A program made the translations under genes and the position numbers. From Glandiceps talaboti (lineage: Eukaryota; Hemichordata; Enteropneusta; Spengelidae), in NCBI RefSeq assembly GCF_964340395.1, contig NC_135553.1:20384449-20448448 (forward strand): a stretch of DNA of 64,000 nucleotides. Reading direction: 5' to 3'. The notes under the pieces are model-generated. The model saw nothing but the letters and a program-made list of their open reading frames with translations. It was not told the DNA's origin and ran no database searches. This document shows positions 1-64,000 of the stretch, piece after piece (within the stretch, counting starts at the first letter, position 1; the number at the start of each line of letters is the position of its first letter).

Positions 1-1220
1 TCAATAGCTTTTCTCTCCTCCAATTATTCGTCCTGCATGTTTTGTTTCTAGTCATTTGAATACGAGGTATTGTAAAAGCCACGGCATATGCATGTATATA
101 ATTCTATATCATCGGAAATTTAAAAAATAAAATAAAAATTAAGTTTTCATATTACAGTTACAATTATCAAATATTTAGAAGGCACGTGGCACACACGTAA
201 TTCCCAGAGATGAAAATCGTTTGCAATATTGACAAACAAGAAATTGGCGTCGTTATTCTGCCATCCAATATTATATAGTTTATACTTTACCATTTGAAAA
301 GAGATGAAAGGCCCGTAAAATGTGCGGAATTATTGTCAGCAAGACCAATGGGTAGAGAAAAGTTACTAAAAAGAAAAAATCTTAATGTATGAATAATTTC
401 GTGTTATAGTTTTAGAATTACGACTATTCAAATTTGAGCGCAGAAAAACAGCTTTGGTAATTATCCACCATTATCGACCACCACCATTATTATTATTATA
501 AAGCGATACAGAAGAGCTGCATGCATGTATGTATGCATGTATCTAATATGCCCCATGCATGTCATCAGCAGCCTGGTACCTGTAGATAAAGCGCCATCAG
601 TCAACTAATCTCTACCTGACTTTGTTTTCTGTCATAAACCAGAACGAGTCTCCGGGAATAAACAGGTATTTTCCAGGGTATTTCATACACGTTTGGTTCT
701 GAGGAGTCATTTCATAATTTCATTTATATAATGGTCTCTTTATTTCGTAGTTCAAGGCCATCGGCCCAAATAACGAAACATCCAATATATACATAACAAA
801 AACAGGAAAACATACATGCAGTTATAAGGACAATAATTACAGGATTATATTCACTCTCATAAACTTCTTTGCGCAATGTCATAGCAATCTGAAGTGGCGC
901 CCATGCAAACGAATTTCTGTAGAGGAGGCGATCAGGCTAAAAAACGTAAACATGTACTACGAAGGTCAATTCAGGCAAAACAACGAAGGTAAAAATAGCA
1001 ATGACATCTACATCGGATTTTAATCAGATTTATATGCCTGCAAACAACACTGTCTACTAGAATTCGCTTCGAGTCGTTTTTCAATTTATCTTAAAATAGT
1101 CACTGGGTTCAATTTACTAAAACTAATTTCCAAAAAGCTACAAACAACTCTGATTCCATAAGAGATTCCCCTTCACATAAATGTGAGCTTCAAAAGAAGA
1201 AATCATCTTTAAATTGAACT
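1..1220. other. No gene recognised
   Basis: AT-rich sequence with short homopolymers and small ATT/TGTATGCA-type simple repeats around 480-545. I see no open frame with protein-like composition, no RNA gene and no clear repeat shared with the rest of the window. Confidence 0.5.
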
Positions 1221-1279
1221 CTAACCTATTCTTGGAGATACTTCATTATTGAAGGAGGTGGGAGGGGGGAGCTGCATCA

Positions 1280-1850
1280 TCACCACAATGGCTGCTGATG
1301 GCGAGGGAGGGACATCCCATCCCACGATGTTGAAAATAAGGACATGTAGAGATAAAATATCAACCCATACAAACAGCTTAAATTCAAGCCATTGAATACA
1401 GGTCGGGCTTTGGTAAGGGTATCCAGCTTTCCTTCCTTGCAAGCTAATAAGTTGGTGTGTAATTCACGGTTGAGTTCATGGACCGTTAATAATGGTGTTA
1501 ATTTGTCCATGGCTACAGATGTCCTTAAGTTGTGAACGTGACTTCAAAAGTTGTTGATCAAAATAATCACGTTGTCGTAAGTGGTCCTTGATGGTAGTCC
1601 TTATGGGATGACGGGAACACTTATCGAGGTGTTTATCATAGGCACGTTGTAACTTTGTAGCTCGACCCAACAAAGTAATGACATGTTTCCGTAAACTACC
1701 TAAAAAGTGGATATGGCTGGTGCACCTGGTCTTCCCAAATGTGGCTTTACAGTATTTCACTGCCACGGATTTTATGTCGTCTGGGAAGTGTTGAATGGTC
1801 TTCATCAACAAACCATGGGCCCGGTGATGGTATCGGTTGTTAGATGCCAT
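1280..1850 (-). pseudogene. Unidentified frame broken by a frameshift
   Basis: A minus-strand frame starts at an ATG (1850-1848) and runs about 124 codons to 1476. A second frame, shifted by one base and overlapping it at 1476-1510, continues in protein-like sequence to 1280. Read across the shift, the text is rich in His, Arg, Lys and Leu, has several Cys, and no membrane segment. The first part (start MASNNRYHHRAHGLLMK) looks like real coding sequence by composition, while the last 40 codons of the second frame look like translated intron. I do not recognise the family. It may be a decayed retrogene, a fragment of a mobile-element gene, or one exon of a gene whose other parts lie outside the window. 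The single frameshift could also be a sequencing error or an unseen intron. Confidence 0.35.
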
Positions 1851-1919
1851 GAAGATGTTGCAGCTATAGAAAACTCTTGTAATAGAGTAGTAAAAAATAT
1901 AATGCTGCTAGGACTGTAG

Positions 1920-2741
1920 TACAAAGACATGCATAGGAACTTATAAATAAGTCCGTATAAATAGATGTGAAATCCGACGTTTCGAATAAATATTCTTTTT
2001 CAAAGGAAATATCGGCGAGATACAGAAATGTTACATACATACAGCTCCATCCACCGAAAATTCTGCAAATTCCATTACAATTTCAGTTTTTGTGACATTT
2101 TATGTCCTGTGATGTGCATGTACCCTCTCGAGGATTAGCAAGAACAAATAATATTATATAATAGTGTTGTCATGAAAAATCCTACTGTATAATATGTTGA
2201 AATAGTCATTTTACGACCACTGTCACAGCAGTGTTGAACATTTTGCAAAGTGCACAATTATATTTGAATATGTATTTCAAAAATATTATTCGATTTGCCA
2301 TTTTTCATTTTTTTATTTGAAAATCTGATAACGTGCGATACTTGCAAGAATTATACAAGAATTTTCCAACTTTACAAAAAACAACTCAAGTTAAATTATT
2401 ATTGTTTACGAAATTGTCTAGTGCCATCGTTCATGAAATCGTAATCGTCATGTTAGAAAAGGATGTAAAACTGATGCTAGAAGAGTGGACCTATTCTAGA
2501 AAATATGCGTATGTCGGGTTTCTGCGTGTATGCCGAAGAAACGGAAAGCGCGCGGAGATGTCTTCGAATATATACACTTGACGGTATGTGCACTCGCGAT
2601 ATTCTACGAGACTTTCACAAGTTCGAACACAGTTACTAAGCACACGTGGTTGTCAATGTAAATAGAACGTGCAAATGCTGACAGTTTTTGCAGTGATCAC
2701 AAACTTATATATGGTGTATATCCACTGATATTTCATTGAAA
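1920..2741. other. Intergenic/upstream region of the coiled-coil gene
   Basis: No convincing coding sequence; an 82-codon plus-strand frame at 2333-2581 starts with GTG and has no recognisable features. The stretch 2500-2700 is less AT-rich and contains several CpGs, so it may hold the promoter of the gene that starts at 2742. Confidence 0.35.
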
Positions 2742-2931
2742 ATGATTTTCTCAAGACGATCTTCTTTGTCAATGTTGACAACATGTACTCAAGGTAAGTT
2801 TGAAAACTTTTTTCGTGTAAAAATAGACATCCTAACTTATATTTTTGTTCTCGAAACTTGACGTGTACTGTTTACACTATCGACGTCATTCCTTGATAAA
2901 CATAAGTCGAAATATTTTTTTAACAAGAGTT

Positions 2932-2980
<49 letters not shown>

Positions 2981-3092
2981 GAAATATTAATTTTTCGAAA
3001 AATGCTTAATATACTCTTCAAGCACAATCTTTTTGTGGAAAATAAATATTTCTACAGTAATAATAACATCGCTTAAGTTCTAATAGTGATGG

Positions 3093-3175
<83 letters not shown>

Positions 3176-6156
3176 ATCAGCGAGTTACAGTAACAGACAA
3201 AGGTTATTGCTACCGACGGCAGTCTTTGATCGTGTTACTATACAGTATGGAAACTGGTGTGTTGACGTTATGCCACATCCTGGCGTATTCGCCCACATCA
3301 TAGAAATAGGACTACCTCAAGTTGCAATCAAAGTAATGGGTGAGTGATTTCAGTAGTTCTTATACGTTTACTAGTTTAAAAAAGCGCGTGAAGATAATTT
3401 ACAATAAAGATAATTTAAAAATCACGAAGAGAATCACTTCATAATAAAACTAAATTATATACCTATTTGAATGACAATATGAAATATTTAACTTCTCTCA
3501 CCTGACGTGTGCGATCATTTGTCCTTGTGATATATGATCTCGTTTTTGTAAGTTCACACAACATATGATCTAGCCATACGACTTCACCTAGATGTATTGT
3601 CCCAAAGCAACCCATATCATATATGTATGATGTATTTCTTTTTCATCATTTCAACAGAGAATCGTGAAAAGGACGTTGTTCGAAAGAATGACGAATTGAA
3701 CAAACTGAAGATAGAACTTGATGAGAAACAGAAAGCGATTTCTGACAAAGAAGACGAGCGAGAACGGAAACTCAAAGAGCTTGAGAACAGAGAACAACTA
3801 TTAGACGAAACCCAACAACAGCTCGAAACAACCAAAAATGAACTTCGTAAAGAGAAAGTAATATTAGATGAAAGAGATAAGAGTCTCCAGGAAAAGGAAG
3901 AAAGACTGGGAAACAGAGAAACTCGTCTGGAAGACGAAAGGGGAAGTGTGACTATCAAGGAGAAGGGGCTAAATGACAGACAACGACACATTGAAAAGAA
4001 AGAGAGGGAGGTGGCAGAAGCGATGACAGCCGTCGCTAAGAGACAAGCAGCAGTTAATGAAAGCCAATGTCATTTAGACGATAGAGAGCAGATACTGCGT
4101 ACAAGGAGAGATAAAGTTGATGGAAAGATGATTGAGATGACTCTGATTGAGGACACCATCAACGAGCAAAGTAGGAGACTGCAGGCGAAAGTCAGAGAAC
4201 TTGAACGGAAGGAGGAGGAGGTAAAAGAAGCCAAAAGGAAAATTCATTTCAGCGAAGTTGAACTGAACAATAGAGAGGTTTGTTTGAACCAGAAAGAAAG
4301 TTCAATGAGCGAAGCAGAGATCATGGTCGAACAGAAGTTGAAAGAGATTGGTGAGAGAGAAAGAAGAATGGAGGAAAAAGAGTTGATGTGTGTCAAAAGA
4401 GAGGAAAAGGCTGAAGAACTGGTGACTAGTGTGGCTATTAAGGACGCCACATTGAAAGATAAACAATCTGATTTGGATGAGAGGGAACAGAAAGTAGATG
4501 AGAAAGAAGAAGAAATTGAGAGAAAAATGAAGGAAATGGTTATGATGGAAGATGTTATTGAGGAGCAGAAGGCAATGAGACTAAGGGAGGAGTATAAAAA
4601 ACTGACATCTGCCCAAAATAAAATGCAAATACAAGAAAATGAACTTGCATCACGTATTGATCTAATCAAGGAAAGAGAGGCAGAACTAGAAAAGAAAATG
4701 ACTGAATTTGAGGCAAGACTAAATATTCAAGAGGAGACAGGTAGAGAACTGAAAGCAAAGGAAAATGAGATAAGAGAAAGAGAAATTAATGTTACAAAGA
4801 TGAAACAGGAAAATGATGAAATGAAAAAGAACTTGATTGAAGGGAATGAAAAACTGACCACTTATACCAAGTCAACACAAATGAAAGAAGAAGCCTTGGT
4901 GAAACAGTCAGAGGAACTAAAGAATCTACAACAAGAACTGTCGTCAAAGGAAGCGTTTCTCAAGATGCTAATAGCTGATATGATGGAAAAAGAAAACATC
5001 ATTGAGCTAAAAGAAAAGTGTCTTAGTGAAAAAGGACTCAGCTTAGCATCATCGAAAGGGCGCATAAAAGAATGTTCAAACAGATTGGACATAGAAAAGA
5101 AAATGCTAATCAAGAGATCAGAAGAATTGGAAAATCTGGAAGCAAAGATAGAATTAAAGAAACTTTTGTTAGATACAAAAGAAGAAAACTTGTCACAGAA
5201 AGAAAAGGAGTTAAAGAAAGAGGATGCTGAGTTCGAAAACAAACAGAGGGATGTCAACGACCTATCAAACCGACTTTACGAATGGTATGATAAATTAGTT
5301 GAGAAGGAAAAAAGTCAGAACAAGCGTGGAAAAGAGATGGAAAAGATCGGAAGGGAAGTAGAAATACGTCTGGAAGATATAAAGAAAAGTGAAATCCGTC
5401 TTAGAGACATAGAACAATCTCTGGAAACGACAGGAGTTGAACTTCACTTGGACAGAGTCTCCTTGGACAAAGAAACACGAACAATGAGTAAAAAGATGAT
5501 AGAAGCTGTGAACTTGAAAGAAAAACTGGAAGACGAAAGAAAAACAGTCATTTTAAGAGAGAAAGCCGCTGAACAAAAGTTAAGAGAGATATCACAGCAA
5601 GAACAGACCATGTTGGAAAAACAGAAAATGCTAATGACAACAGAGGAATATGTAAAAACGAAAATGGAGAAGATAATGGTGATAGGAGAGAGATTACAAA
5701 ACATCAGGTCCATCATCGAAAAACAAGATTCCAAAGTACAGAACAGTGAGTATTAATATTTCCTCCTCACCTATATGTAGATAACAATTTATAATATCTA
5801 AATGAAATATTATACTGTAACAATATAACAGGATTTTGTATTGATATCTCAACTATCAAGAATGATACAAAGTTCAATATCAATTACCATGGTTACCCAG
5901 TGCAGTAGTAAATTTGTTTGAAATTTGAACCTATAACAGTATATTGTAACCAGTGATTAGGGCACACAGAGCAACGGTGAATATCCCTATTAACGTATAG
6001 AGGGCGATATTTCAGTATGTGTGTAATCAACAACTAATCGACCTCTCAAACAAATTTGCAGGTTCCAGACGTCGTTCAGAACGACAGAGTGGTGATGGTT
6101 CTAAGATAATGACAACAAATATTGGAGTGAAGACAGAGGAAGCAGAGAAAGACTGA
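2742..6156 (+). CDS. Long coiled-coil protein, family not recognised (4 exons, 797 aa)
   Basis: Coding exons by splice consensus: 2742-2793 (ATG; donor GTAAGT), 3181-3339 (acceptor after a CT tract; donor GTGAGT), 3658-5745 (acceptor TTTCAACAG; donor GTGAGT) and 6062-6156 (acceptor TTTGCAG; stop TGA). Every junction is phase 1 and the joined frame stays open for 797 codons, which strongly supports the model. Residues 1-70 are not coiled-coil; the first 33 contain Arg at 5, 6, 23 and 25 and no acidic residue, as in mitochondrial presequences. From about residue 72 to 765 the protein is almost continuous charged coiled coil rich in Glu, Lys, Arg and Leu, with a recurring pattern of the kind L-x2-RE-x2-L-x2-KE. 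The tail of about 30 residues is basic then acidic and unstructured. It resembles trichohyalin- or golgin-type rods only in composition; no orthologue is claimed. The big exon has an in-frame TTG-led extension at 3597-3657 that is intron, not protein. Confidence 0.75.
2932..2980 (+). repeat. (TTG)n microsatellite
   Basis: About 16 perfect TTG units inside intron 1 of the coiled-coil gene. Confidence 0.95.
3095..3173 (+). repeat. (TC)n microsatellite acting as a polypyrimidine tract
   Basis: About 40 TC units end seven bases before the AG of the exon-2 acceptor (3179-3180) of the coiled-coil gene, so the microsatellite itself forms the pyrimidine tract of that splice site. Confidence 0.9.
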
Positions 6157-6172
6157 TTCTCTGTGAGACTGT

Positions 6173-6178
6173 AATAAA
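6173..6178 (+). terminator. Candidate poly(A) signal, coiled-coil gene
   Basis: AATAAA lies 17 bases after the stop codon, but a good donor (CAG then GTGAGTG at about 6189) follows, so the transcript may instead splice to a 3' UTR exon near 6870-7235 that ends with overlapping AATAAA motifs at 7223-7232. Confidence 0.35.
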
Positions 6179-6544
6179 GATGATACAGGTGAGTGTTTCT
6201 ACGCTGATTACAAATGATTATATACATCTATGACTAAAGATGGTGGAGTTGTTAGGTAATAATAACAAACATTGCAATTACTCACGTGACTTCTAGAATT
6301 GATCAAATGTTATGTCAGTCAATTTGAATGCTACTAGATGATGTTACAATTTCCCCCCAACTTTTATCTGTAAAACACTTTTCAACAGAGCAATCCTGTT
6401 AAGTGATAACGTTTAATTAATAGGAACCATAATGTAGATCATTATTGTACAAACAAATATTTGACCACCAGATTTGCTGTCGAGTGAAACATCGAATAAT
6501 AATGATCACGTGACATCAGATGTAACGATTTCTTGTCTATCTAG

Positions 6545-6625
6545 ATGATATGATATGATATGATATGATATGATATGATATGATATGATATGATATGATA
6601 TGAGATGAGATGAGATGAGATGCGA
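6545..6625 (+). repeat. (GATAT)n pentanucleotide repeat
   Basis: About eleven TGATA/GATAT units followed by GAGAT, GCGAT and GGGAT-like decayed units, just downstream of the coiled-coil gene. Confidence 0.9.
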
Positions 6626-6949
6626 TGCAATGGGCTGGGATTATGTGGGATGGGATGGGATATATGATATAAAGAATTATTTCATCCGCCTTAAAGAAAA
6701 ATTTTCTGTTAGTGGTCCATCACTCACTGGTAGCATAAAATATTTCGACGAGAAAGTCGTCCAATTAGCTATAGTATTGTCACTCTTCATTAAATGTTTA
6801 AATTCATATAATTCATCTTTATTCAGATAAGGAATATAATTTATCTCTCTTTTATATGTTTTTAAGAAAGAATTGGTCTGATTCTGAGGAAGAAGTCGAA
6901 AAACAATGTTTGAGACTGTAAATTGTTACTCAAACTGCATTCTGGGAAA

Positions 6950-7020
6950 CCAGAGCTGATATTTCTTACGTGACTGACGGTGCCGTAAAAGAGGCTGTAT
7001 GGTTTACGACGATGCTGAAC
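6950..7020 (+). repeat. Dispersed repeat fragment, copy 1
   Basis: The stretch around 6985-7015, reading GACGGTGCCGTAAAAGAGGC onward, matches the complement of 31430-31475 with small indels and weaker similarity on one side, so both are probably remnants of one mobile family. Here it lies in the putative 3' UTR of the coiled-coil gene. Confidence 0.45.
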
Positions 7021-7222
7021 TGTGACTACAAGTCATTCAAATGAAGACGGCAAAGAAAACATTCTGATGTTAATGGCATATAACTGTCGAGTAGATATCT
7101 AGTCAACATCTATACATGGACTTACGTTGATTTTGACCAAAACCTTCCGTCCCTTGTATTAAGTGTCTTCTTTAGAGCACACGTTGTTATATTATTTTTT
7201 AAAATAGATGGATTTTATTGTA

Positions 7223-7232
7223 AATAAATAAA
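7223..7232 (+). terminator. Overlapping AATAAA signals
   Basis: Two overlapping AATAAA hexamers follow a stretch (6870-7220) that may be the last, non-coding exon of the coiled-coil gene. The link to that gene is inferred from position and strand only. Confidence 0.35.
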
Positions 7233-7488
7233 TGATTTTAGTTATTCAGTTGATGAGGTGTGATGATGTGTATTTTTTAAATTATTATTTAGCTTTTTTT
7301 TTTCTTTTTTTTTTTTTTTTATAGATCTCGTGTATTGAATTACATCATCTAGGCTACTACAACTCTCACTGCCGTTTCATAGCTTTGACGTTTTGTCAAC
7401 TCATTTGCATGGTAAACTTTGTCAAGTTAGTATACTATGATGTAGTTGAGTACTAAAATTTTAACCAATACACACAACATATATAACT

Positions 7489-7596
7489 AGTCTCGGTTAC
7501 TAGCCCCTTGCCGTTGAGGGCTACACTCCCTCTGTTGGGGGGGGGGGGGGTAGCCCTCAACTGCAAGAGGTTGGGTAAGCGATCGAGACTAACTTG
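7489..7596. repeat. Foldback repeat with G-rich loop
   Basis: Two arms of about 45 bases, 7489-7533 and 7551-7596, are imperfect reverse complements (shared core GTTGAGGGCTAC / GTAGCCCTCAAC), with a run of about 14 G in the loop. The ends read AGTCTCG and CGAGACT, as in a small inverted-repeat element. Confidence 0.65.
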
Positions 7597-7603
7597 TGAT
7601 CAG

Positions 7604-7730
7604 CTGAGAGCTTTTGACTGTAGACAGTCAGTCATGTTCACTCATGATAGACGGCGCTGTTGATAAGCTTAGAGCTTTCGACTGCAACCATATCAGTCAT
7701 GTTCACTCATGATAGATGGCCGCTATTTAT
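7604..7730. repeat. Two-copy direct repeat of about 65 bp
   Basis: Two adjacent units share AGAGCTTT-CGACTG and a longer identical block ending in CATGTTCACTCATGATAGA. They lie directly upstream of the Penelope-like relic. Confidence 0.7.
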
Positions 7731-7739
7731 GATCACCAC

Positions 7740-8190
7740 GTCACCTTGTGATGTGATCACGGACAATGTTCTCGTAGATCTTAGGGAGAAAGTACCGCTC
7801 CTCATCTGTCCAGCTTGTTAGGGAAGCTCTTCATGTATTAAAATGGCCTCCTTGATACCACGTTTCTGCAAGTTAGACTCTCTAGTCTATGTAGTGGTGT
7901 TTTTTTTACATTTCCTTTTTCATATTTTTAACCAGCAATTGTAACTTTGAAGTTTCCACGGCCAAGTGATTCCAAGCGTCTCATTACCCTTTTGTTTTAG
8001 GTTTCTTAGTTGCACAGTTTCCATAGCTTTTATTTGTTTTTCCCTACTATTTTTAATGTATGTAGATTTCCACAGAGTGACGCAGATCCTCTGTCAAGGA
8101 TCGAAACGTCAGAAGTTTTAACTTTAGTTAATAAAACCCCATTTTTTGGAACCCAGTTCTTGCTTCACCGTCTGACTCATCACTGTTTAC
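7740..8190 (+). mobile_element. Probable Penelope-like element end with hammerhead-like motif
   Basis: At 8070-8114 the order is GTGACGC, a GATCC/GGATC stem with an 8-base loop, then GAAACGTC. This resembles stem II and the GAAA core of the hammerhead ribozymes known from the terminal repeats of Penelope-like retroelements, although the CUGANGA box is imperfect. No reverse transcriptase or GIY-YIG frame is visible nearby, so this would be a truncated relic. Confidence 0.4.
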
Positions 8191-8904
8191 TTGTAGTTCT
8201 CCATGGTTCCGTGATCCAATATGGCGCCTATATATCATTATACACTGTAGTTGGACTGATTCTAGTTTTATCAACGAACTCATATGTAGTTGGTTGAATG
8301 ATACACGTATTTTACTTCAATCCACGCCAATTGGGGAATATGGGGGATGTGGATGATTATTCTGAATATTTCTCTTTATATCAATACGCTCTATTCTGAG
8401 GATTTAAAAGTGACGTCACTGTTAAAATTGCCCACCCATTCGCTTCTGAACGGTTTTGCCTACAGGTCGCTCATCCTTGTGAGCAATTGCACACGATCTG
8501 TGAACATTTCAACTTCGTCTTTCATCCAGACTGGTGTTTTCGGATAATGTGAAGAGCCCAAGGTAACTCTGGATGATATTGTCGTCGTGTCTTTTGTGTA
8601 TTGAGTGCCTAAAAAGACTGATATTTCACTGATCGGAGAGTGTTTACGAGAGATGAGTACTTACACGTGTAGATAACCAGTGTTGGATTGTTGTGTGTAT
8701 GATGGCGACATCCCTATAATCATGTTAAATGGTCAAATTAATCATAACATTTAGTCCGGGCTTTCGTCTGTATGCTCGCAAGAGAAACGAACAAAATTGT
8801 ATCGGTCTGCCAACAGCACATTTCCATCTGATAGCATCATTTGCTGCAGGCTCAGAGCCGAGGGTTATTTCCAGTAAGAATAGTTTCATGTGTCGTTACA
8901 AGAA

Positions 8905-9515
8905 AGACCCCCACCGGGGGAGGGGGGGGCAACTGTGTATAAAATGGTACCGAGGGGGGGGGGGGCTCCTCTGAGACCTCCAAACCCAAACTTTCATGGT
9001 TTCATACCAACAATCCAAAAAATGATACCCTTTCTAATACCAACTGTATCGCACAAAATAGATACTATGGATTTCTTTAACTAAGTATCCCACTTGCATG
9101 CAAAAACAGGATGTATTGTGGTCCAACAGTGATGTTTCATCTTTAAAATTAACACAACACCCCCACCCCAGTAAGACTGGCAGTAAAGGTTTAATAGAAG
9201 TTTGAGGGAACCAAGTGGAGTTAGCACCTAGCTGGTGATTTTTGAAATGAAAGAACTAAAAGAAATGCTTTCTGATGCCACTATAACATGTCTAGGTAGT
9301 AATGATACGCTGTAAAAATGTGAATCAAAACTAGAGTTTTATCGAAATTTGTGGGGGTTAAAACCTTACCCTTTGCTATACCTGTACATGCTGAAAGTGT
9401 AGCGTACCCTTTCTCATACCTTTTTAGTACAAATAAACCATCCCTTTCCAGAGGGCCCTCCCCATATGGTCCATCTCTGGGAGTTGCCCGCCCCCGTGAA
9501 GAAAGCCCCTGACGA
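8905..9515. mobile_element. Putative non-autonomous element with G/C-rich inverted ends
   Basis: The left end has CGGGGGAGG-GGGGGCAACT and the right end has AGTTGCCCGCCCCCG, which are rough reverse complements. The interior repeats short motifs such as ATACCCTTTC and TACCAA. Ends and duplication could not be fixed by eye. Confidence 0.4.
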
Positions 9516-9519
9516 GAGA

Positions 9520-11299
9520 TCGTGAATGGACGTTACGAACACAAATGAACAAGTGAATACGACGTACGTTGTGATTCTATACAACTGTGACTGTTGGTGA
9601 ATACCTGGTACTAAGGTGCGAGGTCAATAACTCAATGTAAGATACAAAACAACCCAACTAACTTCAGATCCTTCCCCCTTCTTATTGAATTGGCCAAAAC
9701 GTTTCAGAGAGCATCATCAATTTCAAATCAGTACGTATGTAGTAGTATGTAGTGCTATGAATATAAAACCAGTAGTAGTGAGTAAAAAATATAGTTCTTT
9801 TGCTGACAACACTGTTGTATTTATGACATCGCTACCGATTTTATAAGAATATCGCCAATCCCTATAATAACGTCATTGTTCTGTATTAGGACCGTCATAG
9901 ACAAGAACAAAACCATTTAGGAAAGGAATAACAGTTTACAAGCGACTGTGATCTCGCCCCAAAGTGATCACGAATAGGGCAAATAGCTGAAAAGCTTTAT
10001 TAGTTACCCGTACGCGTTGCACTTTATTCACATATATGCGGAAACCGTGGCGTGTACATTGAAGATACAAAAACATTCTTGAACAAGCCCGCTCATGGTG
10101 CGAATCTGGTCGAAGATTCCAACCGGTTCTGTATTGAACTGAAGAGAAAATGAAACTGTCATAACCGTTCATGTGCTAGGAATTTGAATAATGTTTGGTT
10201 ACGAAACACGCGAGTACTCTTTCTGAAATTATTTTAACTCATCAAATACACCTACTAACCGGTTTGAAAGAGTCACGTACGACTCACGAGAATACAACAA
10301 GAGTGACGTGTGTAATGAATTTATTGCACGCATACGATGACACTTCAGGAAAAGGGTATGAACGCGAGTCAAAACTAAAGATTCACATGAATTAATAGCA
10401 TTGTTATAAAACGTTAAACACAGTGACACGATTTCTGTTCATTCTGGCGAGAGTCGCCGCCGGCCGGCCATGACAAATCGAACGGTGAATGTCATTGCTG
10501 TGAATAGAAGTAGGAAATAACAGAGAACTGGTGGGATAGTACAGTATATAATAGCATACTACGTCTTCACTTTACTAAATATATATATACATGGACGCTA
10601 AAATAGGGTAGATGATCGTAGCTTAATTTCATCGAATATTTCGCTTTATGCTTTATGCGACAATTTGTGGTAGCCTTCAAGTATTAAAAACATGACACCA
10701 ACTCGTAACAAAACAAATAGGCTTATACATCCAAATGACTGAAGACGTTAATAGCCTTTATTTTACATCATCACATTTAGTACTACATATTATGCATTAC
10801 AAGGTAGGAAAGGAAAATTTTGTGGCACATAATTTCAAAGATGAACTCATATTCCATTAAATTATGATTCTTTGGATGCAGTATAATATTCGTAAATTAG
10901 AAGAAAGGTGAGACCTACCACACATTACACAGCAACGCAATAACTCGACTTCAGAAGACTTAGTACTAAATGGAATTATTGAAAGCTATAATTGTATACA
11001 TTACCATTAATTACTATCTCAATATTTGGGCATCGCTATTATTGGCTTATTGGCTACATTCGATATCAGACATTCCAAATAAGTTCAACTGGCTATCACC
11101 AGAAGTAAACGACTCAATACGTTTCTCTTGAAATCATAACAATGAAGGAAACGTAAAAGGCACAGTCACCATACCTTTTAAGTTTTACGATTTAGAACCA
11201 TACTCCTATCTACATATTAATTGAGATATGAGTCAAAAGCAGTCAAGTTGATTGCATTCTCTTTGCCACTCGATGCCCAATCAGCAATTGGCGGACTAA
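9520..11299. other. Intergenic, no gene recognised
   Basis: Short frames here (for example at 9936-10172 and 10195-10395) have no protein-like features. AT-rich, with a CpG-richer patch near 10440-10490. The part next to 11300 probably includes the 3' UTR of the receptor gene. Confidence 0.4.
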
Positions 11300-12379
11300 T
11301 TACTCGATTGGTACCACCATATTGGGTTGACTCGGACAACAAAAAACCCGCCGCATAGCAGATCGGAAAGCTTTGATTCTCCACCAGTACACTAAAGGAT
11401 TCAGAGCTGAGTTTAATTGCGCGAGAAACCATCCGATCGTCCGAGCAATTAAGACATTTGCTGACGGCATGGGATTGGCGGCTGACATTATCATATACAG
11501 AATCATTGGACTCCAAGAAACGAAGAACACACCAACCACTAACAGAAACGCCACAACAGATTTTCGCACTTTCCTGATTTTGCCTTTTATTTCTTGGGAG
11601 ACGGCTCGACTCTCATGGTCATGAGCGATACGCAAGATCACAGAGTACTGGATGATGATTGCCAAGAAAATGCCTAGTGAAATGGTGAACAGGATACCCC
11701 AGTATGCAGGTGGGAATAGAAAGTCCAAAGCACAACCAAAGTAAGGAGATCTTCTGTAAGTTGACCAGCCAAGATTCCAACCCATTGCCGGCAACGAACC
11801 TAATATCAGCGCGACGAACCATGCCACACTGATGATGATGCCAACATTGCGTTTTCTCATCATTGTTTCGTAGTCATATGGTCTTGTGATAGCCAGGAAT
11901 CTGTCTACGGCCAGCAGAAGTAGGTGGATCAGGGAACTCAAGAAACAGACAAAGAATATCGTAGCTGATACTTTGGATAGGTTACACGATGAATCATAAC
12001 CGAATATTGAAGAATTGTTCCAGATATGTATGCTTCCTACGAGAAGATCGGCTACGGCTATGCTGACGATGAAACTGTTGGAGGGTGTTCGTAAAGATGG
12101 CACTCTCACTGGACTTAGGATGATGATCAGATTCTCGAACATTGTAAATGAGCCAAATACGATTCCGAACACGAATTCTGCCACCTCCTGTGTCTTCTTT
12201 GGCATGATACTAGGATCTGGAAGACAGGTAGTGTTGTCAAAGAGAGAGAAGTTGGCGTCCATCTCGAAATATACTTGTAAGCCTTGCAAACAGAAGGTAT
12301 GGTTGACTTGACAAGAACCGTTCGGCTCTAAATATATAGACTTGGTACCTGGGAATAAAGTCGTGATAGCGCTGTCCAC
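11300..12379 (-). CDS. Rhodopsin-class G-protein-coupled receptor, orphan
   Basis: Seven hydrophobic helices with class A landmarks, numbered from the first codon of the open frame: TM1 Asn83 (ENLIIIL), TM2 Asp111 (SIAVADLL), a DRF in place of DRY at 159-161, TM4 Trp187, TM6 WSP at 289-291 and TM7 NPLVY at 327-331, then a short helix-8/tail with Cys347-Cys348 as likely palmitoylation sites. The N-terminus has four N-glycosylation sequons. The ALDRF-like TM3 end, the PAMGWN motif after TM4 and the short tail recall lipid/adenosine/melanocortin-type (MECA) receptors; this is a by-eye impression and no ligand is assigned. The open frame begins with a non-ATG codon: the first in-frame ATG is at 12262-12260, giving 320 aa starting MDANFSLFDN. 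The upstream codons look protein-like, so an upstream 5' exon joined near 12398 is also possible. The 3' end is intronless from there to the TAA. Confidence 0.85.
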   Translation of the reverse strand: MDSAITTLFPGTKSIYLEPNGSCQVNHTFCLQGLQVYFEMDANFSLFDNTTCLPDPSIMPKKTQEVAEFVFGIVFGSFTMFENLIIILSPVRVPSLRTPSNSFIVSIAVADLLVGSIHIWNNSSIFGYDSSCNLSKVSATIFFVCFLSSLIHLLLLAVDRFLAITRPYDYETMMRKRNVGIIISVAWFVALILGSLPAMGWNLGWSTYRRSPYFGCALDFLFPPAYWGILFTISLGIFLAIIIQYSVILRIAHDHESRAVSQEIKGKIRKVRKSVVAFLLVVGVFFVSWSPMILYMIMSAANPMPSANVLIARTIGWFLAQLNSALNPLVYWWRIKAFRSAMRRVFCCPSQPNMVVPIE

Positions 12380-12545
12380 ACCGGCAAATAACTTTTACAC
12401 GAAATAACCCTCTATTTACTACCGCTAGGTCCCTTTCACAGAGATTCGAACACCTCATTGTAGTTGTACATAGGCAGGTAGCGAGATGTTCTCTAATTTG
12501 TATATAATGACGGGGAATCGTCACAAAATAGGCCTCGGGATACAA

Positions 12546-13920
12546 AAAGAAGAAAATATATCAACTGTAGATTATACCCAAATTCCCCTATTGAACAACG
12601 TCCTGCCTTTCTCAGATATCTGCTGATGATTGCATACTATTATATAAAATACGTACATTAGTAGTTATGGGAACATTTAGAATATAAGTGAACCGTTCCA
12701 GTACATCACAAGGAAATACTGCAAACAACACGCTGGGCTAATATATGTGCTTGAAGATGTAACAACATATGGACGAACGAAGTGGAGATTTTACCGATTT
12801 TACTCATTTTCAAAGCGTTTCACGTTTAAGTTTAATTTACAGTTGACGTTTTTTTTTAATACAACGACTTAGTTCACTAAATATCGACTGAATTACCATA
12901 CCAGCAATGTTTAATTAGTGTATTTGTATCTGGTGGTTTTGAATAAAAACGCCAATGGCGTACGCGTTGTAGCACACAACTGTTGAGGATAAACCTTTCT
13001 CCTCTGATTATGTGGTCTTGTTGCTTGGCATGTTTGCGTACATTTTGTGAACATTTGTTTTCCATTCCTACCCATCCACGGTGTTATATCTGCAATATAC
13101 ACCATTGTTTAACTGTTGCTATGGGTATGGTCTTGTCGCTAAGCATGCATACATTTCTGGAATGTTTATTCATTTGTCTTATATACAATAACACATATGA
13201 GAGGTGGTTGGTCTCAACAATACTCAACCCAAACGGTTTCCAAAAGTTCTGACTTGCTCTCACACTGTTAACAGAGCATCATCTGGTCAGTAAAAAAACA
13301 CATAAACATAATAAAAATATATATATAAACACATCAACATTACAAAGAATGTTTACATTTTAATTTTATTCAATTTAAAAATACAACACAACAAAGTCAA
13401 GTTCAAAGTACACAACAATTAATCATTTATATAAAGATACATAAAATCCTTCTCTAAAAATATATTACAAGCCTTGGGATAAACTGTAGAAATATTTTAG
13501 TTCTGAACAAATTTTTACAGTGCTCAAAGTTTTACTGTTCATTGGTATACTGTATTAAAAAGTTACATGAATATATGAATTCAGAAGTTTTAAATTACAA
13601 GTTAATGTGATAAAAACAGAAGAAAGTTCTGTAAAAACATGACGAACACACACACCTCTGGTACAATGCAAATTCTTCAAAGGATACTTTTCGTGAGAGG
13701 GTCTTGTGGAAATAACAATAGGTTAGACAATTTAGAATCTTAGAGCTTCAATTAATTTGACAAATTTTGTTTTGAAGAAGAGTTTATATTCAACACTATG
13801 AAAAAAGTCAACTTTATGGGAACATCTTAGGATATTACTTGTAAACAATCAATTTTGGGAACAGTCATTTGTTGGTTTTGCTTGAATACTTCTACTGTAA
13901 GTGAAGGTTTTAATATTTAG
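12546..13920. other. Intergenic between receptor and LITAF locus
   Basis: No coding sequence recognised. AT-rich and, towards 13.3-13.9 kb, probably part of a long 3' UTR or 3' flank of the minus-strand LITAF locus. Confidence 0.35.
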
Positions 13921-14072
13921 ATGTTATTCCCCAATATTCTTCTTCGTTCAGCCAAGGAAAATATGAGTGACCTAAGGGGCCTTTATCAATACAAGTCGAT
14001 AAACTGGTAGTGACAACCCTTAGGTCATGACTATTTTCTGACTGAATGAAGAAAAACATTGGAGAATAACAT
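13921..14072. mobile_element. MITE, family D, copy 1
   Basis: About 150 bp with terminal inverted repeats of about 57 bp: the left arm begins ATGTTATTC and the right arm ends GAATAACAT, both containing ATTCTTC and the GACCTAAGGG core. A second copy is at 40020-40176. Confidence 0.8.
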
Positions 14073-14780
14073 AATTATACCACCGCCAGTAATATCAAAG
14101 AAAAATTGGGGAAAGTAATCATGGCAATTTTGAATGTACTTTGAGCAAAGCAGAACCAGTGATGTAGACACGCATTGTTGTGACACAGACATGCGTTGTC
14201 ATGATGTAGAACAACCAGGGTATAAATTCCATATTTTTGGATTATGTAAGGTATAAATTTGATTGTCATTGGGACGAGACTGCTGACCCTTTTTAATGCA
14301 ACTTTGATATATATATCAATTTATTAGAAATTTTGGATTTACCGAAGGTAAAATGCATCTTGGGGACTAATTTCACTAAACATCACAAACTTATTCAAAA
14401 TTGCTCAAAATTTTGCTTAATGAAAGCTTGTTCCCGGTCCCTTTGATATAATGAAATAAATTTGAGTTTCACATCTTGTTTTCAAGGAAATCAGTCATTT
14501 TTTTATTTTCCTAGTGTGAACACAGTATTCTGCAGCCATCTGGGATTTTAAAATGGCTTAATTTTATCACTATGTATTTTAGAAAATTTGCGTGGTGACC
14601 CCTGTATTTTCAAGTTTCATTTGAACTGCGACTGATTTGGAGTTTGCTTGCAAAACGTAACACTAACAGTTTAAGATTTTTATTTCAGAGGCTCGTTAAA
14701 TAAGAAGGAATAGAGAAATGAGATGCCCCCTGTTACCACACTAAATGGCATGTTTTACTGTTCCCTATCGAATCAAGGGT

Positions 14781-16164
14781 TTATAGTCCTACGGTATCAA
14801 TCACTCTCTCACAGTGTGGACAGGTGTGTATTGTATCCTTACAGTCATCCAGACAGAATGGAATAAGACAACATCCCAGACTGAACCTGCAAAGAAGAAG
14901 GTATATACCTGATAAGAAATGATGTTTAAATTACAAAAATATTGATGACAAAAAACACCACACAAGATAGCCTACCTAATTGTGATCTAATTGAGTGATT
15001 TAAATGCCTAATTATGTATTCGACCAATCAAGCTGTATAATAGGAATGCCATTTGAGACTAGCTTCGAATTGTCATCAGAATAGACTTGGAACAAAAATT
15101 TAAAAAAAATAAAAATGTCAGATAGGATAGCGGAATATATTAGCTATTGTCATTAAAAGTCTACAGATAGGCTAAACACGAGCACAGATAGACATTAGTT
15201 TACATTTAGTCTTACAACTCACATGCACAGACAAAAGGTGATCTATAAATATTAGTTTTGGTAGCCAGTCCTATCACCAGTTCCATGGAAGAACCTCTAT
15301 CAAAATTATTTTGTCTATTTTATCCATTTTCAGAAAATGTATTAGCTATTAGGTTAACAATATGGTTGTACAATCAGTGTTTTTGTTAAGGGTGGCAAGC
15401 AGGTAATATCTACAGGGGTTCACCAATAATTTTACGAGGGTTCCCAATTAAAATTATGGTAGATTATATGGGTAAACTATGCAACTTTTATCCCTCTCCC
15501 CTTTCTGTTGGGTTCTCCAACCTTAGCAAAAACACTGACAATCAAAGTGCTATATACATGGTACTTCCTTTGTGTCAGTAGCTAGAGATGTGGATATGAT
15601 TGGATGCACAAGGCAAAGAGGGGATCCATTCTAGTGGCCTCCTGAGCAACTGCTCACTGACGCAAAAAAATTATAACTTGTGTTTTGTAACAAAACTATC
15701 TACCAGTATCACTATTTCACTACCTTCACACCAATGTCTTCAACTGAACTGAAGAACAAATGGTCTGAGTACTATAAGGGAATTTTCAAGAACATTTCAA
15801 TAAGATTTGAATTTTCCATATTCAGAGTGTTTATAGTTACCATATCTATTTGAAAAAAAACCCAGAAGTAACACTTACCCTACTAGAAAGAGCCCAAGAC
15901 ACGCAAACCAGGCTAATGCACCTGTTTGCCGTGACACAAGAGTTGTACAAATTTGTCGGCAGTAAGGACAAGTCAATGTGACAGGACGACTACCCAACTC
16001 ATAAACACCTGGAAACTCATCATTATTTTGTTGAAAGCCTGCTGTTGGTGGAGTGTGGCCATATGTTGGTGGGGAGGTGAGATGATATTGCGCTGGTGTA
16101 GTATACTGTTGACGTGGGTAGTTTGTCGTAGTCTGTTGTTGTGGCCCTGGCTGGTCAAAGGTAC
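14781..16164 (-). CDS. LITAF-domain protein, distal 3' exon pair (unit A)
   Basis: Two coding exons: 15879-16164 (acceptor TTTTTAG; donor GTAAGT) and 14781-14886 (acceptor TTTGCAG; stop TAA). They encode a Pro/Gln/Thr-rich linker and a full LITAF (SIMPLE-like) domain: CPYC, a hydrophobic membrane-embedding stretch ([14 protein letters not shown]), [14 protein letters not shown], then HTCPHC. The two CxxC knuckles bind zinc in this family, whose members sit on late endosomal/lysosomal membranes and act in sorting. The first exon enters in phase 1, so it needs an upstream exon. It fits the exon at 27251-27274 (giving 151 aa with the shared N-terminus [11 protein letters not shown]) in the same phase as unit B. 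A private first exon is not excluded: a short ATG frame at 19,880-19,935 with a GTAAGT donor also ends in phase 1 but lacks the usual Pro-rich text. The C-terminus, VIDTVGL, departs from the usual LGTY-x-R-L ending. Confidence 0.82.
15376..15540. mobile_element. MITE, family K, copy 1
   Basis: About 165 bp bounded by TCAGTGTTTTTGTTAAGG and its near reverse complement CCTTAGCAAAAACACTGA. A second copy with the same interior (GCAACTTTTATCCCT) is at 59878-60057. Lies in the intron between the two exons of LITAF unit A. Confidence 0.8.
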
Positions 16165-16267
16165 CTAAAAACAAGAAGATCAAGTATTCAGTGAAGGTAC
16201 AGACCAAAGTACATGTTACCATGCAAGGTACAAGAATGAACGTTTCACTCTGAGTTTATAATATCAC

Positions 16268-16335
16268 ATTAAAATTTCTACTCACACACAGAGTCAAAAA
16301 ATTTCTTGGAAGTAAATCCCAAATCTTCACAGGAC
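16268..16335. mobile_element. MITE, family N, terminal fragment
   Basis: Matches the left arm of the element at 41701-41983: AAATTTCTAC-CACACAGAGTC followed by TTTCTTGGAAG-AATCC. Only one arm is present. Confidence 0.6.
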
Positions 16336-16437
16336 ATACTAGTATATATATCTCAATGGTACTTACTTGAACGGCTTGTGTTTATTTACCTGAAAACTCA
16401 AAAATCTTTCTTTTATATTGAAGTTTCATACGACACT

Positions 16438-16759
16438 GGTAATCCAGCCTTCGGTTTTTACTAAGATAGATGCAAACTAAATCTATTGTTCTTCAATGTG
16501 GTAGATCAAACAAGTGGGTGATAGTGGTTCCTCTGTTGTGTGATTCTAATCATCCTGTGATCAATATATTGGAAGTCCCAAAACAGCACTGTAAGGTCAC
16601 GGAACACTAAATAAACCAGTTTTCAGAGATGCCTCCCTACTGGGACTACAATTAAATCAATGTCCATTCAATAGCTTATCACTGTTGTATCAACATGCTG
16701 CGACAATAGTTTTAGTTTGTGTCTATCTTGGACATCCGAAGGCTCAATGACCAGGGTAA
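16438..16759. mobile_element. MITE, family A, copy 1
   Basis: About 320 bp with inverted ends: the left begins GGTAATCCAGCCTTCGG and includes ACTAAGATAGATG-AAACTAAA; the right reads TTTAGTTTGTGTCTATCTT and ends CCAGGGTAA. The copy at 50430-50759 is similar over its whole length, and 22795-22890 is a third, broken copy. Confidence 0.85.
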
Positions 16760-18300
16760 TAACAGACTGGAATAAAGGACACATACACTGAGCACTCAGT
16801 TCTTAAAACTTGCTATTATTATTATTGATATTCCACTCCTGACCAAAATTTGTCTTTGTCAGCTCCCAAATAAACAGACTCAATCAATTTTAGACTAATA
16901 AACATGACGATATCATAGACTTTGTAGTCAGATATTTCTATTAGTTGGTAAACATAGACACAAATGAAAATCATGACAGCTACTAGAAAATCAGCTTCAT
17001 CATGGTTGCTACAGCAACCACTCTATCAAACATATCAAGTTCCATGTTCCAGCTAAAATGATGTAGGCTTGGAGTTTCACTCATAGGACATTTCGTTTTT
17101 GACACAGAGCTAGACATATTTCAACTCTAGACAAACAATAACAGAGACACAACAAACACAGCAGGATCATTTGCCCAATCACACTGAACACTGTTAAGCA
17201 TTGTTATTCTTTCACAGTGCATTAAAAACAGGCTTCTAATGAAGACATTACACACGGACTTCATAATTCTAATGGCTGCAATTGTTTATTTTCTAACTGA
17301 TAATTTAAACTTGACTACTTCGACATGCAAACATGAGTGTAACACCATGCCTATATCATTTTAGATATAATTTGTCTGAAGTTTTATTTCATTCAGGTAT
17401 TTTATTCACAAATACTTCAAGTGAAATACTACATAACGCAATTGATATTACATTACACCTGATTCAATATTATCACACAAAAAATTGCAAATTATTTTAT
17501 TACACAGTAGCTAAGATCAAACTTGTTACATCAATGTTTGCAAAATGTAAATTAAAACGAAAGTCATTGCTGAAACATTAATATCAAATTCATACTCAGA
17601 CCATTCAAATCTAGAGAGATTTCACCCAATTCTGTACAATATTTGAGTTTATTACATATTGCCTTTGGGACAAAACATATAATACATTCAAAAATATGAA
17701 TTTTGTTAATTAATAAACAAAATATCAAACACTTATATTGTATATAATCAATTTTCAATCTCAAAACATTATCTTATTGCAATGCATAAAGCTATGTGTA
17801 CCTTTTGCTCCTAGGTATAAATACAATATTATGTAAATTATACATACATAAGAAATAAATTAACAAATACATACAATAAAATTAATATATAATCTGTGAT
17901 AGAAAAGTATATTTTCCTATTTAAAGTACCATTCAGTCATATATTTATAAACAAAGTTTCTCTTGGTGTTAAACAGAACATTCACGCGCTTCTATGCTTA
18001 ATTCAGGTAGCTTAAACAGCATTCAGGAAATTATTTGTTGAGCAGTATACCATCGTGCTTCTATCACTATGGCAGTCACCGGGCAGTATATTGGTGATAT
18101 CTAGTAAGATCACCAAAATATAGAGGCTTTTTCTGCTCAAAATGTAACATTAGTTTACAATGAGAAAGACACTGACTTAAATACTATTGACATAAATTTA
18201 AACTTGAAGATTACACTATATACTTGCATCATTATTACTACTTGATACGAACCCTGTTACTGTGTACATGCACTCGAGGTTAAAAACATGTACATTTTAT
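16760..18300. other. Intronic or inter-unit AT-rich DNA
   Basis: No coding exon recognised on either strand. Very AT-rich around 17,270-17,930. Confidence 0.4.
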
Positions 18301-18301
18301 A

Positions 18302-18632
18302 TAGACTCTCTTACAGTCCTTGGAGCTTCACATAAATTGCTAAAACTTGGGTTGTTTTGTATGTACCAATATCTACTTCATAATTGTACTTGAATATCCC
18401 TGTACGGTGCACCTTCATCGATCACATAGTGCTAACCTTTCGTTGACGTGTTAACTTGGGCTTCGCCTAACACGTCAACAATAGGTTAGTCCTATGTGAT
18501 CTATGAGGGCGTACAGTACAGGGATAGTGGGATACTAGTATAGAAGTACAATTATGCAGTAGATATCAGTACATACAAAACAACCTAAGTTTCAGTTATT
18601 TATGCAAAGCTCCAGGACTGTGAGAGAGTCTA
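18302..18632. mobile_element. Foldback MITE, family C, copy 1
   Basis: A nearly whole-element palindrome of about 330 bp. The left arm starts TAGACTCTC and the right arm ends GAGAGTCTA; the arms meet around 18,455-18,470 at a short loop between GACGTGTTA and TAACACGTC. A diverged copy is at 47484-47716. Confidence 0.85.
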
Positions 18633-21000
18633 CATTTTATAGTGACTATAATAAACACAACATTGTTACATACAATGGTTGTTTCCTGATGAAGTCTGTT
18701 AACCATAGGTTATAGTATATATAACACATTTGTATTTAGAAAGTACTGACAAGTGCAGTAAAAATTAACTTTAAGTTATTTCTGAGTATAATATGTCTAC
18801 GGAGACTGAAAGATTCGGTGTTGTGAGTGCTGTAAGCAACAGAAATTTGTGGAGTGTCCACAATGACATAGCCTGTTTACATAAATAGTGATCTGTTTTC
18901 TTGTTTCGCAAACCGCTTATATGCTCATGTGATGCTAGTAACGGCACAACACCTAATTTAGCCACACCCCAAATGGTAGTTACTAGCATGCCTGTTTATA
19001 GATATTTACGCACTGACACACGCTATATGTCAATTACGTCACTCTTGTTCTCATCTAAATGAGGGCTCATTTACAGATTGTCTTCATTTGAATATGGTCA
19101 ATTAGGCTGACATACGGTATCACGCCCCACTGTGACCAATCAGCCTGAGTGCATATTTTCAAACCAATGATTTTGAGTGTATAATTTTCAAACAATATTA
19201 ATCATTTGTCATACAATTTTTTTTTTGCTGAGTATTGTGCCGAGAGGATTATAAAGTACACATTTTTTCTTTTCAGAGTTTCGATCTGTATGACACTGAA
19301 ATGTCATTTTAAGTATCATTCCTGGTTTTCAATAAGTTCATACAGCCACTTAGTTGTGCCAAAGCAAATTATATGTAAATACCTTCTGGAAATAGCGCCC
19401 TCTTGTGACAGTAATAAAAAACTCAAGATTGATCACAGATTTGGTTTATGACCTGTATGCATACATTTTCAATGGTGGGGCTTCAAAGTTCCTTATTGTT
19501 TGCTTCAAGTGGTTCAACAATAAATCTAATTCTTACAGTACACATGTACTTGCAATGACATGCCACTATTCACACTAAAAGCAACATGATTTATGAACTA
19601 TCTTCTAGCTTTTACGTGTGCACTATCTAGCATCTAGTATCTAATTTTGTCATTTTCTTTACTGTTGTTAGCAATTCTATTTGTTTACTGTAGCCTTTTG
19701 TAAACTAAGCTACAAAATGGTCACTACATTGTAAACGTGATCATTCTAGAATAGTGATTTTTGTATATTTGTTTATATTATGAATATATCAGCAATAAAG
19801 TAATGCTGTCTTTCACTTCATATTTTGCTAGGTTAGTTAGTGTACACTGTATAGTGTCTCTTTACGATGGGTACTAAAGTAAATCTCACTTACAAGAGTT
19901 TCTATGATATTGTGTCATAATTGTGGTACAGGACATGGAAACCAAAGGAAAGTGAGTGGTAAGGTGAGTGTGTACTCAGCTCAGGTACCAGATCCCCTTC
20001 TTCTCATGTTCCCAGGATTCCAAAATCTTACAAGAAACACTGATTGAGGTACCATATGTTAACACCTCTAACATCTTACTTACTTACTGTGGTACATATA
20101 TTTATGAGAGATTGTTGGATAACGGTACTTTTATGCAAAGAACTACAGTATGATTTGCATCATGCGCATGTTTCCAAATCAGTTACAGTGCTTCCAATCA
20201 AAGTATGAAAGACAATTAAACTACTGCAACATATTGATACATTACCAAAACGAGTCTGTGTTTTTGTACAGAATTCAGTAGGGTCAGATGTGCCGCAATT
20301 GTGTGCGCCATTACTGATAACTTTGATCATAACAAATTTCAAATTTGGCACCTCTTACAGTTACCGAGGTTTGTTGTCTAATACATCACTCTGTGACTGA
20401 TCATCTAGTAACAGGTGGCTGATGACATGTGATGGAGTAGAATTGTCATGTGATAATGTCTCTAGATGATGTGATAATGTCCCTAGAAGCGTCCAGGAGA
20501 GGAAATGAAACTGCTGTCAGTCAGAACAACTGTAAGTCCAGTACGATCATAGATCTTGGAGGGGTCCCTTCCATGATCTATGGTATGATAGATTCTAATT
20601 ACTTCATTATTAACTTCCTACCTGGATGATAGAGAACATTTATATACATACGAAGTATGATGTGGGGAAATTCTACTGTGAAATGAATGAACTTAAAAAA
20701 AGAATTCTTCACTTATAATCATCCTTTCAACATGTAATTTTAAAATCTACTTAGTCCCTAAGGTATGTACAAAATTTAACTATATCCCCTTTCTGACCTA
20801 GCTGCAACTATATAAATCACATTTCAAACTGCAAATGACTAAATATGTGTATGTATGTACTCTTTGTTTGGGAAAGCACTGAGCAGTTTGCAAGTTTTCA
20901 GCAAATAAATTGGGCAAGTATCCGGCACATATAATACAGCTTTTAGAAGTGAATGAACAAAGTTTATAATACTGTTACTACTACAGGATTTAACCTTCTA
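18633..21000. other. Inter-unit DNA of the LITAF locus
   Basis: No confident exon. A GTAAGT-type donor at about 19,880 (minus) preceded by a 43-base ATG frame is the only candidate for a private first exon of LITAF unit A. A small inverted repeat (ATGCTAGTAAC / GTTACTAGCAT) occurs at 18,930-18,990. Confidence 0.35.
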
Positions 21001-21004
21001 CTGT

Positions 21005-21350
21005 AGAGAAGTAGTTCCTGATTCTCATATTATAAACAACACAAGGTTCCCAGAGTTGCACAATCAGACGAACTACAGTAGAATGGTGTTCCTGATTATC
21101 ATATACGATAAATAATACCATATTCCTAGGTGGGTAGAACAATCTGTTCTCTTTCCTCTAGTCACAAAATTATTAACAATACCATGTTCCTAGGTGAACA
21201 ATCTAATTTTGTTCCTGGTCACCAAGTTATAAGCAATATCATGTTTTTGGGGCGAGTTACACAATCTGAAGCTTGTTCCTATGGTCACCAAATTATAAAC
21301 GATACCATGTTCCGAGGTGAGTTGAACAATAAGGACATCTGTGCACAGCA
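21005..21350 (-). repeat. Degenerate ~60-bp tandem repeat covering the LITAF unit B stop codon
   Basis: About five diverged units share, on the plus strand, TATAAAC-ATACCATGTTCC-AGGTGAG and GAACAATCTG. The most upstream unit in transcript order (21,290-21,345) is coding and holds the last codons and stop of LITAF unit B; the others are decayed copies lying in the presumed 3' UTR. Confidence 0.75.
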
Positions 21351-24300
21351 TCTTTGAAATCATCAAGACAGAATGGAATAAAACAGCAACCCATATCACA
21401 CCTATGAAATGAATTACAAAGTAGGACAGAAAAAAATAGTTAAAGTTCAAATAATTTGTCAGTTTGCATGCATTAGAAACAAATACACTGACACACATGC
21501 ATGTAAGCACAAGCCCGCAAACACATAAATGTATACACAAACATTCACCAACATGTACACACCAGACAAAAACACAAAGTACATAAATGTATACACAAAC
21601 ATTCACCAACATGGACACACCAGACAAAAACACAAAGTACATAAATGTATACACAAACATTCACCAGCATGGACACACCAGACAAAAACACAAAGTACAT
21701 AAATGTATACACAAACATTCACCAACATGTACACACCAGACAAAAAAACAAAATATGTGCCAATTTTATGGCATTGACAAACTGAAAGTTTGGTAGATTG
21801 AGTAGTTTGAGCTGAAGTGACTACAGTCAAGGTTTTATTGATATTTGGGAACAGTTGTCTCATTAGGGTTTCGCTGGACCTTATATCTTGACAGAGATGG
21901 TAAGTTAAACAAGCAATTTGAAAGCAAACCATCTGTGTTTTTGAGAAAAGAGAAGTATGCACATCTGCCAGATAAAAGTTAGTCATCTTAGTTATCGAAT
22001 ATGCTTGAAATTTATTATCCAAAAACACAACATACAACACAAACTAGACAGGCACATACTCTCAGGCTGTAACATTGTAATATGCTTGAACTTCAGTGAA
22101 CTTACCCGAAAACACAACATACAACGCACACTAGACAGGCGCATGCTCCAGGTTCAAATGTTACATCTGTCACAACATCTTTATGGCAACCTGGACATGT
22201 CATTGTGACTGGTCTGTCACGTATATGTGTCATCATTCCTGCTGTCACTGGTTGTGTCAGTACCACTGTTGACGTCGGTATGTGTCCTTGTGGTTGGCTC
22301 GGCTGGTAATATACCGACCCAGGGGGTGGGGGCGATTGGGCATAACCTGCTGGTTGAGGAGGGTAACTGGATTCGGGAGAGTTAAGTAATGGTGGTTGAG
22401 TAGGGTAACTTGTTGCTGGTCGGTAACTTTGTATTGGTTGACTAGTGTAAGCAGTAGGTGGTTGAGTGGAGTAACCTGCAGGTAGTGGTGGTGGCAGGCA
22501 ATCTGGATTCACATAGTTTGATGCAGTATAGCTAGGTGGAGGCAATTGTGGATAGGTAGACTGCACTGGGTCAGCTAAATAGAGAAAATAACAAATAATT
22601 GCTATTAAAACACACACGATACAAAGCAATGACTTCTAGTTCTACTTTCACAAACTGTTCATTTATTATTCTAAGGCTAGGAAGACATACTACTTATAAA
22701 TTTCAAGGAACACTGTCTCACTAATATTATATAGTGATTAGCTAACTTATATTTGGTGAGAATGAAAGTTCATGGACACTGGGTTCATATACAACACTGG
22801 TAATGGAGCCTTTGAGTTACTAAGATAGATGAAAACTAAATATATTGTTCTTCAATGTGCTAGATTACACAAGTGGGTGACAGCTGATATTGTCATTGAT
22901 AATTTCAGCCCTGACATTGCTGTTGATAATTTCAACCCTGACATTGCTGTTGATAATTTCAGCCCTGACATTGCTGTTGATAATTTCAGCCCTGACATTG
23001 CTGTTGATAATTTCAGCCCTGACATTGCTGTTGATAATTTCAACCCTGACAATTTCAACCCTGATATTGTCATTGATAATTTCAGGCCTGACATTGTCAT
23101 TGATAATTTCAACCCTGACATTGCTGTTGATAATTTCAACCCTGACATTGCTGTTCATAATTTCAGCCCTGACATTGATAATTTCAACCCTGATATTGTC
23201 ATTGATAATTTCAGCCCTGACATTGATAATTTCAACCCTGACATTGCTGTTGATAATTTCAACCATAACATTGCTGTTGATAATTTCAACCCTGACATTG
23301 CTGTTCATAATTTCAGCCCTGACATTGATAATTTCAACCCTGATATTGTCATTGATAATTTCAGCCCTGACATTGATAATTTCAGCCCTGACATTGCTGT
23401 TGATAATTTCAACCCTGACATTGCCATTGATAATTTCAGCCTTGACATTGCTGTTGATAATTTCAGCCCTAACATTGCTGTTGATAATTTCAGCCCTGAC
23501 ATTGCTGTTGATAATTTCAACCCTAACATTGCCATTGATAATTTCAACCCTAACATTGCTGTTGATAATTTCAGCCCTGACATTGCTGTTGATAATTTCA
23601 ACCCTGACATTGCCATTGATAATTTCAGCCTTGACATTGCTGTTGATAATTTCAACCCTAACATTGCTGTTGATAATTTCAACCCTAACATTGCTGTTGA
23701 TAATTTCAGCCCTGACATTGCTGTTGATAATTTCAGCCCTGACATTGCTGTTGATAATTTCAACCCTAACATTGCCATTGATAATTTCAACCCTGATATT
23801 GTCATTGATAATTTCAGCCCTGACATTGATAATTTCAACCCTGGCAATGTCATTGATAATTTCAGCCCTGACATTCATAATTTCAACCCTGACATTGCTG
23901 TTGATAATTTCAACCCTGACATTGTTGTTGATAATTTCAACCCTGACATTGCTGTTGATAATTTCAACCCTGACATTGCTGTTGATAATTTCAGCCCTGA
24001 CATTGTCATTGGTAATTTCAGCAGTAACATCGCCATTGATAAATATATTGTTCTTCAATATTGTGCTAGATCACACAAGTGGGTGATAGCTGATATTGCT
24101 AATTTCAACCCTGACATTGTCATCGATAATTTATTGCAATGGGGACCAGGTATAACAACAGTGGTCAACATTCTAGTCATGGTCAACTTGGGAAATCAAG
24201 CTGATGAGTCAACCTAGTTCAAATGTATGTCAACTTAAAGTTCAAGAAAATATTCACTCACGCACATATGTATTTGTAGGCTGTGATAGCACATTCACAC

Positions 24301-27300
24301 ATAGAACTTTATGATTCACTAAAATTGACTTAAAATCAAAATATCAGTGAGTGTATGTACTTGATTACACATAAGGTGTAACATTATATTTACTGATAGT
24401 GGGTTGCCAGGGAGATATGCAAATGAGACCATACACAAGGAAATGGCATGTTCGTTTTACATTTTGCACACTAAACAGACTTGTCACCTAATTTATCAAA
24501 TTTTCTTTGAGGAATTTTTAAGTACTGATAAACCCTAAAAATTGAAATTGTGTTGTTCCAATTACACTCAATTTTAGAATATGTTGGGTAGGTAGATTTT
24601 TTTTAAAAATTAAATTTTTTTCCCATGAGTGCCTAGTTCAGGTAGTTATATTTTCAGTTGTTTTCCATATGGTTTCTGTGTTATTAGTTTTTTCCCATCA
24701 GATGTACAGCTATTACAGATTGGAAGAACAGTTTCATATTGTCTTTTGAAGTTGATGTCAGTTTCCGCATCCACTATTTCTCACGAGATTTCCTAATTTT
24801 CATGATTTTATTATTTTTTTCTCGAATACATAAAAAAAGTTTAACTTTTAAAAATTACTTCGACCCAAGATAAGATACTCGTCGGTCGCATTACTTCCAT
24901 GAGAGTTTGATGAGGTGTAAAAGAAGCAAATGAAGACAATTATAAGTTAAGTAGATGAACACGTTATACAGACTGTACTGTTATAGTCTAAAAAGACCTG
25001 GTTTCTCTCTGGAATCTGATTTTTTTTAAAAAAGTGACCACAGATGAGGCAAGAATATAAAGGTGTATACGGAAATAGAAATAAAGTGTTACCATTTTAC
25101 GTTTTTGCATGCAAAAAAAAATGTTTTGGGTCGGGAGCTTAAACTAAGGTCGGTAGGGTTATCGGAAACACACTATTTTTTTATTTGGCTTAAAGGAACT
25201 TATGAATCTGAACATATGAGGTTTTAACTTATTTTGACCGATGAGAATGTAAGTTGAACTACAATATTAATGAAGTTCCAAATAAGCTCATTAACACATA
25301 ATGACTCTATTTATATACAATCCTTACTTCATTAATTATCTGTATAACGTATAATGTATCCCTTTGCAAAAACTAATGCCAAAATTGATGAATTACTGAG
25401 TCCTGTTTCTATAATACAATGTACCCCATCATGTGTTTTTGTCGTGTTATTAGTAATAATACAGTATTCAATTAATATTCAAATCTTTGATATTTATGCA
25501 ATACCTGATCTATTATTATCAACTTTTAGTGTTTCATAGCCAGAAATTGATATCCATACCACGCATAATTGTGTATATAATAGACTTCAATTGGACTGCT
25601 GAAACTGCTCCATAATCTCAAAAATTGACAAGAAATTGCAGTTAACGTCACCTTAGACTTATAATATATGTACAACCTCAATCTGATTAAAATCCAACGT
25701 AAACCACGCTTTGCAATTTCTTTGTGTTATGTTTACTGCCGTTTGTTCTTTTGTGAGTGCCCGTTACATACATCCGACACAATGCCATAGGTTTTCCCGA
25801 GCCACACGAGAGCACTGAGTGAATTCACTCAACCAATGAAAATGAGTAATACGCTGAAACATATACGGGTACAGTACTTCCAAGAGTTCTGTTTGAAAAG
25901 AGTACGAGCACAGAGTGCAGACAAGGATGTTATCGTGATTGTCTGGTGGTTCTCTTTTTTCAGTTTTGAACGTTGAGTATTATATTGTAAGACGGATTCT
26001 GCTTGGTTACTCGTAAGTACGAGATTGGGTTCGGGAAAACCTTTGGTATTGTGTCAGATGTATGTAATGAGTGCTCACAAAAGAACAAATGACAGTAAAC
26101 GTAACAGCCAAAAAGAAATCACACTGTGTACTCACTCTACATCAGATTTTTATCAGATTGGTACAACCTGTAACACCCAAGTAAAGTGTTTCCCCTGTTT
26201 GCCACAATAGTTTACAGTGTTACATTAATTGTACAACCCATAACACCAAAGTAAAGCGTTTTCAGTATGTACCTTAATCGTTAATAGCATCCATATCAAG
26301 TGTAAAAGTATACTGTTTCATTTGCTAATTGACCACATTAGAGAGGCCACATGCTAGGCTTGTAAATAAACCAATTGAAACAATGTACTTTTACACTTGA
26401 AATGAATGCTATAAATGAGTGTAGCACATAGAGAAAGTGCCCTACTGTTTACAGTGTAATAAGAGTGACACAACTGTCATTATATCTAGCTGTAACTGTA
26501 AGTGAGATGTTGAAAATGTCTTAAACATCTCTCTGTATTCTCTAGTCATTTTATGATTTACTTTAGCTTTTCACAGGTAACATTGATTGATTACATTTAG
26601 AGACACCACATACTGGGCTGATAATTAAAGCAAATGCAACAGTATGATACTTTTATACTTGATGTGACTGCTATAAACAATTGTGTGGTGTGTCGGGACA
26701 TGCTTTACTTGAATGTTACGAGTTGTATATACATGAACAGCTAGCATGTTTTGCAGTTTATCTGTATGATATTGTACACATTTTTTTAAAATGATGAATA
26801 CAGCAGCATGCAATCAAATCTCAAAAGGTCCTAAAACAACTGACAATCATTATTCCCATTGTATTTCACCTTTGGCTTTGATACAAATTTGAGAAAAATT
26901 TCACTTTGCAAAATGTGCATCATGAAGAAACATGTATGAGTGTGCAGGGACGGGGACAGATACATTAAACCCAGTGAGGCTAAAAATGTTTCGAACTGAA
27001 CATCTTGATTATTCATGAGACTCTCTGCAGTTCTGTAACTCATTCAATTTTTCCTTAGATCGCTGATTGACAATAGCAGTAACAGAAAATATATTGCACG
27101 ATAATGGACCCCTAAAGGGATTTAACAACCCTAATACAGAATTGTATATTATATCACATACTGTAAAATATTAATGTTTAATAAGTATGAATTATTCAAG
27201 ATTATTTCTGTAGATTGCTGGCAAGTTATCACACTGTCATGACTACCTACCTGGGGGATACGGTGCCTTTTCATCTACAACAAAAATGAGATACAGAAAA

Positions 27301-30300
27301 AGAGAAAAATTAGAATAACATGACACCTACATCTACCTAAAGTACTCAATAATACATAACAATTACTTTACGAAAACTTCAAAGGTCTTTTTTTTTTGAA
27401 TATGAGTCATAACAAAGATTCCCCTGAGCAGATTCAATGAATGTAAAAAATTGTAAGCAGTTTTCAAGCTGCAAAAAAGACCTGTGAATGTTTCAGCGAA
27501 ATCAAAATGGAGTCTTCATATATTTCTAAAGCAGTATTTTGCTTACAAAATTGACCATATACATGTCTTACTTTGGCTTGATAACGTGGCCATATGGATG
27601 AGGACTGGGTATTGAGTTTGGATTTTTAATTTATAAAACAATTTTATTATGGCTTCCTACTTGAAAAATCCATGTAAAACAACATAGACCAAGTCTGTGT
27701 TTGAAATGCAATAAATTGCGCAAAAGACTGAGAAATGTGTAAAATGTTTGTTATTGTACGTACAATAAGAAACATTTTTATACTTTTTTTTTTAATTTTT
27801 TTTTTTTATAGCTTTTTGCAATGTGTTGAGTTGCAAACACAGACATAGTCTATGTTATTTCACATTGATTTTTCAAGTAGGATACCATCATTATAAAATT
27901 GTTTTATAAAATAAAAAATCCAAAATAAATACTCAATCCTCATCCATATGGCCACTTTCACACTAATTTAGTTAATTTACAAATTTTGCAGTGGTGTGGC
28001 ATAATAGAAAAAAAACTGCTTTATATATTCAGTGTATAAATTAATTGAAAAGAACCCTGCCAGGGATGGATGTCAGACCTTTGAGTATTAACTCATTTAC
28101 TTATTGAGAAATTGTTTTCCAAATTGGAAATGACAGACAATTTATAAAACTACTAGTTAGGAGTCCATGCTATCCTGTCCCATAGTATATCATAATCACA
28201 ATCTAAGACTATCCTGTTATGAACAAGTCGTATGACAGATCTCCATAACGGGCGAGTGCAAGTGTGGCTTACTTGGGGTATTTGCACGAGTGCTTGCAGT
28301 GTTCTCTGTGGCAATACTTTCACGAGCTTAGTGAGTGAAACTGCAGCAGAAAACACGAGTGCAAATACCCCTGCTGAGTACACTTGTACTCACGCGGTAT
28401 GGGGTTCGGTTATTATTATCAGTCAAAGTGACACTATGTGATCTCATGTGAATGAATGATTGCTTTCTCATTTGCATATCATTTGCATACAGGTATGCAA
28501 TAATGTTTTCAGTATTGCACTGCAGTGCAAATGCCACAGTATGTGCGCATATCAGTGCAAGTAATCTCAGAATGGTACATTTGCAATAATATGATAGTTC
28601 TCTATATTTGCACTGGACAACAAATTATGACAAAATGTGTGTAGTGACGTCCTTCCATTACAAGGTCAGCATTAACAGCAGTCCTCAACATTGTGTATGC
28701 AGAGGGCAAACATCATATAAAACACCAAACTGCATCAATTTGTGATGATCAAGAATTGACAGAAAACTACAGGCAAATCTGTGTATACTCAGAGTGTACC
28801 CTACTTTCAAATTTGGGAATTAAAGTGCATCGATAGATATATGCTCCATCTTGAAGATATCTTACTACACGTTTAAAGGATTTCAATTGAAATTTTAACA
28901 AGTAGTCTAGCGTTATTGTTCATAGAATATATGTTGCTAGGATATGTATTCAAATTTATGTTACTAAATATGACTAATGGTTTACATACCTGCCTATTGC
29001 TGATCCCTTCTGAAACCTGGTACTAGCTATTTTCTGTCAAACGTTGTTATGAATGCTGTTCCTGTATCTTGCTTGACTTTCGAAATGCTGACTCTTTTGC
29101 TATCTTGCATGGCCTAATTAAAGATTGCTGACTAGTTGCTATCTTGTGCATCTATGCTGACTTTCTAGTGCAATGTATCTTGTAAGACTTTACAATAGCT
29201 GACTAACTGTTATCTTGCACGCTCACAGTTGCTGACTTTCTAGCACCCTGTACGACTTCATGATCTCTGATTTTCTAGCATCCTGTACAACTTCACAATT
29301 GCTGATTATCTTGTATCTTGCACTACTTCATAATTGCTGACTTTCCAGTACCCTGTATGACTTCATGATTGCTGACTATCTTGTATCTTGCACTACTTCA
29401 TGATTGCTGACTTTCCAGCACCTTATACGACTTCATGATTGCTGACTTTCCAGCATCTTATACGACCTCATGATCGCTGATTTTCTAGCATCTTATACGA
29501 CTTCATGATTGCTGACTTTCCAGCATCTTACACAACTTCATGATTGCTGACTTTCTAGCATCTTATACAACTTCATGATTGCTGACTTTCTAGCATCTTA
29601 TACGACTTCATGATTGCTGACTTTCTAGCATCTTATACGACTTCATGATTGCTGACTTTCTAGCATCTTATACGACTTCATGATTGCTGACTTTCTAGCA
29701 TCCTGAACGAATTTGGGATTGCTTAGTACCTCATATTGTTATCATGTGTAAGTTGAATTCCAACTATCTAATACCTTACACAACTTTACCCAAAGGTGGC
29801 TGACTTTCTAGTATTTTGCTCAACTCTAAACTCTTGCCGCAATGTATCTGGCATATACAGTACTCTAACTAAGTATTCTATAGAAACTATGTAAAATTTC
29901 ACCTATCAAGAACCTGTCACAGTGTGTTTGTATATCACATCTTTGTTCTCAATACACAATACTGTATGCCCAACAGAATATTCTTTACTGTATAGCCCTT
30001 TCATTTATAACATTCATTTAATTTCACTCTGTGCAAGTAAGGCTAATGCCACACATCTCCTGGTGTAGCAAAGATGAAATTTTAGAAAAAATATCCGATA
30101 TTGTAACAATCTTAATTTTTTACTAGTGTTTAATATTTAATATTTTACTGAAGAAAGTAGGTAATGTAAAGTCTACTCACACTCTGTAAAAATGTAATGG
30201 ATGATCACAAATCCATCAAACTAAGTGTCATGGGACATTTCGAATTAAAGTATTGCATATTGTTAATATCCCAAGTATATATTATTGTCTACTAACAGCT

Positions 30301-30750
30301 CTTACTCTTTCAATATATATAATGAAGTACACACATAATGTCCGATATTCAAAAAATTGACAAATTTGTATTCATACTGATTTTGAAAAATAAATACTCA
30401 AAACGCAATTCTTACATAGTTAATATTGTGATATACAGTCTCTCTCTACTTCATCTTTCACAACAGGAGGCTTTTCATAAAATATGATTAATACACAGGG
30501 ATGTTGATAAAGAGCTTGTAGTCGGTAAAATAACCACCTAGTCCTGCTTTCCTCATATTTCAACATTTACTGGCTACTCACACTGTCAGTAATTCGCTCA
30601 CTGACCATAAAATATACTAGTAGTATCCTTGTTAGTATTTACTCCTACTTTTTGCAATCTTCCACCCAATCTAAAATCAACTTCACCCTAGATATATATC
30701 TAAATCTTACCTCCTGTCCCTGGATATGGTGGTGGAGGGTCTTCTGCCAT
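21293..30750 (-). CDS. LITAF-domain protein, proximal form (unit B, 213 aa)
   Basis: Four coding exons join in phase: 30711-30750 ([16 protein letters not shown]), 27251-27274 (eight codons), 22106-22574 and 21293-21401 (stop TAA). A 5' UTR acceptor lies at about 30768. The N-terminus carries a PPPPY (PPxY) motif, which in LITAF-family proteins binds NEDD4-type WW domains. A long Pro/Tyr/Gln/Ser-rich linker follows, then the LITAF domain at about residues 141-213: TCPGC, a Cys/Val-rich hydrophobic patch, [20 protein letters not shown] and the typical ending LGTWYRL. The family anchors to the cytosolic face of late endosomes and lysosomes; zinc is held by the CxxC pair and HxCPxC. Introns 1 and 2 are 3.4 and 4.7 kb and are filled with repeats. 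Exons 1 and 2 can equally be joined in frame to the downstream exon pair at 14.8-16.2 kb. Confidence 0.88.
21480..21755 (+). repeat. 58-bp minisatellite, about 4 copies
   Basis: Repeated unit contains CATAAATGTATACACAAACA, then TTCACCAACATG and ACACACCAGACAAAAACAC. The copies are nearly identical. Lies in the last intron of LITAF unit B. Confidence 0.92.
22795..22890. mobile_element. MITE, family A, broken copy
   Basis: Begins CTGGTAATGGAGCCTTTGAG and continues ACTAAGATAGATG-AAACTAAA-ATATTGTTCTTCAATGTG like the copies at 16438 and 50430, then runs straight into the 27-bp minisatellite. A second stretch of the same interior appears at 24,040-24,095 on the far side of the array. Confidence 0.75.
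22890..24040 (+). repeat. 27-bp minisatellite (1.15 kb) with 18-bp variants
   Basis: About 40 units of the type GCTGTTGATAATTTC followed by AACCCTGACATT, with AAC/AGC and GACATT/AACATT variants and occasional 18-base short units. Because 27 and 18 are multiples of three, frames on both strands stay open and give long repetitive readings (IAVDNFNPD on plus). These are not counted as a gene: there is no splice context, and both strands are equally open. It lies in intron 2 of LITAF unit B. Confidence 0.93.
24580..25165. mobile_element. Dispersed element, family O, longest copy
   Basis: Starts at GTTGGGTAGGTAGATTTTTT and ends near GGTCGGTAGGGTTATCGG. The left half matches 56285-56560 (for example CAGATTGGAAGAA and TTTGAAGTTGATGTCAGTTT) and the right half matches the complement of 37590-37980 (GACTGTAACAGTACAGTCTG region). 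Each half is thus supported by one other copy. Confidence 0.75.
25742..26090. mobile_element. MITE, family F, copy 1
   Basis: About 350 bp with inverted ends of about 60 bp: left TTTGTTCTTTTGTGAGTGCC; right GTGCTCACAAAAGAACAAA. Both arms contain the GACACAATGCCATAGG / CTTTGGTATTGTGTC block. A related copy is at 44869-45060. Confidence 0.85.
26285..26412. mobile_element. Small MITE, family G, copy 1
   Basis: About 128 bp with 39-bp inverted ends: AGCATCCATATCAAGTGTAA on the left and TTACACTTGAAATGAATGCT on the right. A partial copy follows at 26578-26683. Confidence 0.8.
26578..26683. mobile_element. Small MITE, family G, partial copy
   Basis: Shares TTAGAGA-CCACAT-CT-GGCT and the right end ATACTTTTATACTTGATGTG with the copy at 26285. 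Confidence 0.6.
27586..27956. mobile_element. Foldback MITE, family B, copy 1
   Basis: About 370 bp. The arms are imperfect reverse complements end to end: left GTGGCCATATGGATGAGGA, right CCTCATCCATATGGCCAC. The left half contains the palindrome TTATTGTACGTACAATAA. A poly-T tract has expanded at the centre. A second copy is in the TK1 gene at 58810-59149. Lies in intron 1 of LITAF unit B (27275-30710). Confidence 0.88.
28245..28405. mobile_element. Small foldback repeat, family Q
   Basis: Arms around GGGGTATTTGCACGAGTG and its near complement CGAGTGCAAATACCCC, with matching outer segments GCAAGTGTGGCTTAC and GAGTACACTTGTACTC. Single copy in the window. Confidence 0.6.
29080..29720 (+). repeat. 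35-bp minisatellite, about 17 copies
   Basis: The unit CTTCATGATTGCTGACTTTC followed by TAGCATCTTATACGA is repeated. The copies are nearly identical at 29,430-29,700 and increasingly diverged towards 29,080. Lies in LITAF intron 1. Confidence 0.93.
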
Positions 30751-30779
30751 CTTGTGTTATCATTAACCTACAGAAAAAT

Positions 30780-32545
<1,766 letters not shown>

Positions 32546-33960
32546 CAAATACAGTTGTGCTATAACGCCATTGGCACTATTGTCTCCTCAAGGACTTTAA
32601 CATGTGGTTACAACTACTTGTTTTAAATTGCTTTAATATTTTTTCATCCTGTAACTTTAAAAGTGGGATGTTGAATTAAACATTAATCATGGTTATACAG
32701 GTTTAGTGGAAAATTGGAGACTTAGACATCAAAGAGTGATTTCCCCCATGTGTTAGATTGACAGAAATGAATGTATAATGTGTCTATTTTGAATTGAACA
32801 GTGTGATAATGTATAATGTTGCTAAAATGGGACAATATCATCAATCTTCTGAAACTATTTCATAACACATCAAGTACATACTTAGTTTCATTTTATAATT
32901 CAACAACAGTCGAGCAAACTTGTTTCAATACTTTAAATATGACATACTGTAAGTCCTAACATGTAATAGTCTCTACTCAACTTAATTACTTTAATATTTT
33001 GTATCCATGGCAACAAATGATTATGGTATCTGACCCTTACATAACAATGATTTATAGATGTGACAATAATAAATTAGTAATCAGGAGAGGTTATTGAAGG
33101 AAGGCTTCAATCCAGCTTAGCTTGACAACACAAATGGAAAAACAGGAACATGTATGTTGCCAAACAATGACTGATTTGTGGTTTGACAAAAATAAATCTA
33201 TTACATCTTAACTCTAATTGCTATGTCCTTTTTTGTGTGTACTCTTTAAAATTATCATACTGTATCACACTAATACTTGCACTAGTAATAAGTTATCGAT
33301 CCTGTCATAGTCTCACTGGGTTTATACTTTTTTTATAGCTTGCTAGCTTTGCTGACAAATTTATACAAATATGCAAATATATGCAGTGATTTTAAAATAA
33401 ATGGTACCCAAGATGATGGCATGACGCGACGTTGGATATTGATGGCATGACATTGGATATTGATGTGTTCTCCAAATCCCCTTGATTAAGTTGATCTGCC
33501 ATTGTCGTAACTCAGTCCTTTCCATACCTACTACAAGTACATATATATAGCCTAGTTCCTATAATACTTTACAGTATTGTTACGATTTTACCTTTACTCA
33601 CACAGTTGGTATCCACACTAGTACACATACAAATCTGCTTCTGGAGTAGTCCTTGTATTAATGTATTTGTAGTAGAAAAAAATGAAAGTGGTTCGCATGA
33701 CAGAAATCATATGAAGTTCAATCTTTGTTATTTTGGAATATTGTGATGACAAGATTACTACATTCAGTTGACTATATGTTGGTGTAGTGGAAGTAAAAGA
33801 TAACCTTTAAAGTTCAAAAGAAACAACTGCGATTTTTTTTTATAAATTCTGAAAGGCAGATAGTTTTAGGTATCACAGAAATACATGGAAAACAATTACC
33901 TTTCATTAATATTTTGAACTTAAAAAAATATTTAAAAACAGAACTACAATAGTTCCAACT
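32546..33960. other. Intergenic AT-rich DNA between LITAF and survivin
   Basis: No gene, RNA gene or shared repeat recognised. Confidence 0.4.
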
Positions 33961-33974
33961 GCAACTGTTTTACG

Positions 33975-34110
33975 GTGCTTACGGTATGTTCTCCGATTGA
34001 ACGGAACACACCGTTTTAAACGGCCTATTATTAAAGCACCGCCGGGAACCAACGGACAGGAATCAAAGCGAGCTCTGCCCTTGACGCCGGAGTACGTACG
34101 AGTGTACGCC
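33975..34110 (-). promoter_or_regulatory. Possible LITAF 5' UTR exon/promoter
   Basis: A GC- and CpG-richer island in an AT-rich region. On the minus strand a donor-like ACCGTAAGC at about 33,985 lies downstream of it, and the LITAF coding exon at 30750 has an acceptor just before its ATG, so a non-coding first exon is expected somewhere upstream. The 19-base motif ACCAACGGACAGGAATCAA occurs here and again at 34,414. Confidence 0.25.
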
Positions 34111-34479
34111 GTATAGAATTGGCTGATAATATTTCTGTGAGATTAAACGCTTACCCATCAGGATTTTACATTTTAGTGTTATTGCCCAAGGAAAAAAACA
34201 CTACAAGAAAGACTATCATAATTAATAATTATACAGGTGATGGAGATGTAGTCACTGATACATTCATTGCTACAGTACAGCTGTGATCGTCTGATGTCAG
34301 GGATGTGTCACAGAAAATTTGTCGGGATGAACACATCTCGAGAAAACGTAAGTAAACATGTTACCTTTTGAGTAGAAGTCTTACTGCGAATTTACACAGT
34401 TGATGAACACAAAACCAACGGACAGGAATCAAAACAGCTTAGATGATAACTAATTAGTTCATGCTAGTCAGCAGGCAGG

Positions 34480-34540
34480 ATGGAGAAACCACAGAAGGAG
34501 AAATCACAAGACGTACTGTCTGTGTTGACCTCTGTCAGGG
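34480..34540 (+). CDS. Possible small first exon, unassigned
   Basis: An ATG opens a 20-codon frame of protein-like text (MEKPQKEKSQDVLSVLTSVR) that ends at a donor-like AGG|GTACGAG in phase 0. Exon 2 of survivin, which starts in phase 0 with ATG, would accept it in frame, so it could be an alternative first exon lacking the N-terminal part of the BIR domain. It could equally be chance. Confidence 0.22.
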
Positions 34541-34739
34541 TACGAGACACATCAATCTCTTTTCTGACGCGAATGAAATTGTTACATTCCTGATTATATG
34601 TTTTATTTAATTTTTATTCCTCATTTATTTGACCAAGTTATTGTTTTTCTCTGCTCAATTTACAATATGTGAAAAAATAAATTTGTGTCTCATGGCATTT
34701 TTTTTTTGTTATGTTCGAGGTTAGATCTTTCACTAAACA

Positions 34740-34774
34740 TGCGCATGCGTACCTCCGTTACAACCGCCATTTTC
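34740..34774 (+). promoter_or_regulatory. Survivin proximal promoter: NRF1-like and YY1-like sites
   Basis: TGCGCATGCGTA at 34740-34751 differs from the NRF1 consensus at a single position. CCGCCATTTT at 34765-34774 matches the YY1 core on the complement. They lie 42-76 bases before the survivin ATG, where such sites typically mark TATA-less housekeeping/cell-cycle promoters. Confidence 0.5.
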
Positions 34775-34815
34775 AAAAGTCATAACAATTTCAACTAATT
34801 CTCGACAGCCGAAAC

Positions 34816-37800
34816 ATGATCAAAGTCAACCAAGATGACAAGGGCGAAGAACATTCTAAAGCCGAATTTTCGATGAATTCTGAAGCAAGCAGACTCGCAA
34901 CGTTCAATGATTGGCCCTTCGACGAAAATTGCACTTGTACTCCTGATAAGGTCAATGATATTTTGGTTGATTTGTGTGTTCAATGCACTGCGCTTTTGTG
35001 CTACATTGTCAATGTCAGCTACACAGGGGCGTGTAATATTTCTTAGATTGCTGTTTTCCTGGTCTACAGACTAAATATGACAACCTTTCGACTATATATT
35101 CCTACCTGTAAGGAAAAATATTTCTACTGGTATAGAGATTGATACATTTGTAGCAGCAGGATTTGGTACGATATTTTCCTAAGAAAACGGTAATGTAAGC
35201 AATAATACGTGCCCGGTGTATACTGGTATCTGTTCATGGTTGATACGGTGTAAACGTTGTTATTATTGCATTGGTGTATGTAGATATGTACACACTCTAT
35301 CCTCAGTAATATTCGGAAATCCATAAATTTCATGGCCAAACTTTTGGTCTGAACGGTCAACAGATAATCACTTGTGCTGTCTTACACGTGTGCTATATAT
35401 AATGTGAACATACAAAGGACAAAATCAAAAACGAATTATCAGATTATCAATCTGTGACATGCCTATATGAAGCCTGAAGGGAGAAGTTTAACGTTAGAAC
35501 AGTATCTACACATTGAAGGTGATTCATATTATCAGTTTTAACAGCTAGGGAGTTTAAACCTACCCCTGATTCCTAGCCTCTAACTTGAAATTGAATACAC
35601 AATGTGTATCTACATTGTCCACTCTTCTCCATTCTTACCAACACTTAATTCAAATTACCAATTTTTTTTTCTCTCCAATTCTAACAAAGTTGACTGTTTT
35701 CTTATCTTCAATCTGCTGAACATGTTTAGATGGCGGCAGCAGGATTCTACCATTGCCCAACAGAACAAGAACCAGACCTTGTTAAATGTTTTGTGTGTTT
35801 CAAAGAACTTGATGGCTGGGAACCAAATGATGATCCATGGTAAGCAATTGTTAGATAAAAGTAGTACAATCACAGACAAGTAATGTTTACTCGAGGCTAC
35901 GTTCCGACAATGGGAGAGGCCTTGTTGCCAAATCTGTTCTTACTTGTCTGTGGTACAATGTACTTCATTGAAGGTCTGTCACCTAGGAAGTGACAGTGCC
36001 AAGATCATCAGTGACAGAATCTCTGTTTCATCGCTTAGACTAAGTCTTACTTTGAGTACTTTAAATGATAGTAGAGCCATCAATAGACTGTAAGATACGT
36101 TGTGTTGTTCAGACCAACCAGGCTTCTAAACTTCTTAACTTCTTCTGGCTGATAGTGTGGCACGAATCATATTGCCAGACTAAGCCATCAAGAACTGCAA
36201 TGCCACTGAAAGAACAGTCAGTGATTTCATCAGTTTATCAAGATATTATATTATCAAACGATTTAATCTGTGAAAATAATTGCCCTTCTTGATAAGCAAT
36301 AGAAATCACAGTGTAAACAGAGATAGATTTATGCTAAATGATAATACAGGTATTTTTTTTAAAACGCTGTCTCTCATTTCATGATTTGTGAAATAAATTG
36401 TATACAGGGTACTGCAGTACTGCACAAACTACTAGAGTAAGTACCAGTAACCTCCCCCCCCCCCAAAAAAAAAAAAAAAAAAAAAAAAAAAATTCTTTCT
36501 GGTCAGGACATTTTGTCTAAAGTGTTATGACGATACAATTTTTTTTTTTTAATTGTCAAACCTTTCACCCAATCTACTATTTATGGAGGTTACTGTTCTT
36601 TTTATTTAGTATTTTAGAGCAAGTGTGTATGTGGGGCAGAAGTTCACGATTGGCTCTGCAGCTGTCTTCACTGAAGCAGCAATTAATGTAGGGAGGGTTA
36701 TTTTTGTGTTTTCCCTCAGATCTGCAGACTGCATAAGCTGGATAAACACGTGAAAAAAAAAATCGACGCAGGAGTATTTAAGTGACCAGAAACAATTCCT
36801 ATTTTTTGGGGCCTATTAGCAATTAGTGTAGAAGCTATCCATGGCTTTTTATCCTCTTCAATCTCTCTCTAACGTCTAGTCAAATGAATCTAATCAAGTG
36901 AAAATCTGCTAGCTTGACCACAAGCTGACAAAGTCATGTCAGTAGTAGTCCATCATATATTGACAGGGACTTGTAATTGGGTAATTCATTCACAAGAAAA
37001 ACAGATCCTAATATGCAACTTAAGTTTACATCATAGCATGTGGATGTGATAACGTTATCAAGGGCCCAATTGCATTAAATACAGCTGTTGGTGGTGGTAA
37101 TTTAAAATTTAAAATTTGATGTTGTTCTACATACATGGTACATACATACATACATACATACATACATACATACATACATACATACATACATACATACATA
37201 CATACATACATACACCCAGTTGACTTACATGTGAGAGAGATCGAAGAAGATCAAAACTATGGATATCATAGAGGCTAAATAGCAATGCACTAACTTCATG
37301 TATTGTAAAACATGTTGCAAATAAAATGTCAGTGTGTTATTTCCAGCTGACTGACCTAGACTCAATTCATCAAATCACGTAAAGTACATGTACTACATGT
37401 AAGAGCAGAGGCCATGACTAGTATCACAGCTTTTGATCTTGTGGAATTTTGTGATTAAACTGTTTACATTGATTTTACCCTTGACATTCAGTGTCGAATG
37501 TGAATGTCAAACTTTCCCTGCTATTAACAGGTGACTTATTTTCTTGAAACATGACACAAAAAGAAGTTCACAAGGAAATAGATATAAGTGTATCTGATAA
37601 CACGACTGACCCTAGTTTAAGCCCCCAAACATTTTTTTTGCATGCAAAAAGGTAAAACTGTAGCAAGTTACTTTTATTTCCCTGAACACCTTCATGCCTT
37701 TCCTTCATCTGTTCAAGTTGTCATCAATTTTTTAAAAAATTGTATTCCAAAGAGAAATTAGGTCTTTTTTGTAGACTGTAACAGTACAGTCTGCACAACG

Positions 37801-39696
37801 TGTTCGTCTACTAATAACTTATAATTGTCTTCACTTATCGAGTACTGGTACATCTTTTACACCTCATCAAACTCTCATGGAAGTATTCTGACCAACAAGT
37901 ATCTCATCTTGGGGTTGAAGTAATTGTGAAAAATTTAAAGTAAAATAAAACAAAATTCCGACCTACCTACTCTATTTTTTTGAAGTCATGTTATCGTAAA
38001 CAAACAACTATTTTTATTTTTTGCAGGCAAGAACATTTATCCCATTCAGGTCATTGTTCATTTCTTTCATTGAAAAAGAAAGGCGATGAAATGACATTGT
38101 CGGAATTCTTGAAACTAGAGTCACAAAGACAACAGAACAAACTTGTAAGTAAACTTTACAGACATGATGTTAAATATTATTAGTAATTGTGTTTGATTGG
38201 TAAATACCGGTGATTTGTAGCCTGGAGTGGAACTCAGTGTTTCCACTCACCAAATCGCAAAACACGAGAGAAAATCATGTTTGGCGAGAAGATTTTTGAT
38301 CCAATCAGCCAAACTTGGCAACCTACTATGTTTTAACATGGTCAATGATGTATCCATAGTAAATATCAACAGCTTATCAGTGTCGGATTATATCACATCT
38401 TTTTTCTTATTACTACATAAATGGAAAGTGTCAAATCCTCAAATGAGTTCTTTGAATGATGTTTTTAGCTAATCTAGCCATGTACTATAAAACAGGACAG
38501 GATGGATTTGAATGATGTTTTAGTTAATCTAGCCATGTACTATAAAACTGGACAGGATGGATTTGAATGACATTTTAGCTAATCTAGCCATGTACTATAA
38601 AACAGGACAGGATGGATTTGAATGATGTTTTAGTTAATCTAGCCATGTACTATAAAACTGGACAGGATGGATTTGAATGACATTTTAGCTAATCTAGCCA
38701 TGTACTATAAAACAGGACAGGATGGATTTGAATGATGTTTTAGCTAATCTAGCCATGTACTATAAAACAGGACAGGGTGGATTTGAAAGATGTTTTAGTT
38801 AATCTAGCCATATACTATAAAACAGGACAGGGTGGATTTGAAAGATGTTTTAGCTAATCTAGCCATATACTATAAAACAGGACAGGGTGGATTTGAAAGA
38901 TGTTTTAGTTAATCTAGCCATATACTATAAAACAGGACAGGGTGGATTTGAAAGATGTTTTAGTTAATCTAGCCATGTACTATAAAACAGGACAGGGTGG
39001 ATTTGAAAGACCAGTTGTTACCGGGAGCTATACTCCAATTTTGATGGAGGGCAATGTTTGTTTCAACATTAGTACAACTTGTTCACTAGCCTTGTACAGT
39101 GTCTAGTATGACAAATACATGTTTGTCACAACATTTTTGATGCCATCCCTGGGTTAACAGAAAGGTCTATTTCGTATTCCTACATGGTCCTTATAATATA
39201 ACAGTAACAACAACACTCACGACCATACTAGTTGATAACATCTCCTCCTCCTCTCCCACACATACAGACATATACTCAAGAGTAAGCATTACCCCTTTAG
39301 AGTAATCCATTTTATTTTTAAGTTTCTCATGACCCTACTGTCCCAGATGCCCAGAGTCCACAACAGAAAAATCCCAACTGAACTTCTAGTGAGATGGCGA
39401 CACAAGTTTGTAATCTGTTTGAAAATCATCATTTATAATTGCTGCAATTTGGGACTTCACTTAATCCAATGGTTCTTAGTTTCCAGCCGATTTTAATTGC
39501 CGTTTCTAAGGTATTCAGTATGTTTATAGTATCACCCAGTGTGTACCATACATACACACTTACCGAGTACTTCTTTATATATATATAAAAAAAAATCTTT
39601 TTCCTTGCTTTTCAGATGAAAATCACGGAAGCCAAAATAAAGGAATTCAAAGAACAATCGAAAGCAGTGAGAGAACAAATGGAATTACTGGCTTGA
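34816..39696 (+). CDS. BIRC5: Survivin (BIRC5), 147 aa, 4 exons
   Basis: Exons: 34816-34950, 35730-35839, 38027-38144 and 39616-39696. Exons 2 and 3 are 110 and 118 bases, the same sizes as I recall for human BIRC5, with the same phases. The single BIR domain spans about residues 23-97 and holds DWPF (33-36), the zinc ligands Cys65, Cys68, His85 and Cys92, and the FKEL-GWEP-DDP core. A helical C-terminus (about 105-147) is the part that, in survivin, binds borealin and INCENP in the chromosomal passenger complex. Thr42-Pro43 corresponds to the CDK1 site T34-P35 of the human protein. The role is therefore error correction at centromeres and cytokinesis, plus possible anti-apoptotic activity. 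The ATG at 34816 gives an N-terminus 8 residues longer than human before the BIR; a second in-frame ATG lies 19 codons on. The exon-1 donor (AAG|GTCAAT) is weak but required by homology. There is no RING or CARD, as expected. Confidence 0.96.
36448..36491 (+). repeat. C/A homopolymer run
   Basis: About ten C followed by about thirty A in survivin intron 2, immediately left of a MITE. Confidence 0.9.
36492..36796. mobile_element. MITE, family E, copy 1
   Basis: About 305 bp with short inverted ends (TTTCTGGTCAGG / GTGACCAGAAACAATT). It shares its whole interior with 43334-43618, including TTACTGTTCTTTTTATTTAG and GGGAGGGTTATTTT. In survivin intron 2. Confidence 0.85.
37135..37214 (+). repeat. 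(TACA)n microsatellite
   Basis: About 20 perfect units in survivin intron 2. Confidence 0.95.
37590..37980. mobile_element. Dispersed element, family O, inverted partial copy
   Basis: Complementary to 24,820-25,165: shared blocks include TTGCATGCAAAAA, TAACAGTACAGTCTG, ATAATTGTCTTC and TTTTACACCTCATCAAACTC. In survivin intron 2, ending about 45 bases before exon 3. Confidence 0.8.
38445..39012 (+). repeat. 55-bp minisatellite, about 10 copies
   Basis: The unit GATGGATTTGAATGATGTTT followed by TAGTTAATCTAGCCATGTAC and TATAAAACAGGACAG is repeated. Two sub-types alternate (GATGG/GAATG versus GGTGG/GAAAG), with the second confined to the distal half. In survivin intron 3. Confidence 0.95.
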
Positions 39697-40019
39697 TGAT
39701 CATCACAAATTTATCTCAAGTGGGAATTTATGGGGAAACTGATATGGTCTGATCTCTTAGGTGTCATATGTGCTTCAACGAGTACAAGAACATAAAGTTG
39801 GAACTAAGAACAAAATATTTGAAAGTAGTAGTTCCAGTTACCTGAGGCTAATAATAGCTCCATCATATATACTACTCTAAGCAATTGCTGGATCTAGGCT
39901 GTCATTAATCATGTCTGACATTTCTAGTTGCAAGATCAACAGTATATGTCAAACCATTCTATATGGACATTATTTTCCTGAACTTTTCATAAATTCAGTT
40001 TGAACCGGTGTAATTATAT
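39697..40019 (+). other. Survivin 3' UTR, presumed
   Basis: Follows the survivin stop. No poly(A) hexamer is obvious until 42438-42443 (AATAAA), so the transcript end is not fixed. Confidence 0.4.
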
Positions 40020-40176
40020 TACTTTCCAATATTTTTCTTCATTTTGTAAATCAATGAGAAAATACTCATGACTTAAGGGGTTCCGTTGTTACTACTTATC
40101 TGTAATTTGTAGTGACAAGGCCCCTTATGTCACTCGTTATTTTTCTTGGTTAAAAGAAGAAAAATATTGCGGACTA
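40020..40176. mobile_element. MITE, family D, copy 2
   Basis: Matches 13921-14072 in both arms: CCAATATTTTTCTTCATT and GAAGAAAAATATTG, with the CTTAAGGGG / CCCCTTATG core. Confidence 0.75.
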
Positions 40177-40223
40177 CAGTATAATTATCCAAATTCGCCA
40201 TTGTTGTTTTTGAACAATATCAA

Positions 40224-40540
40224 GGCTCAAAATTAAATTTTTTTTCTTTGGTAGTCCCAGTGGGCTACCAATTTTGAACAGAAAGTGGTAGCCCAAGAAT
40301 GGTGAGAAATAGTCCTATTAATAAGGCTATATTCCTGAACTGAAAACAGAGTTCCTGTATTGGAAATATGTGTGTTATTAAAATACTTTCATGTCCGTGG
40401 AATCTTCCAATGGTTCCATCCTTTAAATCATCACATAATTAGTGGTAGCCTGAGTGGGCTACCAGCTGCAAATTATGGTAGCCCCATGACAAGAATTGGT
40501 AGTCTGTGGACATGTGACTACTGTTAATTTCGAGCCATGA
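40224..40540. mobile_element. MITE-like element, family M, copy 1
   Basis: Ends GGCTCAAAATTAA and TTAATTTCGAGCC are inverted repeats. The interior carries repeated GTGGGCTACCA / TGGTAGCCC motifs. The right end recurs at 57380-57445. Confidence 0.65.
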
Positions 40541-41025
40541 GTAGTTGGGGGTGGGGGTGGGGGGGTGGGGGGTGGGGGAGTGATACAGTGATACCACTGC
40601 CAAGACCTACGTATGGGTTATATTGTTTTCATACTTAAACTATGTCTGTCTCTAAAATTTACGTGTGTTGATTTCTTTTTTCACCACTCTGTTGATTTCC
40701 AGTTTTGAAGATTTTCAGTGTGTTAGACTATTGTAGATTTTGTAATCTGCTTCACAGAACATTTCAATCTGAGTTCCTTGTATATATATACACATTGTCA
40801 TTTATCTGTACATTTACGTTGGCGATATCATGCAGTATCCACTTACACTGCCAAGTCATAATATTTTTGAGAGTAATGAGAGTGCATTTCCATGAACAAT
40901 TTTCGCATGGGATCAACCTTACTCGTTGATCTTTGGAAGTATTTAGACATGTGTCTAGAAATATCAGTTTGTAATGACCTCAATATTTTGATAATACTCA
41001 TTGCAGGACACTTATTAGATATTTG
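40541..41025. other. No gene recognised
   Basis: Includes a G-rich tract (40,547-40,580) and otherwise plain AT-rich sequence. Confidence 0.4.
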
Positions 41026-41203
41026 GGGACGATTGTACACAATGTCGCACAAGCTCAATAAATGAACTTCGTTCATTATAAGTAAATTTTAGTCAATATT
41101 CCAGTAGTAAATACAGGGCTTGTTATCATTGAAGGCATGAAAGTTTTTCAAAATTTGGTTAAAGGTGCAAAAAATGAAGTTTAGCAGTCACGTTGATGCC
41201 AGA

Positions 41204-41234
<31 letters not shown>

Positions 41235-41278
41235 GTTTGTTTATTGAGCTTGTGTGACATTGTGTGCAATTGTCTCTT
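41026..41278. mobile_element. MITE, family H, short copy
   Basis: Inverted ends of about 33 bp: ACACAATGTCGCACAAGCTC on the left and GAGCTTGTGTGACATTGTGT on the right. The interior (CAGTAGTAAATACAG, TGTTATCATTGAAGGCATGA) matches 51,560-51,600 and 62,490-62,530. A run of about 24 C sits at 41,204-41,227. Confidence 0.85.
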
Positions 41279-41700
41279 AGTTTTTATCTTTTACATTTGG
41301 AATGTCATATGTTTGCTGATCAAAAAATGTTGTACTTCAACATACTCTGACTCTCAAAAATTTAGACAAATCTTGACAGGACAGTAATTTATTCTTCAAA
41401 TAACTGCCACTGATTCAGTACTTGAAATATCGTCACAAAGTATACCGATAGTGTTTTTTTCACCATTTGCATTTCATATACAGTATGTGTTTACACTTTT
41501 GACTTTCAGTGTTGGATCTAAAAACAGTTTCATATCAAACTGATATATATATATTGTATTTTGTAAACCTGTGGGTTGTATGCATATTTTGATCATTGAG
41601 CAATGACAGGTATATGTATATACAAGTAAAACAAGTAACTTTCAAGGTCAGATTGTAAGATATGAGAGAATGAATGTTCATGGACTCTGGGTTCATATTT

Positions 41701-41983
41701 TTACTAATGAAAATTTCTACACACAGAGTCAAAAAACTTTCTTGGAAGCGAATCCAAAATTTGTGCTGACATCTTGTAAACATCGCCAGGGGTGTACTAC
41801 AATGGGCTGATCTACTGAAGCCCACCACTTCAAACCTGATGGCAGGCATGGAGTGGAAGGGTCCCAGTACTATGCCAGCTGTTTATCTCAAGCTCACTGT
41901 AGTACACAGCATTATCAGCGAAAATTTCGGATTTGCTTTCAAGAAATTTTAGACTCTGTGAGTTGAAATTTCATTACTAAAAC
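41701..41983. mobile_element. MITE with nested palindrome, family N
   Basis: Inverted ends of about 54 bp: TTACTAATGAAAATTTCTAC at left and GAAATTTCATTACTAA at right, both containing ACAGAGTC / GACTCTGTG. Inside lies a second inverted pair, GTGTACTACAATGGGCT and AGCTCACTGTAGTACAC. Confidence 0.82.
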
Positions 41984-42437
41984 TGTAAGATATGTCGTAT
42001 CATTGAACCCGAATTAGTCTTCTCTTTATGTGCTGGTTGATAGGGCAGTATGACACGATGTATCTTACAGTGTTGTGCAAGGTCTCCCTAAAAACAGAAA
42101 TACTAGTTAATACAAGTTTTATCAACAGTTACTGCTATTTAACTAGCATAATTTAATATGCTAGCATGATATGTATCTTATGCACTTCTCACAAGTACTG
42201 CCAATTCCTATGCCATCTTTTTGTCTGTCTTCTTTGCTGTACACATTGTATAGTTTGTATTTTTTTATACTAATGACTTCTCTTTTATATACTGTTTAGT
42301 ATTTTTTGTACTTTTCTACTTCACAAATCTACCGACACTGCCGTTTCTACTCACTTTGATGTTGTATTTAGTAGTTCTATGCCAATGAGAGTTCCGAGTT
42401 GAAAAATTTAGAGAAAATATATATAGATTGTATGTGA

Positions 42438-42443
42438 AATAAA
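42438..42443 (+). terminator. Candidate poly(A) signal
   Basis: AATAAA on the plus strand 2.7 kb after the survivin stop. It could end a long survivin 3' UTR, but several MITEs intervene, so the assignment is weak. Confidence 0.25.
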
Positions 42444-42499
42444 TCTTTTTAAACAATGAAAAGGAAGTCTGTCACAGTGTGTGGAATGTTGATTTATTT

Positions 42500-43330
42500 T
42501 TATGTATACACTATGTATGAATTCTCGGTACCTGCAATAGACTTTCAACCTCATTCTAGAGGATCAAAATGAAACAAGTACATGTAGGTTGACTTATTCT
42601 CACACATCAATACTAATGCATGGCGTAATGTACATGTTTGTCAACTAAGAAATCAAATGTTCGTTATTTTCACAACACACCTGACCTACCCGAATTCTCA
42701 GCTCCGACATCAAAAAATATTTTTTTTTTGCCCTCTCTTAATTTTGTGAGGTGCCCTCTATGGCAAGAATAAGCAAATATCTGGATTGTTGACATCATCT
42801 ACAGTCATGGCAGCGACGATGACACTTGTTCATGAACAGAGCATTTCTTACATATGACAGAAGTTATTCAAGTAGGAGGCTGAGAACATGCCAAATTGTG
42901 TAGAGAAGCTGGGAAAGGGTTTGTTACCAGGAATCCAATAAAAAGAAGATAGAGAGGAGGAAAAGGAGAGGCAGAGAAATATGGAGAATATGATTTTTAT
43001 TTTTTTTTTATAAATTGACCGACCGACCCATAGTTGCCATGAAAAAGTAATGAGAAACATAAAAAAAATAGGGTCACCCTTATGGGTATGTGAACATTTC
43101 TTAGAGCTGTCTTATCAGTTAATTAGATAAGTATAAATTGGTCAAAGTTAATGAAGAATTGAATTGAATTATTTTCTAAAAAGAATTCACGGTTTTATTA
43201 TCCCGGTCACATGTACCAGCTAGTAATAAACCTCTGTATTTGGTATATCTACCAAGTTGCTTTTGTATCTACAGAAAATGAAATTATTAGTTTATAGAAC
43301 TTGCCATGATTAGATTAAAAAAGAAAGAAA
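42500..43330. other. Intergenic, no gene recognised
   Basis: Plain AT-rich sequence with a few purine runs near 42,950. Confidence 0.4.
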
Positions 43331-43333
43331 AAG

Positions 43334-43618
43334 AATTGTTTCTGGTCAGGACATTTTAACACAAATTCTTTTTTTTTTAATTCTCAACAAACCTGTCACT
43401 CAGTGTACTATTTATGACAGTTACGGTTCTTTTTATTTAGTTCTTTAGAGCAAGTGTGTATGTGGAGCAAATGTCATTTGCTTGTTCTTGATTGGCTCTG
43501 CAGTTGTCTTCACTGAAGTAGGGAGGGTTATTTTGTGTTTCCCCCTAGATCTGCACGGGCTAGACAAACATACACAAAAAAGACCGACATGAGGGTATTT
43601 TAGTGACCAGAAACAATT
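43334..43618. mobile_element. MITE, family E, copy 2
   Basis: Full-length relative of 36492-36796, with ends AATTGTTTCTGGTCAGG and GTGACCAGAAACAATT as clear inverted repeats. Confidence 0.88.
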
Positions 43619-44334
43619 TATTTCTTTTTGGCCTTACTGGATATTGATATTATCAGTATATGATTTTCATTATCTGAGGTCACTTTTTAATGTGTCATCT
43701 TTTGATTGATCTAGCAAAAAAAATAAAATTCTTATCAACATTAGTTATTTGTATGCAAATCAGATTATGACGTGCATCTATTTATGGAATGAAAATGAGA
43801 CTTCAAGTACAAGTTAATGACATCCTGTAATTGTTGATTTCCTTGCTATCTTTCCTCATTCATCATCAGCATCATCAGCATCATTATTATAAAACTTGGC
43901 ACATTTCAGTATGATCTCACAGCTGATTAGCTTTCAATGCATAATTGTACAATATATTGCAGTAAATGTGGGTTTGATTGTAGCAGTCATATTAGGTACC
44001 GGAAATTGGAAGTCACTCAAGGTTGTTTAGCTAATTATGCCTTACTTGTGATTCCAATTCTCACCTACAAACATTCTTCATTCCAGTCAGTCTCAGCTCC
44101 AAAATAAATGGTTTTCAAATCTATGATAAATCTTGTTATTTTTGCTTATAAAAACTGAAAAGCTTAAAAAATCATGAATGCAATTGAAACCATATATATA
44201 TATTGGAAGACACCTTTTTTTCCTTGAAAAAAAATAGTTTTGGATGAAATACTGCAACAATGGATTCATCTGAATATGAAATCATTATGTCCTGTTTCTA
44301 AGCTATTATCCTCATTCTTTATATATTTATTCTT

Positions 44335-44337
<3 letters not shown>

Positions 44338-44412
<75 letters not shown>
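44338..44412 (+). repeat. (AT)n microsatellite, left
   Basis: About 37 AT units immediately left of the 71-bp inverted repeat. Confidence 0.95.
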
Positions 44413-44416
<4 letters not shown>

Positions 44417-44569
44417 TTGGTAGTACTGGAACTCTTTCTTGGGTGTAACTCGGAGTTTCACGCATATTGCGATCATCAGACACTCATCAGACACATCAGT
44501 GTCTGATGATCGCAATATGCGTGAAACTCCGAGTTACACCCAAGAAAGAGTTCCAGTACTACCAAAACT
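44413..44569. mobile_element. Perfect 71-bp inverted repeat with 15-base loop
   Basis: Arm 44413-44483 (starts AGTTTTGGTAGTACTGGAAC, ends GATCATCAGACAC) and arm 44499-44569 are exact reverse complements as far as I can read. The 15-base spacer partly repeats TCATCAGACACATCA. It is bounded on the left, and 50 bases on the right, by (AT)n tracts. It looks like a recent foldback insertion or hairpin element. Confidence 0.9.
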
Positions 44570-44617
44570 ATTACGCTCTGCCACTGCGGTATAGAGCACT
44601 GTCTTAGCAGATTGATA

Positions 44618-44620
<3 letters not shown>

Positions 44621-44672
<52 letters not shown>
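44621..44672 (+). repeat. (AT)n microsatellite, right
   Basis: About 26 AT units, 50 bases to the right of the perfect inverted repeat. Confidence 0.95.
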
Positions 44673-44676
<4 letters not shown>

Positions 44677-44868
44677 GACCAACATTGTTGATGTACAACA
44701 GTGCATCTCAGCTACACATTGCACAATTACATGATTTCTCATATTCTCGCACACAAATAAGACAATCTGTCACTTGAATATACTGGCAGGTAAAGGTGTG
44801 TGGGTGTCAATCTGATAAAAATCTGATGTAGTAAACTTGGTGCGATTTTTTATTTACCTTCTGCTTTT

Positions 44869-45060
44869 ATTGTTCTGTGAGTGCCTTGCACTCTTTTCGA
44901 ACCGAGCATTTTGAGGCACTGTACCGTGTACACACCTGTATGTTTCGTTGCATTGTGCATTCTCATTGGTTGAGTAAATCCACTCAGTCAGGGCTTGAGA
45001 TTTGTACGAGAACTCCTATGGTATTGTGTCAGATGTAGGTATCAGACACTCACAGAACAA
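44869..45060. mobile_element. MITE, family F, copy 2
   Basis: Left TGTTCTGTGAGTGCC, right GACACTCACAGAACA. Contains GGTATTGTGTCAGATGTA like the copy at 25742; shortened internally. Confidence 0.78.
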
Positions 45061-46298
45061 AAAAAGAACAAACAGCAAAAAAAGTAGGAGGGAAATATGG
45101 GAATCGTGTAGAGTTCACTACATCAGATTGGTGTGTAGGCTGTGTACTTGTATCTACCTGTACATGACTTCTAGGACAGACATCTACGTGGAATGTAAAC
45201 AGGTGGTTAGGAGAAGCATTATGTTATATGAAATATTAGACTGTAATGATGTCATCGGTCCGCACTCATGCAGCCTGGGGAAAAGGGAGTTTAGACAGCG
45301 CCCACAACGGCTGATCTGTTAGTCTAATAAATGTGGCTTGGTATAGATTTCATGGATTTTGTATTGAATGTATTACTCAATCACTTTATCCTTAATGGTA
45401 GAGCATACATGGTATGGTGAACAGTTCAGTATGCAGGAGTTCCAGTAAAATGTTCATTGAAGTCTGACAATGAATCAATGCTTGATACCATAGAAAGTTG
45501 TGTATATTAATCATTTGAATTCCATATGCCATTGAAGCAAAACAAAAAACAACTTGATTAGAAAGGAAACCATTATTGCTGCAATCACAGTAATTGTGTT
45601 AATTTTCTATTGATTGTACAATAGGTTAAGTCCCCAGAATATGTCCAATCGTACTCCAGAAAGGTGTAACTGTAGTTTTATGAAAACGAAAGTTTGATGA
45701 ATGTATTATTCACCAATAGAGGGCAGTATTACATGTGAAACTCTGTTTTAACCTGATTCAAGACTACACACTACACTATACTGACTTCCATATATTCCAT
45801 TACAAATCTGTATCTTGAGTCCCAGGTATAGTAGTGGTTGTTCACTTTGCAATTCAATTGATCAAGGAAAGTGGCTGGGATTTCACATAATTTCTTTGTT
45901 TTTACAGTACCTTCTCAGAACCATGCAGAACACCTGGTTCTGGTTTGTTCTATTTTCTAAAAGTCTTGTCATTCTTAGATTATGCACAGATTGAAACCTC
46001 AAAACTGCTTTCATAATCTTTGGTTGAAATGATCAAAAATAGAAAACACTGCAAAGTTTCAGCACATGAAAAAATATGATATTTTAATTTTCAAAAAAAA
46101 TGAATATTACACATTATATACATCAGGCTTATACATGTTTTGATCTCAAGCAAATTTGTATAAATTTTCTGAGATAAATTGTGTTGAACTGTACATGTTA
46201 CTGGCAGAAGTGACTGAACATGAAATAAACTGAAACTGAAACAAAAATATTGTTTCCCATGTCTCAAAATGATAAACATACAGGAATGTATGTTTCAC
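45061..46298. other. Intergenic between survivin and CFAP184
   Basis: No gene recognised. A 106-codon plus frame (45,002-45,322) begins inside a MITE and has no protein features. Confidence 0.45.
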
Positions 46299-46304
46299 TT
46301 TATT
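46299..46304 (-). terminator. Candidate poly(A) signal, CFAP184
   Basis: AATAAA on the minus strand about 260 bases after the CFAP184 stop codon. Confidence 0.4.
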
Positions 46305-46444
46305 ATAATAGTAGAAGAGCCAATTATGCATTAATATTTACATATCATTATTTTGAAAACAAATAGTTGTTCTGGATTCTTAGAAATACCTACAATGTCT
46401 AGATGTAAAGATGTCAACTGAGCTAGTGCTAAGCTCTAAATCCT

Positions 46445-46506
<62 letters not shown>
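46445..46506 (+). repeat. (TG)n microsatellite
   Basis: About 31 TG units in the presumed 3' UTR of CFAP184. Confidence 0.95.
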
Positions 46507-46510
<4 letters not shown>

Positions 46511-46562
46511 TGTATGCATGTGTAGTGTGCATGTGTGCTTGTGTGTTTCTTTTTGCTAAAAA

Positions 46563-49500
46563 TTATGTTCTTGCAGCTTTAGCTTGTTCAATTTTCTTTC
46601 TAAAACCATTTGTGTTTAAGACAAGTTCTGCATGCTGTCTTCTGAGTGTCTCTAGTTTATCTCTAAGGTCATCTCCCTCATCTTTTCTTTCTTCAAAATC
46701 TCTCAGTAATGACTCGTTTCCTAGGAGACCACATTTCTGACGTAGTCTGTGGTTATCAATTCTCAACATATCCCTTGCCTTCTTGGTCCGTGACAATACA
46801 TCACGTTTCTGAAATGAAATCAAATAAAAGATTTTATTACGATACGTTTCAGATCAAAGTATAAACATATGCACTGCATAGAATAATTACAACTGCTGCC
46901 TAAGCTGCTATGCTTGTCAGATGAGAAGGGAATTCTTACAAAAAAAGAAATTCAAAAGAATGGCAAATTGCCAGCAGACAACTTTGGTATGCTTTGGGAA
47001 ACTGGTAAGTACCGTAATTTACTTTTTGCATATTAACTAGTATAGCAACCTAATTTGCATAAATATTAAATTTTCCTGAGAGCAAGTTTAGATGATGAAA
47101 ACTAACTTTGTTTGTTTGAATAAGTGATTCTTCCTTCCTACATGCATCTAACTTTTTTGATATTTGTGTAGTAGGACACATGGCACATGGTCAAAATGTA
47201 TTCCTGTAATATTACATCTGTAGTTTATCTTACCTGGCCTACAAGTGATTCAACATCTTTCAGCTGGAGATTCTGAACCTGGTTCTCAGCTTGTACAAAC
47301 TGTAATTTCTCTTTCAAGTGAGTCAATACTTGTACGGTACTAGTAATCTTCTTCCTCAGTTTTAACAGTTCCTATGGTTACCAACAAAACATTTACACAT
47401 TAATTTTATCCATGTTAACTTCAAGGGTACAAAATCTGAACCATTTCTGAATGCCAGAGCAAAGTCATTGTAATGTCAACAGAGGACTCTCTCACAGTCT
47501 CACGAGCATTGCTAGCAGAAAGGAATGTTTTGTGTGTATCGATATCTAGGGCATAATTGCCCTGGCCGTTGCAGTAATATGTCAAGGAATGGTTAGCCCT
47601 ATGTAGTCAATGAGGGCGCACAGTACAAGGATATTCGAGTACAATTATGCAGTAGATATCATTACATACAAAACAGCATTTCTGATAGTAACACTACAGA
47701 GATTGTGAGAGAGTCTATGTCAACAGTACACAGCCTTAAAAACGGTTTCAGCCCACATTTGAAATTGCCCTTCAAGAACACACCAAAATAGTACAGAACT
47801 TTTATGGGTATTCTGCTCCCAGTGTAGACTAATGTTGAGCAGAAGGTGTATATATGTATATATGTATAAGTGTGTTGTTTTCATCCTGAGATAAACCATT
47901 TCAATGCATGATGTTGGTATTTTTTGTATTTTTTACTCTTCACAAAACTTGAATTCTCACATTCTTGTCAATAATGTAGAACGGTGTTTATACTCTGTGT
48001 GGTTTTGACCAAAGTAGTACTACTATTAATCAGCTTAGCAACTGCTGACATCAAACCAAGGACAAACCAAACCTGTTACAAACAGGGAAAGTAAACAACT
48101 GATTTGGATTAAGAACACTTGGAACAGCATGTTGGAAGTACATAGACTTGTATTACATGTCATCATTTGATAAGAACAGTTTTATGACCACTTTACATAA
48201 TAGTTCACATTAAAAAACAAATTTCCAGTTCCCCTGACATTTCATGTACACATAAAGAGGCCATAAAACTGTTCTTATCAAACCATGGTGTGTAATACAA
48301 GTCTCTGTACTTCCAACATGCTGAGCCAAGTGTTATCAATCCAATTCATTTGTTTACTTTCCCTGTTTGTAACAGGTTCTGTTTGTCGGACAGTAGTACC
48401 TTCATGAAATTATTGTCCAATGATAAAATTACCATACTTGTAAGTAAGTTTAACCTTTGACCCACCTCGTTTCTCTCCTCTATCTTCTCATTGTAAGTCT
48501 GGTTTTCTATCTTCAGTTGTTCAAAATCAATCAGATGTAATCCTTCCGCCAACTCCTCCTTGGCTTTCAGCTGCTGTTCTCGTTTCTTCAACCGGTTTTT
48601 CAGTTTGATATTCTCCAACCTTACTTGAACCACTTCTAACTCCTTCTTCATTTCATTAGACAGGTACTGTTCTATGTCCTGTGAGGGGGGGGGGGGATAT
48701 AAAAGTGTTCAAAACTCATGACTGATTCTGATATGATCAGAAGTAAATACTGATATTCAATATTTTGAATCATTTGACTTGTGGTTTACTGAAAAGTTGT
48801 CTGAAAAGTTGTCAATAGGAGTGAACAAATCTGTATTTCTAAGCCTTTTCTTTTTTTAATTTAATTTTCTTGTTTTTTATAATCATGGAAATCTGTCTCT
48901 TCTCTAATACATCTCCAACTTGCTCCATATCGCCTTCAATGGGGGTCTAAATATTATGACTATGCAATCACAAACCGACTCAACAACCTCCAAGAATTGA
49001 TCAATCTTTCCTGTAATGCCATTAACCAGATTGGTGTCAAAAACACAAAATGGCTGTAAAAAATGGAATAATTCTTTTGATTTTCATCTAAAACTGATTT
49101 ATACTTCACATTGAACTGAATAAAAGTGTTTGTTTAAAGAAACGAGTCCAAAACAATATAAATATGTTGATTGCAGGACAATCTAGACCATGTGACTGTC
49201 ACATGATGATCACATGATCACATAACCCTGTACTGTTCGGTGACATACCTTTTCAGGTATAGTTTTTCCCGATCTACTGTTCATGGCTGATCTTGCAACT
49301 TGTCTCTTGAATTCCATGAAGTGTTTGTTTAATTCAGCCACACCTTCTTGTTTTTCTTGTCTCTTCTCTTTCAGTTCTTCAATTTGTCTCTGAAATTCAT
49401 CTCTCTGGTCAGAGTCTTCAAGTCTTAATTCTTCAAGATTTGCTGCAGTGAAATGATGACAGGATTATAAATTAGTGAAGAAACTGATTTTTGTTGTTGA

Positions 49501-52376
49501 AGGAAACATATTCTAGTCTTCAGACATATTAATATTTAATAAATTGATCATGCGACAGGAAAATACAAGAATCCATCCAAATCAGAGAACACCAGCCATC
49601 CCTCCACTGTCACTATGGATACCATCTCCCACTTATTTACAATAGTCTACTGTCAGGTGATTCCACTACTAAGGTCACCTGACCAAATGGCATAATATCA
49701 TTACGATGATGATGTCTGAGTGATTTGGGCGAAAGCTACATAGTTGATCCATAAACTAGATTCCAATAAGTTAACTTCTCTATTACTACAAGGGGTACTA
49801 TATCAAATGGAGTCAATTTCTATTCTACCGTCTACGATATGGCAGCTGTTAAGTGTACAATGTTTAAACTCCAGTTGTTGGAGAATGATTTTTTTTGGTT
49901 TCAAACAACATTAAAACTACTGACATTAAAACTACTGACAACTGACCCCAAGAACCAAATTATTATTATTATTTTTTATTTTTTATTTTTTTATTTTATT
50001 TTTTTTTTTGGGGGGGGGGCAGTAACTTTGATTTCTGTCAATAGAGGCACACATTCCTAATTCAATATTCAATATAAAATAAAAATAGTACAGTTTTTGA
50101 AGTGATGGTAGAGAATTAAAACAAAGTTGTGTACCTGAATCTTTCAGGCTCTATGTTTGATTACTTTAGAAAAGAACATTAACAATTACATTAATTTGCA
50201 TAAAAAATGACGGAAACTTACACATATATTTCAAGTATCTTTGTTCCTGGTCTGTCACATTCTTGTCCATTTCTTGTCTCTGTTCATCGGTTTTCTTCTT
50301 TCTGAAATACTCAGCCAGTTTATGTTGTAGTTGGAAATTCTGGTTAGTAAGTTGTTCTCGTTCTGCCATCACAGCCTGTGAGGTGAGACAAAAGTTAATT
50401 TATCATCAGATATTGCATGTGATACAACCGGTAATCCAGCCTTCGGTTTACTAAGATAGACTCAAACTAAATGTACTATTCTTCAATGTGGTAGATTACA
50501 CAAGTGGGTGATAGTGGTTCCTCTGTTGTGTGATTCTAATCACCCTGTGATCAACATGGCATAAACATTGGAAGTCCCCAAAATAGTACAGTGAGGTAAG
50601 TTCATGGAACTCTCAATTAAACTCTGAGATGCCTCCCTACTGAGACTATAATTAAACCAACATCCATTCAATAGTTTATCACTGTTGTATCAACATGTTG
50701 TGACAATAGTTTTAGTTTGTGTCTATCTTAGAAAACCAAAGCCTCAACTACCAGGGTAACACGATGTATACAAATTGTATATGATTCTTTATTATCTGAC
50801 AGTGTGTGCCAGGGGTACTTGAAATTTGTTTGTGAATGTGAACTATTATGTAAAAAGACATTAAAAAAAGTGTTCTTATCAAATAATGGAATGTGATTCT
50901 TGTCAATGTACTTCAACATGATGTGCAAGTGTAATTAATCCAATTCAATTGTTTGCTTTCCCCTATTTGTAACACAACGTTCTGCTTGTAAATGCTTGTC
51001 TGTCGCTGGTTATACATTTGAAAATATCAATGAACTGTGTTGTTCTGAAAACTGATTTATTTCCAGGATCATGACTGTTTTTTGTTTTTTTGAAGATTTC
51101 CCTGAATGATTTACGTACATGATATCTTTCTATCATTTCTTCTCTACTAATCATTGGTTCTTCTTCTTCTTCTTCTTCTTCATCATAATATTCCTCATCT
51201 TCTTCTTGAAGTGGTGAATCTAAATGAATCACAAGATAAGATGATATTGTCCATCAATCATTACATTGATCTCTATGAAAGTATGTATTCTCTTATCAAA
51301 GAAATGAATGCACACTGATCAACTATACCCACGTCACACAAACTCAATAATAAGCAAACTCTCCTCCCTCTAGATGAATGTTCTCAAGTGCAACATCAAT
51401 ATATTTATTTATGTATGATGTAAACCGTGGTGAAAATTGTAGAGGTCACACTGCTACAATTGATACAATGTAAAGACGTGTAAATACTTTAAACTGGAAA
51501 CCCAGCACTGTATATCACATTAGGAATGAATTTTTATCAACTTATCACCATCTCAGTAGTAAATACAGAACCTGTTATCATTGAAGGCATGAATGTTTTT
51601 GAAATTTGGTTAGAAGTACGAACGAACATGAAGTTCAATACTTGCATTTATACCAGACCCCCTTCCCCTTTAATAAATGAATAAAGTTTGTTTATTGAGC
51701 TGCGACTGTCCCTAACCAAATCATAGATGATATCATATATTACAATTTGTAAGTATTCTAGATAATGATTCCTTACCTCTCCTCTCTGGTGTACCTGGTT
51801 CTATTGGTTCTGGAGATGCCCTGGGACTGCCTTCTCTGGATAATGCTTCCCCAACAGCTACGGCTTCAGCAACTGTTTCTAACCGTTCGCCTTCAGCAAA
51901 TGTATCACTTTGAGGGATTGGTGACTCTGCTTTCTTTTCACCATCTTCTCCACCTTCCCCTTCTACAGCTGCCTCACCTTCACCTTCCTTCTCTGCTTTC
52001 TCACCTTCCCCTTCTTCACCTTCCCCATCACCTTTGTCTGACTTCTTTTCTTCCCCCTCCCCTTCTGCTGGGGCAGCACCCTCTTCCCCTTCAGCAGGTT
52101 TTTCTCCCTCCTCCCCTTCTGCAGCTGCTTCTCCTTCAGGCTTTTCCCCTTCTGTTTTCTCTCCCTCTCCTTCTGCACCCTCAGGTTTTTCTCCTTCTTC
52201 CCCTTCTGGTTTTTCTTTGTCTGCATCTTCAGCTGGTGCAGCTTCACCTGGGGATACATAAAAAATTCTAATTACAGTTTTCAAACTTTTTAGTTTTTAC
52301 TCTTTTTTCCCTTATGTTTGAGAAATTGTGTCTATTCTAGTATTTAACAGACATAGACACACATATATATAGACAG

Positions 52377-52433
<57 letters not shown>

Positions 52434-54112
52434 CATGCATGCACAGACACACACATACACATGCACACACATCTTCACAGCAGACTGGATTGTCCCAGTA
52501 GGAAGCTTTCTCTTCACTCACTGAGTAGAAAGAATGCTCACCAGTTTGACCCTTAAATTCCTCAAGCCCTATACGGAGCCTACAAACACATGTATACACA
52601 TTGTCAGAGTATCTTAAAAAAACACAATTATTTGCATTTACATATATCATATCATACCTTCGGCACCCTCAGCTGGAGCAGGTTTTTCACCATCCACTTC
52701 ATCACCATCAGCAGGAGCTGCAGCAGCTTCCTCCCCCTCTGCAGGTGCAGCAGCAGGTTCTGCACCATCACCTTCTCCCTCAACAGGAGCTGCTGCCTCT
52801 CCTTCAGCAGCTACCGTTTCTCCTCCTTCTGCAGGTGCTTCACCCTCCTCTGCAGGTTTTTCCTCACCCTCAGCTGGTGCAGCTTCTGTTGCTTCAGCAG
52901 GGGCTGCATCATCTACGACAGTGGGGATAAAAATATATGAGAATCTGCACAAAAGGCACATTTTTCTTTCAAAAAGATTTGAAAATGTCAACAAAATGCT
53001 CTGAATGATGTGTTAATACCATCCACTTTCCAGTTCAACTCTGCCACAAAATATGGATAACCTCAGATGATGTCAGATTGAAGTATATTCCATGACATAA
53101 CCCCACTCTATCACTATGACAGGTAATCCAAATTACCACATCTGGATTCAATAACCAACGCTTACAGCTTTCATGTCAGTCACAGTACTAATTTATCGGT
53201 AACATGTTTAAAAGCTCTAGGAGAAATAAACTAACATAGATTTAAATACTGGTACTAACCAGCTGGAGGAGGTTGTTCTTCAGTTGGTGCAGCTGCTGCT
53301 TCTTCACCACCACCCTCTGCCTCAGCTGGTGCTGCGTCTGGTGCTGCAGCCTCTTCTGTCGGTGGTGGTACTTCTTGACCCTCTTGGGCTTCACCATTTG
53401 TTTCGGGTGCTGCAGCCTAGTAAACAAACAGTGAATATAAAAATCTTTGCTGTTTTCTCACAAATTAAAAGGTGTGCTGTTGATAATTTCTGATTACATT
53501 TTTTTTGTATTTGGAACAATATTTACATAAATTAATGTCTAGTTTTCTGTTTTGATTAGGACCGTTTAAATTCAAGGCCTCACTAAACAGATGTAACACA
53601 TCATTTCTGTAATTCGTAACTTCAGATCCACTTTCTCTATCTGTTGACAGTTAAATATACCCCTCCCCCCACCACCGCCCCAACAATAAGAATAAATGAA
53701 TGAATAATATTTACATAAAACTGTAACATGTGATACTTTTATGCTGAAGTTATGGTGCGGTGAAATTAGATGTGGTGCGAAAAATTACATATATATTTTT
53801 TCTCTCCAATTGTATTTCTATTTTATCAAGACGGCGTGCCTGCATTCACCATAATCAAATCCAAGTAACTGCACTCCACTCGAGCACTCGTATCCCATAC
53901 CTCACACATACGAAAGTCTGGGGAAGAACATTATTACATTTTGTAGGGCTTCACTCTATTGTACATACGGTCACACATGATACTTTGGATATTTTGATAG
54001 AAATAAGTTATGTATACATTCGCTTGGTAATAAAGTATCTTTGGGGACACAATTATCGGAAAATTTCCAAAGAACTACAAGAATCAGTTGGTCTTACCTG
54101 ATCGTCAGCCAT
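46563..54112 (-). CDS. CFAP184: Cilia- and flagella-associated protein 184 (CCDC96), 647 aa, 10 exons
   Basis: Exons in transcript order: 54098-54112, 53260-53416, 52658-52912, 51777-52247, 51119-51219, 50222-50375, 49249-49442, 48466-48678, 47234-47371 and 46563-46808. All have GT-AG ends and consistent phases. Residues 1-332 are low-complexity: Ala/Pro/Glu/Gly repeats such as APAEGEE and EGEKPEGE, then a run of Glu (EEEEEEEE) in exon 5. Residues 333-647 are coiled coil. The signature block GLHLIDFEQLKIENQTYNEK followed by the IEERNEELLKLRKKI stretch is the CCDC96/CCDC113 domain (DUF4201). The long acidic N-terminus points to CCDC96 rather than CCDC113. In ciliates and mammals CCDC96 and CCDC113 form a complex on axonemal doublets near radial spoke 3 and the nexin-dynein regulatory complex, tuning beat. 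Human CCDC96 is about 555 aa; the extra length here is mainly in the acidic repeats. Exon 1 has just five codons (MADDQ). Confidence 0.93.
47484..47716. mobile_element. Foldback MITE, family C, copy 2
   Basis: Left GACTCTCTCACAGTCT, right GATTGTGAGAGAGTCTA. The interior ACAATTATGCAGTAGATATC is identical to the copy at 18302-18632. Within the intron before CFAP184 exon 9. Confidence 0.8.
48049..48400. mobile_element. Foldback MITE, family I, copy 1
   Basis: About 350 bp, palindromic throughout: the left arm has AACCTGTTACAAACAGGG and ATAAGAACAGTTTTATG, and the right arm has CATAAAACTGTTCTTAT and CCCTGTTTGTAACAGGTT. The right end stops about 65 bases from CFAP184 exon 8. Relatives are at 61003-61330 and 50855-50998. 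Confidence 0.88.
50430..50759. mobile_element. MITE, family A, copy 2
   Basis: About 330 bp. Left CCGGTAATCCAGCCTTCGG, right GCCTCAACTACCAGGGTAA. Near full-length match to 16438-16759 in the same orientation. Lies in the CFAP184 intron, beginning 55 bases upstream of exon 6. Confidence 0.88.
50855..50998. mobile_element. Foldback MITE, family I, half copy
   Basis: Shares GTTCTTATCAAA-ATGG, GTACTTC-AACATG and TAATCCAATTCAATTGTTTG with the right arms of the copies at 48049 and 61003. Confidence 0.65.
51318..51705. mobile_element. MITE, family H, long copy
   Basis: Ends GTCACACAAACTCAATAA and AGTTTGTTTATTGAGCTG are inverted. The interior GAAACCCAGCACTGTATATC and CAGTAGTAAATACAGAACCT is shared with 62,425-62,520. 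In the CFAP184 intron upstream of exon 5. Confidence 0.82.
52378..52431 (+). repeat. (AC)n microsatellite
   Basis: About 27 AC units plus decayed ATGC and ACAC units, in the intron between CFAP184 exons 3 and 4. Confidence 0.95.
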
Positions 54113-54342
54113 TTTCGCTTCTGTCACTGTTGTCATGGATTGTCATGTGACCAAAACACTGTCTGATGCACTGCGCCCTCAATGTTGTCAAAATGTCGCT
54201 CTCGCGATAGTTTCCGAGATTGAATTTTTACCGCGAATTTTTGAGTTTGGCTTTGTCAGCTTCAGTGTAGCGTCTCCAGCACCCATATTGAGTGTGTATA
54301 TTTCTTTTCAGTTAATTTATTTCCGATACTGCAAATTGCAAG
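54113..54342. promoter_or_regulatory. Bidirectional CFAP184/TK1 promoter
   Basis: Only 230 bases separate the two divergent start codons. Visible motifs: GTTGTCATGG at 54129-54138, a half-match to the RFX X-box used by ciliary genes; TCTCGCGA at 54200-54207; and TTTACCGCGAA at 54227-54237, which on the complement (TTCGCGGTAAA) resembles an E2F site, as expected for S-phase TK1. There is no TATA box. The motif assignments are by eye. Confidence 0.6.
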
Positions 54343-57300
54343 ATGATGTCGTGTGTTAGCACCTCAGATGTGATCAGTGAGTGTAAGAAGGGTCAAATTC
54401 AGGTGAGATTACCTATTTGGTGGAATTTTTTCGCCTTATTTTGAGACCGGTCGTAAAGCCTGGCTGGCGCCTAGGTTTCATTGTACACTTTGATATCTAT
54501 ATTGTTTGCAAAATAGTGTTTTTCCCCCATTTCTAATCGACATTGAAATAGCATCGATTGAATGGTTAGTTCTAGATCATATAAATTTACTATGTTAGTA
54601 GACACTCGAAATTTGATTTGGTAAAAAAAATATGCTAAGATTAAGAATATATAGCAACCTTGCCAAGGCCAGGGAAGCCACAAAACGGCGCCAAAAATCG
54701 TGCGACTGAAATTCAACTATCAGATAAAAATTGACTCTCAAACTTACACCTCGTGTGAAAAGACGTTTTTTTAATTTGTAATCTAAACAGGTCACGGAAA
54801 AATATCATCAGTAAGTTCAATATTGTATTTTGAATTGTTATAACATTTTCAGAAATCATTTTTTTTTGTTATTTTGAATAATTTTGGTGGTCCTTTTTTT
54901 TTTTATAAATCGCAGGTTATATTTGGACCAATGTTCTCTGGCAAAACGTAAGTAATAAAAGTTCGTTTGTAGTAGAGTTGAAAACAAAATCATTGCATGG
55001 GACCATCTGTTAGTGTTACTATACTTGGCTGACCATTATAATTTATACATGTATTTATACCTCTATGATCAATATCATTCATGGTGTGATTGTTACTAAA
55101 CAACAATACATAGGTACTAACACTACTAATATAATTCTCTAAATGCAATCATGATCTCAAGACTAGCAAAATATCATGCAACTATTCAATGGTATTAAAA
55201 TTTGCTACTATAGTTATCCATGGATGTATTAGTGATAATACATCCATGGATAATACATCCATCCCAGTCTCTTGTCTATCGAACAATTTATACATTTTTT
55301 CTCTCATTCATTTATCAATTATCATGTATATGATATCAGTGAGTGAATTATATCATTAACTTTATTATATACAAGCTGATTAAAAGTAATCATAATATCG
55401 TAGGGGTAGGAACAGTGCAGATGGTGTATGGGAGTCGATACTGACAATGTCCCCCAACAAGGAGAGGGACAATGTCAATAACAAAATCAAATCCCAACTT
55501 ATTCCGTCTGCAAGCAGGACTACATACCTCCATGCATATCTATAATATAATCAAGTAAAAAGTAAGGTGTTCAGGATAGGTTAACGTATCCCCTGACTTT
55601 CACTTGCTATGCCAAACTACAAGTGATTGAATGTACAATTTCCCCACTAGTATGTATAAATACTTGTATACTTGTACTTATTTTTGTTTTTAATTTTATG
55701 ATTTTTTTGTGCTGAGAATAGCTCCCAGTGATTTTATGTTGTGCCAACGTATACACACAATGCTAGAGATCCATTCAAGTTTAGGACTATATGTGACAGG
55801 GCTATGTTGCACACTCCATATCACTGCAAACTGGCTTGCAAACATAGCACGTGCGGGCTCTGTGTGACTCTTGAGTAATAGTCCCTGACTTTTCGAGTCA
55901 TTACTCCAGGACATAGTCAGAATGTATTCTTTATCAATTTCATTATATTTTGGATTGGCTAGAACTGAACTAATCAGGAGGATAAAGAGATTTCAGATTG
56001 CCAATCATAGCTGCCTTATTATCAAATACGCCAAAGATGACAGGTATGACAAGAATGGTGTCGCCACCCATGATAGGTATGTATACTTTAATGTAACACC
56101 TTGGGCACAATATAATATTAGATGACAGGGGGCAGTGAATCTAAGATGGTCTTTGTATCGATGTCATTTGATTTCATTCATATGTAGATTAATAATAAAT
56201 TTGTACTGACATACTGCTGCAAATATCTGATATACTGGCTGCAGGCAATAAGGCGTAAAAAAATTGTGTGGTTCTGATTACATTCAATAATAGGTGGGGC
56301 AGGTAGATTTTTTTTTTATTATTATTTTTTTTTTCATGTGAGTGTCTAGTTCAATTTTTCCATTGTTTTCCAAATGGTTTCTGTTGTTTATTTCTTCCTA
56401 TCAGATGTACAGCCATTACAGATTGGAAGAAAAGTTTTATATTGTCTTTTGAAGTTGATGTCAGTTTCTGCATCCAATATTTCTTGTGAGACTTCATGAT
56501 TTTCGCGATTTTATTTTTATTTTTCTCGAATATGTAAAAAAAAAAGTTTACGGTCGGCGTGAAAAACTAGGTGGGGGTTGGGTAACCAGAACCAAACAAC
56601 TTTTTTTTATATGGCCTTAGCGAAAATTTCAGGATTAGAATATGTTGCCAGTAGCAGAACTTTGATTGTAATAAATGCAACTTTTGCTCATAGTCACATC
56701 ATCCTTCAAAGACTTATTGTGGAAAGGATAAGTTGTAAAAATTTACTAGTAGTAATACAAGTAGCTGTGGAACAGTACTGATTGCATTGTTGGTGACAAT
56801 CACCTGGGCTCTGTGTTGATTTAAATGAAGCGCTTTACATCGCACCACAGGACTTCTAATGATATATAATGAAGGCTCTTTAATAGAAAACACTGGTCAC
56901 AACCAGTTAGCCCTCTATAGTCTAAGCCATTGTTCGACATGCCACTGATTCACACAATCTCAAGTGATGCAACAAAATTTGGTGTTCCCCTTATCTCTTG
57001 CTACTTATACAAGAAATCTCAATTTGTCTAATTTTGACTCACAACAAAATTTGGCTTTCGTTAGAGGGCACACTGGTCACAACTAACAAATGCAATACAA
57101 GTATTTATCCTAGATTTAAAATATATTTATTTCAGAGAGGTGAAAGCTGCAATTTCTGCGAATGAACTTCATGAAGTCAAAAATACAGCATTGAAGTATG
57201 ATGTCATCGGTATTGATGAAGGCCAATTTGTAAGTACTACCTGGTAGTAAGTTCCTACAAAACACATAAAATTATTAATTACTTATTGATTTAAAGGATG

Positions 57301-60300
57301 GAAGATTTACAGACTTTTTTCCACAAGAGGAACTCTATTTTCAGTTCAGAAATACATATATAGGACTATTGGTTACCTATCCTTTCTGGAATTGGTAGCC
57401 CACTAAGACTACCAAATAAAAAAGTTAATTTCAAGCCCTGATAGTCATCATAGATGTGATACATATACTGCAAACCTAGAGATTTTCGCAATAAGAAAAT
57501 GTAACGATTTTACAGTTTTCAGCTATTTTTCAAAGGCTAATTATCACTAATTACCAGACTGGTACAATGTGTTCATATACAAGAAGGCATTTTAGTCACT
57601 ACTTATTTTCAAAATCTTCTTTTCCACCCAAACTAAGTCTTCAGAGAAAATTTTCAGGTTTACAGTTTTGTATTGTTCATAATTTCCAATTTTTTGTCAA
57701 ATATGCACTAAAATATTGAGATGTCGTCAATGAAATCTGGGAGAAAATAGATCTGTTTATTTACAGTTGTTTCTGTTGTATGATCTTCTCCCCATTAGTT
57801 CCCAGACTGTGTAGAGTTCAGTGAGGAGATGGCAGACAAAGGAAAGAAAGTTATTGTAGCGGCTTTGGACGGAACGTTCCAGAGAAAAGTAAGTTATCTA
57901 TGTATAGTAATTGTACAGAGTTTGGAAATCTGTAGATGCCTGTTTGCTATAAATCAAACTCAATATATTTTTTTTAAACACATGGCAATAAAGTATCTGT
58001 ATCTGTATCAGTAGTGTACCAGTACTAGTACACAATATGCTGTATGACACTTTGCTCTCTGGGCCAATTTGACGAATCATTGATACACACCACAGCAATA
58101 TCTTGTGATACACTGACATTTGGTGTTCCCATATACCTTACTACGAAGTGACTTGCAAAGAAACACATTTTAAAGATTTCCAGCCACAAAAGATTTTGGG
58201 CATGCTGTTTTAATACCCATTGATACCCACTCTGCCGTCAGTTTTGAAAGAAGTGTTGTATGAGGGCGCTGTACATTATGGTAGACATTGATCCAACCTA
58301 ATCACCTATCATCTTTGTTGACAAGACAACTTGTCACCTTTCCTCCAATGGCACATAGAGTGATAAACATTAATGATTTGCTGGGAGGTACTGAAATATC
58401 AAATGTATAATTTATATAGTCTTTGTGATAAAAATACCTAAAGATATGTTTTTCACTTTGTACCCTTCAAGTGCCTCTTCTGTCCCCAAAAACAGTGCAC
58501 AGTCAAACCTTGTATGTACGAATAGCATGGGACTAGGGAATCCCTATTTCGTTATAACTGTACTAACACTGGGGGCGCTATTCACCATATATGTATACTT
58601 CAACTATGATATCTTACTCTACAGGGTTTTGGCAATATTCTAAATCTGGTCCCCTTGGCAGAGAGTGTAATTAAACTAAATGCTGTATGCATGCATTGTT
58701 ATAGTGAAGCGGCCTACACAAAGAGAATAGGAGCTGAGACTGCTGTAAGTACGATCAGCTGATTATGTTGTCTCTGAATTTTGCAGACATGCATTGTACG
58801 CCACTTTAAAGTGGCAATATGGACGAGGATTGGGTATTTATTTTTGATTTTTAATTCACAAAGCAATTTTATCATAGCTTCCTACTTCAAAAATCAATGT
58901 GAAACAACATGCCAAGTCATTGTTTGTAACTCGATAAATGGCAAACGACTGATAAATGCGTAAAATGTTATTGTATGTACAATAACAAACTTTTGTACTC
59001 ACTTTTAGCTTTTTGCAATGTATTGAGTTACAAACACAGACTTGGTCTATGTTGTTTCACATTGATTTTTCAAGTAGGAAGCCATGATAAAATTGCTTTG
59101 TGAATTAAAAATCCAAAATAAATACCCAATCCTCATCCATATGACCACTTTAAATGAATGTGAAGTGAAAGAAGTTAATCCTCTGATACAATCAGTACAA
59201 TGTACATACACTTAACACTGCAAATTGCAATATGGTCTATTTTCCAGTTCCAGGATATATGGGGGGGGGGGGGGGTGTTGCTTATATTGTTACTTTAGAC
59301 TTGGTTTGTCTTTTACATATGAAATAACATTTTCGTCATGAAATGATGGCAAGACACATTGACCTTGAATTGTGAGTGATTTTTAAATGCAATGAATGAC
59401 ACAGAAGGATTTTACTGGTAAATTGTAGGATACAGTCAGGTAATAACCAGTGTGCCCTCTAAGCCAATTTGAGGCGCCACTGATTGATATGCACACACTT
59501 TCTAGTGATGCACCAAAATTTGGCGTTCCCCTATCTCTTACTATGTGGTGACTCACAAGAAATCCCAGTTTTTCTCATTTTTGACTCAACAAAGTTTTGC
59601 TATCGTTAGAGGGCACATCAGTGCATGCAAAGGCTCCTACTTGTACAGACTGCATGCCATTGTATGTGTAGACACAGTGTGTCATGGGACCAGCAACTGG
59701 TCTATTCACAAGTGATTGACGTTTGTTTGTCTGCAATGTGACAAAAGATAGTGACATGAATGATGTAAGTGTTCTGTACTGGTCAATGGCCAGGTTATCA
59801 ACTGTGTAATCTAGGGTCAGACAAAGACTCTTAAAAAATCTGAACAACTGCTTGAAGACAATAATTGTCAATGTAGGGTTTTTGTTAAGGGCCGCCGATA
59901 AGCAGGTAAAATCTACCAGGGTTCTCAAGTAATTTTACCGATGTTCCCACACAAAATTATAGATTGCATAGGAAACTATGCAACTTTTATCCCTTTCTAA
60001 CACCATCTTTCCCCCGCTTTTCTGTTATTGTTCCCCAACCTGAGCAAAAAAAATTGTAGCTCCATAGTATTCTGTGAGATTTTATGACTTTTTTGTCCAC
60101 TGTAAATTAAACTGTTGTATACTTCAATTTTTGATCCTTTCAGGTTGAAATCATAGGAGGCACTGACAAGTACCTGGCAGCATGCAGAGATTGCTATCAC
60201 CTACCAATCAGTCACCATACACACGAAGAAACACCACTTCAAAATGTTACTACTAGTTCCAAAACTAATACTAATACAAACAATGTTCAGGGTAGAAAAC

Positions 60301-60365
60301 TATTCAAAGACTCACCAAAGAAAAACAAGAAAGAAAATAGACCACTAGAGACAGAAACTGCTTGA
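54343..60365 (+). CDS. TK1: Thymidine kinase 1, cytosolic (243 aa, 7 exons)
   Basis: Exons: 54343-54402, 54916-54947, 55963-56076, 57136-57229, 57799-57888, 58625-58744 and 60144-60365, all in phase. Exon lengths 32, 94, 90 and 120 agree with what I recall for vertebrate TK1. The enzyme transfers phosphate from ATP to thymidine in the salvage pathway that feeds dTTP pools in S phase. Features: P-loop GPMFSGKT (residues 24-31), the DEGQFFPD block with catalytic Glu97, [10 protein letters not shown] (about 121-130), the NLVPLAES segment that precedes the lasso, and zinc ligands Cys152/Cys155 and Cys184/Cys187. The C-terminal tail ends in a basic run and a KEN box at 233-235, the signal for APC/C-Cdh1 destruction at mitotic exit. 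Human TK1 is 234 aa. ATG-ATG starts at 54343; either may be used. Confidence 0.97.
55212..55251. repeat. Perfect 18-bp hairpin
   Basis: TTATCCATGGATGTATTA, a 4-base GTGA loop, then the exact complement. Followed by another TACATCCAT copy. In TK1 intron 2. Confidence 0.85.
56285..56590. mobile_element. Dispersed element, family O, left-half copy
   Basis: Matches 24,590-24,850: GGCAGGTAGATTTTTTTTT, CAGATGTACAGCCATTACAG and TTTGAAGTTGATGTCAGTTT. In TK1 intron 3. Confidence 0.78.
56893..57088. mobile_element. MITE, family J, copy 1
   Basis: Left CTGGTCACAACCAGTTAG..CCCTCTA, right GTTAGAGGGCACACTGGTCA. The interior ACAAAATTTGGTGTTCCCC is shared with 59447-59622. In TK1 intron 3. Confidence 0.8.
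57380..57445. mobile_element. MITE-like element, family M, fragment
   Basis: GGTAGCCCACTAAGACTACC and AGTTAATTTCAAGCC match the end of the element at 40224-40540. In TK1 intron 4. Confidence 0.55.
57467..57672. mobile_element. MITE, family L, copy 1
   Basis: Inverted ends ACTGCAAACCTAGAGATTTT and AAAATTTTCAGGTTTACAGT. The interior TAATTACCAGACTGGT and ACAAGAAGGCA is shared with 61578-61795. In TK1 intron 4. Confidence 0.8.
58036..58172. mobile_element. MITE, family J, degraded copy
   Basis: GCTCTCTGGGCCAATTTGA, ATACACTGACATTTGGTGTT and CTTACTA match the copies at 56893 and 59447; the right end is lost. In TK1 intron 5. Confidence 0.6.
58810..59149. mobile_element. Foldback MITE, family B, copy 2, with TTAA duplication
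   Basis: 340 bp. The ends AGTGGCAATATGG-CGAGGA and TCCTCATCCATATGACCACT are inverted and the arms pair along most of the length, with the palindromic TTATTGTATGTACAATAA inside. TTAA flanks both sides (58806-58809 and 59150-59153), consistent with target-site duplication. In TK1 intron 6. Confidence 0.9.
59447..59622. mobile_element. MITE, family J, copy 2
   Basis: Left GTGTGCCCTCTAAGCC, right CGTTAGAGGGCACA. Full relative of the copy at 56893-57088. In TK1 intron 6. Confidence 0.82.
59878..60057. mobile_element. MITE, family K, copy 2
   Basis: Shares GTTTTTGTTAAGGG, AAGCAGGTAA-ATCTAC and ACTATGCAACTTTTATCCCT with 15376-15540. In TK1 intron 6, ending about 85 bases before exon 7. Confidence 0.78.
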
Positions 60366-60534
60366 TGTTATCAGAAAGTCTGCGAGTGGAGAGGTCATTG
60401 CGCTTTAGTATTTTATAATAGTCAATTTATATTTTCATGTATCATGAAATATTACTGTATTTGTCCAAAAATCAAAAAATGTTTATCGTATAATCTGGTT
60501 TCTTTTTGACTTTTTTTAGTGCATAGGTGAAAGT

Positions 60535-60683
60535 AATAAAATTACTATTGTTTGTAGGATTTTGAATTCATTGGCAATATTTTTTAGCAATACTAGATAG
60601 AGTAAGACATGTCAGGCAGATTTTATATACATTAGAAAACTGATAATTTTTTTTGCAGTGATTACTTTTAGAACTAAAATAAA
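60535..60683 (+). terminator. Candidate TK1 poly(A) signals
   Basis: AATAAA at 60535-60540 and again at 60678-60683, 170 and 313 bases after the TK1 stop. Confidence 0.6.
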
Positions 60684-61002
60684 ATTTAGTTTAGTTTTCA
60701 TTTAGACTTTATAAGGTGAATGCTAATTTAATATATTTCCCCCCCCCCCCAAAAAAAAAAACAACAACAAACAAACAAACTACTGTGCATGTTTGAATTG
60801 AGAGATGGTGAGACTTTCTCTGGCAGGGAAATTCAATGGAGGACAAAGACTGTCTGAGATATGTATGTATTGAGAGCAGACTGCTCTCGCCATATGATAT
60901 GTCTACTTCCTGATACAACAATGGCAGAGAACAGACACAAACTACAACTACCAGTACATTGCAACATGTCGATATATATGCTAATACTGGACATTGATGT
61001 AC

Positions 61003-61330
61003 AACTGCCGACATCAGACCGTGGACGAACGGAACCTCTTACAAACAGTAATACAAGTCTCTGTACTTCTAACACGCTGTGCCAAGTATTATTAATCCAA
61101 TTCAGTTGTGTATTTTCACTTGCATCATTTGTCAGAAACAAATTTCCAGTTCACCCTAGCATTTCATGTACACATAAAGAGACCATAAAACTGTTCTTAT
61201 CAGACCATGGTGTGTATTACAATTACAGGTCTCTGTTATTCAATTGGATTAAGAACATTTGGCACAGCATGTTTACTTTCCCAGTTTGTAACAGGTTCTG
61301 TTCGTCCATGGTCTGGTGTCAGCAGTTGTA
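61003..61330. mobile_element. Foldback MITE, family I, copy 2
   Basis: About 330 bp palindrome: left GACATCAGACCGTGGACGAAC, right GTTCGTCCATGGTCTGGTGTC. Shares TTTCATGTACACATAAAGAG and CATAAAACTGTTCTTATCA with 48049-48400. Confidence 0.88.
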
Positions 61331-61577
61331 ATTACATTCACAGTATGGCGATGTCTCTGATAACAAGTTTTTTCTAAAGTGGAGGTTCATTCAATCTCAA
61401 TTCCAACTTTAACATGCATTCTGTCTACAGGAAGCCACACCACAATGTTCTATTTTTGTACTCTATGATTTCCAGTTGACAACATTTTCTAGGACTTCCT
61501 TTGTTTGTGTGCTATTCTACAAGGTGATGTTATCAGCATAACAAGGCCAACTTGTGTAATCTACTTTATACAATAAT

Positions 61578-61795
61578 TTACTGTAAACCTAGATATGTTC
61601 GCTACTAGAAAATTTTGTGATTTTATTAGTCTTCAGCTACTTCTCAGAGACCAAATATTTTACTAATTACCAGACTGGTGCATTTTGTTCATGTACAAGA
61701 AGGCAATTTTAATAGTCACTACTTATTTTTGTATTTAAGTTTTCCAGCAAAATAAGTGAAACATGTCTTTGGTGAAATGTTCCAGGTTTACAATA
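61578..61795. mobile_element. MITE, family L, copy 2
   Basis: Ends ACTGTAAACCTAGATATGTT and GTTCCAGGTTTACA; shared interior with 57467-57672. Confidence 0.8.
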
Positions 61796-61991
61796 TCAGT
61801 TTGTGTCCGACTTAGTATGCTGTTTCCATGGTAACAATATTTTATTAAATGAGCACATTTTCAGCGATGAATTTTAACCATTTCAAGGAATGAACTTCAG
61901 TGGAATACTTCATTTTATTAATCGAAATTATCAAATACTGAAATAACTAATGAAGTACTTAAAACAATAGGACTCTGGTTCTATTTATTGG

Positions 61992-62645
61992 TCTTACGGA
62001 CGACTGCACAATGTCATACAAGCTCAATAAATAATAATCTTTATTTATACTGGATAGTTATTTAAGCATATAAACACTTGTCTCCCAAGAAGTCCAGTGA
62101 GGGCCATCCCTCATGGGTTCAGTGTTAATGCAGGAGGAAACCTGTGTTGTTCGGTAGAGTCAAACTGGAGGACACTCTTCTTACTTACAGCGTGGTAAAT
62201 TTAATCGAACCCTGAATGGGGTTCGAACCCCGACCACAGTGGTAAGAGGCAAGTGGTTTAACCACTCGGCCACCGACGGCATTTAGGACAAAAACTCCTC
62301 CACTCAAAATGAATGTTCACAAGTGTGACATCGACATGTTTATAAAACATGGTGAAAATTGTGGCAGTCACACCACCATGATGATCGATGCAATGTAAAA
62401 AATATGATGGTAAAGACATTAAAATACTAACCGGAAACCCAGCACTGTATATCATAGTAGAAGTAAATTTTAATCAACAACTTATCAACACATATCAGTA
62501 GTAAATACAGAACCTGTTATCACTGAAGGTGTGAAAGTTTTCGAAATTTGGTTAAAAGTGCAAAAATTACGTTCAGTAATCATATTGACATCAGAACCAA
62601 CCACCACCACCCCAAAGTTTGTTTATTGAGCTTGTGTGATCAACC
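61992..62645. mobile_element. MITE, family H, copy interrupted by a SINE
   Basis: Ends ACAATGTCATACAAGCTCAA and TTATTGAGCTTGTGTGATC are inverted. The right two-thirds (62,280-62,645) matches 51,340-51,705; the intervening 62,030-62,280 is a tRNA-derived SINE absent from the other copies. Confidence 0.8.
62030..62280 (-). mobile_element. tRNA-derived SINE
   Basis: On the minus strand the head (62205-62277) has an A box TGGCCGAGTGG (62262-62272) and a B box GGTTCGAACCC (62219-62229), the spacing and sequence of a Ser/Leu-type tRNA promoter. The T arm is perfectly paired but the rest does not fold as a full tRNA. The body downstream contains GGTTTCCTCCTGCATTAAC, a motif reminiscent of conserved cores of widespread animal SINEs. 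Pol III transcription of this unit would be expected when intact. Confidence 0.8.
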
Positions 62646-62945
62646 GTTGTATTTCAATGTGCATATTTCTCAGGACACTTTCAAAAAGGGCAGTACATCA
62701 TATTCATCAGGTACTTTTGTGAAAGTTTTCATTTTCGTGTTATTATGTCTTACTCTCAGTGGCAAGTGGTATGTGTTGTATGTAAAAACATTTTAATTAA
62801 ATAGTGTACTTTTCAATAAAATTAATATTTTGTAATTTTTTTTTTTACGACTTTTATTGTAATGAGATCTGTTTCAAGACAAACTTTTTTATATGAAGTA
62901 TAAAGCAGCAATCTACTGTTTGGTACTTAGTGATTGACACCATAG
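62646..62945. other. Intergenic, no gene recognised
   Basis: AT-rich sequence between the MITE and the 32-bp minisatellite. Confidence 0.4.
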
Positions 62946-62969
62946 ATTGCGAATAACTTCATCTCAATT

Positions 62970-63192
62970 TCGATGCCGACCATTTTCAACTCGTCCCAAT
63001 TTCGACGCCGACCATTTTCAACTCGTCCCAATTTCGACGCCGACCATTTTCAACTCGTCCCAATTTCGACGCCGACCATTTTCAACTCGTCCCAATTTCG
63101 ACGCCAACCATTTTCAACTCGTCCCAATTTCGATGTCGACCATTTTCAACTCGTCCCAATTTCGACGCCGACCATTTTCAACTCGACTCAAT
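62970..63192 (+). repeat. 32-bp minisatellite, about 7 copies
   Basis: The unit CCCAATTTCGACGCCGACCA followed by TTTTCAACTCGT is repeated almost perfectly, with one GATGTCGAC variant. As 32 is not a multiple of three, each frame cycles through the same three peptides; open frames here are by-products and not called as genes. Confidence 0.95.
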
Positions 63193-64000
63193 TTCACTCT
63201 TCCCACTCTTTCAAAATCACATAGGAAAGTAATGTGCAGATCTTTGCAATATCGATTAACGTGTGCAAGTATTTTAGTTATAGAGAGCGTTATGATACTA
63301 CATCTTAAAGATGTAAAAAACAGTGTACATCCAAAATATTGACCTCCCTTGTTTTAGAAGGAAAACCAGACCTTTATTGTTAACAGATACTGAAAAATAT
63401 AACAAACAATCAGCCCAGAAATCCTATGCACTGAAATTGGAGCAAGTTGAAATTGGGACAAAATAATCTGTCACTGACAGCAAATGCTCCAGGGAAGTTC
63501 TTGAAATATCTGAAATTTTAAACAAACTAAGGAATGTCCTGGAAAAATTCTATCATCTAAATAATGAAATTTGTGAAACTTAAAATTCCCCAATTAAACC
63601 TTGCAAGTAAATTTGATGAAACACATGACAATACCTCTGTAATTACTGTAATTACTGTGGAAAACTACCAACACTACACTTTCAAATTTCTGATCCTCCC
63701 TCATGAAGATGTAAAAAAAAAAAATTGTTTTCATTTCTTTAATCATTAACTTCACTATCTGGACTCAAAAACTGGCAAAGTGAGTCTGTATGACTACATC
63801 CTGTATGTCAAAATATGTCGACCTTTGTGACTTTAGCTATCACTCTTAATCTGTAATATTGTTTACAGAGTAGTAAATAACTTCTGAAGTCTGCAGAAAT
63901 AAGTAAACTACAGTTCAGTTTGTGTAGCCTCAATGTCTTCACAATCGATTGGGGGTAAACATAAAGTCAATTTATTATGAAATTTGACATTTGTAAATGG
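63193..64000. other. Intergenic, no gene recognised
   Basis: No coding exon, RNA gene or shared repeat recognised up to the window end. Confidence 0.4.

Follow-up and report, generated by a model that had tools for sequence, protein, structure and literature searches.

Survivin and thymidine kinase 1 in the hemichordate Glandiceps talaboti: a probable two-gene remnant of ancestral linkage with a ciliary gene head to head with TK1

The stretch of DNA analysed here (the window) comprises 64,000 nucleotides of Glandiceps talaboti contig NC_135553.1 (GCF_964340395.1), positions 20,384,449-20,448,448 of the forward strand, with a GC content of about 35.5% and patchy CpG depletion, both in keeping with an invertebrate animal. 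Genes for survivin (BIRC5) and thymidine kinase 1 (TK1) lie on its plus strand, and a gene for the ciliary protein CFAP184 (CCDC96) lies between them on the minus strand (Table 1). The spliced models place 14,646 bp between the survivin stop codon and the TK1 ATG, in agreement with a preliminary description of the two genes as lying about 15 kb apart on one strand. The outer limits given there coincide with the ends of the two coding regions: 34816 is where the survivin ATG begins and 60365 is where the TK1 stop codon finishes.

Table 1. Features of the window, numbered from its first base.
Feature	Position	Strand	Basis and remarks
Open frame	3552-5753	+	734 codons; charged, coiled-coil-like by eye
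Rhodopsin-type receptor	11303-12394	-	Complete 7tm_1 domain in one open frame; Pfam E 6.1e-39
LITAF-like genes (two)	About 16255-14796 and 22635-21305	-	Proline/tyrosine-rich N-terminal parts; frame-level evidence
Tandem arrays	22896-24022; 29229-29702; 62965-63195		Periods of 27/54/81, 35 and 32 bases, respectively
TGCGCATGCG, taken as an NRF1-like word	34740-34749	+	Motif scan; 67-76 bp 5' of the survivin start codon
BIRC5/survivin coding sequence	34816-39696	+	Splice model; 4 coding exons, 147 aa to stop
Survivin coding exons	34816-34950, 35730-35839, 38027-38144, 39616-39696	+	135, 110, 118 and 81 bases
Tandem repeat in survivin intron 3	38451-39007		About 10 copies of a 55-base unit, 95% matches
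CFAP184/CCDC96 coding sequence	54112-46563	-	Splice model; 10 coding exons, GT-AG; 647 aa
CFAP184 first coding exon	54112-54098	-	15 bases; sequence signals, without similarity support
CFAP184-TK1 start-codon gap, putative divergent promoter	54113-54342	.	230 bp; splice models, motif scan
TCTCGCGA, taken as a BANP/Kaiso-like core	54200-54207	+	Motif scan; inside the CFAP184-TK1 gap
TK1 coding sequence	54343-60365	+	Splice model; 7 coding exons, 243 aa
TK1 coding exons	54343-54402, 54916-54947, 55963-56076, 57136-57229, 57799-57888, 58625-58744, 60144-60365	+	GT-AG

The best solved-structure match of the survivin model in a phmmer search was survivin 1e31 (E 1.2e-48), a chain which we take to be human, and the Pfam BIR profile matched at E 4.1e-24. 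Its introns are GT-AG, the first donor (GTCAAT) being weak, and a stop codon lies in frame 5' of the ATG. With human survivin as query, three of the four exons were found in the window by tblastn and all four by phmmer against open reading frames, the fourth at no better than E 0.18. The lengths of exon 2 (110 bases) and exon 3 (118 bases) are presumably the same in human BIRC5. For TK1, an early model without exon 1 had as its top solved-structure match the thymidine kinase 2orv (phmmer, E 2.7e-70), presumably the human enzyme, and the full model matched the Pfam TK profile at E 1.5e-68. A human TK1 query that did not cover exon 1 matched all six other exons by tblastn, and human TK1 likewise has seven exons. 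Both genes named in the preliminary description, survivin and cytosolic thymidine kinase, thus appear to be present, their orthology, like that of CFAP184, being assigned by similarity and not by trees.

The identity of the gene between them comes from its C-terminal 324 residues, which matched the CCDC96 chains 9fqr (E 8.8e-79) and 8j07 (E 1e-73) by phmmer, while chains named CCDC113 were far poorer (E 2.6e-17 at best). The Pfam profile CCDC113_CCDC96_CC matched at E 5.3e-46, and the N-terminal part given by the splice model is long, acidic and alanine-rich. Because an in-frame stop codon immediately precedes exon 2, a start exon further upstream is required. The exon chosen was picked by eye and then tested against all ATG-to-donor candidates, five of which lie in 53450-56500; a donor score of 8/9 was reached only for the ATGs at 54112 and 54136, which use a common donor at 54098. 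As this 15-base exon has no support from similarity, the head-to-head spacing is fixed solely by sequence signals.

In these coding models, CFAP184 and TK1 are on opposite strands with start codons less than 1 kb apart, which is the spacing of a divergent gene pair, and the alternative ATGs at 54136 and 54346 give gaps of 206-233 bp. The gap has a CpG observed/expected ratio of 1.02 and contains 10 CpG, the 95th percentile of the window being 10 CpG per 250 bp. The BANP/Kaiso-like core TCTCGCGA occurs in a single copy in the window, both strands scanned. The adjacent mouse genes Afmid and Tk are divergently transcribed, with 170 bp between their ATGs, and where a reporter took the place of Afmid exon 2, Tk fell by 52% in kidney and by 94% in liver (PMC4728350). 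The CFAP184 and TK1 start codons resemble this pair in their opposite strands, their spacing of about 230 bp and their CpG-rich gap; the partner, however, is CFAP184, and promoter sharing with TK1 is putative. Human AFMID and TK1 are both among 415 tabulated p53-p21-RB targets (PMC9090780), which would fit AFMID sharing the promoter of TK1. Within an open-access literature collection, no article was found that joins TK1 and AFMID with the phrase 'bidirectional promoter'.

AFMID itself was sought in the window. A reconstructed human AFMID query gave no tblastn match in the window at E up to 1, in the same run that recovered three of the four survivin exons and all six TK1 exons covered by the TK1 query. 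Over 2,084 reading frames of at least 20 codons, phmmer matches stayed at chance level, the best values being E 1.6 for the human and E 4.3 for a fly query. The reconstructed human sequence retrieves kynurenine formamidase 4e11, which we take to be the fly enzyme, as its first match (E 8.7e-27). This negative result is nonetheless weak, since AFMID is less conserved than TK1 and the human query was a reconstructed sequence. Furthermore, short exons can be missed by phmmer against open reading frames, as TK1 exon 2 scored E 0.53 beside a chance match at 0.57.

The preliminary description had also called human BIRC5 and TK1 near neighbours, and published work agrees: the neighbours of GLY1 in both human and mouse include SYNGR2, BIRC5 and TK1, and mouse Gly1 is placed between Birc5 and Socs3 (PMC555945). 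The genes listed in another study as co-altered with SOCS3 in tumours (TMEM235, BIRC5, TK1, AFMID, C17ORF99, SYNGR2, TMC8 and others) fit one neighbourhood, but the list is not a map (PMC9122507). In the open-access collection, no article was found that treats BIRC5, TK1 and AFMID together with synteny, or microsynteny together with thymidine kinase and survivin. We take the mammalian cluster at 17q25.3 (mouse 11E2) to run SYNGR2-TK1-AFMID-BIRC5-SOCS3, with TK1 on the minus and AFMID and BIRC5 on the plus strand in human.

Several differences from the mammalian cluster are evident. CFAP184 stands where human has AFMID, as the preliminary description had noted while overlooking its head-to-head setting with TK1, and survivin lies on the strand of TK1, whereas in human it is presumably on the opposite one. 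Apart from these genes, the gene-like loci seen in the window comprise a rhodopsin-type receptor, a long open frame and the LITAF-like pair. The known common members are BIRC5 and TK1 only, AFMID being the one further member of the cluster that was sought by name. The likeness consists of BIRC5 near TK1 here too (PMC555945) and of a single intervening gene that is head to head with TK1 (PMC4728350 for mouse Afmid). BIRC5 presumably lies on the far side of AFMID. Provided that the human order is as given above, the succession TK1, head-to-head partner, survivin is common to both lineages. With an unrelated partner and survivin in reversed orientation, the two arrangements would be separated by no less than an exchange of partner plus one inversion, or by other rearrangements. 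As such, the head-to-head partner of TK1 seems to differ between lineages while BIRC5 remains near.

The remainder of the window provides some additional observations. Among the best 60 of 379 matches of the receptor to solved structures, chains of cannabinoid receptor 1 came first (E 2.1e-22), and histamine H2, opioid, adrenergic and lysophospholipid receptors followed closely. In both LITAF-like genes an intron splits the zinc-ribbon domain near profile position 38. Human LITAF presumably lies at 16p13, and we take 16p13 (LITAF, SOCS1) to be paralogous to 17q25 (BIRC5, SOCS3); as a lead, the LITAF-like genes near survivin and TK1 may reflect one ancestral linkage group. The available text of PMC1867822 does not address LITAF, SOCS1, BIRC5 or SOCS3. 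No Pfam profile matched the 734-codon open frame at E up to 0.1. The first and the last of the three tandem arrays are open in several frames and are likely to be minisatellites rather than genes. CpG observed/expected per 4 kb is 0.57-0.94 over 1-16000 and 0.22-0.56 over 16-60 kb, a contrast such as mosaic gene-body methylation of invertebrates would give.

Frame-wide Pfam scans, with stop codons written as X, covered both strands of 1-34800 and 60001-64000, the plus strand of 40001-46499 and the minus strand of 39697-46562, and these intervals only. They detected LITAF halves, but the 7tm_1 domain and one LITAF half went unnoticed, although these matched at E 6.1e-39 and E 2.7e-7, respectively, when their frames were scanned alone; negatives of these scans are therefore unused as evidence. 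A local phmmer search with the 7tm_1 open frame as its own query matched inside the X-filled frame, a self-match which is no test of the Pfam filters and from which it follows that the letters are present in that frame. The HMMER composition filter is our guess at the cause of the missed domains.

To compare the control regions of survivin and TK1, words present both in a 300-base stretch directly 5' of survivin and in the 230-base gap between CFAP184 and TK1 were counted on both strands, with 500 stretches of the window as controls. The two promoter regions have 28 7-mers in common (control mean 25.46, with 214 of 500 controls reaching 28), 8 8-mers (mean 7.71; 242 of 500 reaching 8) and 2 9-mers (mean 2.27; 271 of 500 reaching 2). 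A motif scan with 15 patterns, made post hoc, found no match to CCAAT, two E2F patterns or the X-box in either promoter. Human-derived patterns may not suit this species, so the motif result is an absence of support and not a disproof. The survivin promoter matched one CHR-like hexamer (0.68 expected), a YY1-like word and the NRF1-like word TGCGCATGCG, which was matched by two of the 15 patterns and is the sole match to GCGCA[TC]GCG in the window, both strands scanned. On the CFAP184/TK1 side, the hits were the BANP-like core and, across the ATG of CFAP184, a YY1-like word. The rare motifs differ between the survivin and TK1 promoters. The pairing looks inherited and not jointly controlled, given that an unrelated cilium gene stands between the two, back to back with TK1.

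The proximity of the two genes was set against a chance model in which 20,000 genes are in random order and a pair has two or fewer intervening genes. The named pair would then arise with a probability of about 0.0003, any of the three pairs among three clear orthologues with 0.0009 and any of the 21 pairs from the seven gene-like loci of the window with 0.006, an overall chance of about 0.06-0.6%, while for a single ancestral linkage group with 800 to 200 genes, once fully scrambled, the figure is 0.7-3% per pair; the survivin-TK1 pair was picked by eye as striking, and this selection adds to all of these figures. A study of 49 genomes defines a microsyntenic block by at least three orthologues, with no more than five genes intervening, and reports 70 blocks inherited by vertebrates, compared with counts of 110, 120 and 124 for shuffled genomes (PMC8851819). 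Since shuffled genomes give more blocks than vertebrates inherited, matches between vertebrates and invertebrates need care. The linkage described here resembles the ancient blocks of that study in being apparently kept over a large distance with no strict collinearity, but it has two common orthologues where three or more are asked for, and thus falls below the block definition (PMC8851819). Nevertheless, inherited proximity is likelier than coincidence, because the linkage is found here and in human and mouse and is rare under random order. With two lineages compared, common descent of the survivin-TK1 proximity is favoured.

Four accounts of this proximity can be weighed. Part of the earlier interpretation, the linkage here and in human and mouse, holds; the other part, that one S/G2-M regulatory domain serves both genes or that breakage is selected against, finds no backing in the analysis. 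A genomic regulatory block combines conserved noncoding elements with a developmental regulator whose enhancers lie in a bystander gene, and BIRC5 and TK1 are not known to be developmental transcription factors. That a common cell-cycle domain keeps the two genes together, with breaks selected against, is very unlikely in our judgement: the sharing of 7-, 8- and 9-mers is at background, neither promoter has a CCAAT or E2F match, the one CHR-like hexamer at survivin compares with 0.68 expected, a ciliary gene intervenes, and both the partner and, presumably, the strand of survivin are unlike those of mammals. In favour of such a domain, survivin and TK1 are both cell-cycle genes, human TK1 being an RB-E2F gene and also a DREAM target and human BIRC5 a DREAM target via CDE/CHR sites (PMC9090780), and gene-dense microsyntenic blocks are reported to be more co-expressed than random blocks (PMC8851819). 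Coincidence would mean that survivin and TK1 belonged to one ancestral linkage group and drew near independently here and in vertebrates. The shuffled-genome counts (PMC8851819), the differing partner and strand and the 0.7-3% per pair for a scrambled group lend this some weight. Such a per-pair probability is still low and the window offers just seven gene-like loci, or 21 pairs, and we regard independent approach as a minority possibility.

Selection could instead keep TK1 by its head-to-head partner, with survivin as a passenger on the partner's far side. Divergent genes with a short gap are frequent in animals, and the pair itself is not conserved, as CFAP184 and AFMID are unrelated proteins; we think this account improbable. 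It draws on the presence of a head-to-head partner at about 230 bp here and at 170 bp in mouse, on the CpG-rich gap with a motif that occurs once in 64 kb, and on the fall of mouse Tk when Afmid is disturbed (PMC4728350). Doubtful too is a related proposal, in which the conserved entity would be not a survivin-TK1 domain but a divergent TK1 promoter keeping an exchangeable head-to-head neighbour (AFMID in mammals, CFAP184 here), with TK1 and survivin flanking it. In that case, a cell-cycle promoter would have come to serve a ciliary gene in the one lineage and a gene of tryptophan catabolism in the other.

The reading that we consider probable, if by no means certain, is that survivin and TK1 are a two-gene remnant of ancestral linkage with no common control region, that CFAP184-TK1 is the likely functional unit and that the partner of TK1 has been exchanged. 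Gene identities by similarity, order, strands, spacing and the background-level word sharing of the promoters are direct results, and the mammalian linkage (PMC555945) and mouse Afmid/Tk spacing (PMC4728350) are taken from published work. On this remnant reading, the two genes would have been close in an ancestor that this animal shares with mammals, and would not yet have parted. Their proximity would last mainly since rearrangements have left a short interval unbroken, and not through a common control region. The unit likeliest to be functional would be the head-to-head pair CFAP184-TK1, which may share one putative divergent promoter of about 230 bp; the mammalian partner of TK1 is AFMID, and the partner would have been exchanged in one lineage.

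Should other invertebrates prove to have the pair, it would be one more case of proximity kept since before vertebrates. More generally, the linkage of two cell-cycle genes should not be taken for co-regulation before the content between them has been examined. The possible partner swap is the interesting part of what is otherwise an ordinary remnant of ancestral linkage, and the exchange of the TK1 partner would provide a test of whether divergent promoters stay units while the second gene changes.
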